64,000 nt of DNA from Symbiodinium sp. CCMP2592 (taxonomy: Eukaryota; Sar; Dinophyceae; Suessiales; Symbiodiniaceae). This document shows, in pieces, positions 1 through 64,000 of the stretch. The notes below the pieces were generated by a model, which was not told where the DNA came from, searched no databases, and was given only the letters and a program-made list of their open reading frames with translations. Position numbers and translations under genes: made by a program. How positions within the stretch are numbered: the stretch's first letter is position 1; the number at the start of each line of letters is the position of its first letter. The stretch is from the NCBI GenBank assembly GCA_905221615.1, contig CAJNDT010005545.1:257501-321500 (forward strand), written 5' to 3'.

Positions 1-7
1 TGGTGCT

Positions 8-292
8 TCAAATGACGGTTCCAGGTTCCGGTGTAGAGAACAAGGGATGGCAGGTTATAGGGTTAGGGTCATTGAAAGATGGTTTTGAGATTGTAGGGTC
101 GCGCTTGTAGGGCATTGTAGGCTTCCGGAGATATTCTCTTAGTGCTGTGTTGATGGCTTTGGTTGCGAAAAGAAGTGTCAGGCTGCAACGCTGGATGTTG
201 AAAACTACCCCTTTCACGTTTGTGCCATTTTCAGAAGTCAAAAACACATCAACCGCAAATTGCAATTGGTTTGGAAGATTCCCAACAAATAC
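8..292 (-). CDS. candidate 3' terminal exon, unknown protein
   Basis: This minus frame opens just after a CAG (plus 293-295) and runs 94 codons to a TGA. It begins VFVGNLPNQLQFAVDVF, contains INTALREYLRKP, and ends EPGTVI. Composition is that of a normal mixed alpha/beta protein, with no low complexity. The exon is phase 0 at its start, matching the phase-0 end proposed for the exon at 405-560 (intron 293-404, 112 nt). No donor was found inside, so it is read as the last coding exon. No family recognised. A single-exon reading or a later undetected donor remains possible. Confidence 0.42.
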   Translation of the reverse strand, partial: VFVGNLPNQLQFAVDVFLTSENGTNVKGVVFNIQRCSLTLLFATKAINTALREYLRKPTMPYKRDPTISKPSFNDPNPITCHPLFSTPEPGTVI

Positions 293-404
293 CTGATGTC
301 GCGACCCACTTAAACCAATACACTGTAAAGATCAAAATGCCGAAGACAACCGCAACAGTATCCTGAAGTAGCAAAAGAAAATATTGGCACCATGTCTTCG
401 CAAC

Positions 405-560
405 GCTTGCCAGCCAATGATGTTGACAATTCCCTGTGCGAAGTCTTAGGATGGCACCTGAACTGGCTAGATATGAGTCGATATATTTTTCTGCGACCTC
501 TGCGCTGATTCCTTCCAAATACGGTTGTTGCAAAACACCAGCCGCAATCGTTTCGGGTGG
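405..560 (-). CDS. candidate internal exon
   Basis: Open for 52 codons between CTGCAG (acceptor, plus 561-563) and a GTTGCG donor. It reads PPETIAAGVLQQPYLEG, then EVAEKYIDSYLASSG, then TGNCQHHWLAS. The middle part looks like an amphipathic helix. Phase 0 at both ends. An alternative donor at GTGCCA (about 457) would shorten it. It lies between the exon ending at 604 and the terminal exon at 8-292. No family recognised. Confidence 0.45.
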
Positions 561-603
561 CTGCAGCAAGGAAACAGTGAAACATAAAGACATTTGCCAA
601 TAC

Positions 604-690
604 GCTGTGGTGGTAGTTCGGGTCGTCGAACGGAATGAGAGGATCATCGCGTAAGAACCGCCCGGACCTGACCGGCCGCTTGCACATCAC
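604..690 (-). CDS. candidate exon upstream of 405-560
   Basis: The frame contains FLRDDPLIPFDDPNYHHS and ends phase 0 at a possible GTATTG donor. A 43-nt intron would join it to the exon at 405-560. The left part (MMCKRPVRSGR) may be intron, so the right boundary is uncertain. Just upstream lies a family-E palindromic element (757-860). No function assigned. Confidence 0.3.
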
Positions 691-756
691 CCGTCATTTG
701 GTGCTTATACCGACCAACGATCGCCGAGGAAGTACAAACACTTCAGCTATTATAGC

Positions 757-860
757 GGCCTTAGTACTCAGAATTGGGTTTGGGGGCCCGTTTTCTGTCA
801 ATATAATAAGGAACCCCCAAAATAGTATTGGTAATTATTATTTAGGCCCCTATAGTACGT
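757..860. repeat. palindromic element, family E
   Basis: About 100 bp inverted-repeat element with outer ends resembling GGGGCC...GGCCCC, an inner TTAGAAT/GTATTGGTAATTA motif and a centre with AATATAATAAGGAACCCCC. Diverged copy of the family at 4998, 17808, 40014, 40240, 47328 and 47703. No coding capacity. Confidence 0.6.
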
Positions 861-1029
861 GGCGATGCTGCAGGACAGGCCAAACGATTCCGCTTGTCAT
901 CAAGTCCGGGTCAAAAGCGGCAAGCGTCGCTCTGGACATCTGCTTGTTTGATGGTCTCGGCTAGACCTTATTGCCAATATTCCATTGAAACCTGTCCTTT
1001 GCTGATGACAGGCGCATATAGGCAAATCG

Positions 1030-1420
1030 ACAGGTCTGGATGTATGAACGAATGCATGACTGGATGGATGAAGGAGCGACTGAGTGCATGGACGGTCGAG
1101 CGACTCAACGAACGACTGAACGACTGAATCAGGTGATGAAAGGAATAATGAACAAAGGAAGCAAGGAAGGACGGAAGGAAGGAATGAATGGATGAGCGAA
1201 TGAACGTATTATACATGTATGCATGCATGCATGTCTGTATGAATATACGACTGCATCAAAGCTTGTATTGCGTTAGGTTCTGCTTTATTCCGTTCTATTG
1301 CATTGGTGCATAGGACAGGGCTGTCTGTATATGTATATGCATGTACCTGGCTGCGTACACAATATGTATATATATATATATATATACACATTGTGTGTGT
1401 GTGTACGTATCAACCCTCAG
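1030..1420. repeat. cryptic simple repeats (GACT/GAATGA, then TA and TG)
   Basis: 1045-1200 is a degenerate short-period tract (GAACGACTGAACGACTGAAT, GGAAGGAAGGAATG). 1210-1235 carries ATGC repeats, 1366-1388 is (TA)n and 1391-1402 is (TG)n. Frames across it are Ser/His/Tyr-rich artefacts. Confidence 0.75.
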
Positions 1421-1854
1421 CCTCAAACCCGACTCTCTTACCAAACCCTAAACTGCAAGACTTGTAGGCCCCCACGCCGTAGTGGCAGGAATGCTGTTTC
1501 CTGACTAGCATCTAGGCTGGCGCCTTGCCCAAGCACGTTTCACAAGGCCCTCCTACAGCTTTCTGTCTGAACTTGGGAGGATTGAACGAAAAATAACGAT
1601 GATTTCCAAGAACTCTTTAGTTGACATGTTCGACATCAACCCCTGGCTCAAATAATCCACTAAACAAATTTGGTGCTGTCTCAAATCCATTCGTATCGGT
1701 TAACAACATCAACAAACGGGACAACCGCGACATTACTCCCACGAAGCCACCTACAGACTTCTGCACCCTGGTCACGCAGTCCGCAGCAGCTGCAGCAGCC
1801 GCTTGCTTTGCGCCTCACAAAGCCTGCGACAACAACAGCCCTATATGGATCTCC

Positions 1855-2270
1855 TACTCCTATACTACCCGCACTCCGAGTGCAGCTACTGCTACCGCTA
1901 CCGCTATACCGCTTATCGCCATACCGCTATATACTACTATACTGCTCTATACTGCTATACCGCTGAACCGCAGCACGCTACGCCAACGGCTACGGCTACT
2001 GCTCTTGCTCCTGCTGCTCCTGATCCCGGTGCGCGGGTCCCGGTCCTGGTCCTGCTACTGCTGCCGATGCTGCTGCTACTGCTACTGTACGACTGTACTC
2101 ACTACTCATACTCATATGTTGACTCTATTCCTCTTAAACTCCTCTTGCTCTACTCCTACTCTACTCCTACTCCTCTATTCAACTTTATTCCTCTGCTCCT
2201 GCTACTGCTACACAACTGCAACTGCTCCTGCTCCTTGCTACTGCGACTGCTGCTGCTACTGGTGGTCGCA
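1855..2270. repeat. cryptic trinucleotide tract (CTA/CTG/CTC)
   Basis: More than 400 bp of interrupted CTACTGCTACTGC and CTACTCCTACTC motifs. Both strands stay open over long stretches (Leu/Tyr/Ser-rich plus, Ser/Val/Ala-rich minus), so long frames here are repeat artefacts. Confidence 0.8.
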
Positions 2271-2339
2271 AATATCGTCGTGGCTTCGTCGCCTTCGTTT
2301 CATCCTGCTTTCCACGATGCGTAGCAGCTGGCATGGTGT
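2255..2339 (-). CDS. weak candidate exon beside the trinucleotide tract
   Basis: The minus frame contains SRSESHTMPAATHRGKQD followed by ETKATKPRRYLRPP and ends at a GTAGCAG donor where the trinucleotide tract begins. Acceptor proposed at CTTTCTAG. Basic, hydrophilic peptide. A second minus frame over the same bases is also open, so this is tentative. Confidence 0.25.
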
Positions 2340-2395
2340 GGGATTCGCTCCGGCTAGAAAGCGCGATCCCACTATCCACGCCAATCCGTTGGTGG

Positions 2396-2543
2396 TTGTT
2401 CGCCCCGCGACGTGTTCTTCACAGCCACGGCGGGTGTGTGTGTGCAGAAGAAGAGGCCTGAGAACAACTGCTTGGAAAAGAGGCTGCGCCGTTCGCCCCC
2501 CGATGTGTTCTTCACAGCCACGGCTGGCCGGCGGGTGTGTGCG
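2396..2543. repeat. tandem duplication, about 94-bp period
   Basis: GTTCGCCCC..GTGTTCTTCACAGCCACGG occurs at about 2398 and again at about 2492. The second copy has a small insertion (CTGGCCGG) before the shared GGCGGGTGTGTG tail. Confidence 0.75.
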
Positions 2544-2689
2544 AACTCCAACTCTAAGCCCTAAACGGGAAGCCTTACACTCCAAACCCCCCAGAACCGC
2601 AACTCTTAAAACAAAAGCCCAACATTTCTCAGCCTGGAACTCTCCTCCGCCCGGCGTTGGAGGCCAGTCCTTTAGGCTTTACAGGGACG

Positions 2690-3380
2690 TTTAAGGTTTA
2701 GGATTTGGGGGTCTAGGGTTTGGAACTTGCACCCAAGAATCCAGGCATTCGAGGTTCCTACAAACATCCCCAGCTAGAAGGGCTTTGCAGATGTTAAAGC
2801 GGTTAAGGTTCCTATACGTCCATGCGTTTTTAATGGGTTACGATGGCTTTGCAAAGGGGTCCGAGAAGGGCTTCATACAGTTTTTCTATACTGGTTCGAC
2901 TCGGGGGTTTCAGGAATCAGGGCTTATTGTTTGGAGTTGGAAAACCTATCGGCTGGGAACTGTTAGGTGTAGGCGCTAGGGTTTCGGGTGTAGGAAGGCT
3001 TCTGGCGTTAGTGTTTTAAGGTTTTTGGGGTTGAGCTTTGGGGTTCGGCGCAGGTGTAGGCCTTAAGATGTGCCGTTTAGGGCTTTAGGGCTGAATGGTT
3101 CATACTCCAGTATAGCTGAAATGGCTTTAGAATTTAGGGTGTTGGGTTGACCGTTACAAGTAGGGCTTGCAGGTTTTAGGCTTCCAGGGCTTCAAGGGTT
3201 GAATTTCAGGACTCAAGCAGGACTCAATGCTTTCGGGCTTCGTGGGTTTCGGGGTTTGGGCTCGGGTACAAGATTTAACACATAGCGGCGGGAAAACTTC
3301 AATGAGGTTGCAGGATTAGTCTGTGTCCATCAGGAGTGGCTGTTGAAACCCAGGGCCACATAGACATCGTTGGTACGTCA
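2690..3380. repeat. degenerate TTTAGGG-rich spacer
   Basis: No exon was identified here. The stretch is a diffuse field of TTTAGG/TTAGGG/GGCTTTAGG variants, all G-rich on the plus strand. Confidence 0.6.
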
Positions 3381-3906
3381 CTTTGTGAGAATCGGTGTCG
3401 CGAATCGAATACTTACATGGTGCGTTACGACTGCTGTGGGGGACCTCTATTTCCCCAAATCACGGAACAACCTGAAATTTCAAGCAGTCCACGACCTGAA
3501 TAGAAGCCGTTTCCAACCTCAACGACAACCTAAACCCCTGCTCAGCTTCGGCCACCTCCGAGAGGATACCTGTAAAAGGGCCCATGGACCCCCATCATCG
3601 GGCCCTTATAACAGTCAGAATAAGGTTTTGCGGTATATGAACCCCAGACCCAAGCTTATACAGAAGCCTAGATAATTCGCAGTATTGTCCCGTAGGGTTC
3701 CTTACTGTAATTATACTACAATATACCCCCCAAACCCTAATCTAAGTATAGCATTAAGGCCCCTACATTGCGGCAGCCAGGCGACGACCACCAGGCCCAA
3801 AGCGCTTTCCGCGCACGCCGCTGGGCGGCGTGGCGCTGACCGATGTCGAAGGCAGTGCCTTGGCTGTGGGAGGGTGGGGTTCAGGATGGTTCAAGGTTTA
3901 TGAGCT

Positions 3907-4012
3907 CAGAGAGCCCAATACCCCTTAATTAAGGAATATACCTTAAATTATAGGCGAATTCATATTATGATTTAAGGTATGTTCGTTAATTAAGGGGTAT
4001 TGGGCTCTCTGG
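3907..4012. repeat. palindromic element, family A
   Basis: Terminal inverted repeats AGAGAGCCCAATACCCCTTA and its complement, with an internal AAGGTATRTTCCTTAAT motif. About 106 bp. Variant ends (GAGCCC instead of GACTCC) compared with the other copies. Confidence 0.8.
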
Positions 4013-4345
4013 GAGGTTTTACCGGTGTTCGTTAAGGCCTCAAAAAGGTTTTAGAGTTAGCGGCCTGGCGATTTGAAAGGCTTTTTTTTTGTGGAGAGAG
4101 GTTTCGATGATTTTTTAAGTTGTCGGGCAGAGAAAATTGGGGTTCCTGGAGGTGTAGCACCAATAAATCCTTCCTAGAATTAAATGGTAACATCGGGTTT
4201 CAGTTTAGGGCGCCGGGGGCTCAGCTGGGGGTTGGGGTTTTAGGGCCGAACATGTCAGGGCTTATTAAACGGCAGGGTTTAGGGTGGTTTTGTTGAGGAC
4301 CTTTCTCCTGACAGTTGCTCCAAGGGTTTGGGCTGTAGGGGGGCT

Positions 4346-4450
4346 AGGAATTACCTATAGTCTCCATTGTAGTTCCTTTCTTTGGTGTAACCGTTCTTAT
4401 AGTTAAGATTCCATAAGGTAAAACAAAAAGGAACTAGAGACTATAGGTAG
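4346..4450. repeat. palindromic element (CCTATAGTCTC ends)
   Basis: ACCTATAGTCTC...GTAGTTCCTTT at the left is matched by AAAGGAACTAGAGACTATAG at the right. About 105 bp, no second copy seen in this window. Confidence 0.65.
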
Positions 4451-4997
4451 GGTTCACTGTCGAGATCAACAGGGTGATTTCGCCCCAAGGTTGAATTGAA
4501 AAGTCTGCTAGCATCAAAAGGCTCCGAGACAGGTCAGTTACGATTTGGGAATTAGGATTTCACTTTCTATCGGCAAATACATACCAAGAGGGCCTTGTGT
4601 ATCATTGCATAGTGGTGGGGCTTAAACGTGTCGACACAAGCAACAAGTTCAGCAAATGGTTCGTCTACAGCTGCTTTCAATAGGAATGATTGCTAATGCA
4701 TCAAGCACCGTAGAAGACATCACCGGAGTCCTCATTTCGGCATGCAATTCTATTAGACTAGATTAGGTTAGATTTGACTAGATTTGGTTTAGGTTAGATG
4801 TAGATTCAGATTCGATGAAATGAAACAAGATTAGATGATCTCCCATTTTCTATTCGTGTTTATGTAACTACAGTATTGGATTAACTACGACACCGAACCA
4901 CCCGAAACTCGAAATACGGATCGGCAAGGACGCGTTTGGCAGCAGCTTTCGCGGCCTGATGGCGCCAACCTTGGCAAAGGTTTAGGGGTTAAATATA

Positions 4998-5113
4998 GGG
5001 GCCTTAACAATTAGAATAGGGCTTCGGGTCCCATTATACTATGATTACGATAAGAACCCCCTCCCCCCCCCCCAAAAAAAAAAGTATAGGTAATTATTAG
5101 GCCCGCATAGTAA
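4998..5113. repeat. palindromic element, family E
   Basis: ATAGGGGCCTTAACAATTAG at the left and TAATTATTAGGCCCGCATAG at the right, with a C10/A10 homopolymer expansion inside (about 5062-5082). Confidence 0.7.
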
Positions 5114-5885
5114 GTGGTTTAGGATTTGGGGATTAGGAGTTCACCTTCTAGGGCCTGGGAGTTTTGGGGTTTGGGGACTTTATATGGGGTTTAGGAATGT
5201 AGCATATGGTCATTATGGGGGGCTGGGAGTTGTTATGAAAACGAAAACCCCATCATCCTAAACTTAGAACCCTGTTGACCCAAAGAATATGTACAATAAT
5301 ACTGCATAAGTAGATACTGGCATCTAGGTCTTAATGAACCCGAAAAGTAAGGGGCGAAAAGGGTTGAAACGAACACCCAGAAACCTTCTCCCAGATTACC
5401 ATAAAACGCTGTACTTCTACTGAGTATTCTCTGCTTCGCCAAGGTTTCCTCAACGTTTTTTCGTAATGCCAGGCAGCGGTAGCTCAGGCTAAGCATAACT
5501 TAAAAGGGTTACTATAACGGTTACCATAAGTTCTAAACCGTCTCTTTGTGCAGGTTCTGCAAGAGTTCAAGGTTAAGGGACATACTCCGGACAACTCTGT
5601 CATCAAATGCCTTAACTTTCCGGGTCTGCAAAACCTACTGTACCTTCCTTGGGGATCAGGGAAATGAAATACATCGTGCCCCCTAAACCCTAAACCCACC
5701 AGAGCCCTTCCAAGCCACATTGAACCATAGTATATACACACATATATAAATATACATGTGTGTAGATATATGTATATATATATATATATACGTGAACATG
5801 TGGCTTTTGTTGCTTACTTACTTAGCTACTGCTACTGCTGCTTGCAAAATCCGGCACATGACAATGAGCAAACCCCAGCCAGAAC

Positions 5886-5926
5886 CTTGAACTGTAGAGA
5901 CATCGATCTTGAACCGATCTGGTATC
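5886..5926 (-). CDS. candidate micro-exon (cluster near 6 kb, exon 3)
   Basis: 41 nt between TGCCAG (acceptor) and GTTCTGG (donor, AAG|GTTC). In the phase that fits the preceding exon (phase 1) it reads YQIGSRSMSLQFK. Another phase gives IPDRFKIDVSTVQ, equally protein-like. Splice boundaries are better supported than the reading frame. Confidence 0.38.
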
Positions 5927-5968
5927 CTGGCAGACGAAAGCCCTAAACCCTAAACCCAAACCTTAAAC

Positions 5969-6038
5969 CCCAAAGCACTAGCGGCGGCTCTACGCGCGGG
6001 TATTTTCCCGAGGCTTTGGGAGACGAAAATCCTAACTC
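5969..6038 (-). CDS. candidate exon (cluster near 6 kb, exon 2)
   Basis: 70 nt from GGCGTAG (acceptor) to a GTTTAAGG donor, which is itself a heptamer-repeat variant. Reads ELGFSSPKASGKYPRVEPP then LVLW, phase 0 to 1, compatible with exons on both sides. The intron upstream is almost entirely a family-A palindromic element. Confidence 0.42.
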
Positions 6039-6055
6039 CTACGCCTGGCCCGAAA

Positions 6056-6163
6056 CCAGAGACTCCAATATCCCTTAATTAAGGAATATTCCTGAAATCA
6101 TATTAGGGATCCTACTATAATTTAAGGAATATTCCTTGAATTTAGGGATATTGGAGTCCCTGG
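6056..6163. repeat. palindromic element, family A
   Basis: CCAGAGACTCCAATATCCCT at the left, matched by AGGGATATTGGAGTCCCTGG at the right. It fills most of the proposed intron between 6169 and 6038, and the proposed donor GT lies only a few bases outside it. Confidence 0.85.
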
Positions 6164-6168
6164 GAAAC

Positions 6169-6233
6169 CATGCCTAAATCCATTCTTGGCCTCGGGCGAA
6201 GCAGTAGCTTGCCTCGGTAGATGTTTTCCGAGG
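6169..6233 (-). CDS. candidate exon (cluster near 6 kb, exon 1)
   Basis: 65 nt from CCCAAG (acceptor) to donor GTTTCC. Reads SENIYRGKLLLRPRPRMDLG then M, phase 1 to 0. The donor sits directly at the edge of the family-A element, so exon and element abut. Next exon downstream is 5969-6038. Unknown function. Confidence 0.45.
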
Positions 6234-6261
6234 CTTGGGCTCAGGGTTCTGGCTCTAGGTT

Positions 6262-6366
6262 CCTGAACAGCCCCGTTATTATAAGGGTACCTTTTTTCCT
6301 GCTATTCGGTTTTGATAAGGGAACCCTGAAGTAATAAGGGCAGAAGGGTACTACTCAGGAACCTAG
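6262..6366. repeat. palindromic element (AGGTTCCTGA ends)
   Basis: AGGTTCCTGAACAG...AAGGGTACC at the left and GGGTACTACTCAGGAACCT at the right. Related diverged elements appear at about 9830-9912, 12362-12492 and 29440-29530. Confidence 0.65.
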
Positions 6367-7666
6367 GGCTGCAAGCTTTGGGGGTTTTGGGTCTGGGTAT
6401 AGGTCGAAGTAAAAAGGACCTAGATGGTAGGATACTTTTTTCCGGGACCCCTACATAAGATGCCCCGTGCTATGACTCATGACCGTAACTCGGCAAAGAT
6501 GGCTGTCTTCGGGTGCATTGGGCCCCTAGACAAGGGCAACCATGAAACCACATTTGTTGCAAGCGTGTCTTCGTGTGCCTGTCTCTGACCCTGTGGAAAC
6601 AGCGAACCTCCATACTCGAGGCCCGCAGATAGATACCCCCGACATGAGGCAGGCTGTACACCCCAAACAGTATGCTCTCAAGACCCAGGACCCGGATTGC
6701 AAAATCTATCAACGTTCGAGAACCCTACAGTAGTGGACCACGTAGCAGGCCTTTCGAAAACCGGAAAAAACACCCCGACGCCAAGCATCCGACCGAGACG
6801 GTGCTGCATTGTGACACGGAGAGCTCGCCGACCCAGTCCCTGTCTTAGTGATGTTGTCTGGCCCCGCAAGCGAAAGATGCTGACAACCATGACGCAGAAA
6901 TGCGCAACTTTTAAACACAGACCCTATGGAGCCTGATTAACAACAAACAAGACCGTGCGCATGTGTATGTACGCAGATAGGTGTATGTATGTACCTGTGC
7001 TTATGCTGCTGTGTTTGTACTGGCGACCTGATTCAACGTATTTTTTTTGTTTAAACCTACGGGGCACGAAAACTCTCGGAAAGCACATCTCTTGGACCTC
7101 CCTACAGGGGATGGGGTGTAGGGCGCTGAAGAGAGAGTGTACATAGAATTATAGTCAAAGCTCGGTTTTCGGCTTCCTGTCTGTAGAAGCCAGAAAATTT
7201 TGGAACATCATTATCCCTGTGCATTAATTAAGGTAAAGTATAGCAAATCACCGCACTTGTTACATGCATGTTCCAACTTTTTAGGGTTGGCCGTACAATA
7301 CAGCATACAGGGTGTGGCATCTTAGGGTTTTGGCTTTAGGACGTGAATAGGCTTTAGGTGCGCTATATACACTCACCAAGCTCTTCACAAAAAGATTAGA
7401 GTGTTGAGGGGTTTAGACTAGAGCTTGGAGTCTAGATTTCACCTAAACCCTTAGCCGCGAAAATTGTTTACTTTCAGGGTACCTCTACATTGAAATTGAA
7501 GTCTGAATGAGCTATACTCAAGTGAGAGAAGCAACAAAAATGAAGGTCCAAATTAAACCAACAAAACGTAAAGGAGCGTAGTGGATGCACGGTTTTAACC
7601 TCTTGAAATTCGACTCTTTGCGAGCGAGACGGCGAGATGAATGGTGAAGAGAGTGATGCCAAGATG

Positions 7667-7817
7667 GTCCATATACTACTATTGTGGAACTAGGTCCCCA
7701 TAACCATACTAAGGATGGCCTTTTGGGACCTAGTTCCATAATAGTAACATATATGGACCCTCTAAGGATGGCCTTTTGGGACCTAGTTCCATAATAGTAA
7801 CATATATGGACCCTCTG
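7667..7817. repeat. palindromic element with tandemly duplicated right half
   Basis: GGTCCATATACTACTATTGT at the left is the inverse of ATAGTAACATATATGGACC. The right half, CTAAGGATGGCC through GGACCCTCT, is repeated in direct orientation (about 7707-7762 and 7763-7817) with near-perfect identity, which suggests a recent event. Confidence 0.8.
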
Positions 7818-7829
7818 GGATGTGATGAC

Positions 7830-8920
7830 CTTTATGCAGCAGAAGACAGGGCATGAGGTAAACGCGCGCGTTTCTTGTTAACATTCATGAGCCTTCACTT
7901 TACAGAAGCTTCAATCTTCTACCACGTGCTTCTGTCACTCTATTCTACAACGACCGTGTTTTGCTTTCCTTTAGTGAGATGAGACAATGTAGCGGCATGT
8001 AATGTCGTGGCAGCATGATTATTCCCTTGCAGGCAACTACACACTGTACATTTTCTCTGGGACCAGGCTATTGGGGTTCTTGCATACAGCTATACCAGGT
8101 GATCAGAAGAAATAGTAGTGCATCCATATTATGATTCCGTTTACATCCCGCTACAACAAGTTACAAAGTGCGCACGATACCCCTGTGAACGATAACCCTA
8201 CAATCGCGAGGAAGCCGAGCTATTTTGCGGAGTGGCCGGGCTTCCAAGGATGCTCATCGCTCTAAATCCGGACAAGGGCTTACTATGAGATTTAGGGTGA
8301 AAAAAGTGTTCAGGGTTTAATAATGACTCAACCCCGAAGGCTCTAGGGCCTTGTATGCTATGCTGAGCCACAGGCCCAGGGCTAGTGTAGTGTAGAGTGT
8401 AGAAACCCCTGAAGCTCACAACCGAACTTCCGACATGTTGGCACCTCCACTGATGCCTCAGCGCGCAGGGCGCGCCTGCACCAGAAGGCTGTCCCTACGG
8501 GTGCATGTACTCATGTAGCTCATACTTGGGCTCCAAAGTCCTTCAATAGGGAATACATGACCCCAGAAATCCTATTCAACTGTGTATTCGTCTCTATTTG
8601 TTATTCAACTGTAGAGTCTGCAACACGTATTCCACCCGTATTTCTTTAGATAAACCTATTCAAGTGTATATTTGTCTGTAGAACCTATTCAATCCTGTAT
8701 GTCTCTCAAAACCGATTGGACACCGAATTTCCCTAGCAGACCTTCTCAACGCTGTATTTAACTGTATCTTGCGTACCCAGCAAGGATAGTCTTGTGCAAC
8801 GGGTTTCGAGTCAGGACTCTTCGTTCAAAGCATTTAGGCTTGCAAAGCAAATCGAGAACAACTGGACTGCTGACATTGGCTCCCGCCGAGGACGCACCTT
8901 TGCCCCATGCCCCCTGTGTC
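7830..8920. other. spacer without supported gene
   Basis: No splice-bounded frame stood out. 8575-8765 carries loosely repeated TATTCAACTGTATT-like motifs. A fragment resembling family D (GGGTGCATGTACTCATGTAG) lies at about 8499. Confidence 0.4.
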
Positions 8921-8929
8921 CCTCCTCAC

Positions 8930-9040
8930 CCTAAGCCCTAAACATCCCTAAACCCTAAACTCTAATTAACCCTAAACATCCTTAAATTCTAACCCTAAAC
9001 CCTAAACGTCCCTAAACCCTAAACCCACACATCCCTTAAC
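8930..9040. repeat. CCCTAAA-type array, degenerate
   Basis: CCCTAAACATCCCTAAACCC variants repeated across about 110 bp, interrupted by CATCC and CGTCC. Confidence 0.75.
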
Positions 9041-9199
9041 CCGATAAACTTTTCATTTCAAAAATGGAAACTTTGCGGTGCGCTCAGTTCCGGGTCTTCG
9101 ATGAGAACCTGCCATGTCTCGCACAAGATCTATCCAGAGGCTCCATAGTAGTTCCTTTTCTAGGATTACGTTGTAGGATTATATATATATATATATAAT

Positions 9200-9375
9200 A
9201 AATGTATATGAGCCCCAAAAAGGAGCTGCTATAGGGCCTATGGGTAGTAGAGACTCTGGACACAACTGCGCGCGCAACATGCTGTCGCAGACTCCCTCGC
9301 TTGCAACAAATGCCTGCGCGAGACTGCGCTTGATTCGTTTAATGGTGCCCTTCGCCCAAAGCATCGTAGTCGTAG
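9200..9375 (-). CDS. weak candidate exon
   Basis: The minus frame contains MLWAKGTIKRIKRSLAQAF then VASEGVCDSMLRAQLCPES. In the same frame upstream (about 9420-9600) another open stretch reads KHLTRLLMGYAADGAVMAVG; an in-frame TAG separates the two. A second minus frame (GGRLDPKTPDAKQKQISLKS) is also open at 9480-9560, so the true frame is unresolved. Confidence 0.25.
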
Positions 9376-10189
9376 TCCACTCAGTCTTCCGTCTTGTGGG
9401 ACAACCGCACTAAATCTGCATGGTCCACCCCAGGCCCATGACCAAGGCACAGCAGCCGCCGCAAAGGGGAAACGCTCTTGAGAGAGATTTGCTTCTGCTT
9501 GGCATCAGGGGTCTTAGGATCCAACCGACCGCCATGACGGCCCCATCGGCAGCGTAACCCATGAGCAGCCTTGTAAGATGTTTTGACCACAAAAGCAAGA
9601 ACGACGACCCTCAACCCATAAAGCCTAGGATTTAGGGTTACAGGCTATGGGGTTTAGAGCTTGAAGCTTTAGAGTGTATGCTATCAAAGTGGCTGAAACG
9701 AACAAAACCTGAAAACTAAACCCAAACCCGATCGAATCCCTAAATCCTAAACTCCTAAACCCGAGCCCAAAACCTAAAACCCGGACAAAGCCGAACAAAA
9801 ACGACTCGCGAGCGATCCCGGGGTCTTTTACTAATAAGGGCTCCCTTGTTCGCACCTATTTTTAGTACGGGAACCCAGAAAGCAACAGGCAAAAGGGTGC
9901 TACTGGGGAAGCTGTTAGATGATAGATGTATAACGATGCACTATAATCAAAATCAAGTACTAGATCATACTCTCATCCATAATACCCTATATCATACTAC
10001 TATCTACAACATCCTATGTTATACTATCATATTATACATTACAGCTGGGAGACCTAGAAGCCCAGGGGAGCACGCTGCCTAGAGGTGGCTTCGTTGCCGG
10101 AGCGAAGCGACAGCAGCTCGGATCCGAAGCGGGCCCTTAAAGGGCTCGGGGGTTTGGGTCTCTTTTTTGTTTTAAGCTCCTTTTTGATG

Positions 10190-10465
10190 CTTTTAGGGTT
10201 TAGGGCTTGGGGATTAGGGGTTTGGGGTTTAGGGTTTATAGGGCTTATAGGGTTTAGGGTTTGGGGATTACGGTTTGGGGTTTGGGGTTGGGGGTTTAGG
10301 GTTTGGGGTTTAGGGTTTGGGGTTTGGGGTTGGGGGTTTAGGGTTTAAGGTTTGGGGTTGGGGGTTTAGGGTCTTTCGGGTTTAGGGTGTGGGGTTGGGG
10401 GTTTAGGGTCTTTAGGGTTTAGGGTTTGGGGTTAGGGTTTGGGTGTTTAGGGTTTGGGTGTTTAG
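10190..10465 (+). repeat. TTTAGGG/GTTTGGGG array
   Basis: Interstitial telomere-type array with many TTTGGGG and TTAGGGG variants. It is internal and degenerate, so it is not a chromosome end. On the minus strand it would be a C/A-rich intron. Confidence 0.85.
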
Positions 10466-10674
10466 GGCTGCGTTTTGGGGTTCTAATTTCGTACCGCTTT
10501 TTCATACATATATACATACCTACTTCCCTACTTTAAGGTTTAAGGTCTAGGGCGGGCGTGCCAAGATCAAAAACCCGAAGACCCAGCGTGCACGGAAAGG
10601 TCCGGGAGGATGCAAAGGCAGCAGCCACTAGCTAATAAAGAAACTAGAATACTCCCTTTCCCTTCTATCCATCC

Positions 10675-10720
10675 ATCTATCCATCTATCCATCTACCCAT
10701 CTACCCATCTGTCCATCTAT
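10675..10720. repeat. (ATCC/ATCTACCC) microsatellite
   Basis: CCATCTATCCATCTACCCAT repeated over about 45 bp. It starts where the minus exon at 10720-10888 appears to end; GTAGAT repeats here could provide the donor. Confidence 0.8.
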
Positions 10721-10888
10721 TCCGGCTTCCGATGCGTTTTGAGCACTGGTGGTGCTCGAAGCCAGAGGAATCAATAGGTTCGAGAAGCATATGCAAATTT
10801 CTCTTACTAGCCAGCGGCTCATCAGGCCATAAACCTTTCATACCCTGAAGGCTGAACTGGCCAGCAGTCAGCTTGCCACCAAAATGGC
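10720..10888 (-). CDS. candidate exon
   Basis: Opens after CCAACAG and reads HFGGKLTAGQFSLQGMKG, LWPDEPLASKRNLHMLLEP, IDSSGFEHHQCSKRIGS. Balanced globular composition. Phase 1 at its start, matching a donor at 10971 (CTCATAC|GTCCCG) of the frame upstream, with an 82-nt intron. The left boundary is approximate and lies at a microsatellite. No family recognised. Confidence 0.5.
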
Positions 10889-10970
10889 CTGTTGGCCCGG
10901 TAACCGACCGCACAACATTAATGTTCCTCCAAAGTAGGCACGCTGCGCCTGTTGCGTGTAGCTACGGGAC

Positions 10971-11219
10971 GTATGAGGTCCGAGGCACACAGCAGCTGAT
11001 GTGTAGTTTCAATCCAAGAAGAGCCATCGAATCCTCTCCTCTCAACGGTAGAACTTTGCCTTGCAGCAGTTTCTTCGGCCTCCGCAGCTTTAGGAGGCCA
11101 GTCTCCTCGACCGGCTAGGCAGTATGCATAGGACAGACGAGATGTTCGTCTTACAGTGAGCTGCCGACCAAACAGCTCTCCGCAAGCAGACAGTATCTCC
11201 CTGCGACGCCAAGGAACGG
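10971..11219 (-). CDS. candidate exon or continuation of 11228-11478
   Basis: Open minus frame: AVPWRRREILSACGELFGRQ, LTVRRTSRLSYAYCLAGRGD, WPPKAAEAEETAARQSST, VERRGFDGSSWIETTHQLLC, ASDLI. It is in the same frame as the preceding stretch (11228-11478) and separated from it by one TAG. Hydrophilic, basic N-terminal half with an Ala/Glu helix-like part. It has no ATG. Ends at a proposed GTCCCG donor. Confidence 0.48.
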
Positions 11220-11227
11220 CTTGCCAC

Positions 11228-11478
11228 TAGATGTACCACCACTCATCTCCGCCCTCGTCCATCGTGTCAAGAAACGATGACAGCTGCAAATGCAGTAAGG
11301 GCTTGGGGTGGTGCTCTATGCTGTTGTGATCCTGCTTATGCTGCTGCATCACGAAGCCCAAGCATGAGCTACGAGTCGACCCACCGGGTCCGGAAAGCGA
11401 CTCATGTGCACGCTTGGCGTACTTGATTGAAGGCACGTCTGGCAGTTGGCCCAGCAGCCCGAGCAATGTTTTGAAATG
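11228..11478 (-). CDS. candidate exon, acidic C-terminus then TAG
   Basis: Reads ELEHFKTLLGLLGQLPDVPS, IKYAKRAHESLSGPGGSTRS, QHKQDHNSIEHHPKPLLHL, SSFLDTMDEGGDEWWYI, then TAG. Opens around GAAGAG near 11479, just inside a TTTAGGG-like spacer. The TAG may be the true stop, or the frame may continue in 10971-11219 by splicing, readthrough or a nonsense change. Confidence 0.48.
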
Positions 11479-12739
11479 CTCAAGCTCCTCTTCGTCAGGG
11501 GTTTAGGCTTTCGGGGTTCAGGGGTTGGTTTAGGAGGGTTTTGGGGTACCAGGTCTGGGGGTAATAGGGCTTGGGGACAAGAGTTTGTGACAAGATATAA
11601 GGATTAAGGATTAAGGTGCTGGTGCCGATTGAGTTCTTACTGTGCGAGCATACAGACTCTAACCCCAAGCCCGAAGCCCGGAACACGAAGACCCCTACTT
11701 CCCGCTACAGGTTCGGGTTCGGGGTTCGGGATGGTCAGGGGCTCGACATGTTGGGGCTCGCGGTTCCAGATTTAAGCCTAATCCAGGCGTTCGCGGTATA
11801 AAATGACGACCCATGAGCCGACCTCAAGTTTCATCAAACTGCGGGGTTTCGCAGCTTGCAGCACCCAGGAGCTTGGAGCTTTGCTTCGCAGAACAAAATG
11901 CCAGACGAGGCTCTTTGCCGCGTCGCTGGCCTGCTCTCGCCACAGCCCTCGGAAGAGTTTCAGGACTTGTAGGATGTTGGAAACATCTTGTGCTTCGGGT
12001 TCACACATCTCGGGCCTAATATATTCTGCTCTAGGACATCATACCTCTGAAGTGGTAGTCTCGCGCATGGCTGGAACTGGCTTGACTTTGCGACTTCTGA
12101 GCAAACGCTTAAGACTTGGGCCCCCTGAATTCCACGACTGTAGGCCAAGCTGTCGGTCCGAACTCCCGAACCTGCTTGACTTTAAAGCCCCAGAATCATG
12201 AAAAAAAGTCTCAAGCTTAGAGCTACAGGTTGGGTTTGGCTGATAGATAGTGTAACAGTATAGGGTTTAGGGCATAGGGTTCCCGGATACACGTTCAAGG
12301 GCTTCAGCTTAGCTTAGCTGGCGGCAAAAGCGAAAAGGCTGTCTCACAGATGAACTATCAGGGGTACTTGGTTCCCTAGAAGCCCCTTAACAATACAGCT
12401 GACGATACGCATACACGTTTTCCGATTATTTGCTTTCTTGAAGGGAGCCCGCAGAGAGAAAGTGGAAAAGGGTACTAGTGGGGAACCTAGGTAACGCAGG
12501 GTATTGCGATGGGCTATCGCTTTTCCAAGCCGAACCGGGGCATGGCTTTTTGGATCAGGTATCGCCGTTCCGTAGTTATGTCCGCCCCTCGTCATCTTAG
12601 AAGCAGCGTGTTACCAAGTTCTCGACCTATTGCGACACGCTCAAGACATGTAATTCAGCCTAAACCCTCAAACCTGAACCCTACAGTAACCCCTCAACGG
12701 GAACCCAGCACTCTGTAAGCCCTGACCGACAACCCTAAT

Positions 12740-12865
12740 GTAGGGGCCTCAATACTTAGAATGGGGTTTTGCGGGTTCCTTTATTACCATTACAGTAGTA
12801 TATACCGTAAAAGGCAAGGGCCCTATTCTAACTATTGTCACCCCTGTATTATAGTGCCCCTCTAG
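12740..12865. repeat. palindromic element, family E (diverged)
   Basis: TAGGGGCCTCAATACTTAGA at the left. AAGGGCCCTATTCTAACTAT occurs inside. The right end is less clear and may be truncated or nested. Confidence 0.5.
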
Positions 12866-12954
12866 ATCCTTTGTCGTAACCCTTATAGACCCTTTGTAAG
12901 AACCCTTTGAGGGAACCCTATTCTCACTACTAAGGCTCCTCCCTAAACTGCCAA

Positions 12955-13160
12955 ACCCCAAAACCCTAAACCCTAAACCCTAAATCCTAAAGCCTAAACC
13001 CTATACCCTACACCTCAAACCCTAAACCCCTACACCCTAAATCCTAAAGCCTAAACCCTATACCCTAAACCTTAAACCCTAAACCCACATACTCAACCCT
13101 CTACCCTAAACCATAAATCCTAAAGCCTATACCCTAAACCCACCTCCTCAACCCTATACC
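12955..13160 (-). repeat. CCCTAAA array
   Basis: About 200 bp of CCCTAAACCC, CCCTATACCC and CCTAAAGCC units. It lies immediately downstream (minus sense) of the exon at 13167-13247, and the exon's proposed donor is the first GTTTAGGG-like unit. Confidence 0.85.
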
Positions 13161-13166
13161 CTAAAC

Positions 13167-13247
13167 ATCCCTCAACTGCAAAGCCCTCATCACTTCCTGC
13201 CCAAGCCGCTGAGGTAATGCCCGAGCAGCTGCTCCTCCAGTCAAAGG
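13167..13247 (-). CDS. candidate exon
   Basis: 81 nt, phase 0 to 0, from GCCGGTAG to donor GTTTAGGG. Reads PLTGGAAARALPQRLGQEVM then RALQLRD. Ala/Leu/Arg-rich, helix-like. Flanked by CCCTAAA-type repeat on the left and TTTAGGG-type repeat on the right. Other minus frames are open too, but this one has the best ends. Confidence 0.45.
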
Positions 13248-13261
13248 CTACCGGCTCTGGG

Positions 13262-13420
13262 TTTCGGGTTTGGGGGTTTAGGGATTAGGGATTATAGGGT
13301 ATATAGGGTTTAGGGGTTAGGGTTTAGGGATTATAGGGTATATAGGGTTTAGGGGTTAGGGTCTAGGGATTAGGGATTATAGGGTATATAGGGTTTAGGG
13401 GTTAGGGTTTAGGGATTAAG
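13262..13420 (+). repeat. TTTAGGG/TATAGGG array
   Basis: Units such as GGGATTATAGGGTATATAGG alternate with GGGTTTAGGGGTTAGGG at about 50-bp periodicity. The same higher-order unit recurs at 13868-14120. Confidence 0.85.
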
Positions 13421-13574
13421 GTGTGTCGATGCTCCGCGCACACCACCACGCGAGACGTGTGTTGTGGTGTGCGCCTAGGTTCAACGCTCTCGCCCTACCC
13501 GCCCACCCAGTCTATGACCTTTGTCGGGGTTAGGGTTTTTTTCAAGGTTTGTGGCTTGGTCTGGCGGTGGCCCA

Positions 13575-13655
13575 AAATCAGGGCAAGCAGGGCAGAGGCA
13601 GGGCGGGGCAGCGCAGGGCAGGCAGGCAGGCAGGCAGCAGGGCAGGGCAGGAGGG
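13575..13655. repeat. GGCAG/AGGGC array
   Basis: GGGCAGGCAGGCAGGCAGGC and GCAGGGCAGGGC repeats, about 80 bp. The same motif forms a longer array at 63015-63145. Frames across it are Gly/Arg/Ala or Pro/Cys artefacts. Confidence 0.8.
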
Positions 13656-13813
13656 CCCCAGATCCAGGTAGAGGGATGGGGCGTTCCGAGGTTGGAGGTT
13701 TAGGGTCATCTCTTTCTCTACTGGCTAGCATGCCTGTCGCATGCGCCAGCACCTGAGCCGGTGCTGGGGCTCCTTCGCTGCGCCTGTCGCGCCAGCTCCG
13801 GAGCCAGCCTCAC

Positions 13814-13861
13814 TGACGCTTCGGCACGCTCGCTGCTGCTATTCGCAGCGCCCGCAGCTCG
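13814..13861 (-). CDS. candidate exon (may extend to 13757)
   Basis: Reads RAAGAANSSSERAEAS from CTGGAG (acceptor) to a GTGAGG donor, 48 nt, phase 0 to 0. The frame stays open beyond this donor as VRLAPELARQAQRRSPSTGS to a second possible donor (TCAG|GTGCTGG, about 13756). Helix-prone, Ala/Arg/Ser-rich. It is bounded by heptamer-type repeats. Confidence 0.42.
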
Positions 13862-13867
13862 CTCCAG

Positions 13868-14210
13868 ATTATAGGGTATATAGGGTTTAGGGGTTAGGGT
13901 TTAGGGATTAGGGATTATAGGGTATATAGGGTTTAGGGGTTAGGGTTTATAGGGATTAGGGATTATAGGGTACATAGGGTTTAGGGGTTAGGGTTTAGGG
14001 ATTAGGGTTTATAGGGTATATGGGTTTATAGGGGTTAGGGCTTAGGGATTAGGGTTTTTGGGGTGTATAGGGTTTAGGGGTTAGGGTTTAGGGATTAGGG
14101 CGTATAGGGTATATAGGGTTTAGGGTTTAGGGATTAGGGTTTAAGGTTTCGAGTTTAGGGCTTCGGGTTTAGGGGTCTAGGGGTTAGGGTTTAGGGATGT
14201 TTAGGGTACA
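13868..14210 (+). repeat. TTTAGGG/TATAGGG array
   Basis: Second block of the GGGATTAGGGATTATAGGG higher-order repeat seen at 13262-13420, about 340 bp. It is the longest heptamer-type stretch in the window. Confidence 0.85.
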
Positions 14211-14439
14211 GCGTTTGGGTTTAGAGTTTAGGAAGTTTATACGGTATAGCTGTATGTGGTGTAGCGTTTCGGCTAGTTTAAGGTACAAGGTTTGGGTTCA
14301 CTGTAGGGTACTTGTAAGGTTGGGTTTAGAATTTAGGGTTAGGGTTCAGGGTATAGGGTACAGGGTTGAGGAAATCGGTTGAGAGTTTGGGATTTAGGGT
14401 TTGGGAATTGGGGGGGGTCAGGATTTGCCGAAGAGCGCT

Positions 14440-14492
14440 CCTTGTTGCCAAAAGCGCCCGAGCCGCTCGCCAGTGCTGCTAGCCCACCCCCA
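14440..14492 (-). CDS. weak candidate exon
   Basis: After GGGCTAGCAG the minus frame reads HWRAARALLATRSALRQIL. A short helix-like peptide between heptamer repeats, but no GT donor follows closely, so the end is unknown. Confidence 0.28.
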
Positions 14493-14572
14493 TTGAGGAA
14501 TCTTCCCACATTTCAGTAACCCTAAACCCTAAACCCTCAACCCTAAACCCTAATCCGCCGAGACATGTCAAC

Positions 14573-14638
14573 CCCCAAGCGCTGCTCCTCCGAAGCATCA
14601 CGCCATGCACTGAGCAGCGCACGTGGAATGGGCCCTTG
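14573..14638 (-). CDS. candidate exon
   Basis: 66 nt, phase 0 to 0. Acceptor CCCATCTTCCAG, donor GTTGACATG. Reads QGPIPRALLSAWRDASEEQR then LG. The pyrimidine-rich acceptor and the peptide are both convincing. The downstream intron begins with heptamer repeats. Confidence 0.52.
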
Positions 14639-14980
14639 CTGGAAGATGGGAATTTTCAACGGGCCAAATTTTGAGGTGTAGGGGCTACAGTAGGGCGCAC
14701 GTTTTCGGGTTCAGGTTCCCCGATGAAGTGGGACTTGGCAGTTTAGGGTTTGGGCGATTTGGGATGGTTTGAGGTTTGAGGGTTTTCGGGTTCTTCGGCG
14801 TGGGGTTAAGGGTGTATGCAGCAAGAAGGTCTGGGCACTTTTAAAGCATGATAGCAATATGATAGCAGTCGTATTAGACGAGCAGTAGCAGCAGTAATTT
14901 CAGCATGAGTTCCTACCAAACACAGTTTCAAGTCTCCGACTGGATGGTGTGGATGGTCCTGCTGCTTGTCTTCTTAATTT

Positions 14981-15063
14981 TTACCTTTGGTTAGTAGAGA
15001 ATGGAGGATTGGGTACAACTATAACTACTATTACTACCATTCTACCATTCCCTAGTAACCAAA
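14981..15063. repeat. palindromic element, family B (intron-like ends)
   Basis: TTACCTTTGGTTAGTAGAGA at the left and CATTCCCTAGTAACCAAA at the right. About 80 bp. Related copies at 19977, 37238, 43391 and 57530. Confidence 0.82.
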
Positions 15064-15148
15064 ACTCAGGTTCGGGCTTCAGTCCCGGCTGGTCTCCAAA
15101 ACCGACTTGAAGGCTTGAGGTCTGTTCATTGGGGCCATACTAACTCCC

Positions 15149-15338
15149 AATAGGTCCTATGTACTGCTAAAGTAGAATGTAGGGTTTCCATATTAGGAAT
15201 CATTTTTATGACTTAGGGAAGTATTCCCCATAACAGTACATAGGACCCTTTGGGACTAGAATAGGGTTCTGGGGTGCATTAGACTATCATTGTAATAAGG
15301 AGCCCCCAAAATAGTCTTGGTATTGGGCACCTATAGTA
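15149..15338. repeat. two adjacent palindromic elements
   Basis: 15149-15248: GGTCCTATGTACTGCTAAAG matched by AACAGTACATAGGACC. 15250-15338: a diverged family-E copy (AGAATAGGGTTCTGGGG ... CACCTATAGTA). Partial relatives of the first lie at 29977-30022 and 49329-49380. Confidence 0.7.
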
Positions 15339-16082
15339 TTGGGGCCATACGTGCTATGAGTTATGATCGAGTGAAGCTACGCGCTGCTTGCTTTCAACAC
15401 GACTTGCGTTGACCCGCGACGGTTTGAGTAAGGCAACAGCACCGGAAAATGGAGGACTGCATGATTTCACTAGAGCTGTGAGGGTTTCATACCGTCACTA
15501 CAAAGATGAAGGAAGCCTTTACATTTGATGATTCTTGCTTCAAGCCCATACAAGAACTGCTGCATGACGAGTGTCGGAGCCGCGCTAGTTCCACATCCAT
15601 CTCCCAAGCTCTCTGCCTACCGGTGTGCATGGGGTTTAGTGACGGAATACTGTTTAGGGGCTTATTGTTTAAGGTTTAAACCCCAAGGCTCTACAGCCGA
15701 AGTCTTATACCCCAAGCCTAGCCACGCCCTAAACTCCAATCCCTAAATTCTTATAAAACCGAAACCTTAGAACCTGAACCCTAAGCTTCACGCGGAGTCC
15801 ACGCACCTCAACCCTACCCCCTATACCAGGAGCCCTACACCGTAAACCCTAGGCATTTCAGAGAGACTTGGTGGGTTCAGGGTGTAAGAAGTCAACACAA
15901 GGACTCTTGAAACAACGAAGAACCGCGGGCTGTAGCAAGGATCCAGAAATATCGACTTACACTCTTGTGACATACAGGACAGAATGCTCAGCGTGAAGGT
16001 ATGCAGAATTGGAGCTTGCGTTACTGTAGAGTGGAGCTTACTGCTACTGTTTCAGGATCCGGGTCGAAGCTGACACCCGTTT

Positions 16083-16195
16083 TAGGTACTGCCCCCATAC
16101 AGTAAGAGTCTATAATAGGGCTACTATTAAGGTCCTAATATATCTAAATTATGAATATTTTTCAACTATTACTGAGTGGGGGGCGTACCCAACAC
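16083..16195. repeat. palindromic element (GTACTGCCCCC ends)
   Basis: GGTACTGCCCCCATACAGTA at the left, matched imperfectly by TACTGAGTGGGGGGCGTACC at the right, with an AT-rich centre. Confidence 0.55.
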
Positions 16196-16332
16196 TCGTT
16201 CTTCAAATCTCTGGTTATGTTGTTGCTGCTGCTTTTGCTGCATTGTAGTATCAGGCAAGCTTAAACCACTTGGGGCGCATAGTAGAAACTAAAACAAGAA
16301 TGTGGACTGGCATGACAACAGTAACTGCTACT

Positions 16333-16436
16333 ATTTGCTTAAGAGCCCCCAAAAAATAAAAAATATATTCCTTATTGGGGTAATATAGGGATTATTATTT
16401 TTATTTTTCGGGGTTTCTTAAGCAAATAGTAGAGTA
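16333..16436. repeat. palindromic element (TATTTGCTTAAG ends)
   Basis: CTACTATTTGCTTAAGAGCC at the left and TTTCTTAAGCAAATAGTAG at the right, with A/T-rich inner arms. About 104 bp. Confidence 0.8.
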
Positions 16437-16469
16437 GTGTGGCTCACTGCCATCGGACATGGACAAGAG

Positions 16470-16640
16470 AATCACAACAATACCAGCATTTGAACATCAG
16501 AAGTCGTGAATGTTGGAAACCAAGATTCACTTGTTCAATAGTGTTTCTCGCAAATCGTCGTACATATCTGTTGCTCAGCGAGCACCAACGACATTGCGAC
16601 ATCAAAATCATCTTCGTCACAACTACCGCCGGGGGTCATC
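16470..16640 (-). CDS. weak candidate exon, Cys-rich peptide
   Basis: The minus frame contains MILMSQCRWCSLSNRYVRRF, ARNTIEQVNLGFQHSRLLMF, KCWYCCDSLVHVRWQ, stop. Two CxxC-like pairs are visible. Another minus frame (SCDEDDFDVAMSLVLAEQQI) and the plus frame are also open beside a CAT/CAA microsatellite (16637-16700), so strand and frame are uncertain. Confidence 0.28.
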
Positions 16641-17129
16641 ATCATCATCATCGTCGTCCGCAGCAACAACAGCAACAACGACAATATCATCAACATCATT
16701 TTCGTCGTCTGTGCCGTGCCTCTCTGCCAGCGCCGCTGTGCTCTTTGCCTCAACAACCAAGACCAAGCTTGTCCGTTCGTGAGGTTTGGGTGCTGGAGCT
16801 TGGGTTTAAGTGTACGGCTGGTTTAGGGTTCTGGGCCGTTGAAGGGTTTGCGGCTATTCAATGACGCGAAGGCCCAAATCCTTACCCTCTACCAGATGCC
16901 CCTGAACTCTCACCCGCACATACTCGCACCTGATTCGATGTCATTCGAACTTGTGGTTCCTTGGCAGGTACCTTCTGAGAAAAACATACCCCGAATCCAC
17001 CATCCAAGCTACCCTCCCAAGGGTCCAAAGGACCCAATAATCAGGTACTTGGGTTTAGGATAGTAGCTATGTAAGTTAATATTTTGGAGAGGATATAAGG
17101 TACTTGGACTCTTGGGGTTCTGGCCCGTT

Positions 17130-17238
17130 CCCAGAGACTCCAATATCCATTAATTAAGGAATATACCTTAAAATATAGTAGGATCCTTAATCTGATTTAA
17201 GGTATATTCCTTAACTAAGGGATATTGGAGTCTCTGGG
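17130..17238. repeat. palindromic element, family A
   Basis: CCCAGAGACTCCAATATCCA matched by GATATTGGAGTCTCTGGG, with internal AAGGAATATACCTTAAAAT. One of the best preserved copies. Confidence 0.87.
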
Positions 17239-17296
17239 TTCTTGCCTACCCTGAATCGGAGCCTTCGGCCGAGCTCAAAGACGAACGGATCCAACT

Positions 17297-17408
17297 ATAT
17301 GGGAGTTTCCGAAAATTGGGGGTACCTTCCTTGGGTTCCTTATCATGAGGATCCTACTATGTAGGGTACTATATTAGTGTCCCCCTTTTTTCTGGAAACT
17401 CCCTTATA
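17297..17408. repeat. palindromic element, family C
   Basis: TATGGGAGTTTCCGAAAATT at the left and TTTCTGGAAACTCCCTT at the right. GGATCCTACTATGTAGGGTA lies inside. Related: 35634, 42728, 45140, 48495, 50307, 60831. Confidence 0.8.
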
Positions 17409-17807
17409 CGGTCTTACATACCCTGCCTGCAGTGTCGAATGCAGAATCAAAAGGCAATTCCAGCTGACAGAGGTGTTCGAGGCATGCACATCTACTCCAC
17501 GAGCTTCAGCGGATGTAATCGCTGATGCTTCGGCTGCTCCTATTGCTGGCTGCTGCTTACACGTATTCTTGACGACTATGAGACTAAAATTTCGCTACTA
17601 GTACTATGCTTGCTATCGTATCGCTGTGCTATGGTTAGCAGTGCCTTCAAACCCTCGAGCTTCGCACCACCTTGGTCCCCCCAATTCTTGGCCCTAAAGC
17701 CCACGTCCACAAGAGTCCTCAAGCCCCCAAAGCCAAACAAAACCTCCTGAAACCTTAAACCAAAAAGCCTCCAAACGCAAAGCCCTCAAACCAGGAACCC
17801 CTGTTCC

Positions 17808-17917
17808 CGAACACCTTATTGATAATAATTAGAATACGGTGCTGGGGGTTCCTTATTATAATGATAGTATAACATCCCCCCCAAAACCCTATTCTAATTA
17901 TGAAGGCCCCTACATTC
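17808..17917. repeat. palindromic element, family E
   Basis: AATTAGAATACGGTGCTGGG with complement CCAAAACCCTATTCTAATTA; right end AAGGCCCCTACATT. Confidence 0.75.
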
Positions 17918-18632
17918 CGCTCTCACCCCAACCTCTGTCAGCGCCAGCTGCCAGCAGCGCCAGGCGTGCCGAATTGCACCCTGCGACAGACCTCCCGGGG
18001 GGCTGACAAACCCTAAACCCTGGTGCCTTCTGGCGGTCCCTAGGCAGGGCTCTTTTAGGGATCCAAAACGGGCCCAAGTTGGAGAAGTAACCCGAAACCG
18101 TAATCTCTACATGCACGCCAAACTTCCGCAAAGACCCACCCTGAATCAAACCCTGAAGCCCAACAAGCACCATGTAAGCTCAAAAAGCCTGAGCTCTTAA
18201 CCCAACATAAGCCCTGTAAGCATCAAGCACAAGCCCCCGAATCCTGGCTAAACTCGTATGAGCCCAAACCCTGAAACTCTAATCACGGCTAGAACTAGGA
18301 CGCTTTGAAGCGCTTCCAGTGAGAGAACCTTCGGCCCATACAGCAGCCAGCCGGCTATACCTGTGAAGGCCAATAGCTGGGTTCAGGTTTCAGGGTTATG
18401 CTACAGGCCTTGCTGATCTAAACATTGTGCCCTAAAGCCTAAACCCCTGAACCTTTTAGGCTTCAGGGCTTGTGGTCGTAGGGTGAAGGCCACAGTGTTC
18501 TGAGCTCTAGGGGTTACGATTTAGAGTCGACCAAAGGGCTTTGGGGCTACAATGTAAACCATTGATCAATAACACCCCCCCTCTCTTGGGCAAGGGTCTT
18601 ACCGGGTATCGTATGAGGTTTTCCACTCAGAC

Positions 18633-18802
18633 TCAGAAAGGACCACCAAGTCATGGCCATGACGAAGAATGATGTCGATGCTGATGATGCAAGTTGCGGT
18701 GGCGATGAGATTGTCCTGTATGTTGATGCGGATAAGCATGATGATCATGCGGATTATCGTGATGATGGTACTTACACTGCATCGGCAAACGAAAGTAAAA
18801 AG
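18633..18802 (+). CDS. candidate first or internal exon, acidic protein
   Basis: Plus frame from a pyrimidine-rich CACTCAG acceptor region; ATG at 18653. Reads MAMTKNDVDADDASCGGDE, IVLYVDADKHDDHADYRDD, GTYTASANESKK and ends phase 0 at AAAAAG|GTACGG. Strongly acidic (Asp-rich) and well-formed. The antisense frame is His-rich and less natural. No family recognised; Asp clusters could bind cations, but no motif is complete. Confidence 0.5.
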
Positions 18803-18879
18803 GTACGGTGTTGACGCTGTTTAGCGGTGCCAGTGGGTCCGAGCTGAGGTGTGCAAGTTTTCCAACCCCTGATGACGAC

Positions 18880-18960
18880 CATGAAAAGCACAGATGCCCC
18901 AACCTCAAATAACGTTCCTGTGGTTCCCGTATTGTCTACTGATCCTGTCTCAGCTGCCTA
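18880..18960 (+). CDS. candidate exon downstream of 18633-18802
   Basis: Plus frame MTTMKSTDAPTSNNVPVV, PVLSTDPVSAA, stop. Ser/Thr/Pro/Val-rich. Connection to the acidic exon is not resolved: an alternative short exon after GTGCCAG reads WVRAEVCKFSNP then stop. Confidence 0.3.
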
Positions 18961-19084
18961 GCCGAAGTACTGCAGAAGCCACAAAACCGAAAAAAAAAAA
19001 AAACACTCATGAAACAGTTAAACACTCTAAACCCTGATCCCTAAGCCCTAAACCCGAATCCATAAGCCCTAGACGCTGCCACAC

Positions 19085-19195
19085 TAGACCCGAGACGATT
19101 GCACCACTACCTCGGCGATCTTCGCCGGGCCCAAGCACGGAAAACGGCGCGCAAGGGCGTGGCTAGGCCTTGTATCGTCAGCTCAAGGTTTAATG
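19085..19195. CDS. exon-like island, strand unresolved
   Basis: Unique sequence between CCCTAAA-type (left) and TTTAGGG-type (right) repeats. Plus: TRDDCTTTSAIFAGPKHGKR after CACACTAG. Minus: ATPLRAVFRAWARRRS up to a GTAGTGG donor. Both strands are open with plausible splice sites. Confidence 0.3.
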
Positions 19196-19345
19196 TTTAA
19201 GGTTTAGGGCTTTAGGGTTTAGGGCTCTAGGGGTTTAGGGTTCAGGGGTTTAGGGTTTAGGGGTTTAGGGGCTTGGGGATTTAGGGTTTAGGGCTTTAGG
19301 GGTTTGTAGGGTTTAGGGTTTAGAGTACCGGGGTTTAGGGTATAG
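19195..19345 (+). repeat. TTTAGGG array
   Basis: About 150 bp of TTTAGGGTTTAGGG with GGGGTTTAGGG and GGGCTTTAGGG variants. Confidence 0.85.
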
Positions 19346-19860
19346 GGTTTGGGGGTTGGGTCCTGCAGTCGGCTTGTTTTTACAGGACAGAGACCATAAC
19401 AGGGCCCTGGCTCTAAAGACGAGATAGGCTTTCTCTGAACTCCCATGCCGCGAATCCGCACAACGATTGCAGACCCTGTGCGCTGCGGTCCTCAACCTTC
19501 GGCCGCCAAACATCGCCTTGAATATCACGACCAAAACTTGACGACAGCAGATCCGTGCAACTGATGCCACGATTACGACTACGCAGTCTAGTGATTCTAC
19601 TGTTTGTTGGCCCTCAGACTCTTGCGTGCGGCAGTCGTTGCTGGTATACGAACACACGAAGATACCATAGCACGATCGCAAGCCAGAACTCCTCCCAAGC
19701 CCAAACTTAAACTTGCCTGCAGCCATCATTACATCCTAGTCTGACGACCTATGGATTCCAGACTTTGTGAAATCTGTCGAGCCTTGAAGCTCCCCCAAAA
19801 CCCTAAAGCCTGAACCCCAAAACCCGGAAGCCTAAAACCCCCAAGACTAGCTACCCAGAC

Positions 19861-19970
19861 CCCCGGGAGGATCTAGAAAGTAGATCCCCTAATTTGAGGC
19901 CCTATACTGCTAAGTACCAGGAACCCCCATTAAGGGACCTACCTTTTTGGATCCTCCAAGGGGGGTCTGG
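19861..19970. repeat. palindromic element (GGAGGATC ends)
   Basis: GACCCCCGGGAGGATCTAGA ... AGTAGATCCCCTAAT at the left, TTAAGGGACCTACCTTTTTG then GATCCTCCAAGGGGGGTC at the right. A second copy is at 34917-35055. Confidence 0.75.
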
Positions 19971-19976
19971 GTATTC

Positions 19977-20056
19977 TTTGGTTAGTAGGGAATGGAAGAA
20001 TGGTAGTTACAGTAGTTATAATTGTACTCCGTTCCTCCATTCCCTACTAACCAAAG
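19977..20056. repeat. palindromic element, family B (intron-like ends)
   Basis: TTTGGTTAGTAGGGAATGGA at the left, CCATTCCCTACTAACCAAAG at the right. The adjacent minus exon (20052-20181) appears to use GTTAGT at the edge of this element as its donor. Confidence 0.88.
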
Positions 20057-20181
20057 GTAAGCCAAGGCTACAGCTATTCGACTCAAGGGGCTCATCCATT
20101 TCAGGAGCAGCTGCTGAGGCAGGGCGCGTTCGGATCGAGAAGCCTGGACTTCTGAGAGCCACCCCAACAGCTCCAACAACT
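20052..20181 (-). CDS. candidate exon abutting a family-B element
   Basis: Reads LLELLGWLSEVQASRSERAL, PQQLLLKWMSPLSRIAVALA, YLW and stops at TTTG|GTTAGTAGG inside the family-B terminal repeat. Acceptor ACCCTTAG, in a 22-bp tandem duplication. Phase 1 to 2. Leu-rich amphipathic peptide. Joining directly to the sequence after this element would make a stop codon, so the real acceptor must lie further on. Confidence 0.45.
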
Positions 20182-20225
20182 CTAAGGGTCCCTCTAAAAC
20201 AACTCTAAGGGTCCCTCTAAAGGTC

Positions 20226-20337
20226 TGGTTCTTAGTAGGGAATTGGGGAATGGGTTATAGGGACTACTACGATAAGGGACCCTAAAGTAAAGGGACTGTT
20301 ATAGGGATCCATTCCCCCATTCCCTACGAAGAATCAG
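20226..20337. repeat. palindromic element, family-B-like variant
   Basis: GGTTCTTAGTAGGGAATTGG at the left, CCCATTCCCTACGAAGAATC at the right, longer centre than family B. Confidence 0.7.
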
Positions 20338-20728
20338 ACAGCTAAAGAGCAGATCACCTACTGGGGACCCTCTACTATGGAGGGTAGCATATACGAAGCC
20401 TGACTAAGGGATGTACTTTTTGGATCCTCCAACAGCTCTGGGTAACTATTACTCATTGAAAGAACTTTCAGGGGGCTTTGTACAATTTTATACGGTCCCG
20501 TTCTTGTTATGAGATTACGATGAGGTAGGCATGAGCGTTATCGTAAGGGCTACTGTAAGGATAAGGGGGGTTGGAACTCAGATTAAGTTTTGGGGCATGG
20601 GGTTTGGGGCTTAGTGGTCGATGACCCGCAAGTAGTGGCCAGATGTCGAGTACACCCACCGCAGTGTCTCATATGGATCTAAGCCCAACTCTATAGCGCA
20701 GGCATCAGAGCCTGCAAATCCCTAAGGG

Positions 20729-20825
20729 TCCATGTACCCATATAGAGATACATGAGCCCCAAAGTACCCCTACAGGGACTACATTAAGGCCAATGTATAT
20801 ACTATATGAGTACATGGACCCTTAG
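20729..20825. repeat. palindromic element, family D
   Basis: GGGTCCATGTACCCATATAG at the left, TATATGAGTACATGGACCC at the right. A second copy at 20960-21060 has a (TA)n expansion in its left arm. Confidence 0.8.
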
Positions 20826-20959
20826 GGAATTGGCCCAGCAACTCTGAAGAAATTGGCTTAATCTACATGCAGGCTCTGCTCGCTTAGGTGGTTGTGGGTG
20901 GAGCTGCAAATGCTGTCGGACTCAAGGGGGCCTTTAGGATTTAGGGCTTCTTACTCTGG

Positions 20960-21060
20960 GGGTCCATGTACTCAAATGGTATATATATATATATATATAC
21001 CTCAATGCACTCCCTTTTGGAGCCCAAATACATGCTATATGAATACAGAAACCCTTCACC
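20960..21060. repeat. palindromic element, family D, decayed
   Basis: GGTCCATGTACTCAAATGGT then (TA)n; right arm ATGCTATATGAATACAGAAA has decayed. Confidence 0.55.
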
Positions 21061-21518
21061 GTAAACCATATATGTCCTAGAAACCCTAACCGCTAAACCC
21101 TAAGCCATGGACTCTTAGGGTTCCCTTTTCTGCGTACCACCGTGCGCCTGAACAGGTGCCGGCAGGCACATGTCCTTCGCAACGCCGTCCTCTCCAGGTC
21201 AAGGCAGACGCGGCTGAGGGATTAGGGTTTTAGGGTTTAGGGGAATAGGGTTTAGGGGAATAGTTGCTGAGTTCGGGCGGCCAGTGAACTGTTTTTTAGG
21301 AACTTTTGAGGTTACCTACCCCTCCTGCGGTGTACTCTGCAAGTACAAAGTTGTAACAGCAACGAATTTCATAGATGGTGGGTTTTTTATTCACTCGTGG
21401 AGAAGCCCTTCTCTTTTTCTATATCAGAATCATCGCCATCACATTTGTACTCATCATACCTTCACACACCTTAAGCAAAGTCCTCTGCCCATCTTGCTAA
21501 CCTTTAGGGCCCCATAGA

Positions 21519-21628
21519 AGCACATAAGCAAAATTCAGGATAGGGATGTCCCATATAAACCCCCTTATAATGAAGCCCAATAAGGTAGGGATATCCCCAT
21601 AAAATGCTTATGCTTATGTGCTTTTTGG
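21519..21628. repeat. palindromic element (AGCACATAAGCA ends)
   Basis: AGAAGCACATAAGCAAAATT at the left and GCTTATGCTTATGTGCTTTT at the right, with AGGGATGTCCC/GGGATATCCCC inner arms. Confidence 0.75.
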
Positions 21629-21689
21629 GTCCCCAAACCCTATCATTTCGAAGCAAACCCTGGAATGTTAACTTGCACAATGCCTGGGT

Positions 21690-22050
21690 TTAGTGATTTC
21701 CAAAAAATAGTGAACGATGAAGTGGTTTTGCCCCTTCAAAGCACCGTTTTGCAACCGTGTCAGACCCCCTTGCCTGTTTTAACGTTTTTCTTGCAGATAT
21801 CATGTTTTGAGCAGAGGTGAAAACACAGTTGAGGGGCCCATTGCATGTTTTCGATGAGGCTTTTATCATGGATAGCAAGCATCATTAGTATCATGTCTTT
21901 GTATAGACAGCACAGTGACTTGTCTTTCCGTGCGTATGGCCGCCCGAAAACAAAACTCGAATCCTTAAGTTCCCAAATGCCTTGTGCAGTGACTGGCGAT
22001 TGTTTCGTATGAGTCATTTGTGGTTCAGAGCTCAATAGCAAAACACCCAT
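21690..22050 (-). CDS. candidate coding region, unknown protein
   Basis: ATG at 22050 opens a 96-codon frame: MGVLLLSSEPQMTHTKQSPV, TAQGIWELKDSSFVFGRPYA, RKDKSLCCLYKDMILMMLAI, HDKSLIENMQWAPQLCFHL. Near its end the open reading continues in another minus frame (ARKTLKQARGSDTVAKRCFE, GAKPLHRSLFFGNH, stop at 21690), so either an intron or a frameshift lies near 21780. Several Cys and Lys. No family recognised; a transposon-derived frame is possible given the repeats around it. Confidence 0.45.
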
Positions 22051-22479
22051 ATCAGGCCCAGATCCCTAAACTTAAGGTGGTTGTATACATCCTAAACCAA
22101 AAAGACTTAGAAATAGCTGGTGTCAGGCTGAGGGTGTCGGGTTTACTTTGAATGGGGATTTGGGAGATAGGGTTTGGGGTACGGCATGACCAGTCAACAC
22201 GGTCAAGGTGGGTTGAGATGCTCAGCTGCTGATTGGGATCGGCAAAGTTGGTTGAGCAATTCGCTTGGGAGTCTGGGAGTTAGGATTTCGGTGGCTGATG
22301 TGGAAAATGAGAATATGGTCGGGCAGTTGCGCCGCTTGGTCGAGAGTTTCGATTTTCAGCGTCCGGTTGGCAAAGCAGAAAAAATCAGGTAGATTTTCCT
22401 GTTTGGTTATTTTTTTGTTGGTGGTGCATTCCGGAAAAATGGATCCGACCAACTGGAAAAATACCCTAGAAAACAAGAA

Positions 22480-23345
22480 TCACAGAAGTGGTCGCGGCCT
22501 AGAAATAAGATATCTATAACTGGTTTGGTGAAAAATAGCCAGCCCAGAAGTGGTTGAGCCCTAAATTTAAGGACGCAACAAGTGGTTTGACAATACAAAA
22601 CCTAAAACAAAACCACTTCTGAGCTCCTTATTTTTCCGAGTTGGTCGTCAGTTGGTCGGATCCGACCAACTCCCGACCAACTCCCCCCCCAAAAAAAAGT
22701 TGGTCGGGAGTTGGTCGGATCCGACCAACTCCCGACCAACTCCCCCGCCCAAAAAAAAGTTGGTCGGGAGTTGGTCGGATCCGACCAACTCCCGACCAAC
22801 TCCCGTGCAAAAACAAAAAAAAAGTTGGTCGGATCCGACCAACTCGGAAGTTGGTCGGAACCGACTTGATCCGACCAAATCCCGAATGACTAAGTAGAAA
22901 AAAAGCTACTAACTTAAGACCAGCTATGCGTTGTTTGCCAAAATTATTCAGGTTGGATAATGTTTGGTTTCTGACTCATGAGATGTTATTATGGATGGTT
23001 TTCCACGTGCAAAACTTGAAAGTACACGTGGCGGCCTAAAGACGCAGAATTGTTCCTTGTGTGCAGAGGTTAAAACACTTTCAAAAGCAACCCCTAAACC
23101 CTAAACCCGGTGGTGGCCTACCCCAATGGCAAGTATAAAACTGCACAGTATTGCGTTCGTTGTGTGCATAGCCAAAACTCAAAAAAAACGCGAGAGTGGC
23201 CCCTGCGGGAGCCTATCCCGATTGCTGCAATTTTCCTAGTTTTCACCTTAGAAGTGGTTTCGATCCCGGGGCGGAGGTTTGCAACCACTTCTGGTGTCCA
23301 CCTTTCCATTTCGGTGGGTCGAACCACTTCTGCTTCCCTTAAACC
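22480..23345. mobile_element. possible element with AGAAGTGGTT repeats
   Basis: The decamer AGAAGTGGTT or its complement AACCACTTCT recurs near 22485, 22546, 22612, 23250, 23283 and 23322 in both orientations, around the palindrome array at 22638-22886. Clustered inverted subterminal motifs are typical of some DNA transposons, but no transposase was recognised. The plus frame at 23110-23270 (VVAYPNGKYKTAQYCVRCVH) is open. Confidence 0.35.
22638..22886. repeat. tandem array of GGATCC-centred palindromes
   Basis: Units of GTTGGTCGGATCCGACCAAC, extended in two of them to a GTTGGTCGGGAG...CTCCCGACCAAC palindrome of about 46 bp. Centres at 22658, 22717 and 22777, then a partial at 22831 and degenerate units to 22886. 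Spacers are C and A homopolymers. Spacing is about 60 bp. Each unit can form a long hairpin. Frames are repeat artefacts. Confidence 0.9.
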
Positions 23346-23382
23346 CAGCTATTGCGCAAGTTAACACCCTGGAATCCTAAAC

Positions 23383-23475
23383 CCTGCAGCCCCGAAGGGC
23401 CTCGCCACTGAGGTGCTTCTGAACGGCTTGCTCTGCTAGCTGGGCATGTGCCTTTCGGGAGGACACGCGCAAACT
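23383..23475 (-). CDS. candidate exon (six-exon chain, exon 6)
   Basis: 93 nt, phase 0 to 0. Acceptor AAACCCAG, donor GTTTAGG (heptamer repeat). Reads SLRVSSRKAHAQLAEQAVQK then HLSGEALRGCR. Charged helix-like peptide. Sequence on both sides is heptamer-type repeat. Confidence 0.55.
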
Positions 23476-23960
23476 CTGGGTTTCAGGGGGTTCCGGCTTT
23501 AGGGCCTTGGGATTTAGGGGCTTGAGGCTTGAGGCAGTTTGGGGAGTTTCACTGATGAGGGTTTCCGGTGCTGAAACCTTGTACGACTTCTATCGACTGC
23601 CGTGGCTCACCCTGAAGCTTTTTGCCTTAAGCCCCTCATAATCCCCCTCCGTACGTATGTGGCCACCCATGCTAGACCCTGTCTTTGGAGACCCCTGAAA
23701 AGAACATTTACATGCCGACCTGACGCACTCTGAACATGCGACGCAAATGATGAATATGTAGAAAGTCAGATTCAACCCTACGACGTCGTACGGTTGTTGA
23801 TATAAACCCTGCATTACCCATAATAAGGAATATACCATAATTCCCATAGTTTAGCGCCCTTAAGGTAGTGCAGGATTTATATCATCAACAGTATGACATC
23901 CTCTTTTACCCGGCGAGCTCTTCAAGACGCCGCCGCTCCACCCCCGAAACGTTTGGAAAC

Positions 23961-24047
23961 CCCAGCGAGCCGTTTTGACACCCTCCGAATCCCATCTTCA
24001 AGCTGGCATATCCTGCATCGAAAACCGATTGCATGCAAAACAACAAT
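23961..24047 (-). CDS. candidate exon (six-exon chain, exon 5)
   Basis: 87 nt, phase 0 to 0. Acceptor AACATTCTTAG, donor GTTTCC. Reads IVVLHAIGFRCRICQLEDGI then RRVSKRLAG. CxxC pair in the middle, basic helix after it. Two other minus frames are partly open. Confidence 0.45.
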
Positions 24048-24894
24048 CTAAGAATGTTTTTGAAGGGCTCAAGTCCTCCGCAACCATCAACACCCCCAGG
24101 ACATAGCAAAAAATACTGACACAAGTCGGTTGAACACCCGGAAGTTCAGTTACAGACAACATCACAAGTACACCTGCTAAAGAAGCTGAAACCTGAACCT
24201 TAAAATCCGGCAAGCCTGACCCGTGGGAGCGTGATAGTGGCCCGCTCTTGAATTAACAGCAACGTCGACGGCCAAATTCATAGGAAGTTGCCTTTATGGC
24301 AACCTTTCCTGCGACCGTTTCTAGCAAACTTCAGTGAGGTAGCCATTTAGGCTGACCTTATATAGCAACCTGCACAAGGTAGCCTTTAACGTAACCTCTT
24401 TGTAGCGCCTGCGCGAACCCTGGCAGTAACATTTATACTCAAGGCGGTGCCCTGTTGTTACAGAAGCCACTACCATGGCCCTTATGTAGCAAACCTTGTA
24501 GTCTATAGAAGCCTTTTTACAGTAAAACTTACACTAAATGAGATGCCTCATAGTAGCTCTTGCTTTGAAGGCACCATTCTAGTAACCTTTGTTTTGCGAA
24601 AGCTTCAACCCTTACCTGTAGCCGCTGCAGCCCCAAATCCTGCAACAAGTATGCTTTACAACCCCTAAGGCAGTAAGCAGGGCTTTGGATCCCCTGGTAT
24701 AGAGCCCTTAACCCTAAACCCAGACCCTAACTGAACCATAAGAAGGAACCCTGAAAAAGGTAGGCTCAAGTACATACTACATGGGCCTGAACAAATTAGA
24801 ACAAGGTGTTGACAAGTTGAGGTATATGTATACTATTTTTTACTAAGAAACCGCTCCAAACTAGTATCGATACTTCTTTTAAGCCCCTCTCATT

Positions 24895-24985
24895 TACCCT
24901 GTACTATAAGTCTAAACCCTATATAACCCTAAACCCCTAAACCCTAAACCCCTAAATCCTCAACCCCTAAAACCCTAAATGTAAC
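24895..24985 (-). repeat. CCCTAAA array
   Basis: CCCTAAACCCCTAAACCC units over about 90 bp, in the proposed intron downstream of the exon at 25006-25086. Confidence 0.8.
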
Positions 24986-25005
24986 CCTTAAACTAAAGCA
25001 GAGAC

Positions 25006-25086
25006 CTCCTGGAGGCGGTTTCTGAGCTCGGCGATCTCTGCGGCAGCGGCAGCCATCAGCGCCGCATGCCTGCAGGGCGTTCGGCT
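25006..25086 (-). CDS. candidate exon (six-exon chain, exon 4), coiled coil
   Basis: 81 nt, phase 0 to 0. Acceptor CTTTTCAAAAAG, donor CAGGAG|GTCTCTG. Reads SRTPCRHAALMAAAAAEIAE then LRNRLQE. The second half is a plain heptad-type coiled-coil segment. Preceded in minus sense by a 24-bp tandem array and followed by CCCTAAA-type repeats, so it is a clear unique island. Confidence 0.6.
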
Positions 25087-25107
25087 CTTTTTGAAAAGCA
25101 GAAGCTA

Positions 25108-25294
25108 TCAGGGTTCAGGGTTTAGGGAAGTTTAGGGTTCAGGGTTTAGGGAAGTTTAGGGTTCAGGGTTTAGGGAAGTTTAGGGTTCAGGGTTTAGGGA
25201 AGTTTAGGGTTCAGGGTTTAGGGAAGTTTAGGGTTCAGGGTTTAGGGAAGTTTAGGGTTCAGGGTTTAGGGAAGTTTAGGGTTCAGGGTTTAGG
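25108..25294. repeat. perfect 24-bp tandem array (about 7.7 copies)
   Basis: Unit GGGTTCAGGGTTTAGGGAAG plus TTTA, repeated without visible divergence. It is built from three heptamer-like submotifs. High identity implies recent expansion. No spacers, so not a CRISPR array. Confidence 0.92.
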
Positions 25295-25616
25295 TAGACA
25301 TGTACAAATGCTGAACCACAAATCAACCAGGCCACCCCTAAACAGTTCGAAGCGAGCAAGATTGAAAATCAATCTTGCGAACCTTGAACCCACCATTAAC
25401 TCTCAAACCTACATCCCGAACCTCAACCCTAAGCCCTAAACATAAAACCAAAATCCTATAAAACTTTCAGCACCTACAAGCCTCGACCAAATCCCTAATA
25501 TCTGATTAACTGGGTTGTAGTTTTGGGGTTCTGAAAAGTATTTATGAATAGGTACCTCTATAGGAACCATAAGGGAAATGAACAAGTTTCCCAAATTGCC
25601 ACCTAGTTAAAGAAAC

Positions 25617-25688
25617 AAGCAGCCCGAGCCTTTCTTCCAACAGTGCCAGCCGCTCCTGCAGGTCTGCAGCAGAGACGGCGGCAACATC
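25617..25688 (-). CDS. candidate exon (six-exon chain, exon 3), coiled coil
   Basis: 72 nt, phase 0 to 0. Acceptor CTGTTGGCAG, donor GTTTCTTTAA. Reads DVAAVSAADLQERLALLEER then LGLL: a strong leucine-heptad coiled coil. Joins in frame to 25006-25086 downstream and 27056-27112 upstream. Confidence 0.62.
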
Positions 25689-26039
25689 CTGCCAACAGGC
25701 CACGATACACCCTCAGTTAAGCGTCCCTTCTGAAGGTTTCCGGGTTTCGTTTTAGGGATCTTCCCATGTTTTCTTACGATGATGTAGTTACACTGCTTCT
25801 AGGATTCCCCCGATTGAATGAACAGAACAGTTCGAGTCTTGGGCGTGGTTTTGAAGGTACTGGCTCTATTGAATCTATTTCAAGCTTTGGGGAGTCGATC
25901 TATAAAACCTCAAACCTCCAGCTTCGGGACGAATTTCCTGAAGGATGCTCTGGTTCGTCGAGGGTTGGGATAGGGTTCAGAGTCGGCTGTGGATGGGGGC
26001 ACTCCACAGTATAGGGGCTTCATACTAGTTGGAATGGAG

Positions 26040-26090
26040 TTTTGGGGTATATATTACAATATGTATATGTATATATGTATATATATACAT
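26040..26090. repeat. (TATA/TGTA) microsatellite
   Basis: ATATGTATATGTATATATGT repeated. Confidence 0.8.
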
Positions 26091-26254
26091 AACTCTATCA
26101 GGGAGTCGGCCTGGCTTCAGGTCGACCCGCTCAGCTCAGCAAAGAGGATTCGAATGCAAGGTGGAAGCTGCCGGTTATGCTTAACCAACAGTGGAGCATC
26201 TAACTCGCGCCGGAACAGTACCAACCTCCTCCGCCCGACGAAGAGAAACATGCA

Positions 26255-26480
26255 TGCGTACATATGTGTGCATGTGTATGTATTATTGCATCCGTACATA
26301 CATACATACGTACGTACATACATACATACATACATATACATATACATATGTGTGTGTGTGTGCATGCATGCATGCATGCATGCATGCACGCACGCATACA
26401 TGCAGGCAGGCAGACAAACAAACAGACATGATCATAACTAGCCATACATACATACTTACATACCTGCGTGCATACATACT
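26255..26480. repeat. ATAC/ATGC microsatellite block
   Basis: CATACATACGTACG, (TG)n, (ATGC)n and (CAGG/CAAA)n in succession over about 220 bp. All overlapping frames (Cys/His/Met or Tyr/Thr-rich) are artefacts. Confidence 0.85.
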
Positions 26481-26514
26481 TATATACATGCTGGCAAAAG
26501 ATAATGCTAACAAA

Positions 26515-26755
26515 TGACGCACAGCATGTTTCGGGTCCTTGTGCGGCCATGCTTCCTTCCACGGAGGCACTGCTGCCTGGTGGTACAAGTGTGGTCTCAG
26601 AGAAACACAAATGCGCGAAGGCTTGCATGTCCGGGCTAGAGAAATATGGCATGCATCTGGGGCTAAAGGAGCTCAGATGTGGCCGCCATTCAAAAGAAAG
26701 GTCTGCATTGTCGCACATCAAACATGGTGAAGAGCACCAGAGCCCCACATCCTAA
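26515..26755 (+). CDS. exon-like open region, frame unresolved
   Basis: One plus frame contains MLPSTEALLPGGTSVVSEK, HKCAKACMSGLEKYGMHLGL, KELRCGRHSKERSALSHIKH. Another reads WYKCGLRETQMREGLHVRAR to a GTCTGC donor (AAAGAAAG|GTCTGC). The antisense is also open (182-codon frame, partly microsatellite). Coding is likely but the frame is not settled. Confidence 0.3.
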
Positions 26756-27055
26756 AACCGAGAAGCAACGACCTGATACATAATCCACAAATGACTCAAT
26801 GAGTGTCACTCCTGCATGCAGCCCGAAACCCCGTTATGTATCCAAACTCGCTTTCTACTGCTGTACTCACCATTACTTTGCATATTTCTTGGCAGGAACC
26901 TAGATTCCAGCCCGAAACCGCCGAACCGCGAATCGTCCTGAACACCTAAGATCCTCCTCCCCCCTGTCTCCCTGCCTCCACATAGCCCGCATAGTAACTC
27001 TGCAAATGGCTGTACATGACCCTGACCCGCAATCCCCTTCGTTAGCCACAATAAC

Positions 27056-27112
27056 TCGTTCCTCCGATGCTCGCAGCTCAGCTAGAAGGGCGCGCAGATC
27101 CATGGGGGCAGC
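27056..27112 (-). CDS. candidate exon (six-exon chain, exon 2)
   Basis: 57 nt, phase 0 to 0. Acceptor GTTGTTTGCAG, donor GTTATTGTGG. Reads AAPMDLRALLAELRASEER, an amphipathic helix. The frame stays open past the donor (VIVANEGDCGSGS), so a later donor at GG|GTCAGG is possible but would not be phase 0. Confidence 0.58.
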
Positions 27113-27264
27113 CTGCAAACAACCCACGATAATTAGACGATAATGCACTGGTTTTAAGGCTTGGGGTTTGCGGTGGAGGCTATTGGATGAAGGCTTGTCC
27201 CGGAGCTTGCCGCCGGAACGGAAACCTAGCTTCGTCCCACAACTTCTTCCGGAGTAGAGGCTAC

Positions 27265-27354
27265 CTCACACGGAGCAGATGCCTGCATGGCCAAGTGCTC
27301 AGCAGGGCCAGGCAGCATCATTCTGCCATGCTTTGGGCAGAAGGTCTTTAGCGC
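27265..27354 (-). CDS. candidate exon (six-exon chain, exon 1)
   Basis: 90 nt, phase 0 to 0. Acceptor CAAGCTCTGAG, donor TGTGAG|GTAGCC. Reads ALKTFCPKHGRMMLPGPAEH then LAMQASAPCE. Joins in frame to 27056-27112. No family recognised. The true start of the chain probably lies further right. Confidence 0.58.
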
Positions 27355-27790
27355 CTCAGAGCTTGAGGGCTAGTGGCCTATATTCCCAAACTCTAAACCC
27401 AAAGCCCTACAAACCCTAAACCCTATAAGCCCTAAACCAATTACACCATAAAAACCCTAAACCTATACATACTTTGTGGCTCTTTTCATCCATCATAGGA
27501 TGAAGGACGACTCGGTGCTGGGAGACGTGGAACTATCGAGGCTTTCAGAATGGGGCCTCGGTGTCCAACAACATGTTACTGTCTAGAGAGGTTAGGGTTT
27601 AAGTTCTCGGGTTTAGGTTTTAGGGCTCAGGGTGTAGAAGGCTGAATGCATGGCGGATGTAAGAGCAAAGGCATTGCGAAGTGACGGTTTGGGGTGTTGT
27701 GCTTCGCAGGTTTCGCGCAGTCGGGATTCACCAATCTAAGATGCATCTTGGTAAGCCACCAGCGGTCGATGCACAATTTGGAGAGTCCGA

Positions 27791-27982
27791 ATGGGCCAAC
27801 TCATCACCATTGACCGTTACTTTCTGGCACGTCAAGTAGAGCCACAATCCGACAAGAATCCTCAACAGGAAGGGCCACTTCATCGACGAGTCTTCGCAAC
27901 AAGCTCCGATGGAATGGATCATGATGGGGCATTGAATATGGTGATGATGTACAGAACAGTCGCATGCGTTTTGCAATGTTAG
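27791..27982 (+). CDS. candidate exon, unknown protein
   Basis: ATG at 27791, 63 codons: MGQLITIDRYFLARQVEPQS, DKNPQQEGPLHRRVFATSSD, GMDHDGALNMVMMYRTVACV. Natural composition. A second plus frame just upstream is also open (GKPPAVDAQFGESEWANSS). May belong with the frame at 28030-28392. Confidence 0.38.
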   Translation: MGQLITIDRYFLARQVEPQSDKNPQQEGPLHRRVFATSSDGMDHDGALNMVMMYRTVACVLQC

Positions 27983-28029
27983 CTTAGGGCTACAGCTGTG
28001 CTAGTAACTGCTACAAGTAGTAGTACTAC

Positions 28030-28392
28030 ATGCCAGAACAACTGCACCGATACCAGGCATCTGCATCGGGATCTGAACCCTTGCCCGCGCGATCCATAAG
28101 TGCTTCTATGCATGTGTATGCAATACAGACTGCGAGGCAAGGCAAAGCTAGACATCTTAAAATGCTCGGGATGGGTCACATGTTGACGAGACGAGGAACT
28201 TCTGAGGTTGAGGCACCTCAAAAGACCGGGTCGGCATGTTCATGGCACCATCCACATCAGTTTCTGTGCCGTTTTGTCTGCATCGGGGCGCGTGGTAGAG
28301 TTGTCTTCACAGCCGAACCCTACGGAACTGCCGCAGGCCGCCATTTTTTCAGCGCGCATGGAGGGGTGGTAGGCTCCCGATTGGCTGCATGA
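28030..28392 (+). CDS. candidate coding region, 120 codons
   Basis: ATG-initiated frame: MPEQLHRYQASASGSEPLPA, RSISASMHVYAIQTARQGKA, RHLKMLGMGHMLTRRGTSEV, then a C-terminal part with FLCRFVCIGARGRVVFTAEP and YGTAAGRHFFSAHGGVVGS. No low complexity. No domain recognised. The antisense frame is shorter. Could be a small intron-poor gene or an exon. Confidence 0.4.
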   Translation: MPEQLHRYQASASGSEPLPARSISASMHVYAIQTARQGKARHLKMLGMGHMLTRRGTSEVEAPQKTGSACSWHHPHQFLCRFVCIGARGRVVFTAEPYGTAAGRHFFSAHGGVVGSRLAA

Positions 28393-29439
28393 AGCTCAAA
28401 GCTGAAACGGTTTTACTTGTACAGGGCTTAGACTTGGGTTCAAGGTTGCAGCATGTCGCTTCAGGGTTTTAAAGCTTCACATTTTAGGGTGGTACGGTTT
28501 GGGCTTTGGGGAATTCGAGTTTTAGGATTTGCCGGCTTGGCACTTGCAGGTTACAATGGGACTGGGTTTAGGGCAAGAGGACTTTGGGAATTTGGATAAT
28601 TTCTCCCTTGGCAGCATGTGGCAGTGCTCGTGCATGAACGGAAGTCATCACGCGTTGCCGGCTAGCTTTGAACGGCTTATAGGGGGCTTTATGTGTTGGT
28701 ATATGAAAATAATTTTATAAAATGTCTGGGACCGTAAGGAACAACATGTGCAATCATTCAGGCTTTTGTGTTATCTCATGGAATCGAGATGGGACGATAT
28801 CTTCGCCCACAGCCTTGGACAATAGTTGGTGGTCATGACCTTTGTACCTCACAATGCTTTCTAAGGCAACTTTTGCAACATCTGTTCTTGAAGGTTTCTA
28901 AGGCTACATATATCTGTACTCATACGATACATACCTAGTCTTTATGTACAAATGTACATATATTTATATGCACACATGGCTAGATAGGCCTCTATACTCC
29001 AAGATGCTTGGATCCCAGAAATACCCTGCAACCCCTTTACCACAAGTATCAATCCCCGAAAGAGTCGATGGGTTCATCCGGAAAGTGGGTTTACGGTTCA
29101 GGGAAGGGTTGTTGGTGTTCTCATGTGCTTGGACTAGACTAGATATACTTTTTGCATGATTAAGTTCCAAAGCTTTTGATTTACTTCCGTCCAGTCGGAT
29201 ATGTTCACACGCGCGGGCCCGTGAGACCCCCAGCCCATCAAGGGAAGTTGAAGCAGCACTAAGATCCAACCCCCTAATACCAACCTAAACGCAATCCTTG
29301 GTGCCTTCCGAACAAAACCTGTATTGTCATATTCAAGTCAAACTGATACAGAAATGCTGCATTGCACGAGCCAGAGATCCTGTGTAAAAGAAAAGCATGT
29401 CAAAATGCTCCCCACCACTACTAGGATACCCAGCAACCT

Positions 29440-29530
29440 AAGAACAAAAAGGCCTCTCTTAGGTATTGGGTAACTTTATAAGGAACCTAGGACTGATAAA
29501 AAGGAATAAGGGTACTACTGGGCATCCTAG
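29440..29530. repeat. palindromic element (CCCAGCAACCTA ends)
   Basis: ATACCCAGCAACCTAAGAAC at the left, ACTACTGGGCATCCTAG at the right, with an inner TAAGGAACCTAGG. Resembles the element at 6262-6366. Confidence 0.5.
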
Positions 29531-29772
29531 ACTATTAAACACCCCACCTGCAATGTTGAAAGTCTGAAACTAGGTAAGCATCGTGTGACAAACAGAATCA
29601 CCATGAAAAGCACCACGGCGATGTAAAACTCAACCAACCAGCAACCATCAGTCACAACAACAAAGCCAGGCAAGCCTCTGCAAGATTGTACTAAGCTTCG
29701 GATGGGCAGAACTTGTTTTATTGTAGGATATTGTAGGCCTCCAGGCATGGAGTGAACCTACAGGCTGACCTA

Positions 29773-29885
29773 CCCAGAGACTCCAATATCCTTTAATTAG
29801 GGAATATTCCTTAAATTATAGTCGGATCCCTAGTATGATTCAAGGAAGGAATATTCGTTAATAAAGGGATCTTGGAGTCTCTGGG
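29773..29885. repeat. palindromic element, family A
   Basis: CCCAGAGACTCCAATATCCT matched by GATCTTGGAGTCTCTGGG. Flanked by CTA and TAG, consistent with a TA target duplication. Confidence 0.85.
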
Positions 29886-30038
29886 TAGAGCGGACGTTTG
29901 TAGGGGTTCTAGCGTTACCAAGGTCGGTCTCTGCTGGCGGCGTGAAAATTACGGAACTTTGGCGTTTCCGGTCCCAAAGGGTCCTATGTACTGTTATGGG
30001 GGGATACTTCCCTAAGTCATACAACAGTCTCGGAATCT

Positions 30039-30383
30039 GTGGATCTTGTGGCACGATTAAACTGCACAGCTGGCAAAACATCCAAAGATCCCTGCCGTAG
30101 AACGTTAAAGACGCCTGGGTCACTTTTCGTTGTTTTCGGTGTCTGGACATTGCAACCCAGGATTCGGGATGTGTTGGCAACCTTTTCCACGGCTGCGAGG
30201 ATTCATTTTGCTTATGACTATGACTTGCTACACCTTGAGAAAGAGTCAAAGTCTGAGCCTTCAATCACCATCGCCATCACCATTATGATCACAGTCGCAG
30301 TAATCATCATGGGCAACATCATCCTCGTGATCACCTGTACCATCACCATCATGTTGTCACCGCCATCATTTACATCAAGATGA
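30039..30383 (+). CDS. weak coding candidate with microsatellite-encoded hydrophobic tail
   Basis: Frame starts with MDLVARLNCTAGKTSKDPCR, TLKTPGSLFVVFGVWTLQPR, IRDVLATFSTAARIHFAYDY; then an ATC/ATT repeat region encodes an Ile/Thr/Val hydrophobic stretch (SITIAITIMITVAVIIMGNI) that could span a membrane. The first half looks coding, the second half could be a repeat artefact. Confidence 0.3.
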   Translation: MDLVARLNCTAGKTSKDPCRRTLKTPGSLFVVFGVWTLQPRIRDVLATFSTAARIHFAYDYDLLHLEKESKSEPSITIAITIMITVAVIIMGNIILVITCTITIMLSPPSFTSR

Positions 30384-30699
30384 CAACTTCAAAAGCCGTA
30401 GCCAAAAACAAAGTCCACATGTTTCAAAAACTCCTGTCCTCGGCACTCAGATTGAAGGCATTTATATCCGTCATTGTCATGACCTCCTGGGGTTTAGCTC
30501 CGGCAGGAAGCAACAAATGAGAGCAGCAGTTGGGTGAAGGCTTCTAAGGCCTAAGGAGAGCACGGTGAACTTGTCAGGCTTCTCTCCCACCTCGGGCCCA
30601 CCGCCATCTGCAGGGCTCGCATTTTTTTCTAAGAGAGCTTCGTGTGCTCGGCGCTGGGTTTTTCTAGGAAAGCTTTGTGTTTTCCTCCGGGAACGTCAT

Positions 30700-30810
30700 G
30701 CGGGGAGTTGGATGATAATGGTGGCGACGATCTGCGGAAGCTGCAGACAAAGGAGCAGCGCCTGAAGAAGATGAAGATGAACAAAGGTTCGCAGGGCAAC
30801 GGGTCCAAGG
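30700..30810 (+). CDS. candidate exon, charged coiled coil
   Basis: Plus frame CGELDDNGGDDLRKLQTKEQ then RLKKMKMNKGSQGNGSK, ending phase 0 at TCCAAG|GTGTGC. Strongly charged with a heptad-like middle. Start not resolved. Probably joined to the frame at 30862-31230, which is open in plus and also begins with charged helix-like sequence. Confidence 0.52.
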
Positions 30811-30861
30811 TGTGCTGTTTCCAAACCCAAGTCGTGCAGTTTTGGCTGTTGCCGCCCCCTG

Positions 30862-31230
30862 ATGCAAAACAACATAAGCTCCCCTGCGCAAGGGGAGCAG
30901 GAGCACGTCGCGGATAGACGGGTGGAAATTGAAACCCGCCTCAACAGCCGCGTTGCCTGTCAAAAGCACACAACCCTGACGTTGCGTTTGCGAGCTGTCA
31001 GGACACAAACACGGTATATCCAAGGCACGTTTTGCCAGCCTTTGTTATCGAGCAGCCTGATAGAAGGACATAAATACGAATATACAAATATGCAGCAAAT
31101 TGGTATGCAAACGCATGTCGTATGCTTAGCGGTAGATCGTGACAAAAAATCATGCACGATTTCTGGGCTCTCAGTCGGACCGACACTTGTCTGGCTTTGG
31201 GTGGACCTGAGCAACCTTGCCCGAAGGTGA
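30862..31230 (+). CDS. candidate coding region, 122 codons
   Basis: ATG at 30862: MQNNISSPAQGEQEHVADRR, VEIETRLNSRVACQKHTTLT, LRLRAVRTQTRYIQGTFCQP, then a less typical second half ending ARR, stop. A phase-0 acceptor at GGGGAG|CAGGAG would join it to 30700-30810; a phase-0 donor at AGCCGC|GTTGCC would end that exon early. N-terminal part is the best supported. Confidence 0.45.
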   Translation: MQNNISSPAQGEQEHVADRRVEIETRLNSRVACQKHTTLTLRLRAVRTQTRYIQGTFCQPLLSSSLIEGHKYEYTNMQQIGMQTHVVCLAVDRDKKSCTISGLSVGPTLVWLWVDLSNLARR

Positions 31231-31586
31231 AGGTCCAAACTGAAGCCCAGACCCCAAGAAGCAGCTCATTAAACCACGGAGCCATATCAACCATGCAAAC
31301 CTGTAATTGAAACCCCAAGCACCGTAAAAGCCGCGGATATTTCCCTTGACGTGACTTCACCTTGACGAACGAGCGGCTGGCCGCACCGCGATTGCAGGGC
31401 TTTGTCAGAACAGATGTTTGTGTGACAGCTTATGCCAAGGATGTCGGGCTACGGCTAGGGTTAAGGGTTGAAAGTTCAGGGACTAGGAGTTCAAGCGAGG
31501 GCCGTAAGAATTAGAATAGAAGAATATGCAAAAAAACGGGTTGTATTATCATGTAATCATAAAAACTAAAGGAACCATAAGGACGA

Positions 31587-32085
<499 letters not shown>

Positions 32086-32479
32086 TTATGATTTAATACG
32101 AACGCGTAGCTTGCGGAGGAACACTTCCGCATATCGACGGTTTCATGTCCGATCTTGGAGATACACTAGGGGATTTAGATTCTTGCAGCGACAACCATGA
32201 TATGGACTATGGACGATGCAAAGAAGTCGTTTCAGTCCGAAGGCAAAGCGCATGTTCTATAATCAAACTGCTGATGATAAGCTTCGACAAGCAGTTCTTG
32301 CTTATTGATTTAATGCATTCCCGCGTCTGGCATGTAGATCCGAATTCATATGTGCATTCCGCAACTCAACTCTCCATATTCACGTAGGCCCCAATACGGT
32401 AAGGCCTTGCCCCAATCAGGGCCGGATTGAGTATTTTAGTCCGAGGCGTCGTCAAGCTCTACACTCTAAACCTTAGGAC

Positions 32480-32511
32480 CTTAGGGAGCAGCCAGCCACG
32501 ACTCGCAAATC
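32480..32511 (-). CDS. candidate micro-exon
   Basis: 32 nt from TTCGCCAG to donor AAG|GTCCTAAG; reads DLRVVAGCSL, phase 0 to 2. Preceded in frame by 32541-32583. Confidence 0.35.
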
Positions 32512-32540
32512 CTGGCGAAGATAGCAGATCCCCTACGCAC

Positions 32541-32583
32541 CCGGTCTTCCGGGCCGTCGAATTGTCTCGTGCACTCGAGGGCT
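32541..32583 (-). CDS. candidate micro-exon
   Basis: 43 nt from GCCATAG to donor GACCGG|GTGCGTAG; reads ALECTRQFDGPEDR, phase 2 to 0, so it joins in frame to 32480-32511 over a 29-nt gap. That gap is very short for an intron, which lowers confidence. Confidence 0.35.
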
Positions 32584-32748
32584 CTATGGCATCTGCTTAT
32601 TTATCCCTAAGGCTCTGTAAACTCATACTTTAAAGCTTTTGGGCCATTTTGAGCCTTACCTATTACTTAAGCCTCCAGTCTTCTGATGGCGGAGAGTCAC
32701 AGCCTCATATTTCTGGAGCCCGAAGTTCACAATCTTCTAGATTCTACT

Positions 32749-32966
32749 TAATTAGAGGCCCAGGGGACTTAGTAAGTAGTAGGGTTCCTTAAAGGGCTCC
32801 TTAAAAAGGGATCTATAAGGGTTCTATAAGGGGGATTAGGGTTACTTAGAGGCCCAGGGGACTTAGTAAGTAGGTTATAAGTAGAGATATAAGTACCCTA
32901 AATGGGGTTACCCCAATTATAACCCTACTTATAACCGACTTACTAAGTCCCCTGGGCCTCTAAGTA
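32749..32966. repeat. nested palindromic element (GGCCCAGGGGACTTAGTAAG)
   Basis: ACTTAATTAGAGGCCCAGGG at the left, a second internal direct copy of GAGGCCCAGGGGACTTAGTA at about 32840, and the inverse ACTTACTAAGTCCCCTGGGC at the right. Either a nested insertion or an internally duplicated left arm, like 7667-7817 and 44206-44362. Confidence 0.8.
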
Positions 32967-33714
32967 GTCTCACGCTCCAGTCCCCGCCTCAACAGAAAAA
33001 CAACTTCAACCAAACCAGCCGGTAACCAGCCCGGAACCTGAATTTGCTGAAAGGCCAGGGTCATTTCTGCAGAGTTACAAACCCCAGAATAGGTAGAAAT
33101 ATTAGCGTTGCTTAATGATTATAATAACCAAAAATTAAAAACTATTTCTAAGTACCCCCTCAGGTAGGATTATTTTCCAGAACAGGATTGTGGGCCCTGA
33201 AGTTTGGAGCATACTAAAGAAGCCTCGGGGGCATCGTATTGCTAGATCTGCAGGCTCTTCTCTATCGTACCTCTTACAGTAGCCCCCAAGCCTACCGCGC
33301 GCCCGATAACCTCAAAGCCTGAACGGCCGGATCCCGGGAGCCTCAGCCCCGGAAAAATCTAAACCCACTCACATAAACCCTAAACCCAAAGCTCTGGGGG
33401 CTGCGATTTGGGGTCGGGATGGGACGAGTTTGCGGCTCAGGCCTCCGCTCTTAATCATTTACCGAAAGGGATTCCTGAACACCCTGCCGAACCCGACACT
33501 CCCAAAAGGAATCCTTGAAAAGAGCCCTACAGTGGCCCTTAACAAACCCCGAAACCCTAAACCGTAAATCCCAAACCCTGAACCCTAAACCCTCAATCCT
33601 AAACCCATAAACCCTCAATCCTAAACCCTGGGCCAAAAAACTTCACAAAACGAATGTAAACCTGCAGACTTCCCCTCGACGCCCTCAGGCCCTGACCTGT
33701 GCCTTTGTTAAAAA

Positions 33715-33890
33715 CCCCTGGGAGCCCCTGAAACCCCTAAACCCTAAACCCCTAAACCCCTAAAACCCTAAACCCCTAAACCCCTAAAACCCTAAACCCC
33801 TAAACCCCTAAAACCCTAAACCCCCTAAACCCTAAACTCCTAAAACCCTGAAACCCTAAACTAAACCCTAAACCCCTAAGCCCCTAAACC
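33715..33890 (-). repeat. CCCTAAA array
   Basis: Higher-order repeat of CCCCTAAACCCCTAAAACCC across about 170 bp. Confidence 0.88.
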
Positions 33891-34181
33891 GTACCCGACT
33901 ATTCAAGCCGACGGAGCCCCACTAACGCTCTGCAAAGCTGTCAGTCAGGGGCGCCTAGAGCACAGCTTTGGGCTTAGGACGGTGCTTAGCGGTTTTTCTG
34001 TATCAGGGCTGATTGTTGGTGGTTATAAGTATAAGGTCCAGGGTTGGTCCATAGGGTTTAGTTGTTACAGGCTGTTGGGGGGGGTGGCTTCATTCCATGT
34101 TGGATCTGGGCTCTCTCTGTTTAGTTGGCCTTTATTGTGAACCCAACATTACAGCTAACACTACAGCTTGCTCCACAGGCT

Positions 34182-34298
34182 CTAATCTAGGTGGGGCTTT
34201 TAAAGCCTTTGAAAAATATTAGTAAATAAGATTCAATAAGATCCTCTTAAGCCCAATAAGGGAAAGTATAAAATGTCCCAAAGCCCTACCTAGTAATT
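34182..34298. repeat. palindromic element, family J
   Basis: AATCTAGGTGGGGCTTTTAA at the left, AAAGCCCTACCTAGTAATT at the right. Near-identical copy at 37768-37864. Confidence 0.8.
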
Positions 34299-34366
34299 CT
34301 CCGCATGGATGGAGGGTGTCAGGATCGGGGTTCCTGCTGCCTAGAACTTTGTTTTACAGGCCCTAC

Positions 34367-34482
34367 AGTAGAAGCCCAAAAGTTGGAAACCCCATAGCCT
34401 CAATCCTTAAGAGTAATGTATAAGGAATCCCAGCCCTATTTGGCCTTAATCCGGTTTCCAACTTTACGGGGTCTACTGTATC
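34367..34482. repeat. palindromic element (CTACAGTAGAAGCCC ends)
   Basis: CCCTACAGTAGAAGCCCAAA...GTTGGAAACCCC at the left, GGTTTCCAACTTTACGGGGT...CTACTGTATCTGGGCC at the right. Confidence 0.75.
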
Positions 34483-34916
34483 TGGGCCTCAACGATTAGA
34501 ATCAGGCTTTGGGGAAAGTATTCTTTTAGTATATACGTAAGGGAACTAGGCGGGGGAAGTGTTAACCAACCATAATACGCTGGCTCTACTGTAAACCCTA
34601 AACCCTCTTGATTTCGTTTGGGTCAGACATGGAGTTGGGCGCTAGAGAGGGGGAGCTTAAAGCTGTTGGGACGTGCGCAGGGTTCACGGGGTTTCGGGCT
34701 TGTAACCAAGCCCTACACCCTAAAGCCCTGAACCCCTAAACCCTAAACAACCTTTAAACCAAAATCCTCAACTCCATTTTAGTACTCTGATAGATCCCTT
34801 TAAAGGAGCCAGAAACCCCCAAAACCTAAGCCTAAAGGTGAACCGTTCGAAGTTCACGGCGGATGGGTCCGGGGTTTAAGGCTTTCTGCACCCTTTGAAG
34901 TCAGGAAACCAAGACC

Positions 34917-35055
34917 CCGGGGAGGATCCAAAAAGTAGATCCCTTAATGGGGTTCCTATAAAGTACCCTTAGTAGTATATATACTATACTACTAAGGGCA
35001 CTTTATATGAACCCCGATTAAGGGATCTACTTTTGTATAGGGCCCCCCGGGAGGA
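34917..35055. repeat. palindromic element (GGAGGATC ends), copy 2
   Basis: CCGGGGAGGATCCAAAAAGT at the left, CCCCGGGAGGATCTAG region at the right, with a near-perfect inner palindrome of AAGTACCCTTAGTAGTATAT and its inverse. Paralogue of 19861-19970. Confidence 0.78.
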
Positions 35056-35143
35056 TCTAGGAAAGACCAAACCCTCCCAGCACCGGACCAGGACCCTGAA
35101 CACCTAACGTGGCAGCAATCTTAGGGGAGAAATGGATGGTCAC

Positions 35144-35320
35144 GAACGCTTGTCCGATTTGGCCACCAGCGGCCTGCCCCCGAGGAGAGTTGTTCCTGCT
35201 TGCTCACGGTTGGGCACCACTTGTGCTCCCAGCGCTGTGATCCGAGCATGCAGAGAAGATGCCGTTGAAATCGCCGGTATCAGCGCCACCACGGACACCT
35301 CTCTCTTCGTTGGACTGCTC
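35144..35320 (-). CDS. candidate exon downstream of 35360-35581, frame unresolved
   Basis: One minus frame reads REVSVVALIPAISTASSLHA, RITALGAQVVPNREQAGTTL, LGGRPLVAKSDKRS, stop. Another reads SNEERGVRGGADTGDFNGIF, SACSDHSAGSTSGAQ up to a GTGAGCAAG donor. Both follow closely on the exon at 35360-35581, with acceptors near 35315-35332. Confidence 0.38.
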
Positions 35321-35359
35321 ACATCAGGTCCTCGTCGCACCATTCGCGCTCCTGCTCAC

Positions 35360-35581
35360 GGTGCTGTCCGAGCGCAATGATGATGTGTGCAGGGCCGGGA
35401 GGTTTCCTTTGATCGTGTCCTTCTTTTGCAGCTCCTGCATGAATTTGTTGGTGACTTTGCTGACAACACTGCTGGTGCCACCTCTCTTCCCTGCGTTGTC
35501 CTTCTTCTTAGCTGCTCTCCTTTTGGCTTGTGCCGGCGGGGCAGCCGTCTTCGTCGTTGTCCCTGCCACCGAGCTCGCCGG
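35360..35581 (-). CDS. candidate exon, lysine-rich protein
   Basis: 222 nt, phase 0 to 0, one of the longest exons. Acceptor after CTTGGCTGAG, donor AGCACC|GTGAGC. Reads PASSVAGTTTKTAAPPAQAK, RRAAKKKDNAGKRGGTSSVV, SKVTNKFMQELQKKDTIKGN, LPALHTSSLRSDST. A Lys/Ala/Arg-rich segment is followed by a short helix. It could be a nuclear or nucleic-acid-binding tail by composition only. An overlapping plus frame (hydrophobic, 131 codons) is the antisense shadow. Confidence 0.58.
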
Positions 35582-35633
35582 CTCAGCCAAGACTCAGACC
35601 GAAGGAGAAAACGCCAGTGTCCATTTGGCTGTT

Positions 35634-35800
35634 TCCGAAAATGGGGGACCCTAATATAGTACCCTAAATGGTAGGATCCCTATTGGGAGGGTTGTTTCCG
35701 AAAATGGGGGACCCTAATATAGTACCCTAAATGGTAGGATCCCTATTATATGGACCCCAAAGTTAAGGTACCCCTAATTCTCAGAAACTACCATTTGAAC
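35634..35800. repeat. palindromic element, family C, left arm duplicated
   Basis: GTTTCCGAAAATGGGGGACC through GGTAGGATCCCTATT occurs twice in tandem (35634 and 35695). A single right arm (AAGGTACCCCTAATTCTCAG) ends it. Confidence 0.82.
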
Positions 35801-36126
35801 GACATCTGCACACCCAAAACCAACTCCGACTTTCTTGACGATTCAGCTGTGACAAGCGTGTTTCAGGGTAACTTATAAGAAGTTCAAAGCCAAGCTATGT
35901 ACACGCAAGGCATGCATCAACTGTTGAGTTTGATGTGCAACATGCCGCCATCAATCAATCATGCAGTGTTTGTTGTTTCTGCTGCCAAAGTGTTGACAAG
36001 CTGATTGTTAAACTGCATGTAACACGTCTGCGACTGCAACTTCAATCCTGGAAGTGTTTCACTAAAACCTAGGTGAGCAGGTGTGTGCGCACGCACACAC
36101 ACACACATATATATATATATAGATAT

Positions 36127-36499
36127 ATGATCCCGGTTCTCGGTTCACCGACCCCCCCCCCAATGGTATCCCCCCCCCCGCTCCCCAAGCCGAACTGTGC
36201 AAGCTTTTTCCACACGAGGGCTCACACGACAAGCAGACCCGCGCAGGAAACCCAAACCACACCACACCACAGGGGGGAGTGGGGCAAGTTTATTTCACAC
36301 GAGGGCTCACACGCCAAGCAGACCCACGCAGGAAACCCAAACCACGCCACACCACAGGGGGGAGTGGGGTAACCAGCCTAAGCAGACCCACTCCCGAACC
36401 ACACCACACCACACCACAGGGAGGGGGAAGCAACCCACAACCACACCACACCACAGGGGGGGAGGAGGAACCATTGGGGGGGGGGCCGGCCGAACCGGG

Positions 36500-36505
<6 letters not shown>
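36127..36505. mobile_element. TIR element with internal 85-bp tandem repeats
   Basis: Inverted ends of about 35 bp: ATGATCCCGGTTC..CCG.. followed by C-run and CAATGG at the left, CCATT, a G-run and GGCCGAACCGGGATCAT at the right, each next to an (AT)n tract (36108-36128; 36505-36535). Inside are CACACGAGGGCTCACACG units 85 bp apart (36211 and 36296) and further ACCACACCACACCACAGGG units. No transposase visible, so non-autonomous. Insertion into, or generation of, the flanking AT microsatellite is likely. Confidence 0.75.
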
Positions 36506-36537
<32 letters not shown>

Positions 36538-36970
36538 CATGAGAGCTATGAGGTCAGCTCTTACCACCAGGCCCTGAAACCCAAAGCTTCCGTGACTGAG
36601 CTCCCGCAGACCGGGCTCTAAATTCCAGGTTCCTGGCCTAGGACATCACACATCAAGATCTCATCATTCCCAACCCCACACCCTTAGTCCCTCAACGGTG
36701 TGAGCAGCTGAATCGGGGATGAAGGGTTAGAGTCCTGCTTTGAATGGCCAACTGATGGTCTATCGTAGAATGTATAACCGGCGTCACTTTACACTCTATC
36801 CCCAAACCCAAGAAAATGGTAGGCCATGACCCCTTAATTGAGGGGTATAAGTAACCCCGAAAAAAGTAGGTTTCTGGATCCCCAGGTAGCCCTTGGTACC
36901 CTAAACCCTTAACCCTAAACCCCTACAACCCTAAAACCCCAAACCCCTAAACCACTCATCACCCCCTCAC

Positions 36971-37006
36971 CCGAAGCCTGTGCACCCGGTCCTTCGGCCA
37001 GCTTGC
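36971..37006 (-). CDS. candidate micro-exon
   Basis: 36 nt, phase 0 to 0, from GGTTTGAG to a canonical GTGAGGGG donor. Reads ASWPKDRVHRLR. Short, but both ends are good. Confidence 0.42.
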
Positions 37007-37237
37007 CTCAAACCGGGCACTTAGAATGAGAATTGTCGTACTGATTGTTATTATGAAAACAATAACTATTGAAATACTTCACCGTAATTTCAACACCCAA
37101 ATAGATAAGAGTACTGTCCTTATTCTAGGGGCTCCTGAAGAAGCAGCATGAAGTTCTCTGAGGGTGACTGGATCTCGGACTCTAGGGGTAGGGGGCTGGG
37201 GTCCCAGGTCATAGGTCTATACGGCCGCGGAACTACT

Positions 37238-37325
37238 TACCTTTGGTTAGTAGGGAATGAAGGAATGGGTACTATTATACTATATATTACTATCATTCCT
37301 TCATTCCCTACTAACCAAAGGTAAG
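37238..37325. repeat. palindromic element, family B (best copy)
   Basis: CTTACCTTTGGTTAGTAGGG matched perfectly by CCCTACTAACCAAAGGTAAG; TIRs extend inward through GAATGAAGGAATG. About 88 bp. Confidence 0.92.
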
Positions 37326-37500
37326 ACTAAACAAGTTCCGAGGCTTTCGGGATTCATAAATCAGGGTCCCTTTTAATGTAGGGTCTAGAGAAGCTGATGA
37401 CACATGCCAAACACGGTAGCATGAGCAAGCCATCTATCCATGCGAGAGTGGCTTTCCTCAACGCTCTCATTCCCAGTATCCGTGCGATCGCTGGAGTGAC

Positions 37501-37600
37501 TTAGTTGCTGAGTTCATAAGCCCCAAGAAGTGTACACTTTTAGTTTTATAGTGGATAATATTATCCCAAAAAGTGCGAAGTGTATCCACTCAGCTACTGA
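37501..37600. repeat. palindromic element, family I
   Basis: TTAGTTGCTGAGTTCATAAG at the left, GTATCCACTCAGCTACTGAG at the right, with GTACACTTTTAG / AAAAGTGCGAAGTG inner arms. Copy 2 at 58103-58202. Confidence 0.8.
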
Positions 37601-37767
37601 GGTGACGAAGAATCCTGTTGCATTTGCTCCTGCTCCTGCTGCTGTGACGAATTCTTCTAACTACGACTACGACGACAGACTCGACTTCTTACGTTGACTA
37701 GGACTGCGAGGATCCTTCTGGGTAGCCTTTAGCATTTCATCCTACTGGGGTTCAAAACCTGAATCTA

Positions 37768-37864
37768 GGTGGGGCTTCTAAAGCGATTGAAAAATATTAG
37801 TAAAAAAGATCCTCTTAGGCCCAATCAGGGAAACTATAAAATGCCCCAATGCCCTACCTAGGAA
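37768..37864. repeat. palindromic element, family J
   Basis: GAATCTAGGTGGGGCTTCTA ... CCCTACCTAGGAA. Paralogue of 34182-34298 with a small internal deletion. Confidence 0.8.
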
Positions 37865-37958
37865 TGGTCATGCACGAGGCACTACAACAGTGAACGTCTT
37901 GGATCCTCAGCCGCTCCCTAAACCCGAAACCCTAAATCCCTAAATCCTAAGCCGGAAC

Positions 37959-38036
37959 ATGAAGCTTTTCCTTGGGTTCCCGGCCCAGCCGTGCGAGCGA
38001 CAGGCTAAGAATACCCGAGGTCTGCTTGGCTTTATC
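37959..38036 (-). CDS. candidate exon
   Basis: 78 nt, phase 0 to 0. Acceptor CTCGGGGTCAG, donor CTTCAT|GTTCCGG. Reads DKAKQTSGILSLSLARLGRE then PKEKLH. Basic amphipathic helix. Right flank is a TTTAGGG array (38045-38190), left flank CCCTAAA-type. Confidence 0.57.
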
Positions 38037-38044
38037 CTGACCCC

Positions 38045-38192
38045 GAGACTGCTGGGTTTAGGGGTTTAGGGTTTTAGGGTTTAGGGATTTAGGGTTTAGG
38101 GTCTGGGATTCAGGGTTTAGGTGTTTAGGGGTTTAGGGTTTAGATGCTTAGGGTTTAGGGTTTAAAGTTTTAGGTGTTTAGGGTTTAGGACT
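38045..38192 (+). repeat. TTTAGGG array
   Basis: GGGTTTAGGGGTTTAGGGTT and variants, about 150 bp, in the intron upstream (minus sense) of the exon at 37959-38036. Confidence 0.85.
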
Positions 38193-38644
38193 TTGGGACG
38201 AGATCGGGCTTCCTTGCAGGCTCAGACTTGCCGTACCCGAAACTTTTGTTAAATGTAGCTACCAGAGTTGTAAGGTCACGAACGACAGCCCATGAAGCAT
38301 CGAGCAGGTAAACAGTGTCGGGTCAAGGGCTCAAGACTCATGTTTGGGATTTCGGTGTTAGGACATGGTTTGTTGTTTGAGAAGGTTGTGATGTTTCTCG
38401 TTGTTATTGAAAATAGGTTTGGCGGCAGCAAGCAGGGTAAGAAACATACAGCTGCCTGTAGTCTACAAAATGGCGTGGGGCGAAGCTTGGCTTTGGAAGA
38501 AGATCCTGGGGTTGGTGCAAGGGATACATCTTTTCAATGAAGAAGCCCTTGCATGAACTCTCAAGTTCAGTACCTGTATATGCATATGCGCGTGCTAATA
38601 ATTATGCAGATTTATGCCCGCGCTGTATAAGCACTTACGCTGAG

Positions 38645-38750
38645 GGTCCATGTACTCATATAGTGTATAGACTGGCTTTGATGTACTCCCTATTTAGGTA
38701 CTTTGGAGCCCAAGTATTTATATGCTATATCAGTACATGGACCCTTGGGG
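38645..38750. repeat. palindromic element, family D
   Basis: GGGTCCATGTACTCATATAG matched by GCTATATCAGTACATGGACC; inner arms differ from the 39520 subfamily. Confidence 0.8.
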
Positions 38751-39238
38751 CTACATATCTATAGTGTGGTATGGTAAGAAGCCGCTGAATCGGGACCTTC
38801 TCGGGTGCGTCCGGCCCAGGCTCGAAAAACGAGTCGCAGCGCCCCGTTTAGCATTTGAGGCTTTCGGTCCACTGTGCACCTTAAGAACAACCGAACTTAA
38901 CTGAGGCATGAAAGCCTGAAGCGCCTAGCTGCTCCACTCAATGTCAGCCCAGTGCCTAATTATTGGATCCGTTGGATCCTAAGGGCGGTGACCCGGATGC
39001 GCTGCGGAGCCCGAGCCTTGTAGACGCCTACAATGGAATCGCTGTGCGAGAAAAAAGTGTCCTGCCGTCGATGGTGGCTGGCTCAGGGTTTAGGCTTCGG
39101 AGGGATCAAGCAGAAACCGTGGGGAACCGAAGGCATGTTTTGTCTAGCTGCCATCTTCTAGGGCTGGAGAAGGCATGAACGCAAGTAGCCGCAACATGTC
39201 GAAGTATCCAGCATAGATTTGACAACACATGAGTTCTG

Positions 39239-39463
39239 GTGCTCATGTTGAAACAATCCTGCATGCTGCCCCCGCCTAACGCTGTTTCGATAAACATCAG
39301 ATATGGACGGGAAGAGTCCTTGAGGGAGATGACGATGCACTGGAAGGACAACCGCTTCAGGTATGACACCAGGGAGCCAGTGTTCTTCTTGTCGAACCTC
39401 ATGCAAATGCGCTCTGCTTTCAGCCTACCTCGCGATGAAGAAATATTCACGACAGCAGATTAA
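39239..39463 (+). CDS. candidate exon, unknown protein
   Basis: Plus frame MLKQSCMLPPPNAVSINIRY, GREESLREMTMHWKDNRFRY, DTREPVFFLSNLMQMRSAFS, LPRDEEIFTTAD, stop. Convincing hydrophilic composition. A consensus-like donor (TTCAG|GTATGAC) lies inside at about 39361 and may end the exon early. Minus frames are also open (NISSSRGRLKAERICMRF), so the strand is not certain. Confidence 0.43.
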   Translation: MLMLKQSCMLPPPNAVSINIRYGREESLREMTMHWKDNRFRYDTREPVFFLSNLMQMRSAFSLPRDEEIFTTAD

Positions 39464-39519
39464 TTGACACTAGCATGACAGAAAGATCACGGCTCATCAT
39501 TCCCTGACTTTCCAAAAGG

Positions 39520-39618
39520 CTCCATGTACCCATATAGTAGCTACTTAGGCCATAAAGTACCTATATAGGAACCCCGTTGAGGCCGAAGTACCTACTATGG
39601 GTACATGGAGTCTTTGGG
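39520..39618. repeat. palindromic element, family D
   Basis: CTCCATGTACCCATATAGTA at the left, CTACTATGGGTACATGGAG at the right. Close relatives at 48673, 54830 and 61995. Confidence 0.85.
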
Positions 39619-39708
39619 TTTGCAGCTCTTGGTGTAGAGGCGCGGGGAAATGGCAGGTGCGCTCTAGGGGCCAAGGATGCAGAAGCTAGGCTTCAGTCAA
39701 GTCTATAA

Positions 39709-39895
39709 GGGCCTTCATAATTAGAATAGGGCTCCTGTAAAGGGCTCCTTTAAACGGGTCTCTAAGGGACCTAAATCAGGGTTCCATGATATAGGGTCCC
39801 TTAATAAATAGCATAGAGCTTTGGGGCCCATTATACTATAATTACAATAAGGGAACCCCCAAAACAGTATAGGTCTCTGTTTAGGCCCCTATAGT
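39709..39895. repeat. palindromic element, family E, with an internal insertion
   Basis: AAGGGCCTTCATAATTAGAA at the left, TATAATTACAATAAGGGAAC inside and AGGCCCCTATAGTA at the right. A TAAAGGGCTCCTTTAAACGG segment inside is absent from other copies. Confidence 0.7.
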
Positions 39896-40013
39896 AGATC
39901 ATTCCAAGAGCCTGATACAACAGCCACAAATGCCAGTACTGCTTGCGACAGTCACCCCGAGCCTGAAAGTTTACTGTGAGTCGGAAATGCATAAGTCTTA
40001 TTAGTTATACTCT

Positions 40014-40119
40014 AGGAGCCTAAAAACTTACCAATGGGAGTTCGGGGGTTCCTTATCATAATTATATTAGTGAAATGGGCCCCAAAACCCTATTCTAATT
40101 GTTAAGGCCCCTATATTAC
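40014..40119. repeat. palindromic element, family E, abutting an exon
   Basis: AGGAGCCTAAAAACTTACCA ... CCTATTCTAATTGTTAAGGC then CCCTATATTA. Its minus-sense left end (TAATATAGGGGCC) follows directly on the exon at 40120-40226. Confidence 0.75.
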
Positions 40120-40226
40120 GCGCCCGCCCTTTCAGGATCTGTGCTGAATTCGGGCAAGGCATTTCGACTCCAGACTCTGGCTCTACTAGTAGCTTCGCGC
40201 CGAAGGCCACATTCAGGGACATGGAC
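40120..40226 (-). CDS. candidate exon directly abutting a family-E element
   Basis: 107 nt from GTCAGTAG to donor GGGCGC|GTAATA, phase 2 to 1. Reads SMSLNVAFGAKLLVEPESGV then EMPCPNSAQILKGRA. Clearly protein-like. The donor GT is created where the exon meets the element end (TAATATAGGGG). The frame continues briefly into the element (RNIGALT), so an unspliced ending is also possible. Confidence 0.52.
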
Positions 40227-40239
40227 CTACTGACAGACT

Positions 40240-40338
40240 GCAGGGACTTTAATCCTTAGAATAAGGCTTTGGGGCCCCTTATACTATACTTATAATCAGG
40301 AAGCCCCAGAATAGTATACGTAATTATTATGGCCCTTA
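40240..40338. repeat. palindromic element, family E
   Basis: GACTTTAATCCTTAGAATAA at the left; AGTATACGTAATTATTATGG and CCCTTATA at the right. Lies just upstream (minus sense) of the exon at 40120-40226. Confidence 0.75.
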
Positions 40339-40462
40339 TATTCTGATACTGCCTCCATGTATGGTTGAGCTGTGGCATTCTTGAGTTCAGTTAAATACAT
40401 ATGAATGATGATGGCAAGGTCCCGCATGCTTCGCCTCTAAAGCAAGGGCCACATGCTTGCTT

Positions 40463-40569
40463 CCCAGAGACTCCAATATCCCTTAATTGCAATATGCCGT
40501 AAATCATATTAGGATCCCGAATATGAGCTAAGGTATATTCCTTAATTACGGGATATTGGAGTCTTTGGG
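40463..40569. repeat. palindromic element, family A
   Basis: CCCAGAGACTCCAATATCCC matched by GGGATATTGGAGTCTTTGGG. Confidence 0.85.
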
Positions 40570-40731
40570 ATCCGTTGAGCTCAAGGCGGTGCATCGACCT
40601 CATCCAGGATCATGAATGGAGGCGGGCGGAACCTGAGCCAAGGCGGACCAGCGTTCCTCATGAAGCTAACCTATATACCTGGACCCTGAGGAACCTACCT
40701 TTTTAGAGTAAAAGTCTGGAAATTAGCCGCC

Positions 40732-40985
40732 TATCGGAAAAGGCATAGGCCCCTATCGCATAGGGGTCTATCGGAAAAGGCATAGACCCCTATTCCCAGT
40801 GGCCTACCCACTAGGCCAGAGACCCCTATCGATAGGGGTTTATGGGGAATCGGATAGGTACCTATGGCCAGGGGTGTGTCACAGGTGGGATAGGGGTCTA
40901 TACATAGGGGTATATGGCTGGGGGATAGACCCCTATAAGGCGCATAGACCCCTATCGTTTTGCGAGAGGGGTCTATACACCCGCC
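40732..40985. repeat. dispersed AGGGGTCTAT(CGG) short repeats, block 1
   Basis: CATAGACCCCTAT and its inverse ATAGGGGTCTAT recur about 12 times in both orientations, often with CGGAAAAGGCATA. Spacing is irregular. The same motif forms block 2 at 41995-42275. Confidence 0.88.
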
Positions 40986-41049
40986 CCTCCCTTTATAAGG
41001 GAGCGAGTGCAGGAAGCAATGAATCAAAAACTGCACAGCGAAACTCACA

Positions 41050-41190
41050 GGAACGGCTCGTTCTGCAGTCGGTCCGTCGGTCGCTACACGAGCACGCCGG
41101 TCTGTCACTCAGTCGGTCGGTCGGTTGATCCATGCACCGAGCGCCATGCAGACAGTCGATCGGGCAGTCGGTCAGTCGGTCTGCCACTTT
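41050..41190. repeat. degenerate GGTCGGTC/CAGTCGGT tract
   Basis: Loose (GTCG)n repeats: CAGTCGGTCCGTCGGTCGCT, CAGTCGGTCGGTCGG, GCAGTCGGTCAGTCGGTC. Confidence 0.75.
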
Positions 41191-41199
41191 TTGTGATAT

Positions 41200-41585
41200 A
41201 GGAAGAGCCGGCATCGCCAAATGAGGGGTGCTTAAGATATATGGTAAACCGGAATCGCCACATGACGGGGCGTGTTTCAGGTATGTGGTGGACCGTTGTC
41301 GCCAAATGTGGGGGCATGTTTAAGAAAAATGATGAACCGGCATCCCGTGAGGGGGCGTGTTTAAAATATACGACGACCTGTTATCGCCAAACGAGGGGGC
41401 GTGTTTAAGATATATGATGAGCCGTTATCGCCACATGAAGGGGCATGGTCAAGAGATCTGATGAACCGGAATCACCAAGTAAGGAGGCGGCGTGTGTAAT
41501 TAAGATAAATGGCGAACCGGAATCGCCACATGAGGGGCCGCATTGAGGGGCCGTGTTTAATATATGATGAACCGTTATCATTAGC
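41200..41585. repeat. divergent 44-bp tandem array, about 9 units
   Basis: Each unit carries GAACCGG/GTTATCGCCA followed by AYGAGGGGGCGTGTTTAAGA and TATATGATG. Unit starts at about 41208, 41249, 41293, 41337, 41377, 41422, 41466, 41517 and 41572. Units are 70-90% alike, so the array is old. Not CRISPR-like: repeats are contiguous and divergent. Confidence 0.87.
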
Positions 41586-41646
41586 AAAACATGCGAATGT
41601 AGCGAGTGATAATGTCCATGCGCACTCACGGACAGCTGCGCAACGA

Positions 41647-41812
41647 GGTCATATGTCAAATCATTCGCAGGTTTTGTTCCGCGCTTGGACAGGGCAAAGA
41701 AGTAGGGTTTGTGGAAGAACCGTTCAAGGGTCATATGTCAAATCATTCGAAGGTTTTGTTCCGCGCTTGGACAGGGCAAAGAAGTAGGGTTTGTGGAAGA
41801 ACCGTGCAAAGG
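41647..41812. repeat. 82-bp direct tandem duplication
   Basis: GGTCATATGTCAAATCATTC through GAAGAACCGT occurs at 41647 and 41729 with only two or three differences. A short inverted piece (CAAACCCTACTTC) follows at about 41845. Confidence 0.93.
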
Positions 41813-41994
41813 TTTGGGTATCAGGCTTCTGAACCCTGCTTCGGCAAACCCTACTTCCTTCACATTCCCGCATGCTCTGCTACTCCAGTGGCTGCATGAG
41901 ATGGAGGCTCCTAGCTGCGAGAAAGCCGTGCACAAAAGCTAGTAGGTCGTGGCTACTGCACAAGTCAAAAGTGCTTCAAACAGGACAAGGAAAG

Positions 41995-42275
41995 GCATAG
42001 GGGCCTATTGCTTGAGAGATAGGCCCTATCGCGATCGGGATAGGGGGCTATGGAAAATCGATAGGGGCCTATGCTGCATAGGGGGCTAGCCTAAGTAGAG
42101 ATAGGGCCTATCTATAGGGGTCTGTACGAATTCCCGTAGGGGTCTATCAGTGGGGGCCTATCGGAAAATGCATAGGGTCTATCTGTAGGGGTTTGTGGCC
42201 GCGGGAGGGGTCGGGCGCATAGGGGTCTATAGGAAAAGCATAATGGTCTGTATAGGGGTCTATGGACGCCTATGG
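41995..42275. repeat. dispersed AGGGGTCTAT short repeats, block 2
   Basis: Same ATAGGGGCCTAT/ATAGGGGTCTAT/GGAAAATGCATAGGG motifs as 40732-40985. The two blocks bracket the 44-bp and 82-bp arrays. Confidence 0.87.
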
Positions 42276-42507
42276 TAGGGGGCTACTTTCCATACTCATC
42301 TTCCCTTTTTAGGGCCCCCCTAATATGATTTCTTTATATAAATCCCTGAAAAGGTAGGTCACGTGGGGTTAAGGTAAACCTCTATCCCCAATCCATAGAA
42401 ACCCTACCGAAACTATAAATACCCAGACAGTGAACGCGAAACCGTGCATCCCTGCAGTCTGGGGGAACTGGAGGCAGAAGACTTCAGAAAACTTTAAGCA
42501 CCACTCC

Positions 42508-42607
42508 ACATGGGTAGTTGTCAAAATTGAGGTCCCTTTTTGGGTACCCTAAATAATAGGTGCCTTATGATAATAGGTACCCAAATAGGGACCATAATTT
42601 TGACATC
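42508..42607. repeat. palindromic element, family G
   Basis: CATGGGTAGTTGTCAAAATT at the left, TAATTTTGACATCCACTCCA at the right; GGGTACCCTAAATAATAGGT inside. Copy 2 at 56866-56985. Confidence 0.78.
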
Positions 42608-42727
42608 CACTCCACATGACACCGCATGTTTAGCACTCAACCTCCTCGAACGAAAGCCTAACCCGAAACCCTGCAACCCTGTCGAAATTTATGTCGGCCC
42701 TTTGGGGCGGGTGCCGTAATACCTATA

Positions 42728-42812
42728 TATGGGAGTTTCCGAAAATTAGAGTACCTTATTATGGGGACCTTATAATAAGGATCCTACTATTTAGGGTACT
42801 ATATTAGAATAG
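42728..42812. repeat. palindromic element, family C, right arm lost
   Basis: TATGGGAGTTTCCGAAAATT, then AAGGATCCTACTATTTAGGG; the terminal GGAAACTCCC is missing. Confidence 0.7.
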
Positions 42813-43067
42813 CAGTGCCGCTTCGGGTTTCTATAGGGAGTTGGAGGGTTTTTCTGAGCCTCAATGGCATTCTCTGGTAGACATGACCAAGGACGACATG
42901 GGAATACTACTACCCCTAAAGCTTAAACCGCTTTCCCACAGCTGTTTGAGCTGTAGTTTGCTAGACAGAATTTATGAGCGCGACATCGCTCGCACGCATC
43001 CCCCAGAAGAACCAAACCTTAAACCTATGAGAACCCAGACATCAACCTATATTAAACCCTAAGGTTT

Positions 43068-43168
43068 AGAAGGGGCCCCCACCCTGTAATAGTGGTATAA
43101 TAGGAATATAATAATTAGGGCCCTAATATAATCCTTATAGACTATTACAGGGTGGGGGCAGCTTCTAA
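43068..43168. repeat. palindromic element, family F
   Basis: CCCCCACCCTGTAATAGTGG at the left, ACTATTACAGGGTGGGGGCA at the right, centred on TTAGGGCCCTAA. Copies at 46000 and 58667. Confidence 0.88.
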
Positions 43169-43171
43169 CCT

Positions 43172-43299
43172 AAGGTGCGTACGAGTGGAGGGCGAACAGA
43201 AGAGACATGGAGGCCATCCTTCAGGGGCAGCCAGGGCTGGGGACTAGGGCTGTCAGGGTCAATGGCAGGGGTCCCTCCTTGTACCCTTGGATTACCTTT
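43172..43299 (+). CDS. candidate exon between two palindromic elements
   Basis: Plus frame after TTCTAACCTAAG: YEWRANRRDMEAILQGQPGL, GTRAVRVNGRGPSLYPWITF, ending at TTTG|GTTAGTGG, the edge of a family-B copy. Left neighbour is a family-F element, so the whole island lies between two elements. A minus alternative (DGLHVSSVRPPL, CCTGAAG to GTACGC) has good splice sites but is shorter. Confidence 0.4.
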
Positions 43300-43450
43300 G
43301 GTTAGTGGGGAATAGTGCTCCTTTAAAGGGATCTATAGGGTTCCTTTAAAGGGATCTATAGGGGTCTAGGGTTCCTTGACAGGGATCTCTACCTTTGGTT
43401 AGTAGGGAATGGAGGAATGGCGTAGAATTATAACTACGATTAAAACCATT
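43291..43450. repeat. two family-B fragments with short direct repeats between
   Basis: ACCTTTGGTTAGTGGGGAAT at 43293, and ACCTTTGGTTAGTAGGGAAT at 43391 with its right arm truncated at CCATTCC (43450). Between them GGGATCTATAGGGTTCCTTT is tandemly repeated. Confidence 0.75.
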
Positions 43451-44205
43451 CCAAGGTAGAAAAATTTCCTTCAAGCGCAGGATGTAGGCTGATTCTCGCG
43501 ATTTGGGCTAGTGCGGGGCTCAGGGCCAAGGGATAGGGCTGTGCAGGTTTGCACCACAAGCTTATGAAAGCCAGGACCCTAAACCCTAAACCCCTAAGCC
43601 CTAAAACCCTATGAACCCTAAACCCTAGACTCAGATATAGTACCCTTATAGATCCCACCAGAAATCCGAAACCCCAAACCTCATGCAGGGGCCCGAGGCT
43701 TAGGGTGTTTAGAGTATTTTGCCCAAAGCAGCATAATAGACGGGCCTCATCAATTTCAATGCTGTTTTGGGGTATGTTATGCTGTAGTTCCAACAAGGAA
43801 CCCCAACAAAGTATTGTAGTTATTCAATCTTTTAGGTTAATTATACATGAACGAAGCATCCTGCTTCCTGCTTGAGATCCCAAGGCCCAAGAGCTAAACT
43901 GCCAACCACAGCAGATCTGGAACAAAGGAATTCTTGGCAGAAATTGCTCCTATCCTCGCGCCTCCTGGTACTCATGGACCTTTCCTCCTTGAGTGCTCGC
44001 TGTCGTCTTGTGGGACGGCTGAACAAAGCTACGAAGCTCCCAAATCTTGAAAAACAAGCCCTAAACCCTTGATCCTCTTAACCCTTAACCCTTCTCCCCC
44101 CCACCCCCCCTTTGAGCCCCAAAATTGGCCTAAGCCTCGGCAATTCCCCATGCAGCCTCCCCTGACATGCCCCACTCTGAAAAAAGGCTTCGAAGCCCTC
44201 AAAAG

Positions 44206-44362
44206 CCCAGAGACTCCAATATCCCTTATGCCTTAGATTAGAATAGGCTCCTTAATATGATTGAAGGTATATTCCTTAATTCAGGGATATACCTTAAATT
44301 ATAGTACCAGTAGGATCCTTAATATGATTTAACGTATATTAAGGGATATTGGAGTCTCTGGG
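44206..44362. repeat. palindromic element, family A, internally duplicated
   Basis: Usual outer ends (CCCAGAGACTCC / GGAGTCTCTGGG), but the body GGATCCTTAATATGATT and TATATTCCTTAATTCAGGG is repeated, giving 157 bp instead of about 107. Confidence 0.82.
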
Positions 44363-44429
44363 AGCCCTGCTCTCAGAGCCCAGCGATCGCTCGCCGCCGG
44401 AAAGCAACTCCATGGGGAAAAACCTCGGG

Positions 44430-44600
44430 GGTACCCATAGTAGCTCATAGTAGTTCCCTTTGGGGGCTTCATGTTTAGAATCCTATAATGTAATCCCCAA
44501 TACCCATAGTAGCTCATAGTAGCTCCTCTTCTTGTTGGGGTTCTTTTTTTAGAATCCTATAGAAGGTAATCTCCAAAAGGAACTATACCATGAGCCTAGG
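44430..44600. repeat. tandem palindrome-like element (CCCATAGTAGCTC)
   Basis: ACCCATAGTAGCTCATAGTA occurs at about 44432 and 44500, each followed by TTTAGAATCCTATA and TAATC; the right end CCAAAAGGAACTATACCATG closes the second. Relative at 9138-9170. Confidence 0.7.
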
Positions 44601-44739
44601 TGTAGGGATGTGCCTCTCGCTTCTTTGGGGCGCAAGGTTTAAGATTTAAGGGTTAAACAGGGTCAAGGGTTTAAGGATTTAGGGTTTAAGCCTTAGGAGC
44701 GGTTTTGAAAGAAGAACGCTGTGGGATGTTGAGCAGCTT

Positions 44740-44880
44740 TGGGGGGTCTACGGATTCTTATTATACTGGCACCAGCAGCATCCTGCGCGTGAAAGTGACC
44801 ACTGCGGATGGCAGAGCGAGTTGCACAGGTGGTCGCCTCAATCGCATTGGCAGTGGCGATAGCGATAGGGGGTAGCAAAC
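44740..44880 (-). CDS. weak candidate exon
   Basis: Minus frame PPIAIATANAIEATTCATRS, AIRSGHFHAQDAAGASIIRI. Composition resembles an alpha-helical Ala-rich protein. Boundaries not identified. Confidence 0.33.
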
Positions 44881-45451
44881 ATCAGCAGCCGCAGCAGTAG
44901 GAGCTGCAGGAGGAGCATGATTGCTACTGCTGATGCTACTAGAAAGATCTAGTATGGCTAGTATGAAGTAATACGAGCAGTACTCTTGATGGTAGTTCTA
45001 CGTCGTCACCGTCGTAGTTGTGGGGCTGGTGGTGTGGGAGTGGTGTACAGTAGCAGCACTGGCTGACTAGAGCGAGGGCGCGGCCGCTTGCCCGGAGGGC
45101 ATGCTGTGAAGGTGATGCCTCCGTTGTAGGGCTCCTGGTGGCGGACCCTAATCTAGTACCCTAAGTAGGATCCTTATTATAAGGCCTCCGAATAAGGTAC
45201 CCCTTATTTTCTGAAACTATTCGCCAGATAAGCATGTAAAGTCAGGTTTGGGAGTATTTCTGTACAATCGCATTGCGACCATCATCGGATGATCTCCAAA
45301 AGATCCAGTCCCCTTCGTGCATGTGCGGTGGGTTTTCCAGTTTTCACAGGGTGATGTGACGAGGTGCGTGAACTGGGCGCTTATCGGGCTACCGATCAGA
45401 AGATCGAGAATTCAGATGTCTAGCCATGCAGCCTAGGTTTGCAACCTGCAG

Positions 45452-45487
45452 GCTCAAACTTTCGTGGAGCTCAGAAGACTTGATCAG
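45452..45487 (+). CDS. candidate micro-exon (45-47 kb plus chain, exon 1)
   Basis: 36 nt, phase 0 to 0, from AACCTGCAG to GATCAG|GTGCTATG; reads AQTFVELRRLDQ. The minus strand over the same bases also gives a clean micro-exon (SSELHESLSLQ, GATCAAG to CAG|GTTGCA), so the strand is ambiguous. Confidence 0.35.
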
Positions 45488-45648
45488 GTGCTATGAGGTT
45501 GTATGGTGTTTAGATTTAGGGCATTGGTTTGGGAATAGCTTCAGCGGGGAAGCACACTATTCACAGCTTGCAATGTCGCTGGTAGAAGCAGTGCAGCAAA
45601 AGCCCTAAAGCCCAGAATGGCCAAGCCTCACGAACTCTGAACTTTGAG

Positions 45649-45771
45649 CTTACACCGTGTCAAACGGATGCCCCAAAAGAATGGAAGGAACAGTTGGCCG
45701 TGGAGATTTATCTTGCAACTAACAACAAAAGCTGCTTTGGCGGTGCTTGGAAGGAATATCTCACATCTCAC
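45649..45771 (+). CDS. candidate exon (45-47 kb plus chain, exon 2)
   Basis: 123 nt, phase 0 to 0, from GAACTTTGAG to TCTCAC|GTCCAAAG. Reads LTPCQTDAPKEWKEQLAVEI, YLATNNKSCFGGAWKEYLTS, H. Good globular composition with two Trp. A second plus frame (SLHRVKRMPQKNGRNSWPWR) is open for longer but less balanced. Confidence 0.45.
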
Positions 45772-45919
45772 GTCCAAAGCAATTGAAAAGCCAACAAGCG
45801 AGAATCAAGCCTGCTGTTTCAAAGCTCCAGCAATACCCCTAGACCCGAAGACCCTAAAACCCTAAACCCTAAACCCTAAACCCCTGAACCCCAAACCCTC
45901 AAACCCTAAACAACGTTCC

Positions 45920-45990
45920 TCAGCATCGTCGAGGTCGAGATACGCCTTGGTAGGGTCGGCAGCATGTTGCTATTCCTTCTGGCATAGCTT
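45920..45990 (-). CDS. candidate exon
   Basis: Minus frame QHAADPTKAYLDLDDAEE from AAGGAATAG to a GTTGTTTAGGG donor, phase 0 to 1. Acidic, well-formed. It lies within the span of the plus-strand candidates, so genes on both strands overlap here or one set is wrong. Confidence 0.42.
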
Positions 45991-45999
45991 AGAAGCTGC

Positions 46000-46103
46000 C
46001 CCCACCCTGTAATAGTGACCATAAGGATTATATAGGATTATATTAGGGCCCTATTATGCTCCTATTATACCACTATTACAGGGTGGGGGCAGCTTCTAAG
46101 GCA
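46000..46103. repeat. palindromic element, family F (complete)
   Basis: TTAGAAGCTGCCCCCACCCT matched perfectly by AGGGTGGGGGCAGCTTCTAA. About 100 bp. Confidence 0.93.
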
Positions 46104-46701
46104 TAGCCATGACATGTTTAGGGGTTGGGGTTAACATAAAGCAGTATAGTAAAATAGAGGTGTGCTTAACATGCTGAACCAACAACATGACATGACACAA
46201 CATGATACTACATAAACTGACCTATAGCGATATGAAACTTATATGTGTAAATATGTATTTGTACATATGTTCATGCATATATGCTTATGTATATGTGTAT
46301 ATATATATATAAAGTAGTAAAAGACCTGATATGTATAAGTAGCTGTAATGTAGTATGATGAAATATTACAATCAACCACAGCACCACGATCGGCACGACA
46401 CTCAAGGACCCTACCCAAAGACTCGAAATTGGAAGGACCCGCATGTTCAACACTGATGGACACTCACACACGCCTATGGTGTTGGTTTGTCCTGCGCTCT
46501 TTCTCCTTGTGCATGGTTCCACCTTCCACAACTGGATATCACGAAATAAGTCGCGAACGGATCCACCCTCGAAGCCGTCGTAGGCCGTCAACTCCTTGTA
46601 GTAAGGGTTGATCTTGTCCTGCTCATGCCATCTACCAGCACGAACCGTGGTACATGGGGAGCACACATCAGCGAAACTGAGACTGCCCTCTTCTGGCGAA
46701 C

Positions 46702-46821
46702 ATGATGTACAAGGCAAAGGCTGTAAAGCATCAAGCCCCCAAGCTGACGCTCACAGTACGTAAGGCTGCATTTTGTGCACAACCACTTCAAACAAATCAG
46801 CATACAGCATTATCTGCACAG
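46702..46821 (+). CDS. candidate exon with ATG (45-47 kb plus chain, exon 3)
   Basis: Reads MMYKAKAVKHQAPKLTLTVR then KAAFCAQPLQTNQHTALSAQ and ends phase 0 at the canonical GCACAG|GTGAGC. Basic N-terminus. Either a first exon from ATG 46702 or an internal exon with an upstream acceptor. Confidence 0.5.
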
Positions 46822-47082
46822 GTGAGCTGTAACAAGCCCGAACAAAATCTGCTTTCGACTTTCGACACTCCCAGGCACAACACCTGAATGGGCCGATTTG
46901 CTTCTGCCTTGAGCTGCTGACCGGACACTTCACTACAAGAAGTGCTGATTTGCTTCTTGCTGTTACTGTTCTACTGTTCTGGTTTCATATAGGATTAATT
47001 ACACTTACTACTATTGCTATGACTATAATTATTGAGTATGCGCCGTCTTTGCATCGTAGCTACCATTAACGCATCAGACCAG

Positions 47083-47159
47083 GGGTGGCCGAGAATTGAA
47101 ACTGTCCTCAATGTGCTTGAAGCACTTCATGAAGCGGGACACGCGCTCTGCCTGCAGGG
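47083..47159 (+). CDS. candidate exon (45-47 kb plus chain, exon 4)
   Basis: From GCATCAGACCAG, phase 0: GWPRIETVLNVLEALHEAGH then ALCLQ, an amphipathic helix, ending near GG|GTGTAGGG. Joins in frame to 46702-46821. The frame is also open further 5' (ATINASDQ). Confidence 0.42.
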
Positions 47160-47327
47160 GTGTAGGGCCTTTAGGTATAGGGGTTTTTTCTCAACCCTTA
47201 TGCCTTCTGTGCAACTGCATCCTGGCTACCACGTGTGGTTGAGGGGAAGGCCCTCCTGCCGATAGCCGTGCCGGTTGGGGATTCCTACCACCATGCACTT
47301 AAACCCGTGGTTTAGGGTTTAGGGTAA

Positions 47328-47430
47328 TATAGGGGCCTTAATAATTAGAATAAGCTTTTGGGACCCATTATACTATAATTACACTAAGGAACCCCAAAAA
47401 AAGTGTAGGTAATTATTTAGGCCCCTTTTT
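47328..47430. repeat. palindromic element, family E
   Basis: TAATATAGGGGCCTTAATAA at the left, TAGGTAATTATTTAGGCCCC at the right. Confidence 0.82.
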
Positions 47431-47450
47431 ATTATTGGGGTTTAGGGTAC

Positions 47451-47519
47451 CCGGCCTTGACCGACTCAAACTCGCGAAGAAGGCGCTGGCTCTCGATGCT
47501 CGCCTTGTCGGCATCCCGC
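47451..47519 (-). CDS. candidate exon, coiled coil
   Basis: From TAAACCAG: RDADKASIESQRLLREFESV then KAG. Donor either TCG|GTCAAGG (47462) or GG|GTACCC (47451). A clear charged coiled-coil segment next to a family-E element and heptamer repeats. Confidence 0.57.
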
Positions 47520-47702
47520 CTGGTTTAGGGCTTAAGGTTTAGTTCGGGTTTAGCGTTTAAAGGCTTAAGGTTTAAGGTTTAGGGTTTAGGGTTCTAATGT
47601 TTAAGTTTTATTGGGGGGGTCTAGGACGTTGAAACGCTACGAGAGGGGGCAGTGAGGTTTGGGGGTGCTCTAGGACTGCAAAAGGGCTTTGTGAGTCTAG
47701 GG

Positions 47703-47815
47703 CCTAATATAGAGGCCTTCTAACTTAGAACATGGTTTTGGGGCCCCACTAACTATAATTGTAATCAGGAACCCCCAAAACCGTTTTTGTAATTTTTAAG
47801 GCCCCGATATTACGG
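47703..47815. repeat. palindromic element, family E
   Basis: AATATAGAGGCCTTCTAACT at the left, TTTTAAGGCCCCGATATTAC at the right. Confidence 0.78.
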
Positions 47816-48240
47816 TTTTTGCTTTTAGGGATGGAGGGTCTCGCGGCTTATAGGCTACCAAAACCCACAACCACTTCGTAAGGCCCGTATTACACTACGC
47901 ACTACATCAAAGAAACCCAAGCATGTTGCAAAGCCCATATAAGGATGCTTATGGCTTAGACATGCCTTCTCCTGTTTTGTGTTGAGCCGACACCTCCCCA
48001 GTGAATCTTTGATCTTTGACTCTCGGCACCCTTCTTCAGCCCCAAAGCAACACCCTAAACCTCCGAACACCCAAGTTGTGCAGGCCACAACTGGGCCTTT
48101 AAACTGGAGGAGAATATTTGGTACTGATTGGACTTCAAAAAGGCCAGTGCCAAACAGTCCGACTTGTACATTAATTAGAAAAAAGCTCCCTGAGCCCTTA
48201 ACCCCCAAAACTTCAAACTCTAAATCCTTAACTCCTAAAC

Positions 48241-48310
48241 CGCAGGATCAACCACATGCCTGATCTCCCGCAGCTTGCCCTCTTCCACCTCACACTCCTG
48301 GATGGCGCGC
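48241..48310 (-). CDS. candidate exon, coiled coil
   Basis: From AAAATCCAG to donor GCG|GTTTAGG. Reads RAIQECEVEEGKLREIRHVV then DPA, phase 2 to 0. A donor at CAT|GTGGTT (48256) is an alternative. The donor is the start of the heptamer repeat. Strong coiled-coil character. Confidence 0.58.
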
Positions 48311-48494
48311 CTGGATTTTGGGTTTGGGCATTAAAGTTTAGGGTTTTAGGGCTCAAGGGTTTAGGGTGTAGACAAACTTTGCAGCCCTACACACTGAAAC
48401 TTTAAGCCCTTGAAGGGCTGGGCATCAACTTCCACATGGGGGCATCGTCGACGCCACTCCGGAAAGTCTCTGTGAGGGCATTTGCACACAACAA

Positions 48495-48559
48495 ATAGTA
48501 GGATCCTGATTATAAGGACCCCACGAATAGGGTTCCCCCTAATTTTCGGAAACTCCCAC
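48495..48559. repeat. palindromic element, family C, left arm lost
   Basis: AGTAGGATCCTGATTATAAG ... CCCCCTAATTTTCGGAAACT then CCC. Confidence 0.65.
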
Positions 48560-48672
48560 ATCTTGCAGACATGGATTTGTGTTTGCCCTCTGCGGTCTCA
48601 GTGATTATCCTGTCCTTCAACCCAGCACTTTCCAAGAAAGCCCAAAAGCAATCTCGAAGCCTACAACCCGAA

Positions 48673-48777
48673 GACTCCATATACCCATATAGTAGGTACT
48701 TACGCCTGAAAGGCATCCCTATATAGCTACTTTAAGGCCTAAGTACCTACTAGATGGGTACATGGAGCCTTTGGACA
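48673..48777. repeat. palindromic element, family D
   Basis: CTCCATATACCCATATAGTA at the left, TACTAGATGGGTACATGGAG at the right. Confidence 0.85.
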
Positions 48778-49462
48778 AGCGATGGCTCAGGGCTATGCCA
48801 CCATACCGCGGTTGGGCTTCACAAGGCCGATGTCTTAAAGGATAACCCGCACGAAGCGCTCTCTTCCCCTCTCTGCCAAGCTCAGCGCATATTCGGGTTG
48901 ATTTCCTCGAGCTCCCTGGCGGACTCAAACCCTACATCCCATACTCTGAAACCTTACACCCTAAACCCTCATACCCCTAAACCCTAAGCCCCTAAGTCCC
49001 AAGTAACCTCGACACTGCAAACACTTTAAGACCCCCCCCCAGCCCCGAAAATCAGGTTTCGGCCCCAGTCTCCGACTCAGCCGGAAGCTCTCGATCCCCA
49101 ACACCCCAACCCCCAATCACTCCTGACCCTTCAGGAAGCTGTACGCTTCAAGAGCTTAAGGGCTTAAAATCTTGGAGTTCGCGGTTTCAACTCCGAAGGG
49201 TTCTAGAAATTGGGGCTTCAGGGTTTAAAAGTTCGGGAATGGGAATGGGATAGCTTCAAAACTTCAACTTATTTATTCTTTTTTTGAGCTTAAGTACCCA
49301 TAAACCGTAAAATGTTACCCAGCCATGGTCCTATGTAAGTACCGATATAGTAGAATGTAGGGCTTCCATATTAGGAACTACGAATATGAGAGATGTATTC
49401 GACTCTTAGCCCGAAACAGCAGAAACAGCAGAGAGATGTATATGCGTACAGGCGACCACGAC

Positions 49463-49474
49463 CGTGTCTCTGTC

Positions 49475-49550
<76 letters not shown>
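49463..49550. repeat. (GTCT)n / (CT)n microsatellite
   Basis: TGTCTGTCTGTCTGTCTGTC followed by CTCTCTCTCTCTCTCTCTCT. Confidence 0.95.
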
Positions 49551-49553
<3 letters not shown>

Positions 49554-49869
49554 GCTCGCTGGACACAAATGTACGTCTGCATGCATGCATGTAAGAATGC
49601 AAGTAAGTACAACATGTATATATAATACAGGTAGATATAACATATATTCGTGCCTGCACATAAGCATGTATGCTTGCATGTATGCAGGTAGTGCAACTGT
49701 GGTAAAGCCAAATAAAGGCTCGTGACGACCGGTGACAACGGACCAGGAAAGGCGTGAACAAAGCCGGAGACAGCAGCCACAGTACACCCGAAACGCTAGA
49801 CCTGAGCCTAAACGCTGTAAAGCCTTAAAGCAAAAAACCTTAAAGCCGCAAGCCATAAACTAACTTCAA

Positions 49870-49945
49870 ACTGGGTAGAGAAGCTCCGTTGTCAAAGAGA
49901 GCAGGCCGCCTGCTGATCTCAGCAACCTGCTCCGCATACCTCATC
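49870..49945 (-). CDS. candidate exon
   Basis: Minus frame MMRYAEQVAEISRRPALFDN then GASLPS, ending near A|GTTTGAAG. Natural helix-then-loop composition. It follows 49965-50085 by only about 25 nt, so the junction between them is unclear; a donor at GCT|GTAGAGACG in the upstream exon is an alternative. Confidence 0.48.
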
Positions 49946-49964
49946 ATGTTCGGGCTCGTGACAC

Positions 49965-50085
49965 TTGGATCGTCTCTACAGCATCAGCATTAGGGCTTGC
50001 AGCGCATTCGTCGAAGCTTAGGTCTTCATGAGATGCGGACAAGGTCAAGGTAATGACGAGGCTACAAAAGCTCTCTGTATTCAGT
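49965..50085 (-). CDS. candidate exon
   Basis: 121 nt, phase 2 to 0. Acceptor CGGCCTCTTTTTTAG, the best pyrimidine tract in the window; donor GTGTCACG. Reads LNTESFCSLVITLTLSASHE, DLSFDECAASPNADAVETIQ. Acidic second half. No family recognised. Confidence 0.58.
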
Positions 50086-50306
50086 CTAAAAAAGAGGCCG
50101 TTGCTTCCTGGTGTGAAGCCGAAACCCGGAAAAAAACAAAAAACAAAAAAAACTAACTTAAACCCCAATCACCAAAAAGGAACCTGCTTTCCAATTCTGG
50201 GAGTTTGGAGGGCCAGGTCTGCGGAACAAGGCTTCTGGAGACCCTTCTCGCCTTTTGGGGTGACCGTGTAACTCAATGCCTGTATGATTAGGAGTGAGGC
50301 TTTTGG

Positions 50307-50406
50307 TATATGGGGGTTTCCGAAAGTTGGGGGGTACCCTATTTTGGGGTCCTTATAATGAGGGTCCTACTATTTAAGGATCCCCTAATTTTCGGAAACT
50401 CCCGTA
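50307..50406. repeat. palindromic element, family C
   Basis: ATGGGGGTTTCCGAAAGTTG at the left, CCCCTAATTTTCGGAAACTC at the right. Confidence 0.85.
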
Positions 50407-50918
50407 TATCATAGTGGTTTTGGTAGTAACAAACCCCGAGGAATACTACGGGTGATAATATAACCGATGTCGCCATAGCAACAAACCTGAAGAAGGGAGA
50501 GCAACAGAGCAGTGGGTAATGACTCCTTGTTCACGGAGTATGATGGCCGAGACAGTCGCCTGAAACACCGAAAGCACACAAGGCCCAAAGCAATCACGTT
50601 CCGCAAACTTTCATCCCCATTATCGGTATTTTATGTTTACTGAGCCTTGAAGTCCGCATTTCGAATATCCTGTGCTTTAGCAGACTTCTTTCAACCAGAG
50701 GCTACCGAGGACGAAAACATCACCCCAAGCCCTAAGCCCCAGACCCTGTAGCCTAAACCTAAACCCCAACCCCAAGCCCCAAACCCCACAGACCCCCAGC
50801 CCGAAACCCAGAATGGATTGTTCAAGAACCAGACTTCAGTTTTTTCATAAGTTATCAAACTAACAGCGGCATGGTGTCAAATGTGTGCCGCCATTGTGTT
50901 TAAGACGAGTTCCCAACC

Positions 50919-50936
50919 CCCCCCCCCCCCCCCCCA
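50919..50936. repeat. C18 homopolymer
   Basis: Uninterrupted poly-C; G-quadruplex-prone on the minus strand. Confidence 0.95.
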
Positions 50937-51021
50937 GCCTCCTCAGAATTCCCTCCTAAACCCTGGACCCTGAACCCTACACCCTAACACTTCATCCGCG
51001 GCCCAGGAGCTCCGTTTCCAC

Positions 51022-51067
51022 GGTTTTCGTGTCCGTAACTCTGGAGTGCTCTGCAAGTTCCTCTGCT
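51022..51067 (-). CDS. candidate exon, charged helix
   Basis: From AACCCCTAG: AEELAEHSRVTDTKT to donor ACC|GTGGAA; the frame stays open as VETELLGRG before a stop. Phase 2 to 0. Plain coiled-coil-like composition between heptamer-type repeats. Confidence 0.42.
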
Positions 51068-51139
51068 CTAGGGGTTGAGGTTGGATGATGCCCCCCTCCT
51101 TTCGATGTTAAGGGTCCTATTCAGGGAAGTATAGCGGCT

Positions 51140-51225
51140 ATACATATATATATATATATATATATACATATACATTTATATATATATATACAGATGTATA
51201 TATGTATATATTATACATATGTAAA
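51140..51225. repeat. (TA)n / TATACA microsatellite
   Basis: Several (TA)8-10 runs separated by CA and TG steps. Confidence 0.92.
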
Positions 51226-51435
51226 TTAAACATGATACCCCAGGTGTTACAGAGAGGGAGACGCAGCATTTGAGGTTCAGGTTTAGGGCAGGAGGGGTTA
51301 GCTTAACGGCAACCACAATGGCTTCTCTGGTGTCTGAACGACTGGGTATTGTGCTTCAGGATTTATTGTTGTGGTGTTTGGGGTTTAAAGGGGCTGACAG
51401 GTAGCAATCCTACGCCATAAAGGAGGACTCTAAAA

Positions 51436-51711
51436 ATGGGAACTCAAGACCATCGTGAGATCCGTGCGGAGATGTGGGGTGTTGGGTTCAGCAGGAGCTT
51501 CTTCGTGTTCCTGCACGGCCAATGGTACTACAAGGTGGTGCTGCTCTGCTACGGTCAGGTTCACAACTTGTGTACTGTACAAGGTCAGCACGGTGCTGCA
51601 AGATTTGTCCAGGTTCTGTTTTCGACACTGACTGTAGAAACAGTAAGGACGGTGAGATGCCATAAATTGCCAATGCCTCCAATCCAAGCCCTGAAGCCTA
51701 AGCTTACACAT
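51436..51711 (+). CDS. candidate coding region starting with ATG
   Basis: ATG at 51436: MGTQDHREIRAEMWGVGFSR, SFFVFLHGQWYYKVVLLCYG, QVHNLCTVQGQHGAARFVQV, LFSTLTVETVRTVRCHKL. First 45 residues look most natural, with a phase-0 donor at GGTCAG|GTTCAC. The frame runs on to 51936, but the later part is repeat-like. An antisense frame (STQVVNLTVAEQHHLVVPLA) is also open. Confidence 0.43.
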
Positions 51712-51974
51712 CCTGCTTCAGGGCTTCTCTTCTGTATCTGTCGGACTCGCCACCAGGGGCCGAGGCTTGATCCAATGTCCCCCGAAACCCTGAACCCAAG
51801 CCCACAAACCAACAACTGGCCCAAAACCCAAAGCCACAGTAGCAGTACCAATGCCTATGACAACTGCATCACAAGCACTGATAATCATAGGTCGGGAAAC
51901 GGCAGTGGCAACACCTCCAACAACATCAACAAATAACAAAACCGAGACCGTGATGATTGCACAAGGAGTAGATA

Positions 51975-52385
51975 TTGCTGCCGCCGCTCTTCGGCAATAG
52001 CTATGATGCACACTGTGTTTTCCAAACTCTGTCAACATGCATAAGAATCTCGCATAAGAATGTCATAAGAGGATTGGGCTCCAAACAACCCCGCCGGCTT
52101 GATGTCCCTTCAACGCTTGGACTTCCACACGGCCGCAAGTTTCGGGCTTGTTATCATCGTTCTTTCCTTCGAGGAAACCTAGTCATACAAAAACGTAGGC
52201 AGCGGGTCCTTCTTGTCCTCGGGGAGGTTGACGAAGTCAACACTGACGCTCCTCTTCGGCTTGACATCAGGCTGAGAATTCAGAATTTACAACAGGACAG
52301 AACGAGGATCCTACTGGATTTAGGCCTGTGCATCAGCCCCAAAAAACCGCGCGCTATTACTTGGACCGTTTGGGTAAGCGCATAG
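51975..52385 (+). CDS. long plus frame with competing antisense exon
   Basis: 136 codons ending VLGEVDEVNTDAPLRLDIRL, RIQNLQQDRTRILLDLGLCI. On the minus strand 52189-52271 reads PDVKPKRSVSVDFVNLPEDK then KDPLPTF between GAATTCTCAG and GTATGAC, a good exon candidate. One of the two is real, and I cannot decide which. Confidence 0.35.
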   Translation: MLPPLFGNSYDAHCVFQTLSTCIRISHKNVIRGLGSKQPRRLDVPSTLGLPHGRKFRACYHRSFLRGNLVIQKRRQRVLLVLGEVDEVNTDAPLRLDIRLRIQNLQQDRTRILLDLGLCISPKKPRAITWTVWVSA

Positions 52386-52925
52386 GAAGGCGTGTAGGGA
52401 TCCTTGGCCCGACAGACTCGCGACCATGGGTGAACGCCCAAAAGGTCCGCAGCGTCTCAGCCCCACCAGATGCAGACTAGGCGGCAGCCAGACCCCCAAA
52501 AAAACGAACTAAGGTCTAGGAACCTGGAACCCGAAACCATAAACTCCTAAACCCCTAAACCATAAACTCCTAAACCCCTAAGCCCTAAACCCGGAACCCG
52601 TCCCACCCCGGGGGGGTCCCGGGGGCCCCCGGGCAAGCTCCTAGCTGCTTCGACTCCGCGGAGCATACCACCCAGACGCACAGCCGGTTTAGCGTTTAGG
52701 ATTTATAATCATGCGGGAAAGAATAACTAGTGCCGGCATGCCCGTTCAAACCTTTATAGAAGCTTGTGATAGGAAGCCAAGCCCTATTTAAACCCTTTCG
52801 CCCGCATGTACATAATAAACATAAACACACGCACACATACGTTATTCAGAAATATAAGTACGCGAATGAACAAGCTGTAAATGTATCTGCACCTATATAT
52901 CTATATATCGACTGTCTGACTATAC

Positions 52926-53015
52926 TTCTCTAAGCCTTAAATTAAAGGCCGTCCTACAGGCGTTCTCGAGGTCTTTCAAGGGCATGTCGTCGATCTCTTG
53001 CTCCCGCTCCAGGAC
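52926..53015 (-). CDS. candidate exon, charged helix
   Basis: 90 nt, phase 0 to 0. Acceptor CTGTGTTGCAG, donor AGAGAA|GTATAG. Reads VLEREQEIDDMPLKDLENAC then RTAFNLRLRE. Among the best exon calls. Right flank is heptamer repeat. Confidence 0.62.
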
Positions 53016-53034
53016 CTGCAACACAGGCTTTATC

Positions 53035-53240
53035 TAGGGTTTAGATGGGCTTAGGGCTTTAGGGGTTTATATAGGGTTTAGGGGTTAGGGTTTAGGGCTT
53101 TGGGTTTAGATGGGTTTTGGGTAGAGGTTTAGGGGTTAGGGCAATACAGGATTCCTACCAAGGTTTGGAGTCACAGGGCTTTTAGGGGGTTGAGGGGTTT
53201 AGGGATAGGATTCATAGGGCTTTAAGGGTTTAGGGTCGAA
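53035..53240 (+). repeat. TTTAGGG array, degenerate
   Basis: GGGTTTAGATGGGCTTAGGG and related units, about 200 bp. Confidence 0.75.
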
Positions 53241-53693
53241 GAGCTTACAGTGTCGGGGTCTTGGGTCTGTTGCAATCTGATCTGACGACTGAGGACAAAC
53301 GTCGTTTCATTTTGTGTGCATATAAAGGTATACACACGTTTTCTTCAAATGGTGAGCGAAGCCGCATAATTACTTTATGATATGCGATGTGATATTCCTA
53401 GTGGTGACTAGCGCGCTAAGGAAGGGTTGTGGGCTTTAGAATTGCTCTCTGTATATGAGATTTCCAAAGGATTGCTAAAAGGCGATGGCACGCCGAAAAA
53501 TCAGCTTGACATGGGGTGCTGTGGAGTGTCTTCGAATGACTTGGAGCGTCTAGTACCTAGAAGGTCCATATATTGCTGTCGAGCGTTGTAGGAGGTTGTG
53601 TTTCAAATATTGTGGCGGTCCTTTCTGTGATATGCCACCTGCTCAGCCATGACATTCGGACGTCAGAGAGCTGTGGAAGAGAGGAGGGTCTAT

Positions 53694-53694
53694 G

Positions 53695-53737
<43 letters not shown>

Positions 53738-53738
53738 G
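53694..53738. repeat. (TA)n(CA)n microsatellite
   Basis: TATATATATATATATATACA then CACACACACACACACA. Confidence 0.95.
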
Positions 53739-54162
53739 CGACTAGAGGTCCAAAAAACCTTCATGGTAGTAACATGTATGGTGCCATATACAAACCCTCT
53801 GGGTTAGTAACAAAAAAGACCCTCGTCATCTTGAAAGCGGTGCTCTCTTGCGAGCTACCTACCGATTCGTCACAACTCCCTGCGAGAGAAAATTAGGGAA
53901 TCGGGGTTGATGCTGCAGCCGTGCCTTGTCCATCGCCGATGTGTCGGGATGCCTCTGGGAGTCTTGGGCTCAGAGTTTAGGCTTTTGGTCTGTGTTGGCT
54001 TAGGGTTTAGGGTTTAGAGATTAGACTATTGGTCTGTGTTTTTTCTCTAAGACGGTGTCGGTTTTACCGCTTAGGTTTCAGGGCTTGGGCTGCTTACTGG
54101 CTTTACAGTTTGGGGCTCAGGGTTGCCTAGGGTTGTAGGGCTTTGAGATTTGAAGATTTTAC

Positions 54163-54185
54163 CCCCCCCCCCCCCCCCCCCCCCC
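54163..54185. repeat. C23 homopolymer
   Basis: About 23 consecutive C, the longest homopolymer in the window. Confidence 0.95.
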
Positions 54186-54829
54186 GATTTTCGAGGGAAG
54201 TGCGGTCCTATTCATGAACTCCGAGCTGCTGTAGGATTTTAGGGCTTTGGCATTCTATTCTATTCTGTTCTTTGTATACTGTAGTGTATGATTGTGTTTA
54301 GGTACTTGTAAGATCTTGTAATCATATCATACCATGTCATATTACGTCATTTTTGCACTACTGCCGTCTTATGTTAGATTTTTTCGCCAGAAGTTCGAAA
54401 TCCATCGGTGTCATGTTACCATATTACATGAGATCACCCAAGCTGGTACGACAGTGCGACCCCGAAACCCTAAACCCAAACCCTAAACTCCGCATAATAA
54501 ACCCTAAACACAAAATAAACAACATATCATCCCAGCGAATTGCAAGCTGTTGCCACACAGGCCCAGTCACCTATATGGTAGGTTAATGGGTTTAGGATGC
54601 CATAAGCTTTTCCATAAGTTTCGGCTGCTCGGCCCCGAATGTGACTCCTATGATATAAACACACTGTAATATGCCCTAGACCTATGGGCTGAACCAACAT
54701 GCATGACGAAAGATGGAAGATCCAAAACCGCTTACTCCTTCGCACGACTCTGGGGGTGTCGGGATCTCCAAAAGATTGGTGTAGAGTTTGAGCCTTAAGG
54801 CTGCTAAAGTTTCGGGTTCTTTCCCAAAA

Positions 54830-54933
54830 ACTCCACGTACCCATACAGTAGGTACTTAGGCATTAAAGTACCCTATATACGTACTTTAAGGCCTAAGTAC
54901 CTACTATTATATGGGTCCATGGAGCCTTTGGGT
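54830..54933. repeat. palindromic element, family D
   Basis: CTCCACGTACCCATACAGTA at the left, CTATTATATGGGTCCATGGA at the right. Confidence 0.85.
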
Positions 54934-55028
54934 TTGAGATACCCGAAAGCCCACCGCCACTATCCCAGGCCTCAAGGGTAGGTCGATTCCTCGGTCGCCT
55001 CGGTAAGAAGAGGTCATTTGGTGCTTAC

Positions 55029-55055
55029 CAGAGGAGGGTCGCATCGGATCTTGGC
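55029..55055 (-). CDS. candidate micro-exon
   Basis: 27 nt, phase 0 to 0, from CCCGAAG to the canonical CCTCTG|GTAAGC; reads AKIRCDPPL. An upstream acceptor (CCACAG, 55063) would extend it as PKAKIRCDPPL. Very short, but the donor is a good consensus match. Confidence 0.38.
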
Positions 55056-55862
55056 CTTCGGGTCTGTGGGTTCGCGGTTTAGGGTTTAAGGGGTTCAGAG
55101 GGTTTAGGGGTTTAGGGCTTAATGGACTAAGGCTGGTGTTCCAGGTGATTGGGTTTAGGGCCTTGGGCTGGGTTCAAGATGCCGCGGTGCTAGGGCTGTG
55201 AGCTCCGGGTTTCGAGATTTTACCAGAGCTTGCGGGTGTTGGGGTCTACGTAGCTGCTGCCCAAGGTGCAGGGGTACGAGTAACGTCGTGGCATTGTCGA
55301 GCGGCAGAAAATCGAATCGGAGGATAACCCCTAAGCAATGGCAAACCGAAGTCATGAGCAATAGTACAGTAGCCTCGAAAATTATACCAGGGGACTTTTG
55401 GGTGTGCTATATCTATCTACCTATCTATCCATCTATTTATCTATCAGTATATAATTATACATATATATATATATATATACATAGTTTGGTAGGGTCTCAT
55501 GTAGGGCCTTAGAGTGTGGGGTATCGATTATACTATAAATATTCTTATGCGCCACACGGCTTAGTTTTGGTCATCATTTTGGCCTCTAGACTTGGAGTAC
55601 GGAGCAGCGTGTGGGGCTCAGGTCGTGGACCGTTTTGAGGGTTTGGGTTGCAAAGGGTTGAGGGTTTCAGGGTGTTTAGCATTTTGGGATTTGGGGCTTA
55701 GGTGTCGGGTTTTCGTGGCTCAGTATTCTGGGATTCTGGTTAGGGTTCCGGGTTTCTGCTTGGTCCAGGTTTAGGGTAGCCTACCTTTTTAAGGACGTAT
55801 AATATGTGGAACTCATTATTGAATGAGGAACCCCGCAAGCGCCGAAAAATCAGGTTTCTTAC

Positions 55863-55943
55863 GGTCCAGGGTTCGAGGTACCTCTGAAGGCCCCGGCGGC
55901 ACTCGCGGAAAATGGCACAGATCATGCTGAAGATGGTCTTCAC
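55863..55943 (-). CDS. candidate exon
   Basis: 81 nt, phase 0 to 0. Acceptor AAGAACTCCTAG, donor GGACC|GTAAGAAA (consensus). Reads VKTIFSMICAIFRECRRGLQ then RYLEPWT. Hydrophobic then basic; resembles a helix of a folded domain. One of the best-supported exons. Confidence 0.62.
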
Positions 55944-56269
55944 CTAGGAGTTCTTGTGGGGGTTTGGGGTTGAGAGTTGCTTACAAGCTCTAGAAGACTT
56001 AACCCCGGTGAAACATCCTGAACCCTGGAGAAATTCTCCTTACCCCTACATATACCCGTCCAGAGCTCCCCACGTTCGGGTTTCAGGATATGGGTTTAGG
56101 GTTTTATGAAACTATCCCCCCTCCTCCCCCCGCCTTTAATCCCAAAGCCTTAGAGCTATGATGTTCGGAATCGGGGGTCCTAATGTCTGTGTAAGGGCCC
56201 GCCCAAGCCGTGGATGTAGGTGCTTAATGTCAATGCACACTTTGCGCCTTTGCCCGAAGCCCCACACCC

Positions 56270-56402
56270 CAAACCTAAACCCTAAAACTCTGAACCCTAG
56301 ACGCTAAACGCTAAACCCTAAAACTCTGAACCCTAGACCCTAAACCCTAAACCCTAAAACTCTGAACCCTAAACCCTAAACCCCAAAACCCTGAACCCTA
56401 GA
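56270..56402 (-). repeat. CCCTAAA array with CTCTGAACCC units
   Basis: CCCTAAAACTCTGAACCCTA repeated at about 45-bp intervals. Confidence 0.85.
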
Positions 56403-56460
56403 ACGGTTCAGGGCCCTCAACTCGTTGTTGGGTCGTTCAACCCTGTAAGCAACACCTTGC

Positions 56461-56502
56461 CTTCTCGTTCTGGCGCTTCAGCCGCTTTTTGGCATCATCT
56501 GC
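56461..56502 (-). CDS. candidate exon, coiled coil, possible GC donor
   Basis: From AAGGTCCAG: ADDAKKRLKRQNEK. Phase 0 to 0 if the donor is GAG AAG|GCAAGG (a GC-AG intron); phase 2 if it is GCAAG|GTGTTG (56456). A second acceptor (56508) adds VQ. Unmistakable charged helix. Confidence 0.55.
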
Positions 56503-56765
56503 CTGGACCTTGGATGGGGGCTTTTCGATTTAAGGGCTTGGTGTTAAGGGTTTAGGGTTTAGGGCTTGTCAGTTTTAGTGTTCAAGGCCTAAGATGGCCT
56601 AAGTCCCCTAAACCTTAAACCCTAACCTACACCCTAAACCCTAAACCCCTAAACCGGCATGTTTAGGGTCTATGTTCAGGGTTTGGGCTTGGGGCTGAAG
56701 TGTACAGGACTCAAAGCTAGAGCTCTGGCCTTTCATCCCTCCGAACCCAAACCCTCATAAATGCA

Positions 56766-57020
56766 GGAACCTGATTAAGAAACCCTGGGCCTACTACCCC
56801 AAAAACAGTAGGGTTCATACAAGGAACCAAATAAAGGCCCAAGGTTTGGTAGTCAGGTTCCTACATGGGTGGTTGTCAAAATTGGGGTCCATTTTTTGAG
56901 TCCCCAGTATAGTACGACACCTAAAATTTAGGGTACCCAAAAAGGAACCAGAAATTTGACAACCACCCATATAAGGAACTCTACTAAAGGCCCAAGGTTT
57001 CTTAGTCAGGTTCCTACATT
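56766..57020. repeat. palindromic element split by a family-G insertion
   Basis: Outer element GGAACCTGATTAAGAAACCC ... GGTAGTCAGGTTCCTACAT (to about 56866). The family-G element follows (56866-56985), then a second copy of the outer right half (AAAGGCCCAAGGTTTCTTAG, 57016). Family G is thus flanked by direct repeats of about 45 bp. Confidence 0.75.
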
Positions 57021-57049
57021 GCCCTAAACGCCAGAATCAGGCATGGTTG

Positions 57050-57235
57050 TCTCTACCGGCAGGGAGTGTCATTCTTACCATTGTGAACATTAGCATTAGC
57101 ATCAGGATTAGGATTAGGCCTCCGACCCTAACAGCCCCATGCAAGAACCAAACAGACTCAGCAAATGTTTGGTCAACTAGTATAATATTCGGCCTGCGGG
57201 GCCGTGTAGAGGGGGTAACAATGGAATAATGGAAT
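57050..57235 (-). CDS. weak candidate exon with hydrophobic segment
   Basis: Minus frame TPSTRPRRPNIILVDQTFAE, SVWFLHGAVRVGGLILILML, MLMFTMVRMTLPAGRDNHA, stop. A possible membrane segment (GGLILILMLMLMFTMV) is encoded partly by a CTAATC microsatellite, so it may be artefactual. Confidence 0.33.
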
Positions 57236-57433
57236 GATGTCCCAAGTTGCTCAGGGCTGCGGAACCCTAAACCACATCTCACACCTCAAGCAGACCCGAA
57301 AACTCAGAAACGGCTCAAAACTTTGCACACTGCAATGAACCTCCTCGATATCCAAAACCCCGTATGCAGACAACGTCACAGAAAAAGTGCTACAATGTCA
57401 GGGTCATGTATACCCTCACGCCCCAACCCCTAC

Positions 57434-57506
57434 ATCTAGGTGCCTTCAGCTTGTAAATGTCCGTTCGACCCAGCTTGTTCGAGTCCTCGAACTTTTCCTG
57501 CAAAGT
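57434..57506 (-). CDS. candidate exon, charged
   Basis: From GAACCCGTGAG: TLQEKFEDSNKLGRTDIYKL then KAPR, to donor AGAT|GTAGGGG. Phase 0 to 1. Hydrophilic helix. The intron upstream holds a family-B element (57530-57609). The plus strand is also open (LVNVRSTQLVRVLELFLQS), ending at the family-B GTTAGT. Confidence 0.5.
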
Positions 57507-57529
57507 CTCACGGGTTCGATTGTCTTACT

Positions 57530-57609
57530 TTTGGTTAGTAGGAAATGGAGGAATGGGGTACAATTATAACTACTGTTACTACCATTCTTCCAATCCCTAC
57601 TAACCAACG
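57530..57609. repeat. palindromic element, family B
   Basis: TTTTGGTTAGTAGGAAATGG at the left, CCAATCCCTACTAACCAACG at the right. Confidence 0.88.
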
Positions 57610-58102
57610 GCAAGTTATGAGCTGCATTCTACAAGCGTTTGATAAGGGTTCTTTCGGGTCTATATGGGGGTTACATCTGTGCTGTATGCAAAGTCTGAAT
57701 GGGCCTCATCAACCCGGTGGCGCCGGGGGCGGGGTGGCAGGGGGCCTGATTGAAAAAAATGGCATTCGTTCGCCCTACAGCAGCTTCGAACGCATGGGAA
57801 ATAAGTACAAGTGTCCGGGGTTTATACGGAGTTTCAACTATGACGATTGCACGTGAAACCCTTTGCTAACAGAATTCTTTCAGAAGCCATTCCTTGGGTT
57901 TACAGTTTAGAGTAACCTTTCATAGAACCCTTATCATTTGGCTCTGGGCTCTCCTTCTGCTCTTTGGCCTTTCGCACGCGCTCGTCGGCTGCCTGGCACG
58001 GGGTTTCGGAATGTGTAAAGCCCATATGCGAGCCCCCTACTTTCTAAAACTCCATAGTTGTTCAGCGCTTGATTCAGCTTAAAGGGCTCAAAGTTTAATT
58101 AA

Positions 58103-58202
58103 TTAGTTGCTGAGTTCATAAGCCCCCAAACTTGTACACTTTCAGTTTTATAGTGTGTAATATTATCCCCAAAAGTGTAAAGTGTATCCACTCAGCTATT
58201 AA
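58103..58202. repeat. palindromic element, family I
   Basis: TTAGTTGCTGAGTTCATAAG at the left, GTGTATCCACTCAGCTATTA at the right; about 90% identical to 37501-37600. Confidence 0.87.
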
Positions 58203-58666
58203 GTTTAAGTTTGGCACTATGCGCAATGAAGCAACGGTGACAAGCTCACGAGAGACGACTTCTTTTTTTGTTTTCCGAAGGATTCCTGGGCTCTTCCTTG
58301 TTCAGGAGCAGAGTTAAAGTTATCATAACTAATAAAAGCTCTGAAAAGGGCTTGATAATACCGTTTCACTTGGGATTTGAAGCGGATTGGACGGATTTCA
58401 TATTGGGGCCTTGTAATTTCCACCTGTGCCGTATAAGGGTTTTCGTACGGATTTGAGGCTTAAGGCTATTGAACTTAGTTTACACGATCCAGATTCTTGC
58501 AGCCACAAAACACGAACCCAAGCCTTTAACTCTGCCAGGGCGAACTGCCCAAAACCCTAAACTTTACATCCCAGTTCCACAAACCCCAAAACCTCCAGTA
58601 TAAACCGTTCAACGATTATCACATTTCGGCCCTGGGTGGTCCGCCGGGTCATGCTCTGCCTGAACA

Positions 58667-58763
58667 GAAGGGACCCCCACCCTGTAACAGTGACTATAAG
58701 GATTATATTAGGGCCCTATTCTATTCCTGTTATACCACTATTACAGGCTCGGGGCCCCTTCTA
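58667..58763. repeat. palindromic element, family F
   Basis: GGGACCCCCACCCTGTAACA at the left, CTATTACAGGCTCGGGGCCC at the right. Confidence 0.82.
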
Positions 58764-58828
58764 AAATATCCTAGAACCCTGCAGCTGAAGATAGAATTTC
58801 AATCGAGTGCTGTTTAAAAGCTCTTGCT

Positions 58829-59284
58829 TTGACGGCTCTTCGGAAGTTCTTCGCATACCTTGAGCTACCAAAAACCTACATTTTGTACGGCCCCAGTAAA
58901 TTCTATATTAGGTTTGTACTAAAAACCTGCAAAAAGGTAGGCTCTGGTAGTTGTAGCCAGATCATACATCATTGTGTCTCATGCACGAAGCCCATTCTAC
59001 GTAGTCAGAAGTCCGGCATCACTCGACACCAGAGAGTCTTGTATCCCTCCCTGTTAAGTATCGTAGCTTCATTGAATTATCACCGGGCTCCGTCAAAATT
59101 CATCCTCGATGGAGGGATAAAAGGATATATGGTGGCTGCGCATCATCCGCAGGTTGAGAACCCTTACTCCGCGCAGGGGTGGAAGCCAACAGCTGTAGAA
59201 CTTTTAGAATCCAAAAAAAAGGACATTTCGGATGTCCGAGACGGTCCAAGAGCCCACATGGCCCAAATACAACAAGAACCCTAA
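58829..59284 (+). CDS. candidate coding region, 151 codons
   Basis: Long plus frame without low complexity: LRKFFAYLELPKTYILYGPS, KFYIRFVLKTCKKVGSGSCS, QIIHHCVSCTKPILRSQKSG, ITRHQRVLYPSLLSIVASLN, ENPYSAQGWKPTAVELLESK, KKDISDVRDGPRAHMAQIQQ. First codon is TTG, so the true start lies elsewhere or it is an exon. Internal donor-like AAAAAG|GTAGGC at about 58937 and AG/GT pairs suggest it may be two exons. No family recognised. Confidence 0.45.
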   Translation: MTALRKFFAYLELPKTYILYGPSKFYIRFVLKTCKKVGSGSCSQIIHHCVSCTKPILRSQKSGITRHQRVLYPSLLSIVASLNYHRAPSKFILDGGIKGYMVAAHHPQVENPYSAQGWKPTAVELLESKKKDISDVRDGPRAHMAQIQQEP

Positions 59285-59619
59285 AACTTGGGCTCTGTAT
59301 GATTGGTGCTCGGATTCTGAAACTGTCGTCTGCGTGCAGGAACCCTTCCACCCGCAACACACCGAAACCACTAACCAAAGCCCATTTAAGAAATCCCAAG
59401 AGCCCAAGAGCCCGGAATCGCGCCCCCACTGCAAGCCCCTAAACCTTAAACCCTTAAACTTAAACTGCAAACCCACTGAAGACACTAAACCCTAAACCCT
59501 TCTGCAACCCCTAAACCCATATGTAATTTTAATGCCTGAAACCCTGAACACTGAACCCATGTGTAATCCCCTAAAACCCTAAAGCTTAAAGTCAGCCGCA
59601 GTCCCCTGAAGCCCTAAAC

Positions 59620-59682
59620 CCGTCCTTCGAACAAACACAGCTCGAGCGCCTGCACTTTTGCAGCGGATTGGGTCTGGAGCTC
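59620..59682 (-). CDS. candidate exon, coiled coil
   Basis: 63 nt, phase 0 to 0. Acceptor TACTGGGGAACAG, donor GGACGG|GTTTAGGG. Reads ELQTQSAAKVQALELCLFEG then R. The donor is exactly the first unit of the heptamer repeat. Strong helix composition. Confidence 0.62.
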
Positions 59683-59689
59683 CTGTTCC

Positions 59690-59885
59690 CCAGTAGGAAA
59701 GAAAGGGCGCTTCTAAGGGTTCTTGTAAGGGTTCCTTTAGTTAAGGAATCTATAGGGATCCTTGGAGGGCTCCTTGAAGGAGTCTATAGGGGTTCCTTTG
59801 AGGGTTCCTTTTAGGAATCTATGGGGGATCCTTTGAGGGTTCTTTGAGGGTTCTTTTGAGGGTCCCTGTAAAGGTTCTTAGGGTT
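59690..59885. repeat. GGGTTCCTT/ATCTATAGGG short-period repeat
   Basis: AAGGGTTCCTTTAG, AATCTATAGGGATCCTT and TTTGAGGGTTCTTTGAGGGT units repeated with about 30-bp spacing. Similar units occur at 43310-43390. Confidence 0.75.
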
Positions 59886-59897
59886 TGGAGTCTAAGT

Positions 59898-60359
59898 TTA
59901 GAGCTTAGTGACATTATCCCTCAGGCTCCGAGCATACAAGTAGTCCCACTCGACCACTGCACCTCTGCCGCGAGATCTATCAAACTTCTCCAAATCCCGT
60001 GCGAGAGGATCTGGTCCTGAAGGCGGATCTCGGCATAGACAGCAAACCTCCCACGGCACTTCTGCCGGTGTCGGATGGTGCCTTGTGCTTGCTGAGCCGG
60101 ACTTCCAAGGTGAGACGTGTGTGCTGGTTTTGCCGACCTTGTAGTACTGCAGCTGTCCAGCTCGGTCGCGAACCGAAATAATATGGACCCAGCCAAGGCA
60201 TGTACGGGAACGGGCCAAGCCAGCGATGGCTTCGGTCTGCTTGCTGCAGGCATTGCTATTCCCGAGAGCTACCGTCGAGCTCAGTCGCATTCGGAGCCCC
60301 TGCATGTTGCTGATACCATGGAGGTCTGGTATCGACAGCAGGACGGCGATCAGGGCCAA
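59898..60359 (-). CDS. candidate coding region, 153 codons, frame partly ambiguous
   Basis: Minus frame MALIAVLLSIPDLHGISNMQ, GLRMRLSSTVALGNSNACSK, QTEAIAGLARSRTCLGWVHI, ISVRDRAGQLQYYKVGKTST, ending LARDLEKFDRSRGRGAVVEW, DYLYARSLRDNVTKL. The start codon in this frame is not ATG. A second minus frame (CRGRFAVYAEIRLQDQILSH, GIWRSLIDLAAEVQWSSGTT) is also very protein-like over 59921-60080, so a frame change by splicing near 60080-60110 is likely. No domain recognised. Confidence 0.45.
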   Translation of the reverse strand: MALIAVLLSIPDLHGISNMQGLRMRLSSTVALGNSNACSKQTEAIAGLARSRTCLGWVHIISVRDRAGQLQYYKVGKTSTHVSPWKSGSASTRHHPTPAEVPWEVCCLCRDPPSGPDPLARDLEKFDRSRGRGAVVEWDYLYARSLRDNVTKL

Positions 60360-60830
60360 AGACCGTAGCTCCTAGATCGGTTGGAGAACGGAAAAACCAG
60401 CAGAGCCAGGAGGTGCAGTGCTTGGGTATCCAAACTTGGCATCCCCTGGTGTTGTCGCCGTGGAAGGTGCAGTTCCGCCCACGAGATGTCAGGGATAATT
60501 AACCAAATGGCTTATATGAGGGTCTAGGATGCAAAAAGGCTCGAAGGGATTTACAAGTGTCGAAGCTTTATGGAAATCCCAGAATATGTCGTCTGCGGGT
60601 TTGGCGTTGTGCAGGGCTTGAAAAGGCTTTTACGATCCGGGGTTCAGAGTTTGAGGTTCGCGGATTGATTGTCAATCTACTCCGCAGTCGCGTTGTCAGA
60701 AGGGTTTAGTATTTTGCGTTGTGGGCTGATGGGATGTAGGGGTTTGCGGATCACTCAGAATTGCGGTTTGAAAGCTGACGGGCTGACGGGGTTTTGGGCT
60801 GAGGACTCAGGATGTTGGTCTTGCAGATCA

Positions 60831-60941
60831 TATGGGAGTTTCCGAAAATTAGGGGTACCTTATTTTGAGTCCTTGTAATAAGGATTCTACTATTTAGGGT
60901 ACTATATTCGGGTCCCCTATTGTCGGAAACTCCCATATATG
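60831..60941. repeat. palindromic element, family C (complete)
   Basis: CATATGGGAGTTTCCGAAAA at the left, TTGTCGGAAACTCCCATATA at the right. Confidence 0.9.
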
Positions 60942-61407
60942 AGGCAAGTATCTCAAAAGCTTCGTGACTTGTGGGGGAAGCCCGGTGGCTTTAATTTCCG
61001 AACGTGGCCCCATGGGCACCAGCGGGTCCATCGAGAAAGTGCGGTTCATCTGGGTTTAGGGTTTCCTAACATAATATAGGGGCCTTAATCAATTACGAAT
61101 CCCAAAGCCCCGGACTGCCAACCCTCAACCTTGACATGCCCCAGAACAACGCTAAACCCTGCATTAGGAGCCAGAAAACCCACGCAAGTATCCTGATGCC
61201 AAGAATGTGAGTATGCACGAAACTTAACCCCAAAACCCCCGACCCAACAAAAGCCTAAACCCATAATAAAAACCCTCATAGTAGCCCGAATTGCAACGCC
61301 CTCGACAAACCTGCAGAACCGCCACCCAAAAACCCTAAACCCTACACCCAATAAACCCTAAAATCTCAAACCCTAAACCCTAACTTACATCTGGAGCCTC
61401 TAGGTAC

Positions 61408-61483
61408 CAGCGCCCAAAGCCCCAAATCGCCGTCCTGCAGCTCGACGCTGCGCTGCTCCGCTAAGCCGCGGTCCCGCTGGTAT
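61408..61483 (-). CDS. candidate exon, charged
   Basis: 76 nt, phase 2 to 0, from AGACATCTCAG to GCGCTG|GTACCT. Reads YQRDRGLAEQRSVELQDGDL then GLWAL. Other minus frames are open (GAAQRRAAGRRFGALGAG), but this one is the most natural. Confidence 0.5.
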
Positions 61484-61779
61484 CTGAGATGTCTGCTATT
61501 AGGGTTTAGGGTTTTGGGCTAGGGTTTAGGCTTTTATTTAGGCTCTTAAGATTGCTTTCAGACCTTAAACCATGATACAACAAACTTGGTACTACACCAT
61601 AACATCGTTTTCTCCGGCAAATTGGCCCGAAAGGCTCAACCCAAAAGCTCTGAAAACCCTCGAACCCTGATGCCTAGAATCGCAGACCTTGCCTACGTGC
61701 CAATTTCAAGTCCCCAAACTCATCTGCAATTAGGGCCCCTATATTAAACAATAAGCCACTACGGGTAATTCAAAGTTCT

Positions 61780-61910
61780 ACCAAATCAACACCTATACCC
61801 TAAACCTAAACCCTATCCCAAATCAATGCCTATACCCTATAAGCCCTAAACCCTATCCCATATCGATACCTATACCCTAAACCCCAAACCCTATCCCAAA
61901 TCGATACCTA
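61780..61910. repeat. ACCCTATCCCAAATCRATRCCTATACCCTAAA-type tandem
   Basis: CCCTATCCCAAATC and ATGCCTATACCC/ATACCTATACCC repeated four times at about 40-bp spacing within CCCTAAA-type sequence. Confidence 0.8.
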
Positions 61911-61994
61911 GTTACGGACACAAGAAGCTGGAGCCTCCATTCGGCAGTTTGCGCGGACAAACGGCGAACGGCACGCTTGACTTCATTACTTTCC

Positions 61995-62098
61995 CAAAGT
62001 CTCCATGTACCCATATAGTAGGTACTTAGGCCATAAAGTACCTATATAAGAACCCTTTTGAGGCCTAACTACCTACTATATGGGTACATGGAGTCTTA
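61995..62098. repeat. palindromic element, family D
   Basis: GTCTCCATGTACCCATATAG at the left, TACTATATGGGTACATGGAG at the right; close to 39520-39618. Confidence 0.88.
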
Positions 62099-62429
62099 CG
62101 GTTTGCGGGGCCATGCACGGGAAACGCCTCAACCGTACACATCAGCCGCGAACTCAGCGCCGGGCTGTTGAAGGTCTTGTTTAAACTGATCCAGCCTCCA
62201 CTCAGAGAGTGTTTAGGGTTTAGGGTTTGGCGTTTAAGGACTTCATAAACACCTTGCAGAACGCCTTGTTCCACAAAGGGGCGTCTAAACCCTAATCCCA
62301 AGGCTTCAAGCTTCAGTCAAGGGAGTGTCCTTGATCGGAATCTGCAAGCTAGGACTATATGCAGTATGCTATTTCGGGTTTGGGTTTTGGATTTTCTGCT
62401 TCTGTCATGCTGCGGTCGGTGTTCTACCA

Positions 62430-62600
62430 GGCTGTCATGCATTAGATATGTGTTGCGTTGAGGATGTTTTCGATTTCCAAACCTTTCGCTCGTACATCGA
62501 ACGGGGTCCGACAGCTTTGTACGATCTCTCCTACCAAGACCGCCAAGACGTCGAGAAGGAAAGGGCATTGAAGAAATCTGCACAAACAATTCGGGACTAG
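62430..62600 (+). CDS. candidate 3' terminal exon
   Basis: After GTTCTACCAG the plus frame reads CHALDMCCVEDVFDFQTFRS, YIERGPTALYDLSYQDRQDV, EKERALKKSAQTIRD, stop at 62600. Acidic then basic helix, very natural. The same frame is open upstream but becomes Phe/Cys-rich (FGFGFWIFCFCHAAVG) and is probably intron. The antisense is also open (110 codons), with poorer composition. Confidence 0.48.
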   Translation, partial: GCHALDMCCVEDVFDFQTFRSYIERGPTALYDLSYQDRQDVEKERALKKSAQTIRD

Positions 62601-62699
62601 TTACTTCTTGCTGTCCCACACCTGCTCCAGGCACGAAGCCTGGACACATAATTCACATAATAATGTTTCTGAATATACATGTACATAAATATACATATA

Positions 62700-62703
62700 T
62701 GAA

Positions 62704-62747
<44 letters not shown>

Positions 62748-62750
62748 TAT

Positions 62751-62785
<35 letters not shown>

Positions 62786-62790
62786 TGATG

Positions 62791-62824
<34 letters not shown>

Positions 62825-62845
62825 CATATACTTATATACATACGA
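62700..62845. repeat. (TA)n / (TATACA)n microsatellite
   Basis: About 145 bp of TA runs and CATATACATATACATATACA. Confidence 0.95.
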
Positions 62846-63014
62846 GAATATGCCTCTACTGGATTAAACCAAGATGGAGTTCAACATAAGCTGCGTCAGA
62901 TGCAGCTGCCTTGGCCTTGGGACGGGCACTGAAAGCTCTAGAGCTTAGGGTTTAGGGTCTAGGGTTGAAGGTTGAGGGTTTACGGTTGAGGGTTTGTGAC
63001 AGGATGCGCACAAA

Positions 63015-63148
63015 GCAGCAGCAGGGCAGCGCAGCGCAGGGCAGGGCAGGGCAGGGCAGAGCAGGCCGGGCCGGGCCGGGCAGGGCAGGGCAGGGCAGGG
63101 CAGGGCAGGCCAGGCAGGGGCAGGGCAGGGCAGGGCAGGGCGGCAAGG
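63015..63148. repeat. AGGGC pentamer array
   Basis: GCAGGGCAGGGCAGGGCAGA and GGGCCGGGCCGGGC units over about 130 bp. Adjoins the C-terminal side of the frame at 63170-63558. Shares its motif with 13575-13655. Confidence 0.92.
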
Positions 63149-63169
63149 CCAAGCGGTGCTGCAAGGTCC

Positions 63170-63558
63170 ATGCCAAAGGGCCCCAAAATGGTGCCGCCTT
63201 CGGCTGTGGCTGCAAAGCCGCTGTGGCAGCTTTTGGTTTTACTCAGAGATCTGCGCCATTTGGTATGTTTGCACACCGCTTGCAGCAGGGCCGCTGCCGA
63301 GGGATCGCCGGCGGCAGCTGCAAACCGCTGCCAGTCCTGGGCTTTTGTTGGAGGCCTGTTGAAGATTACAAACGCGGCTGCTGCTGCCACAGCAACAGCC
63401 ACAACGACCACGACACACCGGTACAGATACTGCAGAACTATTATGTGTTTTTGTTGTATGTGCGGCCTAGGGTCGAAGGTGTCGGCGTGGCGGAGTCTCA
63501 ACTCTGCCACTTCGGCCGCAGGGATGTCCTTAGGCTTCGCCGGTATCTGGACCATCAT
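63170..63558 (-). CDS. candidate first coding exon, single-pass membrane protein
   Basis: ATG at 63558 (tandem MM), with an in-frame TGA about 60 nt upstream and no earlier ATG. Reads MMVQIPAKPKDIPAAEVAEL, RLRHADTFDPRPHIQQKHII, VLQYLYR, then a hydrophobic stretch of about 19 residues (CVVVVVAVAVAAAAAFVIF), then NRPPTKAQDWQRFAAAAGDP, SAAALLQAVCKHTKWRRSLS, KTKSCHSGFAATAEGG. This is a soluble N-terminus, one TM helix (residues about 48-66) and a basic Ala-rich tail. The frame then enters the AGGGC array as a Pro/Cys/Leu artefact, so a donor or end must lie near 63170. No family recognised. Confidence 0.6.
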
Positions 63559-63794
63559 CCTGCCGGGGAGGTCCGTGCGCGTTGTACTTGAGCCCCAGGT
63601 GAACCTCCTTCAGGGTCCCTTTTGGAGGGGCCACTCAACTGACGTCCGTATTGTGTGAGGCGTAGCCGAGTCATTTCCGTCCCGGTATACCGGGAGGCTT
63701 TACCCTCCCTCACCGTCTTGTCGAGACGCTCGGCCGGGGGCCTCGGTCGAAGCCTCGAGCCCCCATGCAAATGGTCAGCGGCGCTCTCGGCAGT

Positions 63795-63912
63795 TTAGGG
63801 TGGAGGGTTGAGGGGTTGAGGGTTTAGGGTGAGGGTTTAGGGTTGAGGGTTTAGGGTGAGGGTTTAGGGTTGAGGGTTTAGGGTTGAGGGTTTAGGGTTG
63901 AGGGTTTAGGGC
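63795..63912 (+). repeat. TTTAGGG/TTGAGGG array
   Basis: GGGTTTAGGGTTGAGGGTTT repeated, about 115 bp. Confidence 0.9.
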
Positions 63913-64000
63913 TCTAGGAGTCTAGGAGCCAAGGCCTTCACCCTGGAATCCCAAGCCCAAAGATGCAGAAACGCGCGATCTTCAAGGAGCCCTTGAGGGA

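Follow-up and report, generated by a model that had tools for sequence, protein, structure and literature searches.

Family-B elements in the window

The window analysed here is a stretch of 64,000 nucleotides from a dinoflagellate genome of 1.1 Gb, in which the spliced leader gives 636 matches against 0 for the control. Within the window no gene could be recognised; Pfam searches with ten of its open reading frames returned nothing above the cut-off. Four full copies and two fragments of a palindromic repeat, family B, were found where the first-pass annotation had placed them, with the shared inverted repeats that it described. With one mismatch allowed, 17 occurrences of GTTAGTAGGG were counted in the window, compared with 5.95 expected and a highest count of 12 in 100 shuffles. 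The copy at 37236..37325 (90 bp) has two intact ends and is flanked by an ACTA duplication (37232-37235 and 37326-37329). The copy at 14980..15069 has a decayed right end, with AAAACTCAG in place of AAAGGTAAG, and that at 19971..20061 has a decayed left end, GTATTCTTT, and an intact right one. The fourth, at 57524..57614, lies within an imperfect 4-bp duplication, TTGT/TTAT. No strand is assigned to these four copies. Both fragments lie on the plus strand: a left-arm fragment, ATTACCTTTGGTTAGTGGGGAAT, at 43291..43314, and a copy at 43388..43459 whose right arm is mostly deleted and which continues into AAGGTAG.

Family B (CTTACCTTTGGTTAGTAGGG...CCCTACTAACCAAAGGTAAG) is a near-perfect palindrome of 91 bp with the end sequences CTTACCTTTGG...CCAAAGGTAAG. 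Its true ends, CTTACCTTT and AAAGGTAAG, lie 9 bases outward of those set earlier, which had been placed too far inward. The terminal inverted repeats begin with CTTACC, and the 91-bp consensus folds end to end. These features were determined on 55 copies, comprising the first-listed places on contigs C1-C3 and in the window (five entries, one of which is a divergent relative at 20221), with the tandem array L031 excluded. Of the 55 copies, 36 are exactly 91 bp long and share a median 94.5% identity with their own consensus, and per-base conservation of the end consensus CTTACCTTT is 87-93% across both ends of all 55.

The short target duplications that the first-pass annotation proposed to look for beside the inverted repeats are present. 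An exact 4-bp duplication flanks 28 of the 55 full copies (0.8 expected) and 26 of the 46 in which both ends are clear (re-pairing of the flanks predicts 0.9), while duplications of 2, 3, 5 or 6 bp do not exceed expectation in the 55 copies. The preferred duplication is T-W-W-A; just 1 of 26 starts with GT or GC on either strand, and GCNN precedes 103 of the 4,865 exact 25-nt arms in the genome. In total, 15,758 family-B arms were counted genome-wide (16-mer, at most one mismatch), compared with 13 for the reversed control, and the exact 20-base end motif had no match in viral contigs. With its terminal inverted repeats, fixed-length duplication, many copies, short length and lack of coding capacity, family B is a MITE, a non-autonomous palindromic DNA transposon. 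It presumably reached its thousands of copies with the help of a transposase encoded elsewhere, and most copies probably reside in non-coding DNA.

Coding context of the copies

The first-pass annotation had suggested that family-B copies are introner-like introns, and had cited two candidate exons ending exactly at GTTAGT. Neither of these is supported as an exon. On a codon score for which real exon windows have a median of 0.30 and background a median of -0.14, the intervals as first given score -0.07 and -0.10, which is background-like, and the last 9-10 bases of both are the transposon's own repeat. Without the transposon end, the scores are -0.08 for the first candidate (20061..20181, minus strand) and -0.10 for the second (43172..43290, plus strand). 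By the same codon test, which was applied to the full copies, all four of those in the window lack coding flanks. The boundaries GTTAGT and CAAAG were also tried as splice sites and rejected: they would leave 10 + 5 + 4 = 19 bases in the message, which makes them unlikely.

Among copies elsewhere in the genome, stop-free length at the empty site was uninformative (median 83.5 aa at 48 element sites, 85 aa in the control). As real exons are short, this measure has no power, and a codon model was therefore used instead. Its training set was 23 exons of dynein genes (3,666 nt), which represent a single family. Sequences of other composition escape it, and weak cases were accordingly inspected by eye as well; introns of UTRs or of non-coding exons would be invisible to it. 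In the strict test, in which the flanks are joined across the empty site, 0 of 135 family-B copies passed, compared with 12 of 17 real introns, a comparison that slightly favours the control because its score is the best of three joining phases and that of the elements a single exact join. The 135 comprise the 55 copies as listed (0/55) and copies picked by the bases preceding the left arm, either GT (0/40) or GC (0/40, as two sets of 0/20 each, the second mostly for GC-rich duplications). The right end is clear in 30 of 40 GT copies and in 17 and 18 of 20 in the first and second GC sets, of which 16, 10 and 8, respectively, carry the full duplication; since the right end or the duplication is unclear in part, reliable results from the joined-site test are limited to fewer than 80 GT and GC copies. 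Taken singly, 9 of 110 flanks in the 55-copy set passed, as did 3, 4 and 2 flanks in the GT, first GC and second GC sets.

Coding flanks on both sides were found at none of the 55 listed copies. Distances to coding segments are random-like: 5 of 20 copies lie within 100 bp (17% at random) and 7 of 20 within 300 bp (31%), which is no enrichment. Family B is thus not mainly introns, as its joined flanks fail a codon test passed by most real introns (12 of 17), and the copies examined show none of the enrichment as whole introns that the introner proposal called for. A family that occurs mostly as introns or is enriched in genes is not what these counts describe. That family B consists of true introners, each copy a complete intron running from GTTAGT to CAAAG, would account for the motifs at both ends and for the one exonic copy described below; against the absence of coding sequence on both flanks or across the empty site in all 55 listed copies, the frameshift caused by 19 leftover bases and the non-coding candidate exons, we regard it as exceedingly improbable.

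An exonic copy and its uninterrupted paralogues

With regard to exonic placement, it is established at one of the 135 copies. The copy at C968:788851-788987 lies between two GCCG duplications and splits a coding exon between ...EKSKP and EPKAEEEAHVLG..., the reading frames being intact on both sides. Three paralogues are uninterrupted at this site (C446:300171-300671, C25:1084225-1084686 and C968:849509-849829), which makes this the one case of a coding-exon insertion absent from homologues. It scored 0.19 against the strict threshold of 0.196, and both its flanks passed; L132 was the sole locus at which both flanks passed. The gene family looks constrained, with dN/dS values of about 0.17, 0.12 and 0.23 over 44 codons, which mix the periods before and after the insertion. 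Of two further exonic candidates, L110, with the duplication GTCA, matched only itself in a genome search and had no Pfam match, and L164 likewise had no Pfam match. Among ten exon candidates near copies, Pfam matched only L048, below the cut-off (ABC1, 19.6 of 22.9 bits; APH, 17.2 of 23.2).

If retained, the C968 copy introduces an in-frame TAG; if removed as a GC-AG intron, the frame is exact. It is plausible that a GC donor taken from the GCCG duplication and an acceptor in the terminal GGTAAG restore the exon exactly, and we infer that the insertion is removed by splicing. Its branch motif has decayed to TACCAGC, and this gene copy could be dead. An exonic copy, a 4-bp duplication and a site unbroken in three paralogues support the ability of family B to insert as introners do. 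The introner idea finds no support in the window copies or in the family at large, while one exonic copy with three unbroken paralogues speaks for it.

More generally, a copy inserted at an exon site starting with GC (or GT/GA) would be removable as an intron. The left duplication would provide the 5' splice site and the terminal GGTAAG the 3' AG, with TACTAAC slightly upstream as the branch point, and joining after removal would restore the exon. GC and GA donors with AG acceptors followed by G fit some introns of other genes here, as read by eye.

Splice-like ends and their interpretation

TACTAAC and GTAAG match the predicted binding of the genome's own U2 (GTGTAGTATCTG) and U1 (AAACTTACCTGG) snRNAs, so that TACTAAC, earlier described as a branch-point sequence, holds up as a motif. 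A duplex program gives only weak pairing of the family-B end with U2 (-3.7 kcal/mol), which, as far as it counts, is against a branch-point reading; in our opinion this is due to the program not bulging the branch A. TACTAAC was not seen in the dynein introns displayed, three of them partial, and the host is therefore not dependent on it. As RNA, the consensus is a self-folding palindrome (-59 kcal/mol), a hairpin that would mask the splice signals. Two copies, L048 (truncated) and L046, are intronic, at distances of 17 and 28 bases past the apparent host donors (borders read by eye).

Taken together, the most probable reading is that family B is an abundant MITE that now and then acts as an introner, the splicing part of which we infer from sequence. 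A plain MITE with no splicing role, whose C968 copy broke one gene copy and whose splice-like ends are coincidental, would agree with the lack of coding sequence over the joined flanks of the other tested copies, with the position of L048 and L046 away from intron ends, with the masking hairpin and with the choice of the motif after it had been seen. However, the C968 duplication begins with GC, exactly what perfect excision needs, the frames are intact on either side, and TACTAAC followed by AGGTAAG occurred in 0 of 200,000 random arms (47 in a relaxed form), so that we consider this reading somewhat unlikely. Alternatively, the element could be a zero-length-exon (recursive) splice site, at which long introns would be removed stepwise. 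Read outward, each end presents a branch point, AG and GTAAG in either orientation, in fitting order and spacing, the motifs match the 5' end of U1 and the branch region of U2 by sequence, and two copies do lie inside introns; the hairpin, which masks the site, and the absence of TACTAAC from the displayed dynein introns make such a role very unlikely. A broader and rather unlikely proposal is that the spliceosome shaped the terminal repeats of the MITE, with stepwise splicing at intronic copies and conversion of exonic copies into introns. If this were true, the palindrome would give an acceptor-donor pair in either orientation, and the MITE would carry harm reduction for both strands.

The preferred reading, a MITE acting occasionally as an introner, can be compared with known systems. 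Family B resembles MITEs with 4-bp duplications in being short, palindromic, non-coding, present in thousands of copies and constant in duplication length, and differs from them in that its outward ends fit branch-point, acceptor and donor consensus. In the passages of Gozashti et al. 2022 (PMC9860276) drawn on here, introner family 1 of Symbiodinium microadriaticum has 4-bp target duplications and terminal inverted repeats, and carries its 3' splice site, the 5' splice site coming from the duplication. By that description, family B shares the duplication length, inverted repeats, splice-site plan and dinoflagellate host, and the putative splice layout of the C968 copy follows the design published for Symbiodinium introners. 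In contrast to family 1, found as annotated introns (PMC9860276), family B is almost without coding context, with one exonic copy. The introner elements of Amoebophrya, as presented in the relevant parts of Farhat et al. 2021 (PMC7789003), have inverted repeats of 8-20 nt, direct repeats of 3-5 nt and mostly non-canonical borders, with no family-specific inverted repeats detected. They share with family B the dinoflagellate lineage, inverted repeats, short direct repeats (there at intron borders) and a hairpin. Fungal symmetrical stwintrons and introner-like elements also have intron signals within the terminal inverted repeats of a near-palindrome but, unlike family B and according to the account taken from Fekete et al. 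2021 (PMC8469720), they lack target duplications and act as genuine introns on a single strand.

Family B provides a sharply defined test case for intron origin, combining an abundant family, a 4-bp duplication and thousands of background copies, and one gene allows the direct comparison of an occupied copy with three empty paralogues. These results suggest that introner-like insertion may stem from an overwhelmingly non-coding family, so that such families could be overlooked when a search takes annotated introns as its starting point.

Structure and abundance of family B

The alignment of family-B copies shows a common terminal sequence, CTTACCTTTGGTTAGTAGGGAATGGARGAATGG, whose reverse complement forms the opposite end. 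The motif singled out in the first-pass annotation occurs in the window (C4939:257501-321500) far more often than expected by chance. Among the 55 full copies, taken from the window and 48 other loci with the exclusion of one tandem-array locus (L031), 36 are exactly 91 bp long, and conservation of the nine outermost bases is 87-93%. Within the group of 36, copies match the group consensus at a median identity of 94.5%, and this consensus folds end to end with an energy of -59 kcal/mol. Identical 4-bp flanks are observed in 28 of the 55 copies versus 0.8 expected; when duplication lengths of 2-6 were compared in these copies, only 4 bp exceeded the rest, with a preference for TWWA. Family B is a MITE. 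The genome searched (1.098 Gb in 5,383 contigs) contains 7,930 + 7,828 family-B arms with at most one mismatch to a 16-mer, versus 8 + 5 for the reversed control, and 4,865 exact 25-nt arms.

Several other repeats were observed. The excluded locus (C1:2443728-2446936) comprises partial family-B copies in a tandem array, many at 161-bp spacing, and a 121-bp relative of family B at window positions 20221-20341 differs in its outer ends and has the same 4 bp, CTAA, on both sides. A palindromic family with TTAGAAG...CTTCTAA ends (window 45988-46100 and 43066-43168) shows, by eye, 8-bp target duplications, GGCATAGC and CCTAAGGT. At least two further palindromic families are also present in the window, their arms resembling CCCAGAGACTCCAATATCCCTTAATT and AAGTCTCCATGTACCCATATAGTAGGTACTTAGGCC (17130-17238, 29770-29888, 40462-40570, 44206-44362 and 6056-6163; also 61997-62097, 48671-48771 and 39515-39615). 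Degenerate TTTAGGG telomere-like repeats form long interstitial stretches at many places in the window (e.g. 10192-10467, 13867-14232 and 25110-25294).

Splice-like ends and the host snRNAs

Read outward, each end of family B gives TACTAAC-CAAAG-GTAAG. As the host U1 snRNA starts with AAACTTACCTGG and the U2 branch region is GTGTAGTATCTG, the end motifs match, by sequence, the host splicing components. With a duplex program, the pairing energy of the family-B end was -11.6 kcal/mol against U1 and only -3.7 kcal/mol against U2. Among 200,000 random arms of 37 nt, generated with the base composition of the window, the exact motif pair occurred in none and the relaxed pair in 47; this rarity is suggestive only, as the motif was chosen after being seen. 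One tandem repeat of about 2.1 kb carries the U2, U4, U5 and U1 snRNA genes (contigs C2929, C1571, C3641, C4287, C4008 and others; locus L117); its U2 copies, 47 of which were scored, are typically 2,136 bp apart. The dinoflagellate spliced leader has 636 genomic matches with at most one mismatch (control, 0); together with the snRNA repeat, this indicates that the genome is probably that of a dinoflagellate.

Codon test of family-B copies as introns

For the codon model, 23 dynein exons located via Pfam PF12774 served as the training set. The threshold is the lower quartile of the scores of 30 exon windows (90 nt each) that were kept out of the training; a pass rate of 75% among them is thus built in, and the rate among background windows is 4.2%. 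As a positive control, we took 17 real dynein introns and kept the best of the three joining phases; joined flanks passed in 12 of them and both flanks in 8. The proposal that family-B copies are introns fares poorly in this test: the joined flanks pass in none of the 55 copies taken as listed. The same result (0/40) was obtained for copies preceded by GT and for two sets preceded by GC (0/20 each), the second mostly chosen for GC-rich duplications. In these three sets, the right end is clear in 30, 17 and 18 copies, and the duplication is complete in 16, 10 and 8, respectively. From 0/55 at 71% power, we estimate that exon-splitting copies represent less than about 8% of family B.

The two candidate exons previously proposed to end at family-B copies (window 20052-20181, minus strand, and 43172-43299, plus strand) have background-like codon scores, and a codon scan of the window and Pfam searches on ten of its ORFs recognised no gene. 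Elsewhere, with borders placed by eye, a family-B copy (L046) and a truncated copy (L048) lie inside introns, 28 and 17 bases past the apparent host donor, respectively; the host gene of L048 has an ABC1-kinase match below the cut-off (19.6 vs 22.9 bits). In several ordinary introns (L053, L060 and L048), a short sequence at the donor recurs, by eye, at the next exon start (GTGC, GACT and a repeat of roughly 10 bases), as expected if they originated by insertion.

An exonic copy and a possible route to introns

The 137-bp copy L132 (C968:788851-788987) lies between two GCCG copies in the context ...ESKEKAKKEKEKSKP / EPKAEEEAHVLGAWLQDEK.... Both flanks pass the codon threshold, and the joined flanks score 0.19, slightly below 0.196. 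With the protein from the joined flanks as query, we found an uninterrupted full-length relative (C446:300171-300671, 67% identity), a second relative (C25:1084225-1084686, 55% identity) and a third on the contig of L132 itself, at a distance of 60 kb (C968:849509-849829), whose exon continues through the site; in the alignment, the element is absent from all three. Retention of the insert would lengthen the sequence by 141 bases and introduce an in-frame TAG (KPLTFG*), and its removal from GCCG through GGTAAG would, as read from the sequence, restore AAG CCG GAG exactly. Judging from dN/dS values of 0.17, 0.12 and 0.23 (44 codons; averaged over both lineages), this gene family is constrained; Pfam gave no significant family for the L132 protein (best Sec62, E 0.24). 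Within the region C968:788561-789427 (L138, L132 and L139), the host gene of L132 has another intron, with a 9-base repeat, AGGTCCTGG, at both borders. This intron is likewise missing in all three relatives, which suggests that two introns flanked by duplications were gained by this gene copy.

In the mechanism that we consider most likely, a putative transposase from elsewhere would paste family B with 4-bp duplications, mostly at TWWA. Insertion sites starting with GC are rare (103 of the 4,865 exact arms). At such a site in an exon, the duplication would give the donor and the last bases of the element the acceptor, and splicing is predicted. According to PMC11453091, GC and GA donors occur in 25-74% of Symbiodiniaceae introns, and dinoflagellate introners are the subject of Roy et al. 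2023 (Curr Biol). Our literature search, conducted by topic, recognised no paper describing family B. Among dinoflagellates, introners that derive from TIR elements and have 4-bp duplications are already known, and the proposed origin of the family-B donor from the duplication and of the acceptor from the element would match the design of Symbiodinium microadriaticum introners, as described in PMC9860276 (Fig. 2B).
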